Below are positions 1-64,000 of a stretch of DNA of 64,000 nt, one piece after another (the first letter of the stretch is position 1; each line of letters begins with the position of its first letter). The notes under the pieces were generated by a model. It saw nothing but the letters and a program-made list of their open reading frames with translations, was not told the origin of the DNA and did no database searches. The translations under genes and the position numbers were made by a program. The stretch is from Nymphaea colorata (taxonomy: Eukaryota > Streptophyta > Magnoliopsida > Nymphaeales > Nymphaeaceae), in assembly GCF_008831285.2 (NCBI RefSeq), contig NC_037468.1, forward strand, positions 477,001-541,000, in the 5' to 3' direction.

Positions 1-1065
1 TGCCTCGTCTGTGGTCTTGGTGCCGAAGAAGGCTCGTGGCGCATGTGCGTGGATTATCGCGCCCTTAACAAGATCACAGTCAAGAATCGCTATCCTTTGC
101 CAAGGAGATATGTCTTTATCCCATTTGAAGAGTTGAGGGCACCAAGATAGACTGGAAGTCGGGATACCGTGCAAGTGGTGGAAGGTGTTGGAAGACCGCG
201 TTCAAGACAAGCAAGGCAAGGGTTGTATGAATGGATCGTCATGCCATTCGGTCTGACCAACGCACCTGCAACCTTGATGCGGCTGATGAACGATGTTCTG
301 AGGCCTGATTTTGATGAATTCGTCACGGTCTACGACGACGACATCTGCTTTCTTGCAAGACCTGGGAGGAGCATCTGAAACACGTAGAGACTGTTCGTCA
401 TGCTCTGCGTGAGCACCAGCGCCCATACGGAGAATTCGGGATGAGGGTCCTTGGGGCACATCATCGGCTCAGGAGGAGTCAAGATAGATCCTGAGAAGAC
501 GAAGTCTGTCCGGGAATGGCCAACCCCCAAGTAGCTGACGGAGGTCAGGAGTTTCCTCGGCATGACCAACTCCGCACTCAAGATGAATCAAGAACTACTC
601 CCATTTCGTATCCTTTGGTTGATCTGACTCGGGGCCCAGAAAAGAAACAGACGTTTCGATGGGGAGAGGATCAAGAGCATGCGTTCCAGGCACTGACGGA
701 GAAAGTCTGCGAAGCACCGGTTCTGGCCATGCCAGACGTTCAGAAGCCGTTCGAAATCGATACGGACGCTTCTGCTCATGCTTTGGGGCAAGACGGCCGA
801 GTGGTCGCGTACCACAGTGAGACGTGAAAGAAAGCCGTCTCACACTATCCCACGTACGAGTTGGAGATGTACACGATAGTGCAGGCAAAGACTGGAGGCA
901 CTATTGGAAAGCTCGGGAAGGAGACGATCGTCCACTCTGAACTTCAGTATCTACAGACGCAGTCCAAGCTTCCGGAGGCGCGCCATAGGAAGTGAGTTCC
1001 GTTCCTGCAACAGTTCGAGTTGGTTGGTGATTCAGTCAAAGAAGGGCCAACAAGGTTGCAGATTT
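1..1065 (+). mobile_element. Degenerate Ty3/gypsy retrotransposon pol fragment (RT and RNase H)
   Basis: Translating the + strand across several frames gives the recognisable order of a plant Ty3/gypsy polyprotein. A '[12 protein letters not shown]' segment lies near 40-75, the 'YEWIVMPFGLTNAPATLM' block at about 225-280, and the RT catalytic YxDD motif (Y-D-D-D) near 330-345. A connection region follows at about 480-600. RNase H homology runs from about 640 to 1060, including 'IDTDASAHALG' near 757 and a 'LQYLQTQSKL' block near 940. Frames change at least three times and stops interrupt it (for example after 'YHSET' near 827), so it is dead. The 5' end is cut by the window edge. Gag, protease, LTRs and integrase are not seen here. 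It is inferred to be nuclear DNA imported into the mitochondrion; the family assignment to Ty3/gypsy is firm, the lineage is not. Confidence 0.85.
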
Positions 1066-4000
1066 TCGGACCCCCTGCCGCAACTGCTCTTTCTACCAAT
1101 TTGACAAAGGGGACTTGACGGCGGAGTACTCGGAGGGACGTCGAAAGGCGTCCGGGAGAAGACGGCCCGACTGCAGACGGCAGATGGCTACAGCCGGCTA
1201 GACGGCTGACTCTACAAATACGGCTGAGTATGTCGGGCAAAGAAAGGCGTCTCGCGGTCCGCGCCCACTCCTAAAGGCGGAGTTGGTCTTTGTTTGGAGT
1301 GAATCAAGAAGGCTCACCTGGAAAGGCACTCTTCTTTGCCCAGGATGGATGTCTCCGCTGCCAAAGCAGAGAAGAACAGTCTGGAAAAGGCGCTCGAAGA
1401 GAGAGCTCAAGACCTGACTTTTCTCTTCAGAGATCAACAGTATGGTAAAATTGCTGAAGGACTTGTGGACGAATGGGCATTTTGCCCCCAGCCAAGATGA
1501 TCAGCCAATAGATGCAATTCCCGCCTCTGAAAATGAGGGCAGACAAGTTCAAACATGTGGAAGTTGTATCCGGAGTATATATCTCATTTTGAGAAGATCG
1601 TAGAAGGCCAGAAAAAGATGACGAACAATTCCGCTGCGAAGCAATATGAGAGCTGCTTTAGATCTTGATATTAAGCTCAGCCGCGATGTCATGTGCATAA
1701 CTGATCAGACTGAATGCGGATGGTTGCAAGCCTTGAAGAGGAAAGGCCTTTGGGCTGCTAGAGAAAGAAAGACTGCTTGATTCTCGTCTGAAGATTGCAG
1801 CCCTCAGCTGAGTCATCTTGGGGCTGTCCCCGCGAGATTGAAATCAAGCCTGCCTGGGACAGGGCCAAGGCCTTCTCGATTCGGTTGGTGTTAGTTCATT
1901 AATAGGGTCAATCACCACCAGTCCCAGGATCCCCTCAATCAAAGAAGGGTTCACCTACAAAACTAGGCGTAGTGGTTTGTTTTTTTGTTTGAATAGATTA
2001 GTTTGTTTTCGAGTGGTTGAATTGCTGGTTGGTTGTCTTCTGTTTTCCAGAAGAACTGTCCCACTGTAGCTGTCTCTAAACTGATTGGATGTCAAGGTGG
2101 GACACCTATGCTACTCATGCCTTCGTCTCAAGTCTCAAATGTCATCCAACAGCGCGCTCATCCCTAACCGAAGAGGTCATCTCCTAGGTCAATGGTCTCT
2201 GTCTCAGCTAGCTGCCTTGATAGGAAAGCCTCGTCATCCGCGGATTTCAAGTAGGCCACTCTTGCGTAGCCTTCCGGACTTCCCCTTCCGGCACAAAAAA
2301 AGCAAAGGTTGGCAACCCAGGCTTTCTGGTCGATAAGTCAACAGATGAGTCTCAACTATTTGCATAGCTTCATATATAGTATAGGCGCTTGCGTTTCATT
2401 GATTCGCGTAGTACGTAGTCCCAGTCTGACTTGGATCGCTTCGATGGTTCACTTTTTTGAACCCCTGGCGGAAAAGAAACTACTCCTTGCCCCAACAAAC
2501 CAAAATCCTACCCTTCCCGCCGTAGACGCAACCCGGTCCACTTCGAGATCAGTTCAATAAGCGGCTCAGTCCGCTTAAGTACTCACCCGCGGTAAGCATG
2601 CGAGTCAATTAGCTCCTTGACCACTTCTGTCTCTGAACTCACTTATCAAATCAAGTCTGACCTTTTCCCCGTCACTCGCAAAGTCAGCGGTTTAGTCAAC
2701 GAAAAGCAAGTACAATACAAGTACGAAAGGAGCTAACCAACCAAGCTCGGAAATCCATCGGGTTCCTCAAGACTCCTCTGCTTGTACGCTGCAGGTGCTT
2801 TCCATTCCTTTTCCTTCCCCTCATTCCAATCTTGGTTCCTCTCATTATTCCCATTCTCCTCCAGGGCCCTTTCACGTAAGGCTCCCTTTCTTCGGTCCCA
2901 TTCTTCCTTTCCCAGTGTCTACATTCCCCCCTCATCCGAGGCACCTCCATCCCAATGAAGCTCGATCTCCAGGTCCAGTCGAAAGTCCAGAGTCCCGGAA
3001 CGGCCAATCCAGACTGTGAGGACAGGAGTGGAACGAAGGACGAGAGGCGAAGGTGGCTTTGTTCTCGCCAAGGTTCCATCGGGAAAGCAAGCCACTTCTG
3101 TCTGGCTCTGATCAGACCTCTTCTCCCCTCCACAGGTCTCTTCTGACTGGTCTTTCTCTGGAAGAGCCGATATTCATCGCCTTCTTTCTTCCCGCACTCG
3201 TGAACACCGGAACACCCGCCATGAAGGTCTGAAAGACCCTGGCTTTGTCACTCAAAGTCACCTACCTTCGCCCTTTTGATATCAAGAAAGGCCTTCCCTG
3301 TCAGAAAAGAGGTCAGCTAGCCGTCCCTGCACCTCCCACTTTTTTGCCTCCCTTTGATTCAAGCCCTCAGCGGTCGGATTATGAACTTTTCTTCTTTCTG
3401 AGTTCAGGGGCGGATGGAGTGGGCAGACGAGTTGGTTCGGTTGTTTCGAGACCAGGGCATAGTGACTCGGAAATGAGATTCTTCATCATCAAAACTCACG
3501 ATAGCAGATGAGAGAAGCTAGTTATCCTAGACTAGATCGGACGAAGGTTCAGGCTTGGAAAGGCAATTCCATTCGTTCGTGTTGACTTGATTGCTATTGT
3601 GCTTTCTTTCTGCTGGTGACGAGACTGGGAATGGCTAGTATGAGTGAGGCAGGTCAGCAAGAGCAGAAGGAACGGTCATTATAAGGAGCCAACCATTCTC
3701 CTTATCTGACCTTTTCTGATCTATTTTCCTTTTTCTCCTTAGCGTAGGTTAAGCAATCAAAAATGCTTCTGAGATATAGATTTGAAGATCATAGCCTGAA
3801 CCCTATTCATGTCTACTTTTCCGATCCGAGGGCTCTTCGCTTTCCACTGAGAACCTCTTCGTTCATTTCGTAAGCTTGCTAGCTTACCGGCGGAACCTGA
3901 CAATCTTTCGTAAGTGCGCTAGCGCGCACTCCTGCTACGACGCCTACAACTGGAGCTACGCAAGCTATAACTGCTGACGAAGAGATAGGAGCGTCTTTTG

Positions 4001-6135
4001 TAGACTCTGAGCCTACAAAAACTGCTACGACGCCTACAACTGCTATGCAAGCCTACAGGTTGATTCTCGCATCTGAAACTACCCTCTTTCTTTGGGTAGG
4101 CATTGCCTAGAGAAGTCAGTGTCCATGCTCATGACAGATCAGGCACTGAAACGGAACTCTTTCCTAGTCTACTTCTGGTTTATAGACCGAGTGCCCTGGG
4201 ACTCGCAGGTTCATCGAGTCTGGTAGTCCCCTATGTAGGCGTGACACATACGCGGGCGCAATCCCTCATGCCCTGTCTGTCGAGGGGGCTCCCAGCCTTG
4301 ACGAATTCGCCAATGTCCCTTCTCCAGTACTTTCTCGCTCCAGAAAGGGAAGGAAGGGCAGGAAGGGTCCTCTCGGATCCTTTCTTCAATTTGCCTTCTT
4401 CCTACGGCCGTGATCCGGCTCCCACATTTTCCAGGCCAGCCCACTGGACCCAGAGTGAAGGGTGGGTCAAAATCCATCCTTTCTTTCCAAGAGGTCGAAG
4501 GTTGCTATCTTAGAAAGTCAAGAACCCTCGCCCACATAGCTCAAAAGACACCTCCCCCCTTTGCGGAGCTTGCAAAAGGATCGCCCAAATGGATAGTCAA
4601 TCACAGAGGGTTCAGACAATCATAGAAGTGACAAACAGAGCTCTGTCTTTCATGCCTTCGATCTCCTCCAGAACTCTCGATCAATCATCCACTACTCAGA
4701 GCTGTTGTCCTGGGTACCATTCAGATCTGGGTTTGAAGCATAGCTTCCTTCACTGACATCATCTTCGTCCCCATGGGACCCTTGTTTGCAGGTCCTCTGG
4801 AACGGGATCTATTCCGGACAACATCCCGGAAAGGCTTCCTAACCGCGGAGTGACCCTCTTCCGCGGGCAGATAGGTCAGAGGTAGAACGAGAACAGGAAA
4901 AAGCAAGACATACCTGCTATCGGGCGGTCGCAGCTTCTTTCAGGTCTGAATCCTTTCTCATCCTCCCCGTCTCAGCCCTTCGACTCCTAGGCACTACATC
5001 ATAGATAGGCGAGGAGTTCAAGGGTTTGAGTCCCTTCCAGTCCCAGTGGCTCCATCTATGTCCTTCCGCCGCATCTCGGAGAGGTAGGAAGGGCGGGACG
5101 GATTTGTGTCCTGGTGCACCGGTTGGAGATCGAGTAGATTCCGTTTTGGTCCCACCCAGATAGGGTTGATCCACCGCCCACAAGTAGCAGCGGTGTGGAG
5201 TGCATTTGACCAAGCAAAAGCGTCGGTAGAGACAATTGTATCCGCCTGAACATCAGCGGCATAGGCATCTGAGAAAACATCCGTGTGGCAAACTTCCTGT
5301 ATCCGTAGTAGGTCCTGTACCCGTAGTTGGGACAGAGGCGGCGGTTCCCCCATCCAGTTCCATTCCCTGTTCCAGTGCTGGATCGATACGGCACCACTGC
5401 TAATAGCAGCAAGTTGGAGAAAGTCGGCGGTTTCATGGCCCCTCCCTGAGTGCCTATATACCAAGCTATCATACCTTCTCTTCAGTCCAACCGAGCTTCG
5501 CCCAGCTCCGTCCGGAATCGCTGCTTATGGGGGAGATAAGCACGTGTGCCACAACCCAGTCAATGGCATCGGTGCCGGAATCGGAGAACATGGCGGCAGG
5601 GCCGACCACCACCATTTGAAAGAGGGACGGAGGCACTACAGAACTTGAGTGGAGAAGATTGTTTCTGGGGACGGGTACGGCATCTGATCCGTGGAGACGG
5701 AGCTGCTGTTCACAATTGTCCCTCAAAAGAGCATCCAGGTACGAACCAACCGACAGAAGCGGGCGGGAGTCGGGCTAGGCCAGGGGCGGCTCATGCTTGA
5801 CGTTCGAAGGTTGGAGCTGCTCATCGCCGGCTGCGGCTTGAGCGGCATGGGACACGGGATTGACCTACTGATGCTACTGACGATGGTAGGGTTTTGGCCG
5901 TTGCTCTGTTCATATCACTTTGACCCTTCCATGAATCTTTCCTATGCCGGTTGAATGATCTTTCTAGCCTCTATGGCTCTTTCCAAAATCCCGATCCTAT
6001 ATCTCTAGCCTCTATGGCTGAGTCATCCCTATACGGTTCTGAGGGACTCCGGATTCATAATGAAATGGTGCTCAGTCATTGATTGATCGAAATAGACTAG
6101 AGGGTCCTTTCTTTATAGACTTGTTATAGGAGTAA
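1066..6135. other. Non-coding stretch, no recognised gene
   Basis: I see no known mitochondrial, plastid or retroelement coding sequence here. The longest open frames (2696-3133 on minus, 4103-4513 on plus, 5018-5464 on minus) begin with GTG or TTG rather than ATG and match no family I recognise. A 21-nt sequence beginning CTGCTACGACGCC occurs near 3933 and again near 4021. 'CTAGCCTCTATGGCT' is duplicated near 5965 and 6005. Confidence 0.5.
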
Positions 6136-6223
6136 TGTGATTATATAGCGTTCTGATATAGCGGTATTTGAAGGTCACTGATGAAGCTGATTAAGCAAAG
6201 CCTTCTTGTTCAGAATCTTTCGA
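6136..6223 (+). repeat. 88-bp inverted repeat, arm 1
   Basis: The reverse complement of this segment matches 7897-7984 by eye over the full 88 bp. Beyond the inner end the two copies stay related with a small deletion next to 'GACTAATC'. Arms of this size about 1.7 kb apart can support occasional inversion by recombination in plant mitochondria. Confidence 0.85.
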
Positions 6224-6940
6224 TAGACTAATCTATCTATACAATTCAGGTCAGTAGTCTATCTTTGATTGACTCACTAGCCATAGGGATAGATTCGGAT
6301 AGCAGTGGGGAAGATTGGGGCGAAAGGGAAAAGTGAAATACTGATTGGTTCCAAAACCAAATTTGTGAATCAGCGACAAAATGACAGGGAAAGGCTGAGT
6401 ACGAACTAATGGTCCTGTAACCCATGGAAGTCGTAGCAGCTTCCCTTTGCCACTCATCCAAGCCGCCTCCCCGACGGATTCTACCATAGAGGCCAAAGAT
6501 CCAGGCCCTAGCTATTCCCCGTACTACTGCACTTTCCGGCTAACTCACTATTAAGGTGGTCCTGACCATTTGATTGATGTACGCCGCCGGCCCGCCGCTC
6601 CAACCACCTGGCGGAACAAATCTGATTCCGTCAGTATTATCATAAAAGACTCAGGGACCCAGAGTACTCACGCTACTACTACTACTCCCGGCCCAATTGA
6701 CAGGCGGGTGGTGCTCTGGATATGGAGAACCCACTAAGTCGACAGAAGAAACGATCTACTGATGCTTATATATAGCTGAGGTTATGCCGCTACTGGAATC
6801 GGTGATGCTTGTGTCGGATCCGTGGAAAGGACTGGGTCAACTAGTGCTTCTTCGACCAGATCTAGGGCTGGATAGGCAACTGCTTGCTTCGCAGTTATTA
6901 TCAAACTACGCTGACTGTTGACTCCGTTTGAAAGCAACCA
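6224..6940. other. Non-coding, nothing recognised
   Basis: Only short overlapping open frames without family resemblance are present. This is the left part of the spacer between the two arms of the 88-bp inverted repeat. Confidence 0.5.
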
Positions 6941-7050
6941 TCACGTCACGTCACGAGCAAAGCCCTACGCTTTGCGAGTGCGTGCTTTGTACGTCATGAG
7001 CACTGAAAAGTGATTGCACAAAGCACTCGCTTTTCAGTGCTCATGACGTC
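6941..7050. repeat. Border-type repeat cluster with 20-bp perfect hairpin
   Basis: The stretch contains ACGTCACG repeats, the word CTTTGCGAGTGC, and its reverse complement. Arms 6991-7010 and 7030-7049 are perfect reverse complements (20 bp) around a 19-nt loop. The same word family marks most borders of the large arrays elsewhere in this window, but no array adjoins this copy. It may be a solo border element or the scar of a lost array. Confidence 0.8.
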
Positions 7051-7896
7051 AAAGTGACGTTGGGGCATCCACTTTTTCCAATGATCGAAGTGATCAGAGT
7101 GATAGAAAGACAGATGTATAGCCGTTCTCTCAGATGGGGAAGGTGAAAGATGTACTGACGAGAGACGACTGACTAATGGATATAGGTGCTGCTCTTCAGG
7201 CTTCTGAGGATTGGCATAGGGTCCATCCTGAATCAAGAGCTACGTCCGATGGGACAGAACGATTGACCGATAGAAAGCTCCTATGGTTACGCAGCTCCGT
7301 CTGTGCTTCCAGTTTTAGATAATGGTTGCTCCAATCCAGTGGATCCTAATGCTCGGCCGATGATGGGAAAGAAATGAGATGGAGTAAGAGTGACTAAGCT
7401 ACGTAGGCTCGACCGACCATGATTCAATGGCTTTTGCCTTTTTTTGCTTATTGAATGAATGAAAATGACCATATAGGCAGGCGGCTCCTTTGGAAAAAAA
7501 GAGAAAAGGTACATACATGTCAGGGTTGGTATATATGCACTGACCCTGGATCTAGTCAGAATTTGTCAAAGATACAACATGAGACTGAAAAAGACAGATC
7601 AGATACAATAGGGAAAAAAAAAGATTGTCTCTCTCAAAATCAGGCAAAGCTCAAACGGGTTGCACTCTGTGTATCGAAAGCTTGCCAGATCAGATAGAGA
7701 ATTGTGTTTTTCCCACTTTGTTCAGATGTCTGCTATCTTCTGAGATAGAAGAAAGAAACTGTGTCTTTCTCTCCAGTGAAAGCACCCTTTCTTTCTAAAT
7801 CAAGTGAAAATTTGCCTATCATCAAGGAAATGGAACATGGGATTTGATGAGAGATGGATAGCACTTGGATTATCAAAGTCATGATCAAAAGATTAG
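7051..7896. other. Non-coding, nothing recognised
   Basis: No open frame resembles a known protein. There are A-rich runs near 7490-7500 and 7610-7622. Confidence 0.5.
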
Positions 7897-7984
7897 TCGA
7901 AAGATTCTGAACAAGAAGGCTTTGCTTAATCAGCTTCATCAGTGACCTTCAAATACCGCTATATCAGAACGCTATATAATCACA
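7897..7984 (-). repeat. 88-bp inverted repeat, arm 2
   Basis: Reverse-complement copy of 6136-6223, apparently identical by eye over 88 bp. Confidence 0.85.
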
Positions 7985-8937
7985 TCAAAGGTACCGACCA
8001 AGTGACTTCTGCTGCAGCTGCCGCCATTGATTGCCCTGTATTCCACCTCTGCACTAGATCTCGACACTTTTCTTTTTTTCTTGCTGCTCCATGAGATTCC
8101 GTTCTCTCCCAAGAAGAAAAAGAGCAAGAAGACAATCTCATTAGGACAGCCAGCCCAATCCGCATCCGTGTATCGGTCTCAGAGTGAACTAGGTTTTTTT
8201 GGGTTCCGCCGAGCTTGCGAGACTCGACGATGTTGAACTCCACAGCACCCCCAGTCCGAAGACCAGTATTCGCGGCTTGAGCGCTCAGGTACGCCTAAAG
8301 GATGATATACTAGCCATCCATCGCCCCGACATCCAAAAAGCAGATTTTCCTACTTGCTTGTCGCTTCACAAAAATCTTCCTTAAGAAAACGCTCGTCCTT
8401 CTCATTCAACCTTGACGCAGGTCAATGAAAGAAAGAGGATCGACAAGAATCTGCGGGCGGTTGAGACCACGGCCACTCAGGATTTTGTATTCCTCAGGGT
8501 CAAGAGAAGGAACTGCCGAACGAACATAGTCGTACAACTTGAACATTACACCTTTTCTAAAGAAAGAACAGTCTGTTGCTTTCCTAGAGGGCTTCAGAGG
8601 AACGACAGGAGGTCTGATTCAAACATCAAACGATAGTGAATAGTCTAATAGCGCTTCCGCTTCAGAGTACCACTTTTCCTATTTCAGCCACATACGGAAC
8701 CAAGGTCCAAGTATGCAAGACTCTTTGAGAGTGGTACATCAAATTCCCGAAATCCGCTGGTTTCATCTTATGTAACAAGAAAGACCTCGCCAAACCTGAC
8801 CTATACGGTGACCCCGAACATCGGGAAAGGTCAACCACTTTTCCAGAGGAAACGGAAATGGACCTGATGGTTACATCATGCAACACAGATGACGGTGCCA
8901 TCTACGAGATTTTTGTCTCATAGGAGCACCGCAGACC
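7985..8937. other. Non-coding, nothing firmly recognised
   Basis: No gene is recognised. The part from about 8660 to 8937 lies directly downstream, on the minus strand, of the mitovirus polymerase fragment. It could contain that fragment's decayed carboxy-terminal region, but I cannot see conserved motifs in it. Confidence 0.4.
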
Positions 8938-9789
8938 CTAGTGGAAGCCCCCCCTCCGTCGGTCAGTCATGGAAAGACGGAGTCTCTCCACTTTGTCTCT
9001 AATGAGACCGTACCGACAAAGTGAGCAAGATTTTGACGGACGCTTTGCGAACTCGTAGTTTGATATGAGCGACTTATCAGGAGATAGGGTCAAAATACAT
9101 ACCAGACTGTGTCTGGTATACTGCCACTTTCTCATCGGGACAATGTCATCACCGAGGATAGCGTAATTAGTCAAAGGGACAAGCCCAACTACTCGTCTTG
9201 CTGCCATCCACACTAACATATGATGTTTGAGTGGGAATACAGGCCAAGAGCAACCCTCAAGGTTGGCCTCTAGTCAACATGTCCGGTATTCGTTCCAGGA
9301 CACTGGAAAAGTTCATGAGTCAGAACGGCCCTCCACTCAAAGCCTGAGCAAACCCAGCGCCAAATCCAAGAATGTTTCCATGTTGGCAGCGGAGGCAGCT
9401 ACAGGAAAAGCAGATTTTGCTTCAAACGATTCTTTTTTTGTCTTTCTTGAATAACCTTGATGTGACGAAGGGGGCCGGTCAAACGTACCATCGGTAGTCA
9501 ACCTTCGACAAATCTTCCAAACCCTACAAGTCCATGATCGGGTTTCCATTCCAATAGAAAGTCTTCTTTCTGAGCCTGTCAAGTGGTCTACACTTGACTC
9601 CACAGGTTTTCTTTTCACCCAAGCTTCCCAGTCATCGGCCATGAATGGCTTCTGCAGCCGCCCAACCATAAAAAAAAAAAGAAAGAGCTCCAACTCCAAC
9701 ATGGTTCCATGTTCAGGAACACGTCGTCTTTCTTCACCAGCATAAGCTCTACGCTTACCACTGAGATCAGATCCCCAGTAGTATGACAT
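8938..9789 (-). pseudogene. Mitovirus RNA-dependent RNA polymerase fragment (integrated, broken)
   Basis: The minus-strand frame from about 9283 to 8938 shows the palm region of a mitovirus RdRp. It has a Ser-Trp-Pro followed by a His-His pair, an Ala-Ala-Arg-Arg segment, and the catalytic Gly-Asp-Asp at 9145-9153. A 'KSLIS...EFAKR' stretch, typical of mitovirus motifs D and E, lies 30-40 residues later. An in-frame stop sits near 9280. Upstream sequence to 9789 continues in another frame with a weaker 'DGTFD' match, so the copy is frameshifted and partial. Mitoviruses replicate inside mitochondria, and DNA copies of their polymerase are known in plant organelle and nuclear genomes. It cannot encode an active enzyme as it stands. 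The palm assignment is strong; the upstream extent is inferred. Confidence 0.8.
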
Positions 9790-10140
9790 CTGGATCCACC
9801 GGATGTCATGCTAAAGCATAAAGTGGGATGGTGTGGCAAATTTGCCGTTAGTTGGTACTTACCCGACGATTCCCTAACACTAGTGTTGCTCTTTCTAGCG
9901 TTACGACTAGTAGGTAGGGGCCCTGACGACCAGGAAGGTTTTTTTTCACATAAAGAAAAGAATGAAGAGGAACGGGGACTTCCGGCATCAGCCCTTGAAG
10001 CTCATGAATTAATTGACGAAAAGGATGACCAAGCTCCGTAAGTGGACAAAGAGACTCTTCGTCTCTTTGGTCTACCTTAGGCTTTTTTGGAAAAAGAGTT
10101 CATGCCATTCGGTCGGTGAAAGGTAGGTCTTATGCGAGGT
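9790..10140. other. Spacer with a short ATG ORF and a small hairpin
   Basis: An ATG-initiated frame of 77 codons runs at 9808-10041 on the plus strand, with a hydrophobic first half and a charged, acidic second half. I do not recognise it. Just after it, AAAGAGAC (10048-10055) and GTCTCTTT (10061-10068) form a small stem-loop. Confidence 0.35.
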
Positions 10141-10144
10141 ATTC

Positions 10145-10258
10145 CCAAAGCACTCGCTTCGGAGCTACAGGCTTTGCTCGTACGCAAAGACAAAAGTCAG
10201 GCTTTGCGAGTACAAAGCACTCGACTCGCAAAGCCTTTCATGTCACGTCACGAGCCAA
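10145..10258. repeat. Border repeat cluster at left edge of array 1
   Basis: Several copies of AAAGCACTCGC and CTTTGCGAGT in both orientations are packed here, followed by TCACGTCACGAGCC. The same words flank most other arrays. They contribute no plausible protein. Confidence 0.75.
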
Positions 10259-10414
10259 TTTCAAAGTCAAGGTCAGCGTACATGTCATTCAAAGTTGCGA
10301 GTGTCAATCTGATTTGCTTTGCTCGTGACATTGGAAAGCCAAAGCGAAGCGAGTGTGCTTATGATTTGTGGAAACACTAATGGCATACAATTGCCATTGG
10401 GAGCACTAATGGCA
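10243..10414 (+). repeat. 172-bp array flank, copy 1
   Basis: This segment recurs at 37989-38160 in the same orientation and looks identical over 172 bp. It runs from the ACGTCACG border motif into the first bases of the array. Beyond position 10414 the two copies enter arrays of opposite orientation. Confidence 0.85.
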
Positions 10415-13400
10415 ATTGTATGCCTTCAAGAATTGCACAATTATGGAAGGACTCTCTTGAAAGGTCAGGACTCTGAAAGGTCAGGACTAATGAGAATGAT
10501 TGAGGAAAAGTCAGAACTCACCTTATCAAAAAGGTCAAGACTGTCTTTCACAGTCAGGACTAACCTGACCAAAAAGATCAAGACTGTCTTGAAAGATCAG
10601 AACTTCTTCTTCTTAAAAGGACAGGACCCTTTTGAAAGGTCAGGACTCATGACAATTGTATGCCATTAGTACTCACTTGACAAACAAATGCCATTAGTAC
10701 TCACTTGACAAACAAATGCCATTAGTGCTCACCATACCAACATGAGTACTCACCATACCAAAACAGGTGAGGACTCTGAAAGGTCAGGACTAATGAGAAT
10801 GATTGAGGAAAAGTCAGAACTCACCTGACCATACAAGACTCATTTGTATGTCATCAGTACTCACCTTATCAAAAAGGTCAAGACTGTCTTTCACAGTCAG
10901 GACTAACCTTACCAAAAAGATCAAGACTATCTGATCAGGACTGATTCTTCTGGTCAAGACTGTATTTCACAGTCAGGACTGACCTTACCAAAAAGGTCAA
11001 GACTGTCTTGAAAGGTCAGGACTGATTTTTCTTGAAAGGTCAAGACTGTCTTGAAATCAGTACTGACCTTATCAAAAAGGTCAAGACTGTCTTTCACAGT
11101 CAGGACTAACCTTACCAAAAAGATCAAGACTATCTGATCAGGACTGATTCTTCTGGTCAAGACTGTCTTTCACAGTCAGGACTAACCTTACCAAAAAGGT
11201 CAAGACTGTCTTGAAAGGTCAGGACTGATTCTTCTGGAAAGGTCAAGACTGTCTTGAAAGGTCAGGACTCATTCTTCTTGAAAGGTCAGGACTCATTATG
11301 GAAAAGTCAGGAAGGTGAGGACTCTTTTGAAAGGTCAGGACTCTGAAAGGTCAGGACTAATGAGAATGATTGAGGAAAAGTCAGATTCCATACAGGACTC
11401 TTTTGAAAGGTCAGGACTCCTTATGGAAGGACAGGACCCTTTTGAAAGGTCAGGACTCATGACAATTGTATGCCATTAGTACTCACTTGACAAACAAATG
11501 CCATTAGTACTCACTTGACAACAAAATGCCATTAGTACTCACTTGACAACAAATTGTATGTCTCTCACTTGACAAACAAATGCCATTAGTACTCACTTGA
11601 CAAACCAATGTCATTAGTACTCACTGTACAAACCAATGTCATTAGTACTCACCATACCAAAACAGGTCAGGACTTTCTGGAAAGGTCAAGACTCTGAAAG
11701 GTCAGGACTAATGAGAATGATTGAGGAATGACCATCAAGACTCATTTGTATGTCATCAGTACTCACCTTATCAAAAAGGTCAAGACTGTCTTTCAAAGTC
11801 AGGACTAACCTTACCAAAAAGATCAAGACTATCTGATCAGGACTGATTCTTCTGGTCAAGACTGTATTTCACAGTCAGGACTGACCTTACCAAAAAGATC
11901 AAGACTGTCTTGAAAGGTCAGGACTTTTGATGGAAGGACAGGACCAATTGCAATTGTATGCCATTAGTACTCACCTGACCAAAAATGGAAAGGTCAAGAC
12001 TGTCTTGAAAGGTCAGGACTCATTCTTCTTGAAAGGTCAGGACTGATTATGGAAGGACAGGACCAATTGCAATTGTATGCCATTAGTACTCACCTTATCA
12101 AAAAGGTCAAGACTGTCTTTCAAAGTCAGGACTGACCTTATCAAAAAGGTCAAGACTGTCTTTCAAAGTCAGGACTAACCTGACCAAAAAGGTCAAGACT
12201 GTCTTGAAAGGTCAGGACTGATTCTTCTTGAAAGGTCAAGACTGTCTTGAAAGGTCAGGACTGATTCTTCTGGAAAGGTCAAGACTATGAAAGGTCAGGA
12301 CTAATGAGAATGATTGAGGAATGACCATCAAGACTCATTTGTATGTCATCAGTACTCACCTTATCAAAAAGGTCAAGACTGTCTTTCACAGTCAGGACTA
12401 ACCTTACCAAAAAGATCAAGACTATCTGATCAGGACTGATTCTTCTGGTCAAGACTGTATTTCACAGTCAGGACTGACCTTACCAAAAAGGTCAAGACTG
12501 TCTTGAAAGGTCAGGACTGATTTTTCTTGAAAGGTCAAGACTGTCTTGAAATCAGTACTGACCTTTTTTGAAAGATCAAGACTATCTTGAAAGATCAGGA
12601 CTGATTCTTCTGGTCAAGACTGTCTTTCAAAGTCAGGACTAACCTTACCAAAAAGGTCAAGACTGTCTTGAAAGGTCAGGACTGATTCTTCTTGAAAGGT
12701 CAAGACTGTCTTGAAAGGTCAGGACTCATTCTTCTTGAAAGGTCAGGACTCTTTTGAAAGGTCAAGACTCATTTGTATGTCATCAGTACTCACCTTATCA
12801 AAAAGGTCAAGACTGTCTTTCAAAGTCAGGACTAACCTTACCAAAAAGATCAAGACTATCTGATCAGGACTGATTCTTCTGGTCAAGACTGTATTTCAAA
12901 GTCAGGACTGACCTTACCAAAAAGGTCAAGACTGTCTTGAAAGGTCAGGACTGATTTTTCTTGAAAGGTCAAGACTGTCTTGAAATCAGTACTGACCTTA
13001 TCAAAAAGGTCAAGACTGTCTTTCAAAGTCAGGACTAACCTTACCAAAAAGATCAAGACTATCTGATCAGGACTGATTCTTCTGGTCAATACTGTATTTC
13101 AAGGTCAGGACTGACCTTACCAAAAAGGTCAAGACTGTCTTGAAAGGTCAGGACTGATTCTTCTTGAAAGGTCAAGACTGTCTTGAAAGGTCAGGACTCA
13201 TTCTTCTTGAAAGGTCAGGACTCATTGCAATTCAATGCCATTAGTACTCACTTGACAAACAAATGCCATTAGTACTCACTTGACAAACAAATGCCATTAG
13301 TACTCACTTGACAAACAAATGCCATTAGTACTCACTTGACAAACAAATGCCATTAGTACTCACTGTACAAACAAATGCCATTAGTGCTCACCATACCAAC

Positions 13401-14905
13401 ATGAGTACTCACCCTACCAAAACAGGTGAGGACTCATTATGGACAGGACTACTTTCCGGTCAAGACTCTGAAAGGTCAGGACTAATGAGAATGATTGAGG
13501 AATGACCATCAAGACTCATTTGTATGTCATCAGTACTCACCTTATCAAAAAGGTCAAGACTGTCTTTCAAAGTCAGGACTAACCTTACCAAAAAGATCAA
13601 GACTATCTGATCAGGACTGATTCTTCTGGTCAAGACTGTCTTTCACAGTCAGGACTGACCTTATCAAAAAGGTCAAGACTGTCTTTCACAGTCAGGACTA
13701 ACCTTACCAAAAAGGTCAAGACTGTCTTGAAAGGTCAGGACTTTTGATGGAAGGACAGGACCAATTGCAATTGTATGCCATTAGTACTCACCTGACCAAA
13801 AATGGAAAGGTCAAGACTGTCTTGAAATCAGTACTGACCTTATCAAAAAGGTCAAGACTGTCTTTCAAAGTCAGGACTAACCTTACCAAAAAGATCAAGA
13901 CTATCTGATCAGGACTGATTCTTCTGGTCAATACTGTATTTCAAGGTCAGGACTGACCTTACCAAAAAGGTCAAGACTGTCTTGAAAGGTCAGGACTGAT
14001 TCTTCTGGAAAGGTCAAGACTGTCTTGAAAGGTCAGGACTCATTCTTCTTGAAAGGTCAGGACTGATTATGGAAGGACAGGACCAATTGCAATTGTATGC
14101 CATTAGTACTCACCTTATCAAAAAGGTCAAGACTGTCTTTCAAAGTCAGGACTGACCTTACCAAAAAGGTCAAGACTGTCTTGAAAGGTCAGGACTGATT
14201 CTTCTTGAAAGGTCAAGACTCTGAAAGGTCAGGACTAATGAGAATGATTGAGGAATGACCATCAAGACTCATTTGTATGTCATCAGTACTCACCATACCA
14301 AAACAGGTGAGGACTGTCTTGAAAGGTCAAGACTCTGAAAGGTCAGGACTAATGAGAATGATTGAGGAAAAGTCAGAACTCACCTTACCATACAAGACTC
14401 ATTTGTATGTCATCAGTACTCACCTTATCAAAAAGGTCAAGACTGTCTTTCAAAGTCAGGACTAACCTTACCAAAAAGATCAAGACTATCTGATCAGGAC
14501 TGATTCTTCTTGAAAGGTCAAGACTGTATTTCACAGTCAGGACTGACCTTATCAAAAAGGTCAAGACTGTCTTTCACAGTCAGGACTAACCTGACCAAAA
14601 AGGTCAAGACTGTCTTGAAAGGTCAGGACTTTTGATGGAAGGACAGGACCAATTGCAATTGTATGCCATTAGTACTCACCTGACCAAAAATGGAAAGGTT
14701 AAGACTGTCTTGAAAGGTCAGGACTGATTCTTCTTGAAAGATGAAGACTCATTGCAATTGTATGCCATTAGTACTCACTGTACAAACAAATGCCATTAGT
14801 ACTCACTATACCAACATGAGTACTCACCATACCAAAACAATGCCATTAGTGCTCCCAATGGCAATTGTATGCCATTTTCCATACAACAAATTGTATGCCA
14901 TTAGT
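10375..14905 (+). repeat. Array 1: complex short-repeat array, forward orientation
   Basis: About 4.5 kb consists almost wholly of variants of GGTCARGACT separated by 10-13 nt linkers such as GTCTTGAAA, GTCTTTCAAA, ACCTTACCAAAAA and GATTCTTCTGGAAA. Partner blocks are interspersed. One is a 28-bp unit beginning ATGCCATTAGTACTCACTTG, in tandem near 11465-11640 and 13230-13400. Another contains the 12-bp palindrome CAATTGCAATTG after GGACAGGACC. A third is AATGAGAATGATTGAGGAA. Blocks recur in partly fixed order, so there is higher-order structure of a few hundred bp. Open frames of 60-116 codons inside it only translate the repeat (peptides like 'SGLMRMIEEKSELTL') and are not genes. Confidence 0.95.
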
Positions 14906-15132
14906 GAAAAGAATGAAGATCAATGACAATTGTCCATCAATATGAGTTCCCTTCTTGTCTGATAGTCTATCAGAGTGAGTCTGAATCAGCCCTACGCTTT
15001 GCTCATGACTTTGTTCGCTTTGCGAGTGCTTTCTTAAGGGAACTCGTCAAGCGAAGCTCTGACGGAAATGGATAAATTTGAATTGATTGAAAGAAGGGAA
15101 CTCATCAATTTGCAATTGTCATGGATTTTGGA
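14906..15132. other. Hinge between oppositely oriented arrays 1 and 2
   Basis: This 0.2-kb non-array spacer separates array 1 (forward) from array 2 (reverse). It contains the border words CCCTACGCTTTGCTCATGAC and CTTTGCGAGTGCTTTC, the latter near 15018-15033. Sequences on either side (GACAATTG versus CAATTGTC, and the 'ATACAATTTGTTGTAT' block) are inverted relative to each other. The hinge is therefore the loop of a multi-kilobase imperfect palindrome. Confidence 0.75.
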
Positions 15133-18100
15133 AGGCATACAATTTGTTGTATGGAAAATGGCATCTTTTTGGTATAGTGAGTACTCATGTTGGTATGGTG
15201 AGCACTAATGGCATTTGTTTGTACAGTGAGTACTAATGGCATTTGTTTGTACAGTGAGTACTAATGGCATTTGTTTGTACAGTGAGTACTAATGGCATAC
15301 AATTGCAATGAGTCTTCATCTTTCAAGAAGAATCAGTCCTGACCTTTCAAGACAGTCTTAACCTTTCCATTTTTGGTCAGGTGAGTACTAATGGCATACA
15401 ATTGCAATTGGTCCTGTCCTTCCATCAAAAGTCCTGACCTTTCAAGACAGTCTTGACCTTTTTGGTCAGGTTAGTCCTGACTGTGAAAGACAGTCTTGAC
15501 CTTTTTGATAAGGTCAGTCCTGACTGTGAAATACAGTCTTGACCTTTCAAGAAGAATCAGTCCTGATCAGATAGTCTTGATCTTTTTGGTAAGGTTAGTC
15601 CTGACTTTGAAAGACAGTCTTGACCTTTTTGATAAGGTGAGTACTGATGACATACAAATGAGTCTTGATGGTCATTCCTCAATCATTCTCATTAGTCCTG
15701 ACCTTTCATAGTCTTGACCTTTCCAGAAGAATCAGTCCTGACCTTTCAAGACAGTCTTGACCTTTTTGGTAAGGTCAGTCCTGACTTTGAAAGACAGTCT
15801 TGACCTTTTTGATAAGGTGAGTACTAATGGCATACAATTGCAATTGGTCCTGTCCTTCCATAATCAGTCCTGACCTTTCAAGAAGAATGAGTCCTGACCT
15901 TTCAAGACAGTCTTGACCTTTCCAGAAGAATCAGTCCTGACCTTTCAAGACAGTCTTGACCTTTTTGGTAAGGTCAGTCCTGACCTTGAAATACAGTATT
16001 GACCAGAAGAATCAGTCCTGATCTTTCAAGATAGTCTTGATCTTTTTGGTAAGGTTAGTCCTGACTTTGAAAGACAGTATTGACCTTTTTGATAAGGTCA
16101 GTACTGATTTCAAGACAGTCTTGACCTTTCCATTTTTGGTCAGGTGAGTACTAATGGCATACAATTGCAATTGGTCCTGTCCTTCCATCAAAAGTCCTGA
16201 CCTTTCAAGACAGTCTTGACCTTTTTGGTAAGGTCAGTCCTGACTGTGAAATACAGTATTGACCAGAAGAATCAGTCCTGATCAGATAGTCTTGATCTTT
16301 TTGGTAAGGTTAGTCCTGACTTTGAAATACAGTATTGACCTTTTTGATAAGGTGAGTACTGATGACATACAAATGAGTCTTGATGGTCATTCCTCAATCA
16401 TTCTCATTAGTCCTGACCTTTCAGAGTCTTGACCGGAAAGTAGTCCTGTCCATAATGAGTCCTCACCTGTTTTGGTATGGTGAGTACTCATGTTGGTATG
16501 GTGAGCACTAATGGCATTTGTTTGTACAGTGAGTACTAATGGCATTTGTTTGTCAAGTGAGTACTAATGGCATTTGTTTGTCAAGTGAGTACTAATGGCA
16601 TTTGTTTGTCAAGTGAGTACTAATGGCATTTGTTTGTCAAGTGAGTACTAATGGCATTGAATTGCAATGAGTCCTGACCTTTCAAGAAGAATGAGTCCTG
16701 ACCTTTCAAGACAGTCTTGACCTTTCAAGAAGAATCAGTCCTGACCTTTCAAGACAGTCTTGACCTTTTTGGTAAGGTCAGTCCTGACCTTGAAATACAG
16801 TCTTGACCAGAAGAATCAGTCCTGATCTTTCAAGATAGTCTTGATCTTTTTGGTAAGGTTAGTCCTGACTTTGAAATACAGTATTGACCTTTTTGATAAG
16901 GTCAGTACTGATTTCAAGACAGTCTTGACCTTTCAAGAAAAATCAGTCCTGACCTTTCAAGACAGTCTTGACCTTTTTGGTAAGGTCAGTCCTGACTGTG
17001 AAAGACAGTCTTGACCAGAAGAATCAGTCCTGATCAGATAGTCTTGATCTTTTTGGTAAGGTTAGTCCTGACTTTGAAAGACAGTCTTGACCTTTTTGAT
17101 AAGGTGAGTACTGATGACATACAAATGAGTCTTGACCTTTCAAATGAGTCCTGACCTTTCAAGAAGAATGAGTCATGACCTTTCAAGACAGTCTTGACCT
17201 TTCAAGAAGAATCAGTCCTGACCTTTCAAGACAGTCTTGACCTTTTTGGTAAGGTTAGTCCTGACTTTGAAATACAGTCTTGACCAGAAGAATCAGTCCT
17301 GATCAGATAGTCTTGATCTTTCAAAAAAGGTCAGTACTGATTTCAAGACAGTCTTGACCTTTCCATTTTTGGTCAGGTGAGTACTAATGGCATACAATTG
17401 CAATTGGTCCTGTCCTTCCATCAAAAGTCCTGACCTTTCAAGACAGTCTTGACCTTTTTGGTAAGGTCAGTCCTGACTGTGAAATACAGTCTTGACCAGA
17501 AGAATCAGTCCTGATCAGATAGTCTTGATCTTTTTGGTAAGGTTAGTCCTGACTTTGAAAGACAGTCTTGACCTTTTTGATAAGGTGAGTACTGATGACA
17601 TACAAATGAGTCTTGATGGTCATTCCTCAATCATTCTCATTAGTCCTGACCTTTCAGAGTCTTGACCTTTCAAGAAGAATCAGTCCTGACCTTTCAAGAC
17701 AGTCTTGACCTTTTTGGTAAGGTCAGTCCTGACTGTGAAATACAGTCTTGACCTTTTTGATAAGGTGAGTACTAATGGCATACAATTGCAATTGGTCCTG
17801 TCCTTCCATAATCAGTCCTGACCTTTCAAGAAGAAGGAGTCCTGACCTTTCAAGACAGTCTTGACCTTTCCATTTTTGGTCAGGTGAGTACTAATGGCAT
17901 ACAATTGCAATTGGTCCTGTCCTTCCATCAAAAGTCCTGACCTTTCAAGACAGTCTTGATCTTTTTGGTAAGGTCAGTCCTGACTGTGAAATACAGTCTT
18001 GACCAGAAGAATCAGTCCTGATCAGATAGTCTTGATCTTTTTGGTAAGGTTAGTCCTGACTTTGAAAGACAGTCTTGACCTTTTTGATAAGGTGAGTACT

Positions 18101-21100
18101 GATGACATACAAATGAGTCTTGACCTTTCAAGACAGTCCTCACCTTCCTGACTTTTCCATAATGAGTCCTGACCTGTTTGGTATGGTGAGTACTGATGAC
18201 ATACAAATGAGTCTTGATGGTCATTCCTCAATCATTCTCATTAGTCCTGACCTTTCAGAGTCTTGACCTTTCCAGAAGAATCAGTCCTGACCTTTCAAGA
18301 CAGTATTGACCTTTCAAAAAAGGTCAGTCCTGACTGTGAAAGACAGTATTGACCTTTTTGATAAGGTGAGTACTAATGGCATACAATTGCAATTGGTCCT
18401 GTCCTTCCATAATCAGTCCTGACCTTTCCAGAAGAATGAGTCCTGACCTTTCAAGACAGTCTTGACCTTTCCAGAAGAATCAGTCCTGACCTTTCAAGAC
18501 AGTCTTGACCTTTTTGGTAAGGTCAGTCCTGACCTTGAAATACAGTATTGACCAGAAGAATCAGTCCTGATCTTTCAAGATAGTCTTGATCTTTTTGGTA
18601 AGGTTAGTCCTGACTTTGAAAGACAGTCTTGACCTTTTTGATAAGGTCAGTACTGATTTCAAGACAGTCTTGACCTTTCAAGAAAAATCAGTCCTGACCT
18701 TTCAAGACAGTCTTGACCTTTTTGGTAAGGTCAGTCCTGACTTTGAAATACAGTCTTGACCAGAAGAATCAGTCCTGATCAGATAGTCTTGATCTTTTTG
18801 GTAAGGTTAGTCCTGACTTTGAAATACAGTCTTGACCTTTTTGATAAGGTGAGTACTGATGACATACAAATGAGTCTTGACCTTTCAAAACAGTCTTCAT
18901 CTTTTTGGTATGGTGAGTACTGATGACATACAAATGAGTCTTGACCTTTTTGGATCCTGACCTGTTTGGTATGGTGAGTACTGATGACATACAAATGAGT
19001 CTTGACCTTTCAAGACAGTCCTGACCTGTTTTGGTATGGTGAGTACTAATGACATTGGTTTGTACAGTGAGTACTAATGACATTTGTTTGTCAAGTGAGT
19101 ACTAATGGCATTTTGTTGTCAAGTGAGAGACATACAATTTGTTGTCAAGTGAGTACTAATGGCATACAATTGCAATGAGTCCTGACCTTTCAAAAGAGTC
19201 CTGTATGGTCATTCCTCAATCATTCTCATTAGTCCTGACCTTTCAGAGTCCTGACCTTTCAAAAGAGTCCTCACCTTTCAAGAAGAATGAGTCCTGACCT
19301 TTCAAGACAGTCTTGACCTTTCAAGAAGAATCAGTCCTGACCTTTCAAGACAGTCTTGACCTTTTTGGTAAGGTTAGTCCTGACTGTGAAATACAGTCTT
19401 GACCAGAAGAATCAGTCCTGATCAGATAGTCTTGATCTTTTTGGTAAGGTTAGTCCTGACTTTGAAATACAGTCTTGACCTTTTTGATAAGGTCAGTACT
19501 GATTTCAAGACAGTCTTGACCTTTCAAGAAAAATCAGTCCTGACCTTTCAAGACAGTCTTGACCTTTTTGGTAAGGTCAGTCCTGACTGTGAAAGACAGT
19601 CTTGACCAGAAGAATCAGTCCTGATCAGATAGTCTTGATCTTTTTGGTAAGGTTAGTCCTGACTGTGAAAGACAGTCTTGACCTTTTTGATAAGGTGAGT
19701 ACTGATGACATACAAATGAGTCTTGACCTTCCTGACCTTTCCAGAGAGTCCTGACCTTTTTGGTAAGGTGAGTTCTGACTTTTCCTCAATCATTCTCATT
19801 AGTCCTGACCTTTCAGAGTCCTGACCTTTCCATCTTTTTGGTATGGTGAGTACTAATGACATTGGTTTGTACAGTGAGTACTAATGGCATATGGAAAGTA
19901 CTAATGGCATTTGTTTGCACAGTGAGTACTAATGGCATATGGAAAGTACTAATGGCATTTTGTTGTCAAGTGAGAGACATACAATTTGTTGTCAAGTGAG
20001 TACTAATGGCATACAATTGCAATGAGTCCTGACCTTTCAAGAAGAATGAGTCCTGACCTTTCAAGACAGTCTTGACCTTTCAAAAGAGTCCTGACCTTCC
20101 TGACTTTTCCATAATGAGTCCTGACCTTTCCAGAAGAATCAGTCCTGACCTTTCAAGACAGTCTTGACCTTTTTGGTAAGGTCAGTCCTGACTGTGAAAT
20201 ACAGTCTTGACCAGAAGAATCAGTCCTGATCAGATAGTCTTGATCTTTTTGGTAAGGTTAGTCCTGACTTTGAAAGACAGTCTTGACCTTTTTGATAAGG
20301 TGAGTACTGATGACATACAAATGAGTCTTGACCTTCCTGACTTTTCCATAATGAGTCCTGACCTTTCCAGAAGAATCAGTCCTGACCTTTCAAGACAGTC
20401 TTGACCTTTCCAGAAGAATCAGTCCTGACCTTTCAAGACAGTCTTGACCTTTTTGGTAAGGTCAGTCCTGACCTTGAAATACAGTCTTGACCAGAAGAAT
20501 CAGTCCTGATCAGATAGTCTTGATCTTTTTGGTAAGGTTAGTCCTGACTTTGAAAGACAGTCTTGACCTTTTTGATAAGGTCAGTACTGATTTCAAGACA
20601 GTCTTGACCTTTCCATTTTTGGTCAGGTGAGTACTAATGGCATACAATTGCAATTGGTCCTGTCCTTCCATCAAAAGTCCTGACCTTTCAAGACAGTCTT
20701 GACCTTTTTGGTAAGGTCAGTCCTGACTGTGAAATACAGTCTTGACCAGAAGAATCAGTCCTGATCAGATAGTCTTGATCTTTTTGGTAAGGTTAGTCCT
20801 GACTGTGAAAGACAGTCTTGACCTTTTTGATAAGGTGAGTACTGATGACATACAAATGAGTCTTGATGGTCATTCCTCAATCATTCTCATTAGTCCTGAC
20901 CTTTCAGAGTCTTGACCTTTCCAGAAGAATCAGTCCTGACCTTTCAAGACAGTCTTGACCTTTCCATTTTTGGTCAGGTGAGTACTAATGGCATACAATT
21001 GCAATTGGTCCTGTCCTTCCATCAAAAGTCCTGACCTTTCAAGACAGTCTTGACCTTTTTGGTCAGGTTAGTCCTGACTGTGAAAGACAGTCTTGACCTT

Positions 21101-21222
21101 TTTGATAAGGTCAGTCCTGACTTTGAAAGACAGTCTTGACCTTTTTGATAAGGTGAGTACTAATGGCATACAATTGCAATTGGTCCTGTCCTTCCATAAT
21201 CAGTCCTGACCTTTCCATAACA
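15133..21222 (-). repeat. Array 2: complex short-repeat array, reverse orientation
   Basis: About 6.1 kb of the same module family as array 1 but reverse-complemented (AGTCYTGACC reads on the plus strand). The left edge opens with a CATCAATTTGCAATTGTCAT leader followed by GGCATACAATTTGTTGTAT, as in arrays 3 and 5. The right edge ends at the terminus shared with array 3. The 28-bp partner block is reiterated near 16500-16660. It holds no credible coding sequence. Confidence 0.95.
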
Positions 21223-21260
21223 TTCAGGAAATCGTCAAAAGTGCTTCCATTGGTCTGAAT
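21215..21260 (+). repeat. 46-bp array terminus, copy 1
   Basis: The last bases of array 2 and the following non-array sequence, containing ACATTCAGGAAATCG, are the same as 30878-30923 at the end of array 3. After 21260 the two loci diverge. A shared terminus implies a common founding junction. Confidence 0.85.
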
Positions 21261-21409
21261 TAGATTAGCTTCTTTGAAGAAAGAACTCTTTTCATATCTG
21301 AAATTGGCATTACTCCTACTTTGAATAAGCAAACTCGCTTCCTTTGGCTTTCAATGTCCAGTCCAAACGAACCACTATCAGAGTGAATGTCATTTTGATA
21401 AGCTTGATA

Positions 21410-21540
21410 AGCACTCTTTGTTCGCTTTTCCCTGAAGCTTCGCTTTGCGAGTGCTTTCTTTTTCTTGAAGTTTTTTAGTTTGCTTTGCTCGTTCCGCTAT
21501 CGAGCTTTGCCTTCCGCTTTGCGAGGCTTTCTTTATAGGT
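21410..21540. repeat. Border repeat cluster at right edge of array 2
   Basis: The words GAAGCTTCGCTTTGCGAGTG and CTTTGCTCG, plus a degenerate CGCTTTGCGAGGCTTTC, lie between the end of array 2 and tRNA-Trp. Confidence 0.7.
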
Positions 21541-21626
21541 CCTCGGAGCTCTTTTCGCCGAGCATTTCACCCTCTTGACTTCGCTACGCTCAGCGGCTCG
21601 CCAATAGTTAAAATTTCTTCTTTGTT

Positions 21627-21699
21627 GGGAGAATAGTTCCAATGGTAGAACAATGGTCTCCAAAACCACAGGTTAAGGGTTCGAATCCCTTTTCTCCTG
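21627..21699 (+). tRNA. trnW: tRNA-Trp (CCA), mitochondrial/bacterial type
   Basis: A complete 73-nt cloverleaf can be drawn. The acceptor stem is 21627-21633 with 21692-21698; its first pair is G-U, the remaining six are Watson-Crick. The D stem is GTTC/GAAC with an 8-nt loop. The anticodon loop is CTCCAAA, giving CCA, closed by four pairs with an A-C mismatch at the stem base. The variable loop is 5 nt, the T stem is AAGGG/CCCTT with loop TTCGAAT, and the discriminator is G. CCA is not encoded. It differs clearly from the plastid-derived tRNA-Trp used in most angiosperm mitochondria (which begins GCGCTCTTAGTTC) and resembles the native type. The terminal G-U pair may reflect a substitution or an editing site. 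Confidence 0.9.
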
Positions 21700-23380
21700 A
21701 TCCGGAAACTCTGATTCATTCCTCTGGGGGGAGTTCGCAACCAAAGAAGTGCTTGGACCCGACCCCTTTTTCTGTTATGGCCGAAGCCCTACCCTACATA
21801 CAGCTAGAGCTACAGAGTTAGATTTCCAATTCTAGAAAACAAAAACGTGTGAGCTACTGGCTATTCTAAAGACCGGGTGACCACCCGGCTTCTGAGGATC
21901 TAAAAAAACAGTCTTTGAGATAGCGCGGCTACTTGAGTACGCAAGCCCTACGAAGTACGCAAGCCTTTTTCATTTGAAGTAGGGCGACCAGTTGGATAGT
22001 GACTTCTTTAGGACGACTACTCTTGCTAGGGCTTCTTCCTTTGATTTTTGTGATCTATGGAAGCCTTTGATACAAGAGGCGCCCCTTCTTCAAAAGGCGC
22101 TACTGTGCCACTATCTAACACCACCGATAGACTACTGAAGATTCAAAAGGCGCTACTACATCTAATAGAGTGAGTCAACCGAAGGTTCCCCTTCTAGCTT
22201 GAATCCCAGTCCCCTATGGATAGTCAATAAAGAAAAGATCTATAGTTAGCCTGAACTAGTGAAGTTTGGTATGACCTTTTTCTTTTTAGCAGAAGAAATT
22301 GCCTTCTTCTTTGCTGCTACAGCGGAAACCCTATGGAAGTACCAAGGGCGAACAGCCCCTCTTCCAATAAGAAATTGAAGACCGGCGTACTACAAAACGA
22401 ATTCCTTCCAACCGGTCGCATAGCAAGATGGATGGGCTCAGGTAGCCGAAGTCAGAAAGAGTGCGGCTAATATACCTTCTCCTCAAAATGAATGACACTA
22501 AAAAAGAGGCAAAAAAAGGTCTTTGGCTGCTACAGCGGAAACCTTAAAATCATCATCCACTTCCTCTTTGGCGGAAGCTAAAGCTACCTTTCCATCATCA
22601 GTACAACGCGCGGTTGCTATTAGCTTATTGACTTGAGCTTGAGGCATAGGCATAGGCGGGATAGGGATAGGGCTTTGCTTGAGCATAGGGAAAGCAGCTC
22701 TATCAGTCAGCCGATAGTACCCGTTGCCGCCGCCTGACCTTCAGAGTGAGTGGTGGTGGTGTAGTGGTGGTGGTTTTTCCTCTTCTGTCCCATGGGGTAG
22801 GGGGCGGCTTTTCAGTGAACCCAAAGGCTCAACGCTTTGCGATAGGAGCTTGCGCGTGGGCCCAAGCTCTATAGGAAATCCAATAGCATAGGCAACGCAG
22901 CGGCTACTCTTTTGCTATGGGAGTGATTTTCTTGTAGTTTCGCTTTTCTTTCTGCTTCTTCCTGTCTTCCCGGGGCGATGATCGAGTCTAGTTCTCGACT
23001 CATTGAGCGAGTATTCACGTATAGTAAATATACAAGGCCCGACGGTGAAGTGAATCTAGATAGAAGGGTCAAAGGCCCGACGGTGTAGTCTTTCAGATGT
23101 CTCAGGTTGCTACGAATCACGCGGTTCCTGGATCGTGTGATTTTTGGTTTTCATAGGTACATGATGAAAGACTAGTGAATGATCCTCAATTCCGTCAAAT
23201 GTGTTCCGTATTCATCCTTCCTTGAGCACCGTTTGCTATTTAGTTTTCTGTGATATTGGCCCTTTTCCAGATTGTCTGTCTCAATCTCTGAGTGGACGCG
23301 CGCTATCCTTCTTCAGAAGCAAAATCAGAAGCAAAATGTCTTTCTTGGGGGCTCTGGGCTTCGTCATTGTTTTCGCTGTG
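21700..23380. other. Non-coding, no recognised gene
   Basis: No known coding sequence is seen. Short degenerate repeats around 'CAAAAGGCGCTACT' occur at about 22090-22160, and 'GCTACAGCGGAAACC' occurs near 22317 and 22529. There is a TGGTGG-rich run near 22752. Confidence 0.5.
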
Positions 23381-24041
23381 ACTTCTCACAGCGGAGGTCG
23401 AACCCAAGTGACCTACTGCTGGCACGTCTGGAGCTGAAGGCGCATCAAGCGATTCCTCCTTCGCGGAACCACGGTCAGAAACTGAGGTCAATCAGCCAAC
23501 CCCCCCGTGGCAGGCTCTGAAGGCCCAGAGCACCAAACGGAATTGACTCGCAATGCGAGCTGAGAAGCCTCCCTCATCAATCGTGACCTCGAAAATGCAA
23601 ATAGCATTTGTCTGATACAGGAGAGCCCAGGGGGGCATTGGGAGGCTTTGAAGCAAAGCCTTTTTCAAGCTTCCTCCCAACTGTCTGATAATGAATGACT
23701 TGACTTCGAAAAGAGGGATCTCAGGATCCGCGAGCTCAAACACGAGTGTCACACTCTTTTTAAGGACATCCAGAGTTGTTGACAAATTCCCCCAGCAACT
23801 TGAGGCAGACGATGCTTTGACTTTCTTCTTTGACGAGACTCGTAATGAGCTCGATAACGAACTCAAGTCATACCCGGGCCGGGTCGAAATAGCAGATCAG
23901 GAAGACAGAGAAATGCTACAAGCGATCCAGAAGGATCTCCGAAAGAATGACCCCAACTCTGACTATATCCAAAAAAGATTAGGGTCTTTCTCAGTTTCTT
24001 TTTTTTTCGGTATGCCGCTCCGCGAGCAAGGAGCGCCGTGA
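23381..24041 (+). pseudogene. Frameshifted coding-like region of unknown identity upstream of nad3
   Basis: Three consecutive plus-strand segments in different frames read like real protein: an acidic Ser/Glu-rich part near 23420-23545, a charged helical part near 23585-23780, and a Glu/Asp/Lys-rich part near 23790-23985 containing 'VEIADQEDREMLQAIQKD'. The last belongs to an ATG frame of 116 codons (23691-24041) whose first third looks like the shadow of another frame. The pattern suggests a once continuous coiled-coil-like protein broken by indels. I do not recognise the family. The frame ends just before nad3; it is not needed for nad3 and could contribute leader sequence to its transcript. 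Confidence 0.35.
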
Positions 24042-24075
24042 GCAGAGCGCGAGAACGAAGTAGTGGGCTGTGGTG

Positions 24076-24432
24076 ATGTCGGAATTTGCACCTATTCGTA
24101 TCTATTTAGTGATCAGTCCGCTAGTTTCTTTGATCCCACTCGGTGTTCCTTTTCCATTTGCTTCCAATAGTTCGACCTATCCAGACAAATTGTCGGCCCA
24201 CGAATGTGGTTTCGATCCTTCCGGTGATGCCAGAAGTCGTTCCGATATACGATTTTATCCGGTTTCTATTTTATTTATTATCCCTGATCCGGAAGTCACC
24301 TTTTCCTTTCCTTGGGCAGTACCTCCCAACAAGATTGATCTTTTTGGATCTTGGTCCATGATGGCCTTTTTATTGATTTTGACGATTGGATTTCTCTATG
24401 AATGGAAAAGGGGTGCTTCGGATCGGGAGTAA
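24076..24432 (+). CDS. nad3: NADH dehydrogenase subunit 3
   Basis: The 118-residue product is a membrane subunit of respiratory complex I in the inner mitochondrial membrane. The conserved loop 'ECGFDP' (residues 43-48) and the C-terminal 'FLLILTIGFLYEWKRGA' helix identify it. Length equals the usual plant Nad3. The start is the ATG at 24076, giving MSEFAP; two preceding GTG codons are in frame but are not the conserved start. Many codons look pre-edited: Pro at 15, 21 and 27 and Arg at 8 stand where plant Nad3 has Leu, Leu, Leu and Cys, and a His two residues before the conserved ECGF motif replaces Tyr. The mRNA must be heavily C-to-U edited. rps12 follows after 52 nt, the usual nad3-rps12 pair, so they are probably co-transcribed. 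Confidence 0.97.
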   Translation: MSEFAPIRIYLVISPLVSLIPLGVPFPFASNSSTYPDKLSAHECGFDPSGDARSRSDIRFYPVSILFIIPDPEVTFSFPWAVPPNKIDLFGSWSMMAFLLILTIGFLYEWKRGASDRE

Positions 24433-24484
24433 CCACTAGTGAGTGATAGGGCGAAAAGAGGGGGGAAGGACAAAGGAAAGAGCG

Positions 24485-24868
24485 ATGCCTACATTAAATC
24501 AATTGATTCGTCATGGTAGAGAAGAAAAACGGCGCACGGACCGTACTCGAGCTTCGGATCAATGTCCCCAGAAGCAAGGAGTACGCCCGCGTGTTCCGAC
24601 GAGAACACCGAAAAAACCTAATTCAGCTCTACGTAAGATAGCCAAAGTACGGTTGAGCAATCGACATGATATATTTGCTCACATTCCGGGCGAAGGTCAT
24701 AATTCGCAGGAACATCCTATGGTGTTAATCAGAGGAGGTAGAGTGAAAGATTCGCCAGGTGTGAAATCCCATCGTATTCGAGGAGTCAAGGATTTGCTGG
24801 GAATTCCGGATCGAAGAAGGGGCAGATCTAAATATGGTGCGGAAAGACCAAAACCAAAAGAGAGATGA
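24485..24868 (+). CDS. rps12: Mitochondrial ribosomal protein S12
   Basis: The product is 127 residues, close to the usual 125 of plant mitochondrial S12, a decoding-centre protein of the small ribosomal subunit. The start '[17 protein letters not shown]' and the conserved blocks '[19 protein letters not shown]' (residues 39-57) and '[12 protein letters not shown]' identify it. The frame is open 14 codons upstream, but ATG 24485 is the conserved start. The C-terminus ends PKPKER, slightly longer than typical. Ser and Pro codons within '[19 protein letters not shown]' and elsewhere match known edit-prone positions. It lies downstream of nad3 and is probably expressed from the same transcript. 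Confidence 0.97.
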
Positions 24869-25770
24869 ATGGAAGATGCCTCTGGATTAACGATTCGAAG
24901 TCCCAGTGTACTGCCCAATCTCAATGTAGCCTGATAGGGATCCTTTGATTGTTTCGGTGGCCCTTGATGCCATGCCAGGCACGCCACCTTCCGACGAATG
25001 CCGCAAAGGTAGGTCTTTTTTTCTTCACACTACAAGAGCAGAAAGAGCAGTGGATGAATCTGTTTGCCAGCTCGGCGAATGTCTTGATAGAGCCGGGCTC
25101 CAACGAGATGAACCATTCCAGGTAGGTTAGACTTCTCTGGAACAAGCGAATGAGCAGCGGATCTTCAGTGGCCCGTTGCTGAAGGAGGTGGGCTTTTGGA
25201 TTGCCCGTGCTGGGGAAACTTGGTTTTTTGGAGGGGCCAACGAGCAAAGCGCTCGCCGCGAAGCGAGTGCTTGAGGTCAAAAGGCAAACTTCCGTCTGTG
25301 GGCCTGGCGATTTTAGCTTGAAGGTGCCGTAGCTGTGGGGGTCGAGGGGATTTTGAAAAGTGGTTTGAGGCCCTGCTGACGCATGAGCTGCTGGCGGAGC
25401 TTGATGTGCTGACGCACCCTTGGCCGGCCTGGAAGCCGGATGGTCCAGCGGGAGTGCAGTGATCCGGTTCGATGGTCCCCGGGATGTTTATCCCGGTCTT
25501 GTGCATAATACCATCCCATTCCGATAGAAGGGGACGGGACAGGCGGTTGGGTGGGAGATCAAAATAGGAGTTGAGTCAGGTCAGCGATAACCTGAATTCT
25601 CCCTCATTCGGGCGGAAATCTACGAGGTCCATACTACTGAACTTCACGGAAACCGGCAGGAGGGTCCGTTAGGGCTTCAGGGTTTGATGGGTTGAGCGGG
25701 CTTGGGGCATTTGTTTCCAATCTGAGTTTCCGGTACGAGCCATTTTCAAAGTCAAGGTCAGCGCACATGT
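24869..25770. other. Non-coding, ending in array-3 border repeats
   Basis: No gene recognised. A degenerate border element (CGAGCAAAGCGCTCG, GCGAAGCGAGTGCTTG) lies near 25238-25273. The sequence entering array 3 begins around 25735 with the ACGAGCCATTTTCAAAGTC flank also present near 50005. Confidence 0.5.
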
Positions 25771-25970
25771 CAGCGTACATGACTTTGCTTTGCATTTCAT
25801 CAAAGTGGCTCATGAATCCAAAGCGAAGCATTCAAAGCTTTTGGTTGGAACATCAATTTGCAATTGTCATGGATTTTTGAAGGCATACAATTTGTTGTAT
25901 GGAAAATGGCATCTTTTTGGTATAGTGAGTACTCATGTTGGTATGGTGAGCACTAATGGCATTTGTTTGT
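25771..25970 (+). repeat. 200-bp array leader, copy 1
   Basis: This looks identical by eye to 50028-50227. It contains the non-array leader and the first modules of array 3. Array 2 shares the inner part of the same leader from about 15105. Confidence 0.85.
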
Positions 25971-28900
25971 CAAGTGAGTACTAATGGCATTTGTTTGTAC
26001 AGTGAGTACTAATGGCATACAATTGCAATGAGTCTTCATCTTTCAAGAAGAATCAGTCCTGACCTTTCAAGACAGTCTTAACCTTTCCATTTTTGGTCAG
26101 GTGAGTACTAATGGCATACAATTGCAATTGGTCCTGTCCTTCCATCAAAAGTCCTGACCTTTCAAGACAGTCTTGACCTTTTTGGTAAGGTTAGTCCTGA
26201 CTGTGAAAGACAGTCTTGACCTTTTTGATAAGGTCAGTCCTGACTGTGAAATACAGTCTTGACCAGAAGAATCAGTCCTGATCAGATAGTCTTGATCTTT
26301 TTGGTAAGGTCAGTCCTGACTTTGAAAGACAGTCTTGACCTTTCAAGAAGAATCAGTCCTGATCAGATAGTCTTGATCTTTTTGGTAAGGTCAGTCCTGA
26401 CTTTGAAAGACAGTCTTGACCAGAAGAATCAGTCCTGATCAGATAGTCTTGATCTTTTTGGTAAGGTTAGTCCTGACTGTGAAAGACAGTCTTGACCTTT
26501 TTGATAAGGTGAGTACTGATGACATACAAATGAGTCTTGATGGTCATTCCTCAATCATTCTCATTAGTCCTGACCTTTCATAGTCTTGACCTTTCAAGAA
26601 GAATCAGTCCTGACCTTTCAAGACAGTCTTGACCTTTCCATTTTTGGTCAGGTGAGTACTAATGGCATACAATTGCAATTGGTCCTGTCCTTCCATCAAA
26701 AGTCCTGACCTTTCAAGACAGTCTTGACCTTTTTGGTCAGGTTAGTCCTGACTTTGAAAGACAGTCTTGACCTTTTTGATAAGGTCAGTCCTGACTGTGA
26801 AATACAGTCTTGACCTTTTTGATAAGGTGAGTACTAATGGCATACAATTGCAATTGGTCCTGTCCTTCCATAATCAGTCCTGACCTTTCAAGAAGAATGA
26901 GTCCTGACCTTTCAAGACAGTCTTGACCTTTCCATTTTTGGTCAGGTGAGTACTAATGGCATACAATTGCAATTGGTCCTGTCCTTCCATCAAAAGTCCT
27001 GACCTTTCAAGACAGTCTTGATCTTTTTGGTAAGGTCAGTCCTGACTGTGAAAGACAGTCTTGACCAGAAGAATCAGTCCTGATCAGATAGTCTTGATCT
27101 TTTTGGTAAGGTCAGTCCTGACTTTGAAAGACAGTCTTGACCTTTTTGATAAGGTGAGTACTGATGACATACAAATGAGTCTTGTATGGTCAGGTGAGTA
27201 CTAATGGCATACAATTGCAATTGGTCCTGTCCTTCCATAATCAGTCCTGACCTTTCAAGACAGTCTTGACCAGAAGAATCAGTCCTGACCTTTCAAGACA
27301 GTCTTGACCTTTTTGGTAAGGTCAGTCCTGACCTTGAAATACAGTCTTGACCAGAAGAATCAGTCCTGATCAGATAGTCTTGATCTTTTTGGTAAGGTTA
27401 GTCCTGACTGTGAAAGACAGTCTTGACCTTTTTGATAAGGTCAGTACTGATTTCAAGACAGTCTTGACCTTTCCATTTTTGGTCAGGTGAGTACTAATGG
27501 CATACAATTGCAATTGGTCCTGTCCTTCCATCAAAAGTCCTGACCTTTCAAGACAGTCTTGACCTTTTTGGTAAGGTCAGTCCTGACTGTGAAATACAGT
27601 CTTGACCAGAAGAATCAGTCCTGATCAGATAGTCTTGATCTTTTTGGTAAGGTCAGTCCTGACTTTGAAAGACAGTCTTGACCTTTTTGATAAGGTGAGT
27701 ACTGATGACATACAAATGAGTCTTGTATGGTAAGGTGAGTTCTGACTTTTCCTCACGAATTCTCATTAGTCCTGACCTTTCAGAGTCTTGACCGGAAAGT
27801 AGTCCTGTCCATAATGAGTCCTCACCTGTTTTGGTATGGTGAGTACTCATGTTGGTATGGTGAGCACTAATGGCATTTGTTTGTACAGTGAGTACTAATG
27901 GCATTTGTTTGTCAAGTGAGTACTAATGGCATTTGTTTGTCAAGTGAGTACTAATGGCATTTGTTTGTCAAGTGAGTACTAATGGCATTTGTTTGTCAAG
28001 TGAGTACTAATGGCATTGAATTGCAATGAGTCCTGACCTTTCTAAAATTATAATGAGTCCTGACCTGTTTGGTATGGTGAGTACTGATGACATACAAATG
28101 AGTCTTGTATGGTAAGGTGAGTCCTGACCTGTTTGGTATGGTGAGTACTGATGACATACAAATGAGTCTTGACCGGAAAGTCCTGACCTTTCAAGAAGAA
28201 TGAGTCCTGACCTTTCAAGACAGTCTTGACCTTTCAAGAAGAATCAGTCCTGACCTTTCAAGACAGTCTTGACCTTTTTGGTAAGGTCAGTCCTGACCTT
28301 GAAATACAGTCTTGACCAGAAGAATCAGTCCTGATCAGATAGTCTTGATCTTTTTGGTAAGGTTAGTCCTGACTTTGAAAGACAGTCTTGACCTTTTTGA
28401 TAAGGTCAGTACTGATTTCAAGACAGTCTTGACCTTTCCATTTTTGGTCAGGTGAGTACTAATGGCATACAATTGCAATTGGTCCTGTCCTTCCATCAAA
28501 AGTCCTGACCTTTCAAGACAGTCTTGACCTTTTTGGTAAGGTCAGTCCTGACTGTGAAAGACAGTCTTGACCAGAAGAATCAGTCCTGATCAGATAGTCT
28601 TGATCTTTTTGGTAAGGTTAGTCCTGACTTTGAAAGACAGTCTTGACCTTTTTGATAAGGTGAGTACTGATGACATACAAATGAGTCTTGACCTTTCAAA
28701 ACAGTCTTCATCTTTTTGGTATGGTGAGTACTGATGACATACAAATGAGTCTTGATGGTCATTCCTCAATCATTCTCATTAGTCCTGACCTTTCAGAGTC
28801 TTGACCTTTCCAGACAGTCCTGACCTGTTTTGGTATGGTGAGTACTAATGACATTGGTTTGTACAGTGAGTACTAATGACATTGGTTTGTCAAGTGAGTA

Positions 28901-30885
28901 CTAATGGCATTTGTTTGTCAAGTGAGAGACATACAATTTGTTGTCAAGTGAGTACTAATGGCATTTTGTTGTCAAGTGAGTACTAATGGCATTTGTTTGT
29001 CAAGTGAGTACTAATGGCATACAATTGTCATGAGTCCTGACCTTTCAAAAGGGTCCTGTCCTTTTAAGAAGAAGAAGTTCTGATCTTTCAAGACAGTCTT
29101 GATCTTTTTGGTAAGGTTAGTCCTGACTGTGAAAGACAGTCTTGACCTTTTTGATAAGGTGAGTTCTGACTTTTCCTCAATCATTCTCATTAGTCCTGAC
29201 CTTTCAGAGTCCTGACCTTTCAAAAGAGTCCTGTATGGAATCTGACTTTTCCTCAATCATTCTCATTAGTCCTGACCTTTCAGAGTCCTGACCTTTCAAA
29301 AGAGTCCTCACCTTTTTGGTATGGTGAGTACTGATGACATACAAATGAGTCTTGACCTTCCTGACCTTTCCATAATGAGTCCTGACCTTTCCATCTTTTT
29401 GGTATGGTGAGTACTAATGACATTGGTTTGTACAGTGAGTACTAATGGCATATGGAAAGTACTAATGGCATTTGTTTGCACAGTGAGTACTAATGGCATA
29501 TGGAAAGTACTAATGGCATTTTGTTGTCAAGTGAGAGACATACAATTTGTTGTCAAGTGAGTACTAATGGCATTTGTTTGTCAAGTGAGTACTAATGGCA
29601 TTGAATTGCAATTGGTCCTGTCCTTCCAGAATTAGTCCTGACCTTTCAAAAGAGTCCTGACCTTTCAAGAAGAATGAGTCCTGACCTTTCAAGACAGTCT
29701 TGACCTTTCAAAAGAGTCCTGACCTTCCTGACTTTTCCATAATGAGTCCTGACCTTTCAAGAAGAATCAGTCCTGACCTTTCAAGACAGTCTTGACCTTT
29801 TTGGTAAGGTCAGTCCTGACTGTGAAATACAGTCTTGACCAGAAGAATCAGTCCTGATCAGATAGTCTTGATCTTTTTGGTAAGGTTAGTCCTGACTTTG
29901 AAAGACAGTCTTGACCTTTTTGATAAGGTGAGTACTGATGACATACAAATGAGTCTTGACCTTTCAATCAAGTCCTCACCTTCCTGACTTTTCCATAATG
30001 AGTCCTGACCTTTCAAGAAGAATGAGTCCTGACCTTTCAAGACAGTCTTGACCTTTCAAGAAGAATCAGTCCTGACCTTTCAAGACAGTCTTGACCTTTT
30101 TGGTAAGGTCAGTCCTGACCTTGAAAGACAGTCTTGACCAGAAGAATCAGTCCTGATCAGATAGTCTTGATCTTTTTGGTAAGGTTAGTCCTGACTTTGA
30201 AAGACAGTCTTGACCTTTTTGATAAGGTCAGTACTGATTTCAAGACAGTCTTGACCTTTCCATTTTTGGTCAGGTGAGTACTAATGGCATACAATTGCAA
30301 TTGGTCCTGTCCTTCCATCAAAAGTCCTGACCTTTCAAGACAGTCTTGACCTTTTTGGTAAGGTCAGTCCTGACTGTGAAAGACAGTCTTGACCAGAAGA
30401 ATCAGTCCTGATCAGATAGTCTTGATCTTTTTGGTCAGGTTAGTCCTGACTTTGAAAGACAGTCTTGACCTTTTTGATAAGGTGAGTACTGATGACATAC
30501 AAATGAGTCTTGTATGGTCAGGTGAGTTCTGACTTTTATTCAATCATTCTCATTAGTCCTGACCTTTCAGAGTCTTGACCTTTCAAGAAGAATCAGTCCT
30601 GACCTTTCAAGACAGTCTTGACCTTTCCATTTTTGGTCAGGTGAGTACTAATGGCATACAATTGCAATTGGTCCTGTCCTTCCATCAAAAGTCCTGACCT
30701 TTCAAGACAGTCTTGACCTTTTTGGTAAGGTTAGTCCTGACTGTGAAAGACAGTCTTGACCTTTTTGATAAGGTCAGTCCTGACTTTGAAAGACAGTCTT
30801 GACCTTTTTGATAAGGTGAGTACTAATGGCATACAATTGCAATTGGTCCTGTCCTTCCATAATCAGTCCTGACCTTTCCATAACA
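25882..30885 (-). repeat. Array 3: complex short-repeat array, reverse orientation
   Basis: About 5 kb of the same modules, in the same orientation as array 2. Long segments repeat the block order of arrays 2 and 5, including the GGTCCTGTCC-CAATTGCAATTG block and the GTGAGTACTGATGACATAC block. The 28-bp partner unit is tandem near 27880-28020. The right end is the terminus shared with array 2. No gene is contained. Confidence 0.95.
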
Positions 30886-30923
30886 TTCAGGAAATCGTCA
30901 AAAGTGCTTCCATTGGTCTGAAT
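30878..30923 (+). repeat. 46-bp array terminus, copy 2
   Basis: Same sequence as 21215-21260 (end of array 2). The loci diverge immediately afterwards. Confidence 0.85.
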
Positions 30924-30934
30924 CAGAAAAAGAG

Positions 30935-31070
30935 GGCTTTGTTCTGACGTGACGTGACCTTCAGCAATTTGAAGTTGCGAGTGCTTTGACTATCAGACGT
31001 GCAAAGCCCACAAAGCACTCGCAAAGAGGGCTTTGCTCGTGACTTTGTTCGCTTTGCGAGTGCTTTGACT
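30935..31070. repeat. Border repeat cluster at right edge of array 3
   Basis: Three or more copies of the CTTTGCGAGTGCTTTG word and its complement, plus GACGTGACGTGACC, lie here. 'GCGAGTGCTTTGACTATCA' occurs twice. Confidence 0.8.
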
Positions 31071-31536
31071 ATCAAAGATCCGAGCTTCCATTCATTTTGT
31101 CCTGACTCACTAGGCGAAGGGTCTGATATTGCGTTTGCATACTCGACGAGAGAGAAATGAGATATGAGAGAGACGAGGGGTGAAAACCAATAAAAACATT
31201 AACGGATTTGGGATATGCAGATGGAAGAGATGCTTAGGAAGAGTACTACCTTTGTGTAGAATACATTGAATTGGTTAGGGAAAAGAGTTAGCTGTTGTTG
31301 CTGGAGCCAGTTCTCTTTTGTCTTTCTCGTGGCACGGTCAGAGTGACTGTTGGTGCTTGAATCGTGCTTTTGGTGGTTGGTGCGGTACTCGTGGTGGTGC
31401 TACGAGATGTTATCATAATTTCATAGATACGGATTGATCCCCCGTCAGAACTCAGGATCCGCGGATCCTTTTCATCTAATCACACACAGGTTGCTCTGTC
31501 ATTGTCTGATTTTTGGTTGTCTCCTTACGAAAAAGA
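31071..31536. other. Upstream region of nad5 exon 1
   Basis: No coding sequence is recognised. It presumably holds the 5' leader of the nad5 exon 1-2 precursor, but I cannot assign a promoter motif with confidence. Confidence 0.4.
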
Positions 31537-31766
31537 ATGTATCTACTTATAGTATTTTTGCCCCTGCTCGGCAGTTCCGTAGCAGGTGCTTTCGGACGTT
31601 TTCTAGGTGCAGAAGGAACCGCTATAATTACCACCGCGTGCGTTTCATTCTCTTCTATCTTATCTTTTCTTGCTTTTTATGAAGTAGCACCGGGAGCTAG
31701 TGCTTGCTATCTCAGAATTGCTCCATGGATCTCATCGGAAATGTTTGATGCTTCTTGGGGCTTCTT
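31537..31766 (+). CDS. nad5: NADH dehydrogenase subunit 5, exon 1
   Basis: The exon encodes the first 76 residues plus two bases of Nad5, the large proton-pumping antiporter-like subunit of complex I. The translation begins [17 protein letters not shown] and ends [12 protein letters not shown], the standard plant N-terminus. The length of 230 bp is the usual size of nad5 exon 1. ATG 31537 is the conserved start. The exon end is placed by comparison with known protein continuity (the next residue, Leu, is split by the intron), so the boundary could be off by a base or two. Few editing-type substitutions are evident here compared with exon 2. Confidence 0.95.
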
Positions 31767-32581
31767 TGGCGACCGTGAAGTCACCGGATGAATTGCCGAG
31801 TAGATAGATCTGATCCGGACGCTGCAGTTGCTCCGCGGCGATACGGACTCGACCCGCTCCTACCCCCACCCCGGGGCACCATAGCATGTCGGGGATAAGG
31901 GGGATATACTGGACGTCACAACCCCCTTGGCGGCTGTGCCGCCCTGTGGAGTCGACGTTCCGAAGGCTCCACTTGACAGCCTTTCGATCGATACACAGTT
32001 GAGGAGGCCGATCACGAACGCTACAGGTGTGGGAGCGATCCTGGTCAGGGAAGGCTCAGACGGCGCCTCGCATATGGGTAGCAAGAGGGCGCTTATGCCC
32101 GGACGTGGGGCCTTATGGGGAAGGGCCCAGCCAATAGGGACAGCACACCCCCCACTGAAAGGCGCACCTCTGTATCGACGGCATCACTCTCAGGGTCTAG
32201 TCGGTGGAACCGGTGAACCACGCGAGCTGGTTAGATGCGTGGGGCAGAGGGCTCGTAGTACCCCCTTTTCTTGATCCAGCCTTTGATTCGCATCGGTAGT
32301 CAATCACCTACTCCAAAAATCCGGGGGCTGGCGCCTGCACTGTCAGGCGGTGGACAGGGAAGAAGGGGCCTAAGCACGGCAGATGCCGTACACTTGAGTG
32401 GCACAGGAAAGCGATACCGTACCCGTCGGTTCCCGCGGAAGATCAAGTTGGTGAGCCGTGTGATGGGAAACCTTCCAGCACGGTTCGGAGAGCACTGAAT
32501 ACGAATGAGAGGTTAACCACAACAAGGGGAGCTCGCTCGATTCGCAGATTGGTCCGACTCGTAATTCACTTCTGACCCCGT
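31767..32581 (+). other. nad5: nad5 intron 1, cis-spliced group II intron
   Basis: The 815 bp between the two exons is close to the usual length of this intron. It contains a classic domain V near its 3' end. No maturase or reverse transcriptase frame is present; the open frames within it (for example 31927-32274) are structural RNA read as protein. Splicing would depend on nuclear-encoded factors. Confidence 0.88.
32453..32486 (+). other. Group II intron domain V
   Basis: The 34-nt hairpin begins GAGCCGTG and ends CACGGTTC, with GAAA as the apical tetraloop. It is the catalytic core helix of a plant mitochondrial group II intron and lies about 95 nt before nad5 exon 2. Confidence 0.92.
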
Positions 32582-33797
32582 GTTTGATAGCCCGACCGTA
32601 GTTATGTCAATTGTGGTTACATCCGTCAGTAGCTTGGTCCATCTTTATTCCATTTCATATATGTCCGAGGATCCGCATAGCCCTCGATTTATGTGTTATT
32701 TATCCATTCCTACTTTTTTTATGCCAATGTTGGTGACTGGAGATAACTCTCTTCAATTATTCCTGGGATGGGAGGGAGTAGGTCTTGCTTCCTATTTGTT
32801 AATTAATTTCTGGTCCACACGACTTCAGGCAGATAAAGCAGCTACTAAAGCTATGCCTGTCAATCGAGTAGGTGATTTTGGATTAGCTCCTGGGATTTCG
32901 GGTCGTTTTACTCTCTTTCAAACAGTAGACTCTTCCACCATTTTTGCTCGTGCTAGTGCCCCCAGAAATTCTTGGATTTCTCGCAATATGAGATGGCATG
33001 CCATAACTAACATTTGTATTTTACTTCTTATTGGTGCTGCTGGGAAATCTGCACAGATAGGATCGCATACTCGGTCACCCGATGCAATGGAGGGTCCCAC
33101 TCCAGTATCCGCTTCGATTCATGCAGCTACTACGGTAACAGCAGGCGTTTTCATGATAGCAAGGTGCTCCCCTTTATTTGAATACCCACCTACGGCTTTG
33201 ATTGTTATTACTTCTGCAGGAGCTACGACGTCATTCCTTGCGGCAACCACTGGAATCTTACAGAACGATCTCAAGAGGGTCATAGCTTATTCAACTCGTA
33301 GTCAATCAGGCTATATGATCTTTGCTTGCGGCATTCCCAACTATTCGGTTAGCGTCTTTCATTCAATGAATCACGCTTTTTTTAAAGCATTACTACTCTT
33401 GAGTGCAGGTCCGGTGATTCATGCCATGTCGGATGAGCAAGATATGCGGAAGATGGGGGGGCTTGCCTCCTCGTTCCCTTTCACCTATGCCATGATGCTC
33501 ATGGGCAGCTTATCTCTCATTGGATCTCCTTTTCTAACTGGATTTTATTCCAAAGATGTGATCTTAGAGCTCGCTTACACTAAATATACCATCAGTGGGA
33601 ACTTTGCTTTCTGGTTGGGAAGTGTCTCTGTCCTTTTCACTTCTTATTACTCTTTTCGTTCACTTTTTCTAACATTTCTAGTACCAACTAATTCATTCGG
33701 GCGAGACATCGTCAGATGTCATGATGCGCCCATTCCTATGGCCATTCCTTCAATACTTCTGGCTCTCGGGAGTCCCTTTGTAGGATACTTGGCCAAA
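32582..33797 (+). CDS. nad5: NADH dehydrogenase subunit 5, exon 2
   Basis: This exon is exactly 1216 bp, the standard length for plant nad5 exon 2, and is open throughout. It codes for the core antiporter-like domain. Landmarks are '[16 protein letters not shown]', 'GKSAQIG', '[12 protein letters not shown]', '[15 protein letters not shown]', 'LKRVIAYST' and the final 'VGYLAK'. Conserved Lys and His residues of the proton channel are present. Numerous positions are unedited-looking (for example '[16 protein letters not shown]' and '[11 protein letters not shown]', where Leu/Phe/Ile are expected), so heavy C-to-U editing is predicted. The frame reaches TGA only four bases into the downstream intron, as expected for a non-terminal exon. 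Confidence 0.97.
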
Positions 33798-34510
33798 GTG
33801 TGACCCGTTAGCCCATAAGTCCGTACTTTGACGAAGCGGCTGTTGCTCACCCGACACGATCGTACGAGGTCACAATTCACCCAACACGATCATCCGGGGT
33901 GAACAAGAATTGGGGATCGGATGCGGGCGAAATTCCCGCCAATGACTGAGATGTTCAGTCGACTCCCTCCCCCTTTGTAGGGGGCCGGACCCCTACGAGT
34001 GAGCAGAAAAGGGAGGAGGAAAGAGGCCCTGGTGAACCGTCATAATCAGTGAACAAGTGTAAGCTTCGCTGCCCGACAGTATTCAGTACTGACCACACCG
34101 AGGGACAGGCCCTGAAGCGAAGGACGGGAACGAGCGGAATCAATGTGTTCCAATTTCTGGCCTTGCACCGACCATCCAATGGACCATGGACTAAACGGCC
34201 ACTGCCTGAAATGAAAGGACTATGTCCAGGGGACCGCCGCCCCCCACACAAGGTACATCTTGCGCCTATGGGCCGCTATAATTATCCAAGAAGACACTCG
34301 AAACTGGAAGGATAACCCACCCGGTGGACTGCCGAGCGTCCTACGACACAGGAGCGGGATTCTCTATCAAGCCAAGGCCGTGGGTTGGATGGCCAAGAGG
34401 GCCCACTTGGAGACTTGGGATCTCAGCAGGAAATGCGAAGGTAGCTTGCTGAAAGCCGGCCGGCCGATAGGCGAAGGAGAAGAAAAACGTGAAGTTCTGA
34501 TCTGAGTAGG
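33798..34510 (+). other. nad5: nad5 intron 2, 5' part of a trans-spliced group II intron
   Basis: Exon 2 is followed directly by GTGTGACC, fitting the group II 5' consensus GTGYG. In seed plants this intron is split: its 5' half follows exon 2 and joins in trans to the 22-bp exon 3 encoded elsewhere. The sequence after the exon is structured, with paired CACCCGACACGATCGT and CACCCAACACGATCATCC repeats near 33847 and 33877. No domain V is seen before 34510 and no further nad5 exon is found in the window. The 3' limit of the intron part is not determinable. Confidence 0.8.
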
Positions 34511-36700
34511 CTCAACATAGGGAATACCCTAACCCTGGGAACCGGGGGCCTGGCCATCCACTTCTTTTTGATTCGGTAGATAATGGGCTCAGTAGCCCAC
34601 CTCTGGAGTTTTGAGTAGTGCCTACTTGCTTGTTGGCTCTAATGAACCGTAGTAGGCTTGCGTAGCACTTGCTCGCTCCGAAGTGGAGAAGAGTCGTCAC
34701 TCTACGCTCGTAGGCCTGGCTGGAGTCTCCGGTAAGGCAGTCAAAGAACGAAGAAGGAAGTCCGTGTTGTGAGTAGCGACTTTGATAGCTGTTCTGAGTC
34801 CGATAGTACTGCAACGATTAGTACGGAGTCATCCTTCGAATGATCTGTCAGGCGAGTGGAAGGATCCCAAGAGAAGCACGAGTGGAACGGCTCTAGTTTC
34901 CGTTAGCAGCTGTAGTCGGACTAGCCTTCCAAGCCTTCACTAGATTCAGCTCCGAAATTGGACGGAAGCTACTCAAGCCGATAGGTCGGTAGGCTCGACG
35001 GCTCTAGCTCTACTCTAAGAAGGAGGTGATGAAATATGGAGAGTTGGAGAGGGTGGAAACTGATTTGAGAGTAACGACAGGATGAGCGAAAGCTGCTAGC
35101 CGATAAAAAACAGAAGAAAAAGCCCTTTCCAAAAAGACTAATTCAAGGACGCTTTCAATATCAGGCTCGTCTGGTAGGTCCGCCGTTTCAGGCGATGGAA
35201 AAGCATGCGAAGCCAGCAAAGAAAAGGCCTTACCAAGCGAACGAAGAAAACCAGAACTCCGCGAGGAGGCTAGCGCACTCCGTCGAGTTCATTTGCTTTT
35301 GTTGGTAGCTGCTTTTTTCGAAGACAACTCAAGGGCGATCGTCAGATGGTTGGCTCTGTCTTCAGGTGCTCTTCTGTCTTCAGGTGGCTACTGCTTAGTG
35401 AGCTCTGTCTTGAGTCTTGTCTAGAACCATTAGTCTGATAGCTCATCCCTCTAGGCAAGTGAGAAGAGAACAGTGCAACAAGCTACGGAACTGCCTCTAC
35501 GACCTACTGTACTGCTTTTCTTCTCTTTCAGATCCTCTCTTTTCCTTCGGAACAAGCACTTCTCTTTGTAGCTCTAGCTCTACTACCGCTAGGGAAAGGA
35601 TCAGAGAGAAAAGCTAAAGCCCTACCACTGTTACGGAACTGCTCTCTGTGCACTGCTTTCAGTGTACTGCTTTGCTCGCTCTATTGTTGGTTAGGTAGGC
35701 TATGTCTTGAGTAGCTCGCTCTTCGTCGAAGCACTACTACTCTAAGGTAGCTACCTGAGAGTCTAGTAGCAACGGACCTCAAGACGCGGCACTCTTCGAT
35801 CTACGGGCTTTACGGACCAAGGCCCTACGCCTGCGAGGCTGAGCTACTCTTTGTGTCATGTGTGTACGTACCGCTTATCAAGCTCTGACGTCTTGCAGTC
35901 CTCTTCTTGCTCTTCTTCTTGTAGCTACTGAGATGCGCTACTCTTGAGTTGGGTTAGCTATCTCTTGCTCTGTCTTGAGTGAGCTCTGTAGTTCTGTCTT
36001 GCTTTTTTTGCCTACCCCATGCCTATGCAACAGAGAAGAGAACAGCAACTACTGTGCTGTGCCCTACCTGAGAGACAACTGCTATGCCCTACCACTGCTA
36101 CGGAACTGCCTCTAGTACAGCTAGGAAAGTCAGAACAGAAACTGGTAGCTACTACCTACCGAAAAGAGAGGTAGCTACATTCGGGAAGACAGAACTCTCA
36201 AGTCAACCTGAAGAACAACTAGCTTTTAGTTGTTGCTAATCGAAAGCCCTCAGAAGAACTCCTTCGTCGAAGGGTCAGCGGATCCATCTCAAGACCTACT
36301 ATCCAAAGACCGTCAATAGGGTTGGTTAGCTACTCTACAGAAGACCTACTCAAGGGTAGGCTCAAATACCTACTAGAAGACAAAAGGAAGATCTAGTAGG
36401 TGTCAGTGAGCAACAAGCTCAAAGAGAGCCAACGAAGCTAGTCTTGACAAGGTCTTGCTTATCGACAATCCCACTAAGGCACCTATCTCTACCTATCAGC
36501 CAACCAACTCAGAACAGAAAGGTACCTTTGTAGTGGAGCTCAACGCTTCTCAGTGAAGAAGTCAAGCACCTTCTCTTGAGGAACTCCTCTTGAGGAAGTA
36601 TGATTGAGGAACTACTCCTAGCTAGCTCTACTCGAGGGAGCTGCTAGCTTCAGTGAAACAGCCATCCTTGTGATTAGGGATAGGGGATAGACCATACATC
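34511..36700. repeat. Low-complexity region of short degenerate repeats
   Basis: The stretch is rich in degenerate words such as GTAGCTAC, CTCTGTCTTGAGT, and 'CCCTACCACTG[TC]TACGGAACTGC' (near 35613 and 36084, with a related copy near 35483). No open frame resembles a protein. It seems grown by slippage from a few short seeds. Confidence 0.6.
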
Positions 36701-37925
36701 AAAGGTGCCGTTTTTTGGGTCGAAGAAAAAGCTGCTTAGCTTCAAGAAGCTGCTCATCGCCGACAGCTAGGAAATGCAGGACGGCGCTCAGATCAAAAAA
36801 ACTGAGGGGCCCACCGCGGACACCATTGATGCGGATCCAGACGTAGGGGGAGATAGCTAAAGAACCCATCCCGATTCCTAACCTACGATTCCTTATCCCA
36901 TAACGACGGAGGTTTCTAGAATCCCCGGGAGAGAGAGGGGAATGAGTCAGGAAGAGGTTCCTCTATAGATAGAGAGTCGCACAAAACAACATCTTTCTCT
37001 GGAGTAGCTGGAAACCCACTCCTGTTTTGTCCTATACCTTTCGTGTTGATCACACAAGGTCTCCGGATCTACTACTCCTTGAGGAAGATCAGTCGCCTTC
37101 CACGAAGACTTGACTTGAATCTATGTCTGAAAAGCCTTTTTTTCGGAAGCCGAGAAAGAAATGCGGAAGCCTTTGCTCATCCGGCCGCAGCTCCGTTTAG
37201 ATGTCCATTTTCTTTGTCTTTGCTGATCATTGCGTTGACCAAGGTCCTGTATTGACTCAGGAGTGAAGCATATCTGACCGAGACAAAATGCTCCGATCAA
37301 TTGCTTGACTCCAATGATGGCCACCTCCAATGGAATCATGCAACCCTCGAACGAGGGAGTCAGAGACTTTTCAAACTCTATGGATCCGACACGGATAGAG
37401 AAACTCACCGCTATCATTGGCCCCGAGCTTTTTTCCACGAATGGATCGGACGGAAGGCCGGGATTTTGTGTTCCGAACTACTAATGACATGAGGAGGGGT
37501 TGCCAGCTACCACTGAATGGCCCAGGGGACAAGGAACCACCCCGTACCAACATACAACACTGGCAGGGTTGGACGTGTGGGAGACAAACACAACGGAATG
37601 TGCGTCTTCCACTTATGAACCAGTCTGCCCTAATGATCATCGGACACCATTTGTTGCTTGTTGCTCGTCAAAACACTCGCTCCTACAACTTCGCTCGCTC
37701 GTAGGCCTCTCTCATCTCAGTCAGCTTGGTTCCCCCGAATCACGAAAGTGGATTTTGTCTATGCATTCCCATCTATAAGCCAAGCATCCCTTCGGCATTG
37801 CCCTGAACCCCGTGCCCCGAATGAATCAAGGCCAACTACTATTGATTAAGATGAAGTAGGGTCGGGTTGGCCTTTCACCCCCGCACTCGACTTCGTCCGA
37901 AGGTTCCGCCTGCCATGAAAGAAAG
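36701..37925. other. Non-coding, no recognised gene
   Basis: Open frames up to 105 codons occur on both strands (for example 37121-37438 minus) but I recognise none. The right end grades into the border repeats of array 4. Confidence 0.45.
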
Positions 37926-37988
37926 CAGAAGTTCGGCCCAACGTCACGAGATTCGCAAAGCCCACAAAGCACTCGCAAAGTGAACCGT
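37926..37988. repeat. Border repeat cluster at left edge of array 4
   Basis: CGCAAAGCCCACAAAGCACT followed by CGCAAAG and ACGTCACG motifs. The first 20 bases are also found near 31007, right of array 3. Confidence 0.75.
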
Positions 37989-38160
37989 TCACGTCACGAG
38001 CCAATTTCAAAGTCAAGGTCAGCGTACATGTCATTCAAAGTTGCGAGTGTCAATCTGATTTGCTTTGCTCGTGACATTGGAAAGCCAAAGCGAAGCGAGT
38101 GTGCTTATGATTTGTGGAAACACTAATGGCATACAATTGCCATTGGGAGCACTAATGGCA
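37989..38160 (+). repeat. 172-bp array flank, copy 2
   Basis: Same sequence and orientation as 10243-10414, but it leads into an array of opposite orientation. Confidence 0.85.
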
Positions 38161-39735
38161 TTTGTTTGTACAGTGAGTACTAATGGCATTTGTTTGTACA
38201 GTGAGTACTAATGGCATACAATTGCAATTAGTCTTCATCTTTCAAGAAGAATCAGTCCTGACCTTTCAAGACAGTCTTAACCTTTCCATTTTTGGTCAGG
38301 TGAGTACTAATGGCATACAATTGCAATTGGTCCTGTCCTTCCATCAAAAGTCCTGACCTTTCAAGACAGTCTTGACCTTTTTGGTAAGGTTAGTCCTGAC
38401 TGTGAAAGACAGTCTTGACCTTTTTGATAAGGTCAGTCCTGACTGTGAAATACAGTCTTGACCAGAAGAATCAGTCCTGATCAGATAGTCTTGATCTTTT
38501 TGGTAAGGTTAGTCCTGACTTTGAAAGACAGTCTTGACCTTTTTGATAAGGTGAGTACTGATGACATACAAATGAGTCTTGATGGTCATTCCTCAATCAT
38601 TCTCATTAGTCCTGACCTTTCAGAGTCTTGACCTTTCCAGAAGAATCAGTCCTGACCTTTCAAGACAGTCTTGACCTTTCCAGAAGAATCAGTCCTGACC
38701 TTTCAAGACAGTCTTGACCTTTTTGGTCAGGTTAGTCCTGACTGTGAAAGACAGTCTTGACCTTTTTGATAAGGTCAGTCCTGACTGTGAAAGACAGTCT
38801 TGACCTTTTTGATAAGGTGAGTACTAATGGCATACAATTGCAATTGGTCCTGTCCTTCCATAATCAGTCCTGACCTTTCAAGAAGAATGAGTCCTGACCT
38901 TTCAAGACAGTCTTGACCTTTCCAGAAGAATCAGTCCTGACCTTTCAAGACAGTCTTGATCTTTTTGGTAAGGTCAGTCCTGACTGTGAAATACAGTCTT
39001 GACCAGAAGAATCAGTCCTGATCAGATAGTCTTGATCTTTTTGGTAAGGTTAGTCCTGACTGTGAAAGACAGTCTTGACCTTTTTGATAAGGTGAGTACT
39101 GATGACATACAAATGAGTCTTGTATGGTCAGGTGAGTACTAATGGCATACAATTGCAATTGGTCCTGTCCTTCCATAATCAGTCCTGACCTTTCAAGACA
39201 GTCTTGACCAGAAGAATCAGTCCTGACCTTTCAAGACAGTCTTGACCTTTTTGGTAAGGTCAGTCCTGACCTTGAAATACAGTCTTGACCAGAAGAATCA
39301 GTCCTGATCAGATAGTCTTGATCTTTTTGGTAAGGTTAGTCCTGACTGTGAAATACAGTCTTGACCTTTTTGATAAGGTCAGTACTGATTTCAAGACAGT
39401 CTTGACCTTTCCATTTTTGGTCAGGTGAGTACTAATGGCATACAATTGCAATTGGTCCTGTCCTTCCATCAAAAGTCCTGACCTTTCAAGACAGTCTTGA
39501 CCTTTTTGGTAAGGTCAGTCCTGACTGTGAAATACAGTCTTGACCAGAAGAATCAGTCCTGATCAGATAGTCTTGATCTTTTTGGTAAGGTTAGTCCTGA
39601 CTGTGAAAGACAGTCTTGACCTTTTTGATAAGGTGAGTACTAATGACATACAAATGAGTCTTGACCTTCCTGACTTTTCCATAATGAGTCCTGACCTTTC
39701 AATCAAGTCCTGACTTTTCCATAACCTTTCCATAA
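38120..39735 (-). repeat. Array 4: complex short-repeat array, reverse orientation
   Basis: About 1.6 kb of the same modules, a shortened version of the block order in arrays 2, 3 and 5. There is no gene inside. Confidence 0.93.
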
Positions 39736-39754
39736 GCTCACAAAAGATAAGCCC

Positions 39755-39890
39755 TCTGAAAAAGAGGGCTTTGCACAAAGCACTCGCAAAGCGTAGGGCT
39801 TTGCTCGTGACGTGACGTGACATGACAGCCCTCTTCGCTTTGCGAGTGCTTTGTCGCTTTGCGAGTGCGTGCTTTGTTCCTCGCTTTTCT
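39755..39890. repeat. Border repeat cluster with 19-bp hairpin at right edge of array 4
   Basis: Arms 39775-39793 and 39836-39854 are perfect reverse complements (19 bp) built from the ACAAAGCACTCGCAAAGCG word. GACGTGACGTGAC lies between them, and another copy of the word follows. Confidence 0.85.
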
Positions 39891-40988
39891 CAATTAACAT
39901 GGATCCACTCGAAAATCCACTTCCACTATGGAGAGAATTGTGGTTGATAAGAAGATTGGGATCTCGTGTTGTTATTTCAGTTAGGCTGAGCCTACTCACT
40001 TTTGAATTGGAAAGAACACTACCTATCATTCCGTTCCGCAGAAGCAGAAAGTGTTTGAACATTGACTATTCTACTTATTATCACATTGACTAGAAAAAGA
40101 ACGGATCCATAATGATTTGAGTTCAGAATGGCATTTCAATAGTCCAGATCAAACGAAGGCTATAAGTGGATTGTGGAGGGTCCCGCGCAACGAGTGATTG
40201 AGACTTGGTGAATGCCACATCAGACGGGCTATAGGAAACACTCGCTTATGGAGGGCCTGGTCCTGAGCCTGAGTGAAAAGCCCATTTCGACAAATCTCTT
40301 TCAAAAAAAAAGCTCGGCATAGCCAGGAGAAATGTTCCGTTTCCGAAGTCAAGTGATGAGTCAAACTCTGTTGATGCTACAATGATCGATCAAACGTGAT
40401 TGTGAAAAGTAGATGTTGGGAGGAACGAGGGAGACTTGGTGAATGCCCATTGATGAGGGGGCCTAGCGCAGGGGTCTGGTCAAACCTTCCGGACAAGTGC
40501 TTACGCTCAGCCTTTGCTTTGACTGCCCGTCACATATGGAGGTTTCGATTTGCCAGTTCGAGTCCCAAGAGGCTTCTTGCCATCGCATCGACTTCCTCAA
40601 TCTCCGTTCATGTGTGCTTTCTGACCGATCAACTGGAAGGGTCAAAGCAGCTTCCTATGGATGGGAGGGGTCTCCGTTCTGCCTTTGAAGCAAGGGGGGC
40701 ACTCCGTCATTCATAGTGAGAGTTCAAACAGTGGTCTTATCTTCTGAATGGGTCAAAGACTGGTTGATTGTTGATTGATTCATTTTTCACTGTTCTAGGG
40801 AAAGTGAAAGAGTCGAATAGAACGCAGAAGTCGAAGATCAAGATGTGAATGATGAGTCGAAAGAGCGTATTAATGAGTATGAGTTGCTAAGCAACGGGGC
40901 TCTCAAACATCCGTCTTTGACTACTCAACCATCGAAAGAAGGACGAATAGTGGAATAGGGCAGATGTTGCTGAAGGTGGGGCGATTCC
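39891..40988. other. Non-coding, no recognised gene
   Basis: No known protein match. The longest frame (40396-40716, plus) is unassigned. Confidence 0.45.
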
Positions 40989-41051
40989 GAACCTACCTTG
41001 GAAAGAGCGGAAAGCCTCAGCCAGCCTAAGCTCTTTCATTTCCACATACGC
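40989..41051 (+). repeat. 63-bp direct repeat, copy 1
   Basis: Looks identical to 41222-41284, about 230 bp downstream. The copies end at different flanks. Confidence 0.85.
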
Positions 41052-41221
41052 CTCAAGCATCTGCTTCGGAAATGGACGACTGGCTTTCGCAAATACAGGG
41101 GGTTCTCGTTGCATTTGTGGGTCCGTTCTCTGAGGTACCTTCTGTTGATGCGGGGGACAACGCAAACCAATTTCTCTGACGATAGAAAGGGGAAGAGGTG
41201 CCGTTACGAGAACAAAGAAGA

Positions 41222-41284
41222 GAACCTACCTTGGAAAGAGCGGAAAGCCTCAGCCAGCCTAAGCTCTTTCATTTCCACATACGC
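41222..41284 (+). repeat. 63-bp direct repeat, copy 2
   Basis: Second copy of the 40989-41051 segment. Just after it, GCCTTTGAAGCAAGGGG also repeats a segment near 40680. Confidence 0.85.
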
Positions 41285-44200
41285 ATGGGCCTTTGAAGCA
41301 AGGGGTCATGAACGAAGATGAGAATCGTTCCATTCATTCAGTAGCATAACATTAGAAGCAACTCAGCCGTCACTGCGTCTTGTTGTTCTCAAAGAAGAAA
41401 GAAGATTAGCAAAGGACAAGAAGGAATGAACAGAAAAAGACGATTGATTGATGAATGAACAAGATCTAATGAATGCTTGAATCAAAGCAACCATCTCTGG
41501 CCTTCTGTCTTTGGGGATTTGAGGTATCACTCACTTTCCGCCTAGTCAGACGGAGTTCTGAGAGTATAGGATGAATGATGAAATGATTCTTGCCGTTATC
41601 TAGTCAGAGTCCCCATCCGTATTGTATTATATCATATAAGTAGAAGTAGCTCCGGAATCCATCAGAAGTAGAAAGAACTACTCTATAGAAGGAGAGTCGG
41701 AACATCTTAGTCACTGACTGGTCAACCTTCGGCGGCAGGATCGTTTCCACTTTGTGAAACATATACTGACTATACTACAGTCAAAGACAGATCTCGAGAA
41801 AGAAGCACATCACTGAAAGGCAAGCGCTTGTGCTCAATAGAATCTCTCTCGTTCGTCTCTCAATCAATGAGGTCTGAGATCAAGACTGTGCTCGGTTCAG
41901 GATCCAGTCTTTGAGAGAGCTGCCCTTGAAAGTGGGTCTTCCTATGTGAGATGGACACTCAAAGCAGAGGACTGCCTTTTTTGAAGCAAGGACCTGTCTT
42001 TCAAACTAGCTAGTAGGGCATCTTGACGTCATTAGGATAGCAGGGTACCGACATCCAGCAGTCAGTCAGTTTACGGCACAAGCTAGGTCTGACCGACAAC
42101 ATACTCTGAATCTCGAGTAGTACGTCAGGCAGAGTTTCCGGCGAGAGGGCAGGCAAGAAGACATTCCGCTCAGGGGCATCAAGCACGAAGTAATGAATAG
42201 TGAATGTGAACCATTAGTGTTTCTAGAACCATTAGTCTGATAGTTCAGTCAAAGCAAAGTCAAATAAAGGCTCTCAGTGACCAACCACATAGTCAAACAT
42301 CTCCTATTGAGAAAGCAAGTGTGCTCTTCAACTATCAGGCTGCAACAGCAGCATGGAACCGGCAGAGATCCGCCCGAGAGTCCAACTGATGGTCAACCCT
42401 AGAAGCAAGAACTGGTGGGGTACTGATAGTGGAAGTTCCGTCTGCTTCTGCTCCGTTGACTATGACCTATGTTGTTCATGTTTGGCTATTGCTTGTTGAC
42501 CTTTCTAGTCCAGCCCTTCTCTGATTGATACTGGAAGTTGTTTCATGAAGTGTCTCGTTAGAGTGCCGGTGAAAGTCTCAGTCAATCAAAGCCGCTAGTT
42601 TGCCAAAAAGAGGGAGGGTTGGTTCTCTCTTTCAGGAAGGTCAGTCTAACTACAAGCAAAAGCTCTCACTGCACAGGACGAAGAGGGCATTCTACCGATC
42701 AAGCTGTTGGGGAGGAGGGGTCGAGAGCTACTGACTCCACTGGGCAGGCTAGGCTTTCTTCGTATCTACAGCTAGTTCCGCACAGATCAGTTGTTCATTG
42801 CGTAGGCCGACCCCCCCATGAAAGAGAAACCCCAAGTGTCAACGTTGATGTTCTGATTGGTTTCGTGCGGTTCAAGATGGGTCTTCTTTTGAGTGATGCA
42901 ATTACCCTTTCAAACTTTGATAAGCCCTTTTCCGTTCCGCATCAAGAGCGAATTCTTGAGACTCTTCGAATGAGTACACTAGTGTTCATTTCTGCTTTTC
43001 CTTTGGTCTCCTAACATACATGATTTGGTCATAGAAAGATGAGAGAGAAGAGGAGTGGAAGACAGCCTGAAAGCACTGAAGGACATCCTCCGTGATGTTA
43101 TAAAGACCCCATTTTGGCTTTCTCTTTCTTTGATTCAAGAAAAGAAAGATGGAGAAGAAAAAGGATACTAGAACAACAGTCAAGAACCATCAAATCTCAC
43201 GAGCGAGAGAAAAACAACCTTCGCTGGTCTTTTCGGATCCCAGCGAAGGCAAAGGCAGCGAAGTAGGTCCCATCTATCCTTCTGTCTGTAGTCTCCAGTC
43301 GGAGAGCAAACGGCTAGGGAAAGAACTTGAAAACAAACCAAAATGAACGAACAAAGCCCATGATAGCACACTCAGGCTCTACGTATCGAGTGATGCCTTC
43401 GACTTTCCATGCCTTGCCATAGCGCCTCGCTTTGCTACAGGCTTTGATCGTACCTTTTTTGTTTTGCAGGTCACGATTCAAAGATACTAAAAGCTCCCTA
43501 TCCGCCGCTATGGCTGCTGATCTATCTATACGATCCGGGCCGGGGGGTCCCATGAAAATGATGCTTTGAAAGGATCGTACAGAACGGTTCCAATCGTTCT
43601 CATTCAATCCCTTCTGCTTTTCCCTATGAGTACAAGACTCATTCATTGTTATGCTGGAATTTGAGGGGGGAGGGCACCCACCGACCTCACCGAAGATTCA
43701 GGCTTTTTCTGGAACCGATCTAGTTTCAAGGAACTGAACTGCCTTCAGATACGAATGATAGCCCGCAAAAGACCATTCTCGGGCACAACAGGTGATTCGA
43801 TATTAGCTGATGCAGATGAACTAGAAGGGCTTACGACGAGTAGGCTCTTTGATGAAATAGTAGATGTCGGCATTTCCGCTCCTAAAGGAAACAAAAGTCT
43901 TCGAATGAGAAGGTGCGTCGATTCCGCAGTAGCAGGCACGTATCGATTTGAGAATCATCTTTCTTCCTTGTCTCATTTCATTCTCGCGCAACTCTAGTGC
44001 AGTGCTGAAACAATGCCTTTTAGGAGATGGCAGCTCAGGCCGGGAGTCGAACCCAGGAAGAACGGTAGCATGAAAGTCGTTGAGGCACTCAAGCAGCACA
44101 GCGCAGCACCTGGAGCAAAGGCTGGAGAGGCGCCGGTGTTGGGTTGGGATCGATGGAATGGAAGCTAACTGCTACTAGCAACTGCACCTATCGATACGAT

Positions 44201-44960
44201 AGGAAGAGGGGTAGGATCATCCAGTTCCTTGGATCTTTTGTCGTCAGATGTCATCACCTTCCATAAACACTCCCATGGTTTAGCGGCCGCGGTTGCTTGT
44301 ACCAGTACGGCGTAGTCTTCCGACGAAGGTTCCTGGCTTAACAAAACTGAAAGCATATCTTGGCCACCATACTTCGAAAAAGCAGTCTGCCGTGGAGTCA
44401 TAGTCGAAATGCGCTTCCAGATGGAGTGTCCAACAATGATGACGGTCGTAGAGGTCAACTTCAAAGAAAGCATCTCTATACAATGAGTCTTGACTGCTTA
44501 TGTTTTGAAAGGTCACCGGCTGCTCGGCTGATACATTTGTCAAGGCTGTAGCTCGATGTGTCTTCTCAAACCAACATATCCTTTCCCGAATTTCGTCATG
44601 ATCGTTCTCTGACTCTTCGGTGAACGTGAGAAAGAAGTAGCACTAGAGGATGATTGATCATATCATGGCTTCTTCTGGTAGTCGATCCGGACGCGAAGAT
44701 ATGGGTTCTCGGGGGTAGACATGACTCAGGATCTTGAGCGAACTTTGAGTGATCAAGGTTCTGGCTGTGGTTCCGGGGGCTAGGCATGTATTCACAACTT
44801 GGCTCGACTGGCTACCCACGTCTCCGAACAACACTGTGATGATGTAACCTTGCTCTTTCTAGAGCTTTCTAGAGCAATTCCTTCGCCCTTCGCTCCGCTC
44901 CTGTTGTACAGCCTGATGTATCAGTCGCCGGAGCGGAGCGGTGAACGGACCCGGGTCTCA
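41285..44960. other. Non-coding, no recognised gene
   Basis: I recognise no coding sequence. A TTG-started 131-codon frame (42619-43014, plus) and overlapping frames at 43755-44543 on both strands are open, but without motifs. A T-arm-like sequence near 44043-44056 (minus) cannot be completed into a tRNA. Confidence 0.45.
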
Positions 44961-44968
44961 GCTTCATC

Positions 44969-45027
44969 AAAGCACTCGCAAAGCTTCGCTTAAGGGAACT
45001 CGCAAAGCGAAGCTTTGCGAGTGCTTT
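44969..45027. repeat. Border-type element forming a 23-bp perfect hairpin
   Basis: Arms 44969-44991 and 45005-45027 are perfect reverse complements (23 bp) around a 13-nt loop, made from the AAAGCACTCGCAAAGC word. No array adjoins it. Confidence 0.88.
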
Positions 45028-45059
45028 TGGTTTCTGAATTTCTCAAATAGAACTCTGAT

Positions 45060-46190
45060 AGGCTGTCCATCTTACAAAAAGCAAAAAGACCAAAGAGTAC
45101 AAAATTGGTAGCAAATGGCTCAAGGAATCAAGAGCAGCAATAGGTGTCTGTAGCTGTACAAGGATATACAGGTAAAAATGACAAAAAAAAGAAGAAAAGT
45201 CTAATGGTAGACACCTGCTGCCCGTGACATAATTCCTCAACAGCGAGAGAAGATGACTCCAATTCCGGCCCTTTCAATGAGCCTTCCCAAACCAGTGACC
45301 ACTGATGATCTTCACAATAGATGCAGCCATACTAGACAACCTGCGGCTATGTAACTGCAAACCAAACCCAGCCAATAGTAGCACTTGCGCCCAGCCAAAA
45401 AGAGGAGTTGGCAGCCTGAAACAGAGACCGCCATCTGCTGTCACAGGAACACCTTCTAACCAGACCCAGTCCCTGACTACTGGCTGGTACTTCTCTGCTC
45501 CTCCCCCCTGAACAGCTACAGCCGCTAGACTGCCCACGCCTCAGCATGCTGAGGACGGACAAGTTCATAAGAGAAGAGAAGTCGACCCAGCAGCAGGAAA
45601 CTGGCAGGGAAGCAGGTCATAGGCGAAACCAAATGCACTCTGCTCATTGGTGGTTGGTCTCCAGTCAGCCGGTTTGTCGGCCCAGATCTTTGTACCCATG
45701 ATATCACTCAGATTGGCCATGGAGAGTGTGACAGGGCATGGTTTCGCATGCTTGATTTGACAGCTGGAAGCCGACCAGCACCAATTCCTGAATGGAAGGA
45801 TTCTGCTGGAATGTTTGCCTCTGTTTTCAATGGCAGCAGAGAGTCAGCGTACGAAACGTCTGTTGGAGCTTTCCACGATTCAGCTGTTCAGGTGGCTGAA
45901 TTGCTCACGTAGTGAATCAGCAACATGTGCTTCTGGAGGGTCCTGAGTTTGTTCCAGCATCAGGCAACCCGCCTGAAACAACCACTATGTCATGTAAAGA
46001 CTACACAGCAGCCTTTAGAGCGTTGGAAGTGGTGGATTGAGAGCTTGACAACATCTGGAGGAGGGGGAGACCATTGAGAGATGAAAGGAAATCCTGCTAA
46101 CCAGTTCTTGATGGCTGATCTATCCTAAGCAGACCTGTCTAGTGCCAGGTAGTTCTCAATCCAAGCATGTTTCACTTCCTGGAGCACTCG
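45060..46190 (-). other. Possible 3' part of the LINE fragment
   Basis: This lies directly downstream, on the minus strand, of the LINE zinc-binding domain. I see no conserved motif clearly, but the position fits a decayed RNase H and 3' untranslated region. T/C-rich minus-strand sequence ends near 45070. Continuity with the LINE is inferred. Confidence 0.35.
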
Positions 46191-48910
46191 CTTCAACGGG
46201 TCACACTCTTCTTGGAACACACACCTGTTGCGGATGGTCCACAGTTGCCAGATGACAAGATGGAAAGTCATCTTCCAACATTGAGTCATCCACCCAGTGG
46301 TCAAGAGAATGCCAAAATCCTTGAGAATCTCAGATTTCGGATAGGATTCCGAAACAAGCTGACTGAGAATTCCAACATTGAGTCATCCACCCAGTGGTCA
46401 AGATCCTCCATACATTTGGAGCAATATAGCAGTCAAAAAAGAGGTGTTGTGCTGTCTCCATGTCCCGTTGACACAGGCTGCATCTGTTAGCAAGAAGAAA
46501 ACCACACTTTTGGAGTCGGTCTAGGGTGAGAAGACGCTGATGGCACGCAATGTAGACTGTCCAGGCAGCCCTCGGAAGGTAGCAGTCCGCCCAGACCAGT
46601 TTGGTCCAGCCCAGCTGGTTCCCCTGGTCACGTATGGAATCCCAGAGCCGCCTCAAGGTCGGAATGCTACCTTGCCAGAGCAGCTTATCTGCAGCATTCG
46701 TCAAATTGGATTCACATAAGGTGCTCCACTGTTCCACAATGACTGAAAAAGGAGGCCCAGCGGAAGCTAGACTAGTGATGACCGATTTCACTGTGGCTCT
46801 ATTAAGACGCCCTCAATCTTTCTGTTGATCCCTGTTCAGCCAGGAAATGAGAGGCGGACCAACGATGGACAAAAATCTGGCTGTCTCTCCATTGCCTAGA
46901 CTCCACCTTGCATGCGGCCTTCACACATGCACACCCCGAAGAATTCCTTTCTCACTCCAGGAGCCCCAGTTAGCCTTCTTGAAGAGCCAAATAGACTTCC
47001 GTCATAGGTACTTAGCAGTGAGAAACTTGCTCAAGAGAGATGTGGTAGTAGCTAGCTTCCACGCCAACATCGCCATCCAAGCGAGGTTGATATCCAAGGT
47101 CTCCTAAGACCCACTCCTCCTTGCTGCTTAGGTGATGGTACTCAAACTTTTGAGATGAGTGCGCTTGCCATAGGCCCCTCCGCTCAAAAGACAGTTCCGT
47201 TCCTCGAAAGCATGGCGGCAACTTCAACACCATAAGCCAGTGAAGGGGTCAACTAGAAAGCACTGACTTCAGAAGAACAATACGAGCAGCATCAGATCAG
47301 AATCTTCAGATTGATTTCCAACCGATCTACGCACCTTCCAAATTCTATCTTGACACATGGAGTGAGTGAGCTTCTTGGAGAAGAGAGGAAGACCCAGGTA
47401 CGTAATCGGAAGGCAGCCCATACGGAACCCCAAAATGTCTCTGATACCCTCAATCCGAGATGTAGAGAAGGGAATGATTTGAGATTTGGCTAAGTTCACC
47501 ACCATTCCAGAGCTACTCGTCAATGAAGATAGGATGTTGGCCAGCTTGGTTATGGTACGCCAATTGGCTTGACAAAACAGCAAAACATCATCAGCGAAGA
47601 ATAGGTGAGAGATAGAAGTACCTCTAGGGAACGGGGGAATATGAATCTCCTGAGACTCGACAGCCCAAGTCTTCCAAGTCTACGAACCATAACAAGGAGG
47701 AATAGGTCAGGTGAAATGGGGTCGCCTTGCCTGAATCCCCTGCTGCTAAAGAAGAGGTCTCCCGGTTCTCCATTCAGAAGCACAGAAAAGGAAGCTGTGG
47801 AGACACAAGTCATTATGCGCTCAATCCACTGCGGGTGGAAACAAGTGAGTGTCTTCTTTATGACCACACGGTCATAGGCTTGACTTGAGAAAGGTCCGCC
47901 TTTAGGCAAACCGCTTCAGCATGATAGAACTCCATAGAATGCACCATTTCATGTGCAAGTCAGATACTCTCCTTGATATCTCTACCGGAAGGCTGCTTGA
48001 TTTGAGGATCTCATTCGAGTCAAGATGGGCCGCATTCTGTTCACCATGATCTGACTGATCATCTTGTAGAGAAAATTGCACAATGCGATAGGCCGGAAGT
48101 CTTCAAAAGAGTCCTTCCTTCTTGGGAACGAGGACGATGTTGGTGGTGTTGATTCTTCGTAGGATCTTCCCACTACGAAAAAAGTGCTTCATGGCTTTGC
48201 ACACGTCTGCACCAACTACATCCCAGAACTTCTGAAAGAAGTACCCAGGGAAACCGTCTGGCCCAGGGGCTCGATCCCCATCTTGTTGGAAGACAGCTTC
48301 CTTGACCTCTGGATCCGAGACTGGTTTGAGGAGGTCTGGATTCTCTGCTTCAGACACACAAGGCTCTGCACCAAAGGGGAACAGCCCATCGGCCCTCTCT
48401 TGGGAGCTGGAAAGTCAGTCCATGAAAGAATTCCGGCCTGCTTGAGCAAGAGCCTCCTGGCCAGCGACCACCGATTCACCAACTCTGATTTGGCTTATAT
48501 AATGACGTTGGCGACGCTCCCGCACTTAGGCAGCAAAAAATGACGTGACCTTCTTTGAGCGTGCGGGACTTTTGTTGCCAAAAGCTCTCTTCAGCATCCA
48601 AAAGATGATCAAGCTTTTCCCGCAAGAGGAGTTCTTGATCCATGGCTGAGAAGGACCCCTTCTCAAGCTCCAACTGGTTTAGCTTGATGAGCTGTTTCAC
48701 GTCCTCTATGTTGCTGTTAATATTCCCAAACTCTGCCTTTCCTTGAGCCTTTGCTTGAAAGCCAGCAGCTTGTGAACAACTCTCATCATTGGGCAGCCTT
48801 GTTTAGGAGCGTTCCAGCAATCTTCTATTAGTGCACGACAACCCGGGTGTGTGTGCCACATCTTGTCACTGTTCTTCCGTTTCCGTCCGTGCTGTCTCAA
48901 ACTCACTCGC
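46190..48910 (-). mobile_element. Decayed L1-type LINE ORF2 (reverse transcriptase and zf-RVT)
   Basis: On the minus strand, in order, are: a linker region typical of plant L1 elements between endonuclease and RT (48906-48476); the RT N-terminal block with 'RAPGPDGFPGYFFQKFW' (48357-48103); RT blocks with 'HPQWIERIMTCVSTASFSVL' and 'GFRQGDPISPDLFLLV' (47909-47640); the catalytic F-A-D-D codons at 47587-47598; a 'SGMVVNLAKSQIIPFS...YLGLPLFSKKL' thumb region (about 47580-47330); and a zinc-binding zf-RVT domain (46791-46330) with 'CSLCQRDMETAQHLFFDC'. At least four frame changes and stops break it. The endonuclease is missing. It is inferred to be nuclear DNA inserted in the mitochondrial genome. 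Confidence 0.9.
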
Positions 48911-49118
48911 TTCGCAGCTCGCGTAGTCCACAGTGGTAGGCTCTGCTCGCCTTCCTTGAGTCTCGCAGAAAAAGCTGACGTTCCTACAACTTCGCTCGCT
49001 TCTTGATTGAAGCTCGCTTCGTAGACTCTTGTAGGCTCGTGTAGACGATCACTCTACGCTCGCAGGCTCAACATTCTTGGAAAACAATCGAGGCTTTTCA
49101 ATGACTTTCTTTGGCCAT

Positions 49119-49739
49119 TCAATCTTGGGAACTAATCGAGACCGAAATTGGAGAAGGAGATACGAACGGAGAGGAATAACCAATCGATGAAAGAACATGA
49201 AACCATTCAGTTTCCATAGAGGTACTGAAAACGGTTGGGGGCAATGAAGTAGGTGAAGTGGTTGGATTTTGCGAGCTGTTCCAACCACTGCTATCTTTCA
49301 TTCCAAGAGCCGAACGAGAGTGAATACCACACAGAAGAGTCAAGACCGGGCTCCCTAATGGAATGTTTAACCGAACCATTCCGGATCGATCGAATTGGTA
49401 CGGAAGTTGTAACATGGGAAAACCACGGAAAACACGACTTATTTTAATAACCCGGTGACCTACCAATTGTAGAAGTAGGATCTTTGGAAAGCAATAAGCA
49501 CTGAAATAATACGATTCGAGTGTACCATCTTCTTTCTCATTTCGAGGAAAAGGTGAGGGAGGAAAAGGAAACAACGGAGGGATCCGAATCGGACCTAAAT
49601 GGGAATGACATGAAAAGTCTTTTTCAAAACCTATCATTAAGGGCGTTACGACGATATACGAGAGGAATGGATAAAAACTCGTGATTAGTGTGGAGGGGAA
49701 GATCCGTTTATGAAATAGTTCAAGAAAGAGTCGTCTCAT
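49119..49739 (-). CDS. ccmB: Cytochrome c maturation protein B (haem exporter subunit)
   Basis: The product is 206 residues, the usual plant length. It is the multi-pass membrane subunit of the CcmAB transporter needed for cytochrome c maturation in the inner membrane. It begins MRRLFLELFHK and contains 'LSYIVVTPLMIGFEKDF', 'RNEKEDGTLE', 'SAYCFPKILLLQLVGH' and 'NIPLGSPVLTLLCGIHS'. The frame is open ten codons further upstream, but ATG 49739 is the conserved start. Membrane segments are dotted with Pro, Ser and Arg codons where Leu, Phe, Cys or Trp are expected (for example 'HKRIFPST', 'SPFVSPSPISVSIS'), so extensive RNA editing is needed. No linked gene is evident. Confidence 0.96.
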   Translation of the reverse strand: MRRLFLELFHKRIFPSTLITSFYPFLSYIVVTPLMIGFEKDFSCHSHLGPIRIPPLFPFPPSPFPRNEKEDGTLESYYFSAYCFPKILLLQLVGHRVIKISRVFRGFPMLQLPYQFDRSGMVRLNIPLGSPVLTLLCGIHSRSALGMKDSSGWNSSQNPTTSPTSLPPTVFSTSMETEWFHVLSSIGYSSPFVSPSPISVSISSQD

Positions 49740-49835
49740 TTCCTTACTTCTTCGTTCCTTCGTCTTCATTCACTTAAACTGGTTCTGAACGCCGTAACAC
49801 CCTCCACCGTACGTACCGTGCGGCCACTACAAAAT

Positions 49836-49887
49836 TGCTGATACACCAGCAGCTTGCTTATATGCTGATACACCAGCAGCTTGCTTT
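49836..49887 (+). repeat. Two-copy tandem repeat, 27-bp period
   Basis: GCTGATACACCAGCAGCTTG occurs twice with a 27-bp offset, upstream of ccmB. Confidence 0.85.
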
Positions 49888-49954
49888 TGCTTATAGAATA
49901 CGCTGACTAAAAAGAAGACGCTTACTCAAATCAAAGACTGACTAGGCTAGGCCA

Positions 49955-50010
49955 ACGTCACGTCATGAGCAAAGCCCTACGCTTTGCGAGTGCTTTGTAC
50001 GTCACGAGCC
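49955..50010. repeat. Border repeat cluster at left edge of array 5
   Basis: ACGTCACGTCATGAGC, CCCTACGCTTTGCGAGTGCT and ACGTCACGAGCC, closely like the cluster at 6941-7000. Confidence 0.8.
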
Positions 50011-50027
50011 ATTTTCAAAGTCAAGGT

Positions 50028-50227
50028 CAGCGTACATGACTTTGCTTTGCATTTCATCAAAGTGGCTCATGAATCCAAAGCGAAGCATTCAAAGCTTTTG
50101 GTTGGAACATCAATTTGCAATTGTCATGGATTTTTGAAGGCATACAATTTGTTGTATGGAAAATGGCATCTTTTTGGTATAGTGAGTACTCATGTTGGTA
50201 TGGTGAGCACTAATGGCATTTGTTTGT
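50028..50227 (+). repeat. 200-bp array leader, copy 2
   Basis: Looks identical to 25771-25970, leading into array 5. Confidence 0.85.
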
Positions 50228-52885
50228 ACAGTGAGTACTAATGGCATTTGTTTGTCAAGTGAGTACTAATGGCATTTGTTTGTACAGTGAGTACTAATGG
50301 CATACAATTGCAATGAGTCTTCATCTTTCAAGAAGAATCAGTCCTGACCTTTCAAGACAGTCTTAACCTTTCCATTTTTGGTCAGGTGAGTACTAATGGC
50401 ATACAATTGCAATTGGTCCTGTCCTTCCATCAAAAGTCCTGACCTTTCAAGACAGTCTTGACCTTTTTGGTAAGGTTAGTCCTGACTGTGAAAGACAGTC
50501 TTGACCTTTTTGATAAGGTCAGTCCTGACTGTGAAATACAGTCTTGACCAGAAGAATCAGTCCTGATCAGATAGTCTTGATCTTTTTGGTAAGGTCAGTC
50601 CTGACTGTGAAAGACAGTCTTGACCTTTTTGATAAGGTGAGTACTGATGACATACAAATGAGTCTTGATGGTCATTCCTCAATCATTCTCATTAGTCCTG
50701 ACCTTTCAGAGTCTTGACCTTTCCAGAAGAATCAGTCCTGACCTTTCAAGACAGTCTTGACCTTTCCATTTTTGGTCAGGTGAGTACTAATGGCATACAA
50801 TTGCAATTGGTCCTGTCCTTCCATCAAAAGTCCTGACCTTTCAAGACAGTCTTGACCTTTTTGGTCAGGTTAGTCCTGACTTTGAAAGACAGTCTTGACC
50901 TTTTTGATAAGGTCAGTCCTGACTTTGAAAGACAGTCTTGACCTTTTTGATAAGGTGAGTACTAATGGCATACAATTGCAATTGGTCCTGTCCTTCCATA
51001 ATCAGTCCTGACCTTTCCAGAAGAATGAGTCCTGACCTTTCAAGACAGTCTTGACCTTTCCATTTTTGGTCAGGTGAGTACTAATGGCATACAATTGCAA
51101 TTGGTCCTGTCCTTCCATCAAAAGTCCTGACCTTTCAAGACAGTCTTGATCTTTTTGGTAAGGTCAGTCCTGACTGTGAAATACAGTCTTGACCAGAAGA
51201 ATCAGTCCTGATCAGATAGTCTTGATCTTTTTGGTAAGGTCAGTCCTGACTTTGAAAGACAGTCTTGACCTTTTTGATAAGGTGAGTACTGATGACATAC
51301 AAATGAGTCTTGTATGGTCAGGTGAGTACTAATGGCATACAATTGCAATTGGTCCTGTCCTTCCATAATCAGTCCTGACCTTTCAAGACAGTCTTGACCT
51401 TTCAAGAAGAATCAGTCCTGACCTTTCAAGACAGTCTTGACCTTTTTGGTCAGGTTAGTCCTGACTTTGAAAGACAGTCTTGACCTTTTTGATAAGGTCA
51501 GTCCTGACTTTGAAAGACAGTCTTGACCTTTTTGATAAGGTGAGTACTGATGACATACAAATGAGTCTTGACCTTTCAAAACAGTCTTCATCTGTTTGGT
51601 ATGGTGAGTACTGATGACATACAAATGAGTCTTGATGGTCATTCCTCAATCATTCTCATTAGTCCTGACCTTTCATAGTCTTGACCTTTCCAGAAGAATC
51701 AGTCCTGACCTTTCAAGACAGTCTTGACCTTTCCAGAAGAATCAGTCCTGACCTTTCAAGACAGTCTTGACCTTTTTGGTAAGGTTAGTCCTGACTGTGA
51801 AAGACAGTCTTGACCTTTTTGATAAGGTCAGTCCTGACTGTGAAAGACAGTCTTGACCTTTTTGATAAGGTGAGTACTAATGGCATACAATTGCAATTGG
51901 TCCTGTCCTTCCATAATCAGTCCTGACCTTTCAAGAAGAATGAGTCCTGACCTTTCAAGACAGTCTTGACCTTTCCATTTTTGGTCAGGTGAGTACTAAT
52001 GGCATACAATTGCAATTGGTCCTGTCCTTCCATCAAAAGTCCTGACCTTTCAAGACAGTCTTGATCTTTTTGGTAAGGTCAGTCCTGACTGTGAAATACA
52101 GTCTTGACCAGAAGAATCAGTCCTGATCAGATAGTCTTGATCTTTTTGGTAAGGTCAGTCCTGACTTTGAAAGACAGTCTTGACCTTTTTGATAAGGTGA
52201 GTACTGATGACATACAAATGAGTCTTGTATGGTCAGGTGAGTACTAATGGCATACAATTGCAATTGGTCCTGTCCTTCCATAATCAGTCCTGACCTTTCA
52301 AGACAGTCTTGACCAGAAGAATCAGTCCTGACCTTTCAAGACAGTCTTGACCTTTTTGGTCAGGTCAGTCCTGACTGTGAAATACAGTATTGACCAGAAG
52401 AATCAGTCCTGATCAGATAGTCTTGATCTTTCAAAAAAGGTGAGTACTCATTGTTGATGGAAAATGGCATTTGTTTGTCAAGTGAGTACTAATGGCATTT
52501 TGTTGTCAAGTGAGTACTAATGGCATTTTGTTGTCAAGTGAGTACTAATGGCATTTGTTTGTCAAGTGAGTACTAATGGCATACAATTGTCATGAGTCCT
52601 GACCTTTCAAAAGGGTCCTGTCCTTTTAAGAAGAAGAAGTTCTGATCTTTCAAGACAGTCTTGATCTTTTTGGTCAGGTTAGTCCTGACTTTGAAAGACA
52701 GTCTTGACCTTTTTGATAAGGTGAGTTCTGACTTTTCCTCAATCATTCTCATTAGTCCTGACCTTTCAGAGTCCTGACCTTTCAAAAGGGTCCTGTCCTT
52801 CCATAATCATTCCTCAATCATTCTCATTAGTCCTGACCTTTCCAGAGAGTCCTGACCTTTCCATAATGAGTCCTGACCTGGTCAG
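50139..52885 (-). repeat. Array 5: complex short-repeat array, reverse orientation
   Basis: About 2.7 kb with the same leader and block order as array 3. It ends in a hinge next to oppositely oriented array 6. Confidence 0.94.
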
Positions 52886-53032
52886 ACAAATCGTTCAAAG
52901 TGCTGACCAAAAGTTGAATGGAATGATCTTCACAAAATGATATTGACTCTTTTGTCAGGGTCAGCGGCATACAATTCAATTTGTGATATGGTCAGCACTT
53001 GTCAGGATTTGTCTGACCTGAATCAGTGACCT
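52886..53032. other. Hinge between oppositely oriented arrays 5 and 6
   Basis: The hinge is imperfectly palindromic. 'GGTCAGACAAATC' and 'AGTGCTGACCA' on the left face 'TGGTCAGCACTTGTCAGG' and 'TTTGTCTGACCTG' on the right, so the two arrays form the arms of a long imperfect inverted repeat. Confidence 0.75.
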
Positions 53033-55045
53033 TATGGAAAGGTCAGGACTCATTTCTTGAAAGGTGAGGACTTTATGGAAAGGTCAAGACTCATTTGTAT
53101 GTCATCAGTACTCACCTTATCAAAAAGGTCAAGACTGTCTTTCAAAGTCAGGACTAACCTTACCAAAAAGATCAAGACTATCTGATCAGGACTGATTCTT
53201 CTGGTCAAGACTGTATTTCACAGTCAGGACTGACCTTACCAAAAAGGTCAAGACTGTCTTGAAAGGTCAGGACTGATTTTTCTGGTCAAGACTGTCTTGA
53301 AATCAGTACTGACCTTTTTTGAAAGATCAAGACTATCTTGAAAGATCAGGACTGATTCTTCTGGTCAATACTGTATTTCAAGGTCAGGACTGACCTTACC
53401 AAAAAGGTCAAGACTGTCTTGAAAGGTCAGGACTGATTCTTCTGGAAAGGTCAAGACTGTCTTGAAAGGTCAGGACTCATTCTTCTGGAAAGGTCAGGAC
53501 TGATTATGGAAGGACAGGACCAATTGCAATTGTATGCCATTAGTACTCACCTTATCAAAAAGGTCAAGACTGTCTTTCACAGTCAGGACTGACCTTATCA
53601 AAAAGGTCAAGACTGTCTTTCACAGTCAGGACTAACCTTACCAAAAAGGTCAAGACTGTCTTGAAAGGTCAGGACTGATTCTTCTGGAAAGGTCAAGACT
53701 GTCTTGAAAGGTCAGGACTGATTCTTCTGGAAAGGTCAAGACTATGAAAGGTCAGGACTAATGAGAATGATTGAGGAATGACCATCAAGACTCATTTGTA
53801 TGTCATCAGTACTCACCTTATCAAAAAGGTCAAGACTGTCTTTCAAAGTCAGGACTAACCTTACCAAAAAGATCAAGACTATCTGATCAGGACTGATTCT
53901 TCTGGTCAATACTGTATTTCACAGTCAGGACTGACCTTATCAAAAAGGTCAAGACTGTCTTTCAAAGTCAGGACTAACCTGACCAAAAAGGTCAAGACTG
54001 TCTTGAAAGGTCAGGACTTTTGATGGAAGGACAGGACCAATTGCAATTGTATGCCATTAGTACTCACCTGACCAAAAATGGAAAGGTCAAGACTGTCTTG
54101 AAAGGTCAGGACTGATTCTTCTGGAAAGGTCAGGACTCATTATGGAAAAGTCAGGAAGGTGAGGACTTGATTGAAAGGTCAAGACTATGAAAGGTCAGGA
54201 CTAATGAGAATGATTGAGGAATGACCATCAAGACTCATTTGTATGTCATCAGTACTCACCTTATCAAAAAGGTCAAGACTGTCTTTCAAAGTCAGGACTA
54301 ACCTTACCAAAAAGATCAAGACTATCTGATCAGGACTGATTCTTCTGGAAAGGTCAAGACTGTATTTCACAGTCAGGACTGACCTTACCAAAAAGGTCAA
54401 GACTGTCTTGAAAGGTCAGGACTGATTTTTCTTGAAAGGTCAAGACTGTCTTGAAATCAGTACTGACCTTATCAAAAAGGTCAAGACTGTCTTTCACAGT
54501 CAGGACTAACCTTACCAAAAAGATCAAGACTATCTGATCAGGACTGATTCTTCTGGTCAAGACTGTCTTTCAAGGTCAGGACTGACCTTACCAAAAAGGT
54601 CAAGACTGTCTTGAAAGGTCAGGACTGATTCTTCTTGAAAGGTCAAGACTGTCTTGAAAGGTCAGGACTGATTCTTCTTGAAAGGTCAGGACTCATTATG
54701 GAAAAGTCAGGAAGGTCAGGACTCTTTTGAAAGGTCAAGACTGTCTTGAAAGGTCAGGACTCATTCTTCTTGAAAGGTCAGGACTCATTGCAATTGTATG
54801 CCATTAGTACTCACTTGACAACAAATTGTATGTCTCTCACTTGACAAACAAATGCCATTAGTACTTTCCATATGCCATTAGTACTCACTGTGCAAACAAA
54901 TGCCATTAGTACTTTCCATATGCCATTAGTACTCACTGTACAAACAAATGTCATGAGTGCTGACCATACCAAAATCCATCCAAATTGGTTGATGGATAAT
55001 GGCATCTCCTTTTTTTGATGGATAATGGCATACAATGACAATTGA
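53033..55045 (+). repeat. Array 6: complex short-repeat array, forward orientation
   Basis: About 2 kb in the orientation of array 1 and with much of its block order. The right end passes into AACCATCAAACCTTGATG (about 55055-55072), a variant of the right end of array 7. A border word (GAAGCTTCGCTTTGCGAGTG) follows at about 55098-55117. Confidence 0.94.
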
Positions 55046-55405
55046 TCCTTTCCATCAACCATCAAACCTTGATGTCCTGAAAGTCAAAGTTGTCCCTGAA
55101 GCTTCGCTTTGCGAGTGCTTTTTGCGTGAAACTACGAAAGAGAGATGTGCCTCAGGCGGCATGCAAGCAAGCTGTGCACGCTCAGAGAAGAGGATCGCCT
55201 TGACTACCACGCTCCGCGGGCCCGTCACTTCGTTCGTACCTTTTTGGCTGAGGCTAGCAACAAAACAAGGAAGAGTGCAAAATTCATTATCATTCCGGCA
55301 TGAACCGCTCATCTGACATTCCATTCCCAACCTCTACCCCCTTTCCTTTGGATCTCTCTTCCTCACTCAGTGATCAGTCCCAGCTGGAATTTTGATAATG
55401 TTCAT
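55046..55405. other. Spacer downstream of rps13 with one border element
   Basis: Apart from the border word near 55098-55125 no repeat or gene is recognised. It presumably contains the 3' untranslated region of rps13. Confidence 0.45.
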
Positions 55406-55759
55406 TCATTCTTCAGACTTCTTTTTTCGAGCTGTCCTAGCATTAGTATGAGTTCGTTGACCGCGTAAGGGCGAACCATCTTGATGACGAATTCCGCGAT
55501 AACGAGAAATCGAAATTAATCGTTCGATGTCTGCTCGTTCTCCCCTCTTCAATTCCCAATGAACAACATGATCTTGACCTATCACTTGTTCCAAAAGGTC
55601 GATCTGATACTTAGTTAACTCATTCATCTTGATGTTCTCACTTATACCCAATCGATAACGAACCTGAATGGCTTTTTTAGGTCCAATTCCTGCCATTTTG
55701 GTTGAGGCAATTCTGACTTTTTCATCGGGAACTGATCTAGCTCCTCCTATATATGACAT
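55406..55759 (-). CDS. rps13: Mitochondrial ribosomal protein S13
   Basis: The 117-residue product is within one residue of the usual plant mitochondrial S13, a head protein of the small ribosomal subunit contacting tRNA. It starts MSYIGGARSV and contains 'STKMAGIGPKKAIQVRYRLGIS' (helix-two-turn-helix region), 'ERADIERLISISRYRGIRHQDG' and the tRNA-contacting basic tail 'RGQRTHTNARTARKKK'. The Arg in 'SISRYRGIRH' replaces a usual Cys and the Ser before 'PLRGQ' a usual Leu, both predicted C-to-U edit sites. The C-terminus ends in KSEE, slightly different from typical. It stands alone, about 350 bp from the edge of array 6. Confidence 0.96.
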   Translation of the reverse strand: MSYIGGARSVPDEKVRIASTKMAGIGPKKAIQVRYRLGISENIKMNELTKYQIDLLEQVIGQDHVVHWELKRGERADIERLISISRYRGIRHQDGSPLRGQRTHTNARTARKKKSEE

Positions 55760-57130
55760 TCTTTATCTGTCCTCTTCCCCGTATTCTCGGCTGGTTCTGA
55801 ACTTCATGGTACCGGGTCTAATGGATAGCCACGGGAAGGAACGGGAATCTTTCATGTCTGAAAGGGCGACGTTCAGGCAATGTTTGATTACCTACGAAAA
55901 AACAACCTCTTTCCTTAGCTGAGATAAGGTATCAGGTAGGAAATGTGGTGAAGAATCATGATTGGGTTTGAGTTTCCATCATTGTTTGGGAGAGTGATTT
56001 TCGCACTGATCAGGATCGCCGTTCCTGCCGGTGTGACAGTCTGCCGTTCTTGAAGGCGGCCGCACTGATCTGCCGTTCTTGAAGGCAGCCAGCACAGATC
56101 CGCCGTTCTTGAAGGCAGCCGGATGGCCTCCCCCCAGCCTGACCCTGGAACACTTGAGTTCAACTCCCTTCAACAACCTGCTTTTGAAACAGGCCAAACT
56201 GATAACAGCTCGAGGGGGCGAGCGCTGAACCCTACCCTTACGGTAGGTTTCTTGAAATTCATTTGCCTTTTCGAGAAGGCAGCAATTCAGACCCCCACGC
56301 TGAGAGAGACAGGCTCTGGGAAAGACACATTTCAGGGCCACTATCTATTCCCCTATTTAGGGGTGAGCGCGGTGCCGGCATCAATAGGGGCTTTGGAAGT
56401 CAAGGTGGTTTCCTTTCTGCGATCCGCTGGATGACAGGGACGTAGTTTGGTTCCAGTCTCAGGTTCTTCTCTTTGGTCTCCTCGGCTGTCTGACTCTTCG
56501 TTTCCTTTTTCTTTCCATTTGTCGACGATCAAACGTCAGATTTGATGCCTGAAATGGAATTCGAAGTAACAATAACAATCAAAATCGACTATACTGATCG
56601 TTAACCAAAGAAAGGCTTGGGCTTGACTAACCATTGCTCCTGAAGAGGGAGTGGTTCCCCCTCTTCGATCTCTCTCGCGCTGGTAGCTCACGCGATAGGT
56701 GCGCTTGCGGCGTCAGACCTAGCTGCTTGAGATACTGAACGAGATTGGCGTTACACGTACAGCACGACGATTCGCTCTCGTGTGTGTGGGTATGGCGCGC
56801 AGGTGATGTCTACCAGAAGGACCCTCGCGTCACTCAGGCGAAGCCTGATCTTGGGCATTTCCAACTTGAAACCCGAACCCGAAGGCTTGCTTTCCCTCCT
56901 CTCCATCCGCCACTAGTGAAACGCTTGACGATGAGCCTGATCTTGATCTGCTTTCATTTGGTGCGGGTGATGAGCCGAACCTAGCCCACCTTTCCTGGCT
57001 ACTGGCTACTCACTCAATCATTCTTCTTTCTCCTCTTTTTCAAAGCATATGGTCCCAACCAATCACTTCGAATTCCATTTCAGGCATCAAATCTGACGTT
57101 TGATCGATCGAATTATGTGGGATAGGAACC
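55760..57130. other. Non-coding, with one short tandem repeat
   Basis: No gene recognised. A three-copy repeat lies at 56041-56125. 'CAGGCATCAAATCTGACGTTTGATCG' near 57082 is an inverted partial copy of sequence near 56528-56555. Confidence 0.45.
56041..56125 (+). repeat. Three-copy tandem repeat, 29-30 bp period
   Basis: GCCGTTCTTGAAGGC recurs at offsets of 29 and 30 bp, with variable linkers between copies. Confidence 0.85.
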
Positions 57131-57194
57131 TTTTTCTCTTTGATTTCATGGTGTAATTTGTCTGATTGGTGTCTGTGTTCCTTTGTTAGTGTCA
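57131..57194 (+). repeat. About 62-bp direct repeat, copy 1
   Basis: The segment from TTTTCTCTTTGATTTCATGG to TTTGTTAGTGTCA recurs at 58388-58451 in the same orientation. Confidence 0.85.
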
Positions 57195-57948
57195 TCTTTG
57201 TGTTTCAAACCTCTTTCTTCAAAAACCTGATGCATGCACCGATCCGTAAACCGCTGCTCCCTTTGATTCCGTTCCGACTTTCCCCTGTGATTTGCATCGA
57301 TAGAAAGAGTTCAGTGCCACATGACACGATAGTACTGATACGCATACATCGCGTGGAACCTAGCAGCTCCCTCGAGAGAAGAGATCTTGCGCGCTCCTGC
57401 ACAGATTTTCGATCCACATGAAGGACCCGGCCGATGTAGAATTCGGGCAGGCACGAGTGATCCTCGAGTCTGTGGTTACCTCCGAACGAAGGGGCTTGAG
57501 TTCCAGAAGTCTCATGTTCTAACCGTGGGAGAACTCGGCTTGGGGACGCGAAAACCTATCAAATTCATATAAGCCGATTGGATTGACCAACACGTAGCAT
57601 GTGCTGGAAGGATGGATAGCGTCTGAATACTACGAGTGGAAATTCCTAATCGATATTCCCGTAGGCCGGCGGGCTGATGTACCAGATATTCATATTAGTC
57701 TGTTTGCTTGCCTTCAGCGGTTCTTGCTGTCTTTGAATCACACTTTCTAGTGTCGGCAGCGCTCTGACAGATTCGCTCTACTCTATTATTGCCTCCTATT
57801 CCAGAGGTTCAAGATTCATGAAAAGCCAGGTTTGAAATGATTCATGTTACGGAACCAAGTGGGTCAAGGGCCTCCAACGCCTCTCAATATCACTTTCAGT
57901 CTCTATTTGGCAAAGGGCACTTAGAAGTCGGCAAGAAAGTGAGTAGCC
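57195..57948. other. Non-coding, no recognised gene
   Basis: Only short unassigned frames are present. Confidence 0.45.
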
Positions 57949-58225
57949 ATGGATATCGCTAGAAGACTTGAGAGAATTGAGCAAGAAATACGTCAGGTGG
58001 AAGACGAGAAGCTCCAACGGGAGCAAATGCTGGGTGCGTTCTGGGAACATCTGCCTGCTCTCGATCCCATTATCATAAGGGATCATATGACATTTCTCCA
58101 GAACAATTCACTCTCGAAAACAGGAAGAGGGCGCTGCTCGAAGAAAAGCAAGCGCTCATTGACCCTCAGAGACCGGGAGATTTTGCATTCTCCCGGTCTC
58201 TGAGGGTCAATGAGCAATCTGGATA
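57949..58225 (+). pseudogene. Frameshifted coiled-coil-like ORF, unknown
   Basis: From ATG 57949 the frame gives 'MDIARRLERIEQEIRQ' and a charged heptad-like helix, reading to about 58080. The protein-like signal then moves to another frame that reads 'EQFTLENRKRALLEEKQALI' from about 58098 and ends at TAA near 58223. The original frame instead runs to a stop at 58201-58203. A single indel near 58075-58095 would explain this. I do not recognise the family. Its last 60 bp coincide with a perfect hairpin. Confidence 0.4.
58154..58215. repeat. Perfect 27-bp hairpin
   Basis: Arms 58154-58180 and 58189-58215 are exact reverse complements around an 8-nt loop (TTTTGCAT). It is GC-balanced and has no T-run after it. 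It could stabilise or end a transcript, or be the footprint of an inverted duplication. Confidence 0.9.
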
Positions 58226-58387
58226 AATGTCATATGAACCCCTGTCATTTGCTTCAAAAGTGAGGTCTTCTTATGGATGGTAGTGTTTTTTGTTTCTGCT
58301 GGCGATGCTCTCTGAGGATTGGCAGTCCCCCTCCTTCAGGTCTCCAAGCCTAGTGAATCTCGGCACGATTGGGTAGCCTATTATGTC

Positions 58388-58451
58388 CTTTTCTCTTTGA
58401 TTTCATGGTGTAATTTGTCTGATTGGTGTCTGTGTTCCTTTGTTAGTGTCA
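58388..58451 (+). repeat. About 62-bp direct repeat, copy 2
   Basis: Second copy of 57131-57194; one T shorter in the first T-run. Confidence 0.85.
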
Positions 58452-61256
58452 GTTGACTGAACGTGTTTGCCAATACTGTGCCGTGCCGAGGCTTGGAGGC
58501 CGTGCGGTACCCTATATGATATGAGTTCAGGGAACTTGTGTTTTTTTGGAGTGACAGGTTCAGAGCACCGATAGCAGGGTAGCGACGACTGAGGACCTTG
58601 TGAGGAGCGGCAATACGACCCCCAGAGCATAGTCGGTACTGTTACTGAGGTACATTGACTTTCATTTGGGATATGTGCGTCTTTCATTTGGCTATGTACT
58701 ATTTGCACTCAGTTGTACCTTGTTCCTTTGATAGCTTCAGTATGCATGTTCCTGGCCTACGCTTCCGCAAGGTCAGTGTATTTGAAAATGTGAACATTTT
58801 CCTGACTGATGATGATACTGTGCTCATTTATGCAGGTCACCAAGCCACTACTTTTGACTGTAGTTACGGCCCCCGACTCGGTCAGACGCCGGTGACGATA
58901 TATGCTTGAGACACAAAACCAATTTGATCGCAAGATCAAAACCTGAAGGACAGATAGAGGGCTTACATGAGAAAGAATTTCTCTGACCCTAACTTTGGCA
59001 AGGTGCGAAGCGCTCTTAGCGCGCAAAGCAAGCAGCGATGGCTCTTTCAATACTAGCTACCAGTGAACACTCTTCTTGTTCACTTTTCATTCAGGCATAG
59101 TTGGAATCATGTAAGTTACCTCTCCTTTCTCCAGCTGATTAGAAAGTAGAAAGCGCATCACAAGTCAAAAAAGCGTAAACGCACAATCAATGGCCTTCGT
59201 TCACTCTGAAAGAAGCTTTGAAACCATCCATAGTGACTCAGCCCGCGAATCGAATGGTGACCGACTCTGTATGCTGCGATCCCTCTTGAAAGCTTGCTTC
59301 TGTTAGAGCTATTGTGTCACTGTCCTTCCCTACTTTCTCTGTTGATACCGAACACGGTAACTAACCTCTTGACTAACGGCTTTGTTGTTGACAGAGTGGC
59401 TCCGAGTGACAACTAGACTTGTAAACTAGTCAAGGAAATCAGTTATCAGTTATTCAACTATAGGGGCCCTCAGTCGAATCGGTGGAATGCCCTGCTTCCG
59501 GCTCAGTCTAAATTTGCCTACCGTTCGTTCAACCGTGACCTCTATTCCGATCTATCTTTGATCCTTTGCTTGATCGTCTGTCCTTCTCTGCTCTCAGCCT
59601 GTCTTTGGCTTGCTAGCTAGAAGGCGAAGAGCGCACAGCGCAATCAGGACGGTGAAAGACTAAAGACGGGAGAGCACGCACTGACATCCTCGGGAAAGCA
59701 CTTTAGGAGAGCAATCATAGACCATAGGAGCCGGGGTTGAACTATAACAAGCCAAAAGCTATCCCTGACACTGATGCGGTGAGATACCAACCATCCGATA
59801 TCGCCCAAAAAGCTCAGATTTCTGAGCTAGGCCACTAGCACCGTACCATAAAGAACGCTAACCGCCACCGGCCTCTGATGCCATCCGATAAGGACGGCAA
59901 AGAATTCTACCACTACCAAGAAGCCCGATTCGAATCAAATGATTATGCTCGAAAAAGGCCAATCGAAAAAAGCACGACTGCTACTGCTAGTCAGATAGCG
60001 ATCCAGGCAAGCGAGAAGGAAGCCAAAGCCTAAGCACCTAAACGCACTGGCATAACACTCAAAAAAAGGAGGGCACCAGTGCGCAGAGCACAGAGGGAGG
60101 AGAAGCAGTGCATTCTACAGTTACGGTACCAGTTCCGTCGTAGCGATTCAAAGTTCGGTAGCGAACCTAGTCGGGGTAGCAGTCCTTGCTCCACAGAAGC
60201 TGTCAACAGTGTGAGGGTCAGTCGTAGGGACGGAGTCAACCTATGAGGGTGATTAAGGTTATGTTCTTCATTCATAATACCATAACTATTAGCTCAAAGA
60301 AGACCCAGGCAACGCCAATCTCGATTGAAAAGCAACTACATCATTTCCCTACTACCGGCTAGAGAGCATTGAATCCTACCCTCGGCCCGCCAAAAGAAAG
60401 ATGCAGAAAGAACGTCTCTGCCTCAGCGCCAAAAAAAGCTGATTATCGCCAGATCCCCGTCTGGGACCCTCTGAAAAAAAGGGCAAAGAGAGCACCTTCA
60501 ACACAGAATCCCTCGGGTTTTGAAACTCCTCTGGAAAGCCATCACATCACTCAGGCACATTTCCTGAAGCCTACTCCTATCCTCAGCCCTTATTCAACCA
60601 CTCAATCGCTTTGAGCCTTGAGCTCACTCATTGACCTTGCTTGGGGATCTGAGACTTCTCTTTATACGTTATACGCTACCACCTTCCTTCCCACTTGAAA
60701 TTGATTCAACAAAAGTTCCCAGCTGCCCATTCGTTCACAGTCGATTCAACTTAAGCCGTTATTGGTCACATGTCTTTGGAGCATGAAACCATGAGATTCT
60801 TTCTTTTGTTCACATCAGATCTTTCCTGGTAACTCAGGCTATGAAAAGCATATCTTTCCTTCAATGAACTTTTTTTGCCCTCCTAGCTTTGTGGGCTTCA
60901 CTCAACCTTGGCTTGATAGGCTCAGCACGGTACTACGGTTCTTCAGGCCCGACTCGGCATGGTTCACCACCTTCCTCTGCTCTTTCTCTTTTGGCTTGTT
61001 ATAGTTCAACCCCGGCTCCTATGGTCTATGATTGCTCTCCTTAAGACCCGGCCGGTAGGTTCGTTCGAGAGGCCCGGCACGGTGGAGCTTGGGGCGCTTC
61101 TGCAAGAAAGAGCGTCTGTCTATAAAGACAGCGATGTCTTGGTACCCTTTCTCTCTCTCATGCCCTTCTGGGCGGTACAAACCAATTCGGAATGAGCGCA
61201 CCGGCCGAGGGCCGAATAAGAAAATGACAGCAGAGGCTGGCTTCCAGACGTAGGCA
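58452..61256. other. Non-coding, no recognised gene
   Basis: Several frames of 80-105 codons are open on both strands, none recognised. A degenerate border-like word (GCGAAGCGCTCTTAGCGCGC) is near 59007. Confidence 0.45.
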
Positions 61257-61502
61257 TCACCAGCGGCCTTTATCCAGTTTCTCGATCTCCTTGATGATAT
61301 CTCGCCAGATGCTACTATTGGGTTTTTCTCCCGCACTCACGATGTCTTTCAAAGCTTTCAGCCTTGCGGTCGGCTCTTTGTCCCATATATCGCTTAGATA
61401 GATATCAACCCCTCTCCTGACGTCCTCCGGATCACGGATTTGAATCCCCCGATTCTCAAGGACTTCGCGGGCCTTGTTGACGATCAGTTCCACCTGCTCC
61501 AC
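61257..61502 (-). CDS. Unassigned ORF, 81 codons, charged helical
   Basis: The minus-strand frame has protein-like composition: acidic and basic residues in helical spacing, 'ARLKALKDIVSAGEKP' near residues 46-61, and 'WRDIIKEIEKLDKGRW' at the end. It starts with GTG in this reading and stays open about 20 codons further upstream without an ATG, so the start is unknown and it may be a fragment. I see no recognisable domain. It could be a plasmid- or nucleus-derived remnant. Confidence 0.25.
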   Translation of the reverse strand: MEQVELIVNKAREVLENRGIQIRDPEDVRRGVDIYLSDIWDKEPTARLKALKDIVSAGEKPNSSIWRDIIKEIEKLDKGRW

Positions 61503-62088
61503 GGTACGCAGGACATGAGATTTCCATCGGGACGTGGGAAAGAGGATCTAACATGTTTTGATCAAAAGAGCGAAACATCCGTTATATTAAAAGGGGATGA
61601 TTGGGTTCCCTCCCTCTCCCTCGTTAGAGGAGCATTCATTCCTCTCTTTCTTTGGTTCATTTCGAATTCCATTGGTATGCGCAAAAAAGAGGCCGATTCG
61701 GCAGCTTTTTGTTCCATTTCTCGTGGCATCGGTACGTTACAGGACCCCGGCCTCCGATTTCCATATAAAGGACACGACGAGGAAAAAGACCCAGAACTTC
61801 CATTCTGATCGACCTCTTATACGAAATCGAAAGAAGATGCGACGATTTCTTCCAGGAAATCCCAGACTATTCACACTATTCCTTCTTTTCTATCGAATTT
61901 GTCATAACCACTACCTACACTCCACGAAATTGTGCACCACAGGAGCTAATGAATAGACCCGCGATACCATAGAAAGACATCACGATCCCTTGTGGAAACC
62001 CTATAGCAAAAATGATTTGCTGAACTGGAAGTTTCAACCTCCTAGTCAACCTAAAAATACAGGCCCAAACGTCACGTTCTTAGATTAG
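61503..62088. other. Non-coding, unassigned
   Basis: The plus strand carries coding-like stretches in two overlapping frames (61560-61805 and 61800-61956), Phe- and Ser-rich like unedited mitochondrial membrane proteins. I could not match them to a known gene. Confidence 0.35.
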
Positions 62089-62089
62089 C

Positions 62090-62195
62090 AAAGCCCAAAA
62101 AGCACTCGCAACTTTGAATGCTGAAAGAAGGGAAAAGGTACATAGTGAATCTCATTTTGTCTGAATCAGCCCTACGCTTTGCGAGTGCTTTCTGA
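62090..62195. repeat. Border repeat cluster at left edge of array 7
   Basis: GCAAAGCCCAAAAAGCACTC and CCCTACGCTTTGCGAGTGCT flank this small array on the left. Confidence 0.78.
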
Positions 62196-62227
62196 AAGAA
62201 GGGATCAAGGTTTGACGGATTGATGGA

Positions 62228-62725
62228 AAGGAAATGATGGAAAGGTCAGGACTAATGAGAATGATTGAGGAATGATTATGGAAGGACAGGACCCTTTTGA
62301 AAGGTCAGGACTCTGAAAGGTCAGGACTAATGAGAATGATTGAGGAAAAGTCAGAACTCACCTTATCAAAAAGGTCAAGACTGTCTTTCAAAGTCAGGAC
62401 TAACCTGACCAAAAAGATCAAGACTGTCTTGAAAGATCAGAACTTCTTCTTCTTAAAAGGACAGGACCCTTTTGAAAGGTCAGGACTCATGACAATTGTA
62501 TGCCATTAGTACTCACTTGACAAACAAATGCCATTAGTACTCACTTGACAACAAAATGCCATTAGTACTCACTTGACAACAAAATGCCATTAGTACTCAC
62601 TTGACAAACAAATGCCATTTTCCATCAACAATGAGTACTCACTATACCAAAAAGATGCCATTTTCCATACCAAGAAAGATGCCATTAGTGCTGACCATAC
62701 AACCAATTGTATGCCATTAGTGTTT
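62228..62725 (+). repeat. Array 7: short array, forward orientation
   Basis: About 0.5 kb with the same block order as the start of array 1 (10450-10740), then the 28-bp partner units. It is the smallest complete-looking member, with border words on both sides. Confidence 0.93.
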
Positions 62726-62784
62726 CATTGAAGAGAAAGACAATTGCAATGACCATCAAACCTTGATCCCTTCTTTCAGAAAGC

Positions 62785-62815
62785 ACTCGCTTTTCAGTGC
62801 TCATGACGTTGGGTA
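62785..62815. repeat. Border repeat at right edge of array 7
   Basis: AAAGCACTCGCTTTTCAGTG followed by CTCATGACGTTGG, the same as 7020-7062 apart from a short insertion there. Confidence 0.8.
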
Positions 62816-62889
62816 AGCCCTCACCCAGAGTCTGAGCGTGACGATGTCGATTAAACAGTGAACTCCCACGTAACCTGTAGGCAAGGATC

Positions 62890-63656
62890 AAGTCCGGACC
62901 CCTATGAGATCGTCAGCTTTAAACATCCGACCGTACTTATGGAATTTGTTGAGTTTTTCTTTCCGGCCGGGTCTAAAGACGACCGCTGGAGGGTCCAACA
63001 ATTCGACAACGCCAACGTCGTAACTACTCGACGCTCTGCATACCACGAGACGTACTGAACGCAGGCCTTGACCCGGAAGGACAAGCGCTCGAAAATCTCG
63101 ATGCTGTCTTCGTCTAAGCATTCATCAAGCCCCCGATCGTACTTACTCAACAGCTTTCAAATCTAGCTCACAGGTTTCCAACAACATCCACCGTACCATC
63201 CCTAATTGATAAGGCGTAACGAGGAACCCTAAGGGAACCCCAGCCCCAAATCTCAAAGGGCCGTGGTAGTATGCCCTCAGGACTATAGGCCACCAAGATG
63301 TGGCGGTACCAATGCCGATGAAACTGAGAATTCAAAGTCGAGGCGGACGCACAATAACGGCGATAACCCGCACCTCTCACACGTCATTCAGTCTGTCCCT
63401 CAACTTTGTTGTACCAGCATCCATGACAGAGCGTGAGTAGCAGATTATATATTAATATGTTTGACTGACGGAATTTATTTGCAAATTCCAAGGTTCCGAG
63501 ACCAGCGATTTCGGCATCGAAAGGCTCTGACCCCCACGCGAGACACTTTCTATAGCATAGAGCTACCTTCTGATCCCCGATGACGATATCGTCACCGACA
63601 TAATCGACGAGGACAGCAACACACCAAAAAATCAAGTGGTTGCATAAGGAGCACAA
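62890..63656 (-). pseudogene. Second mitovirus RNA-dependent RNA polymerase fragment (broken)
   Basis: On the minus strand, a Ser-Trp-Pro block with a following His is succeeded by the catalytic Gly-Asp-Asp at 63588-63596. Then come 'IVIGDQKVA' and 'GTLEFANKF', the mitovirus motifs C to E. Continuing to lower coordinates in shifted frames are a Trp-rich stretch with 'PRPFEIWGWGSLR' and a final part near 63120-62890, fitting the mitovirus carboxy-terminal domain. Several frameshifts and stops break it, so no active enzyme is encoded. Its palm sequence differs from the copy near 9.1 kb, so the two fragments probably come from different viruses or insertions. Confidence 0.8.
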
Positions 63657-64000
63657 AGGCCAAGACGTCACCGTTGGATGCAGTGGCTCCGGCGGTTGAT
63701 GTATGAGGTCGCTGTGAATCTGGCACAGGTGGCACTGATTAGCGAACTCGATGGAATCTCGAACCATAGTGGGCCAATAATAGCCCAAGTTTTTGATGCG
63801 GATCTTCATTTTATGACCTGACTGGTGAGCACCTTTTTTTCAACTCCAGATTGGGATCAGACGGACTCTTCAAGCCTAGAAGCATGCACTTCCTTCATGA
63901 GTGTCTTTTCCTCTTTAGGAGAAAGGCACCGAAAATACACAGCTTTGAGGGGCCACCCGGTCCCATCAATGAGTTTGTCAATGTTTTGTCTTCGCAGCAA
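63657..64000 (-). mobile_element. Ty3/gypsy integrase fragment (H2C2 zinc finger)
   Basis: The minus strand reads a retroelement segment: 'LSPKEEKTLMKEVHAS' (about 63920-63870), then 'GYYWPTMVRDSIEFA' and the H2C2 finger cysteines 'CHLCQIH' (63782-63717), then 'PPEPLHPTVTSWP'. Frames shift at least once near 63810. It is cut by the window edge and by the join to the mitovirus fragment. It may belong to the same kind of element as the fragment at 1-1065. Confidence 0.82.

Follow-up and report, generated by a model that had tools for sequence, protein, structure and literature searches.

Older nuclear copies suggest that a hairpin-forming repeat version recently spread through tandem arrays of the Nymphaea colorata mitochondrial genome

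Several organelle genomes harbour families of short noncoding repeats, such as the palindromic repeats of Volvox carteri organelles, the repetitive hairpin-forming elements of sponges, a mobile mitochondrial DNA family of yeast and the palindromes of Lobosphaera (PMC2670323, PMC2800124, PMC4478555, PMC4524435). Those of Volvox, sponge and Lobosphaera are palindromic or hairpin-forming, and those of Volvox, sponge and yeast are called selfish, invading or mobile in these reports. The arrays of Nymphaea colorata that we analyzed are likewise made of short noncoding organelle repeats. In the systems described earlier the repeats are reportedly for the most part dispersed single hairpins, whereas in Nymphaea hairpins form the repeat units of long tandem arrays with an ordered structure. 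Another short noncoding high-copy family of seed-plant mitogenomes, the Bpu-like elements of Cycas and Ginkgo, is characterized by a 36-base unit, AAGG direct ends and a Bpu10I site (PMC8297867). Membership in this family was ruled out because the best matches in 304 kb of the mitogenome had 12 of 36 mismatches to the Cycas form, which is the level of shuffled sequences (best 12, mean 13.75 in 20 shuffles of that form), and 10 to the Ginkgo form, with none at 9 or fewer. A megablast comparison of array 1 with phage records gave no match, and a 21-base core pattern was not found in viral contigs; its single match among bacterial and archaeal contigs, in a Clostridia contig, was taken as chance. 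Double-strand-break repair and break-induced replication have been described as a source of repeats and expansions in plant mitochondria, as we propose here, with a catalogue of non-tandem repeats in contrast to our tandem arrays (PMC6385970).

The N. colorata mitogenome itself, published in 2018, consists of 49% repeats, with 252 of 290 repeat families found only in Nymphaea and with introns swollen by repeats (PMC6092842). That study defined the repeats of this same genome by pairwise BLAST and tested them for recombination; its repeat sections do not describe tandem modules, layers or nuclear copies, and the phrase “tandem repeat” is absent from its main text. The question of whether the family was already a catalogued repeat is thereby answered in part: the repetitiveness of the genome and its Nymphaea-only families were published, the array structure was not described in those sections, and we found no account of the array grammar or of the nuclear fossils in the available text of the literature.

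The window, a stretch of 64,000 nucleotides whose plant mitochondrial origin is supported, contains seven arrays (Table 1) located where the original prediction had placed them. By its coordinates they total 22,499 bases, or 35.2% of the window, and an independent k-mer segmentation gave 36.8%. The core motif T[CT]A[GA][GAT]ACT occurs in them 888 times on the dominant strand and 16 times on the opposite one, with a uniform strand within every array, and 15 times (both strands summed) in 38,950 background bases outside the arrays. Using a threshold of at least four cores, we identified 51 arrays, 115.8 kb in all, in 304 kb (roughly half, leaving out 7,502 masked bases therein) of the 617,195-base mitochondrial contig; the count of seven therefore holds for the window and not for the family. 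The 51 arrays range from 0.24 to 6.5 kb (the longest measures 6,510 bases from first to last core, and array 388180-389996 extends into masked bases) and occur in both orientations, in line with the differences in length and orientation noticed at the outset. The absence of a credible gene is also borne out, as only one of the 95 stop-to-stop ORFs of at least 90 amino acids in the window, at 18769-19101 (−), lies wholly inside an array. A search of the whole window with Rfam at gathering scores detected no known RNA family in the arrays and matched a tRNA and a group II intron outside them. Taken as one modular noncoding family, the arrays are supported. Next to the mitochondrial array 218186 lies a 137-residue ORF, presumably with the look of a LINE endonuclease, for which Pfam gave no match.

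Table 1. Arrays, junctions, inverted-repeat arms and layer examples in the window
Feature	Position	Strand	Remarks
Array 1 (4.5 kb)	10375..14905	+	Head units, core higher-order blocks, TTAGTACT tails
Array 2 (6.1 kb; longest of the window)	15133..21222	-	
Array 3 (5.0 kb)	25882..30885	-	
Array 4 (1.6 kb)	38120..39735	-	
Array 5 (2.7 kb)	50139..52885	-	
Array 6 (2.0 kb)	53033..55045	+	
Array 7 (0.5 kb)	62228..62725	+	Short form: single core block (DBCA), plus tail units
Spacer, array 1 (+)/array 2 (-)	14906..15132	.	Right ends facing: right-right inverted junction
Spacer, array 5 (-)/array 6 (+)	52886..53032	.	Left ends facing: left-left inverted junction
Left 35-base arm, inverted repeat around array 7	62181..62215	+	Exact reverse complement of 62756-62790
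Right 35-base arm, inverted repeat around array 7	62756..62790	-	
Young core layer, example	10854..11259	+	Two 203-base higher-order copies, 97% alike (TRF period 203)
Old-layer tail units, example	13234..13391	+	28-base TTAGTACTCACTTGACAAACAAATGCCA (TRF period 28, 97% matches)

The left arm beside array 7 contains GCGAGTGCTTTCTGAAAGAAGGGA, which is similar to a dispersed family of the mitogenome.

Splitting the 51 arrays at the 8-base core yielded 4,661 units with merely 249 distinct sequences, and their order is strict, with a conditional entropy of 1.58 bits against 4.68 in shuffles (one N-containing unit excluded). Motif counts, unit strings and entropy thus confirm the common modules, order rules and polarity first read from the window; the shared ends need correction, since tail ends recur in several alternative types and not as a single fixed terminus. 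TRF reported tandem periods of 43, 76, 119, 203 and 434 in the window, and head-to-tail arrays with such multi-unit higher-order periods are the organization of satellite DNA. The arrays are polar, and 13 of 19 close neighbour pairs are arranged in inverted orientation. All 12 of the 12 possible combinations of three variable sites are present in the 19-base unit, and just 25 singleton units in 115,402 bases lie one substitution away from a common unit, a pattern suggestive of patchy exchange between units. Local spread of variants along an array regardless of unit type was rejected, as adjacent B units of unlike type have a tail in common in 98 of 364 cases and shuffles average 123.

Two layers can be distinguished by comparison with nuclear copies. 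The old-layer units J (TCAAGACTCATTTGTATGTCA), X (TCAGGACTCATTGCAATTCAATGCCA) and G (TTAGTACTCACTTGACAAACAAATGCCA) are present in both nuclear fossils and the mitochondrion, the 28-base G unit being found in the fossils C1, C4 and C9. The young, or core, layer consists of 24+19-base dimers built up into higher-order blocks; it is present in 49 of the 51 arrays and makes up 64% of their units in the 304 kb examined. The nuclear copy C1, the only one with both flanks, matches both flanks of the mitochondrial array 218186-219182 with 0.96% divergence, is shorter than this counterpart and has no core unit; the difference sits inside a pre-existing array, away from its ends. Together the C1 and C4 fossils comprise 119 units, of which 64 are old, 55 other and none core (D, D', C' and A' labels given to some C4 units by loose token matching proved, by sequence, to be other units). 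The coreless copies C4, dated from one 483-base piece, and C9, a mosaic of short pieces, are 2.3% and 2.4% diverged; divergence is lowest (4/856) in C8, which bears cores and is likewise a mosaic, with pieces that may differ in age, and which has no exact match to the D, B, H or I pattern. Because C1, C4 and C9 came from a search with a tail-unit pattern, the sample favours tail-bearing copies. More broadly, all 231 J units in the 304 kb of mitogenome have a core within 1 kb, as do 3 of the 53 nuclear J units among the matches listed, exact matches that put the nuclear number at at least 53. Core-like nuclear matches away from exact J units occur, among the matches listed, on C1 (10.82 and 17.73 Mb), C4 (2.26 Mb), C2, C7 and C8 (5.72 Mb); the 16 listed core matches, which in both mismatch classes extend to the mitochondrial contig, cover contigs up to C781 and do not include A-pattern matches at two mismatches. 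The younger layer is therefore absent from the older nuclear copies examined, as in layered satellites, on a few dated copies. The nuclear copies point to a recent spread of a newer, hairpin-forming motif variant across nearly all arrays, and they support the recent expansion and spread that had been predicted.

This organization resembles that of centromere satellites, in which young higher-order repeats amplify within older arrays (PMC10910784). In the mitochondrial arrays old units make up 33% of the last tenth and 7-16% elsewhere; in the first tenth “other” units are raised and old units are not. Layered expansion is known in detail from alpha satellites of centromeres. Unlike these, the Nymphaea family resides in an organelle genome, where the change affected dozens of short, scattered arrays jointly and no centromere role is involved.

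The young layer is distinguished by its hairpins. Perfect stems of at least 6 bp number 22.9 per kb in the mitochondrial arrays, 5.0 in the fossils and 3.6 outside arrays, an excess of hairpin-forming inverted repeats like that of organelle hairpin repeats. Fold z scores were −2.40 for core windows (selected to contain core motifs and no tail motifs), −0.69 for fossils, −0.66 for tail units and −0.18 for non-array DNA; one of two single fossil windows folded well (−2.49). The first 147 bases of the young-layer example in Table 1 scored −3.31, and 147 bases of the old-layer example 0.11. A 43-base unit from a nuclear fossil differs from the D+A and C+A dimers at 5 of 43 bases, and its best perfect stem is 3 bp, against 7 in the core dimers, which accordingly resemble the old unit changed so as to give perfect hairpins.

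We consider it fairly probable that the arrays are a noncoding satellite that spreads when breaks are repaired and templates switched, and that a young layer rich in hairpins is invading the old arrays. The core dimer would derive from the old 43-base unit through few substitutions that created a hairpin former, and its hairpins, the presumed driver of the spread, would stall or break replication. Break-induced replication, gene conversion and short template switches could then copy blocks between arrays via their shared cores, and the same repair would amplify blocks and keep sequences uniform, with an occasional strand switch giving inverted array pairs. No host function would be required: such molecular drive in an organelle could produce an outcome like that of layered centromere satellites. 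More tentatively, and with somewhat less than an even chance in our judgement, the satellite would be self-driving: a few substitutions made the 43-base unit a hairpin former, hairpin-provoked repair swept nearly all arrays after the time given by about 1% divergence of one nuclear copy, overwriting the older satellite, and the nuclear insertions keep the state before. A counterpoint to the explanation by break repair is the low recombination published for this genome, with 74 recombined reads (PMC6092842).

The nuclear copies could instead have had core blocks originally and lost them in the nucleus, in which case the mitochondrial arrays would not be young. Unequal exchange in the nucleus can delete tandem units, and the C1 array is indeed the shorter one; yet the loss would have to be selective, removing the core and sparing old units, given that 18 of the 21 nuclear J loci among the matches listed lack any core-pattern match within 5 kb, that C1 and C4 retain 64 old units and no core, and that the least diverged copy is the one bearing cores. 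We regard this as unlikely. There is still less to be said for a non-autonomous transposable element whose entire arrays are cut or copied by enzymes encoded elsewhere, although the arrays share a polarity, their tail ends recur and a perfect 35-base inverted repeat encloses array 7. End types are several, a flank-pairing search for 32 array complexes, run on the 304 kb of mitogenome, found no clean empty site (joined matches were judged to be scattered tail-like pieces), and in the C1 comparison the change is internal and leaves the ends unaffected. A discrete transposon is hence not supported: of the non-autonomous composite element proposed originally, spread and expansion stand and the discrete element does not.

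It is very unlikely, in our estimation, that the core spread because it was selected for a use in replication, packaging or RNA processing. A hairpin content well above background and a strict unit order would fit such a function, but the arrays measure anywhere between 0.24 and 6.5 kb, lie in both orientations, and those of the window match no known RNA family. Least probable is an assembly artefact, in which collapsed or misjoined reads give wrong array lengths or copies. The longest array examined approaches the published mean read of 7,294 bases (PMC6092842); against this, the assembly is a single circle of 617,195 bases at a PacBio depth of 601x (PMC6092842), unit order and flanks differ between arrays, and related arrays are also found in nuclear contigs. 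An artefact is unlikely.

It is an open question why repeats enlarge certain plant mitogenomes whose substitution is slow. This family makes it testable whether the hairpin-forming sequence itself drives repeat growth through break repair, and one locus provides both states, with a coreless array preserved in the nuclear copy and today's array in the mitogenome. The family may also bear on how abundant repeats coexist with few recombined reads, if exchange leaves mainly short patches and not crossovers. Nuclear insertions can also document, like fossils, the past state of organelle repeats.

The array structure is real and striking. The seven arrays claimed for the window by the original prediction were recovered by tandem-repeat search, k-mer segmentation and core-motif counts. 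The window is C782:477001-541000, on a contig of 617,195 b. The examined part of the mitogenome (C782:200001-400000 and 477001-581000; 304 kb, 49% of the contig, with 7,502 bases masked) carries 51 arrays, which total 115,836 b, contain 4,712 cores and reach 6,510 b in the longest case. Pattern searches of the whole genome covered 407.8 Mb. A 23-base core pattern, allowing at most one mismatch, gave 912 matches in the examined 304 kb and 1,707 genome-wide, 16 of the matches listed being nuclear. Scaled from these counts, arrays would occupy about 215 kb of the complete mitogenome, reported to measure 617,195 b (PMC6092842).

Each unit consists of an 8-base core (e.g. TCAAGACT, TCAGGACT, TCAGTACT, TTAGTACT) and a spacer. 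The 4,661 units represent 249 sequences in 116 clusters, and the 20 commonest sequences cover 65% of units. The arrays follow a strict grammar, with a conditional entropy of unit order of 1.58 bits versus 4.68 in shuffles, and a common polarity, running from head units through core blocks to a tail of TTAGTACTCACT units and one of several end sequences. Units of the young core classes account for 3,015 of the 4,712 and form the majority in 39 of the 51 arrays; two short arrays, of 5 and 9 units, contain none. In arrays of at least 40 units, the share of core units is 56% in the first tenth, 63-74% across the eight that follow and 40% in the last, where units of the old layer (J, X and G) climb to 33%. 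Neighbouring arrays less than 500 b apart lie on opposite strands in 13 of 19 pairs (8 left-left and 5 right-right, junction sequences having been inspected for 12 of the 13) and on the same strand in six.

Exchange between units outruns substitution, leaving the arrays uniform with patchy exchange. Of the 248 N-free unit sequences 114 are singletons, and just 25 of these lie one substitution away from a unit with at least 10 copies, in 115,402 b. Yet unit B has three variable sites within 19 bases, and all 12 possible combinations are present (the two rarest 2 and 3 times), which is best fitted by short-patch copying between units. Local spread of variants along one array was also tested, with no sign of it.

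Array copies stranded in the nucleus, hereafter fossils, provide a time axis. Exact matches to a 35-base tail pattern number 268 genome-wide, of which 10 are nuclear, in contigs C1, C4 and C9; the reversed pattern, used as a control, has zero genome-wide. The C1 copy aligns to either side of mitochondrial array 218186-219182, at positions 222511-219005 (98.7%) and 218319-217482 (94.1%), the latter piece taking in the array's first bases. Outside the array the two differ at 30 of 3,129 bases (0.96%); at 17 of these the change from mitochondrion to nucleus is C>T or G>A, as expected for a nuclear copy. The C1 array has 21 cores and retains two unusual units of its mitochondrial counterpart, without the approximately 480 b of core blocks placed there between TCAGTACTCACC and unit TCAGGACTMATTATAATTATAGAAAGG. 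It also holds two copies of a 16-base unit, TCAGTACTCACCAAGG, that is absent from the examined 304 kb.

Together, the 119 units of the C1 and C4 fossils comprise 0 core, 64 old and 55 other units, although in loose token matching some C4 units received the labels D, D', C' or A'. Exact D, B, C, A, H, F/E, I and K/N patterns, with 163, 380, 257, 489, 199, 452, 114 and 152 matches in the examined mitogenome, respectively, have zero in the C1, C4 and C9 fossils; older copies lack the core. A copy in C8 bears C, A, F/E and K/N units, with no exact D, B, H or I. It is the least diverged (4 of 856 bases) of only four dated copies, two of which, C8 and C9, are mosaics put together from short pieces; the coreless copies stand at 0.96% (C1), 2.3% (C4, one piece) and 2.4% (C9). 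The C8:11793001-11798000 segment is made of many short, scrambled mitochondrial fragments; the best tiling of its 5 kb uses 19 pieces drawn from widely separated mitochondrial positions.

The J unit of the old layer has 506 matches genome-wide at one mismatch or fewer, and at least 53 exact nuclear matches in 21 loci. A core match lies within 500 b of J in 231 of 231 cases in the examined mitogenome versus 2 of the 53 listed nuclear matches; the latter figure is 3 of 53 within 1 kb, and at 5 kb a core match accompanies 3 of the 21 loci. Matches to the A-unit pattern number 1,027; those listed as nuclear lie in C1, C2, C7, C8 and C229, some at a long distance from every listed J unit. Two nuclear loci, C14:6702928-6704402 and C4:7528126-7531211, carry 10 and 11 exact J units, respectively, on both strands and are therefore inverted old-layer arrays. 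Inverted pairing may accordingly predate the core, or may have arisen in the nucleus.

Palindromes were gained in the young layer. Mitochondrial arrays carry 22.9 perfect stems per kb (at least 6 bp, loops of at most 8 bases), fossil arrays 5.0 and sequence outside arrays 3.6. DNA fold z-scores in 120-base windows were −2.40 for core (n = 40; windows selected for core motifs and lacking tail motifs), −0.66 for tail (22), −0.69 for fossil (37) and −0.18 for non-array sequence (40); the P values (4.5e-6 for core versus fossil) are rough because windows overlap in descent. Eight windows folded singly give partial agreement, with scores of −3.31 and −3.24 for core, 0.11 for tail, 0.28, −0.07 and −0.34 for non-array sequence, and −0.66 and −2.49 for fossil. 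A possible ancestor is the 43-base unit Y, with one exact occurrence (two at two mismatches) in the C4 fossil and 10 occurrences across the examined mitogenome. Like the core dimers it is laid out as 24+19, and it departs from each of D+A and C+A at 5 of its 43 bases. Perfect stems reach 3 bp at best in Y (4 when it precedes a J unit) and 7 to 8 in the core dimers. We infer that the core descended from unit Y; template switching at imperfect palindromes is described as a known mutation route.

Besides the features tabulated below, the window contains a tRNA-Trp and a group II intron end. Also present mitogenome-wide, often beside arrays, is a second dispersed family, which is richer in GC and forms hairpins (GAGCAAAGCCC...GGGCTTTGCTC; AAAGCACTCGCAAAGCG); one of its 14-mers occurs 50 times outside arrays within the examined 304 kb. 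The zf-RVT reading frame is a fragment of a nuclear-type retroelement inside mitochondrial DNA. The 137-aa frame resembles a LINE endonuclease by eye, and a Pfam search of it gave no match.

Genes, reading frames and dispersed elements of the window and of L010 ( sequence piece around mitochondrial array 218186-219182)
Feature	Position	Strand	Basis or remark
rps12	window 24443-24865		domain search
Complex I chain-5 domains, read as nad5	window 32565-33800		domain search
ORF, zf-RVT domain (E 4.5e-18)	window 46330-46809	-	domain search
ORF, weak matches to Integrase_H2C2 (E 1.2e-5) and, under the cut-off of that model, to Mitovir_RNA_pol (E 1.1e-4)	window 63384-63836	-	
Second dispersed family, example	window 10201-10374		
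Second dispersed family, example	window 62181-62215		
137-aa open frame	L010:7466-7879	+	adjoins mitochondrial array 218186-219182

On balance, the probable best explanation is a layered noncoding mitochondrial satellite in which a young, hairpin-rich core was spread among old arrays by repair. Hairpins would break the DNA or stall replication forks, with repair then copying core blocks from array to array; break-induced replication is accepted as one source of the repeats in plant mitochondria (PMC6385970). The low recombination reported for this mitogenome (74 recombined reads from ten repeat pairs; PMC6092842) counts against frequent crossover and is compatible with conversion without crossover.

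The repetitiveness of the N. colorata mitogenome is already known. The architecture and time axis of the array family appear undescribed in the literature searched, whose titles and abstract starts yielded no paper on its module structure, layering or nuclear copies. We file the family as a layered, hairpin-rich satellite in an organelle. Mitogenome sizes given in a 2024 Brasenia paper, ~370 kb in Euryale ferox and ~617 kb in N. colorata, are compatible with growth in one lineage.
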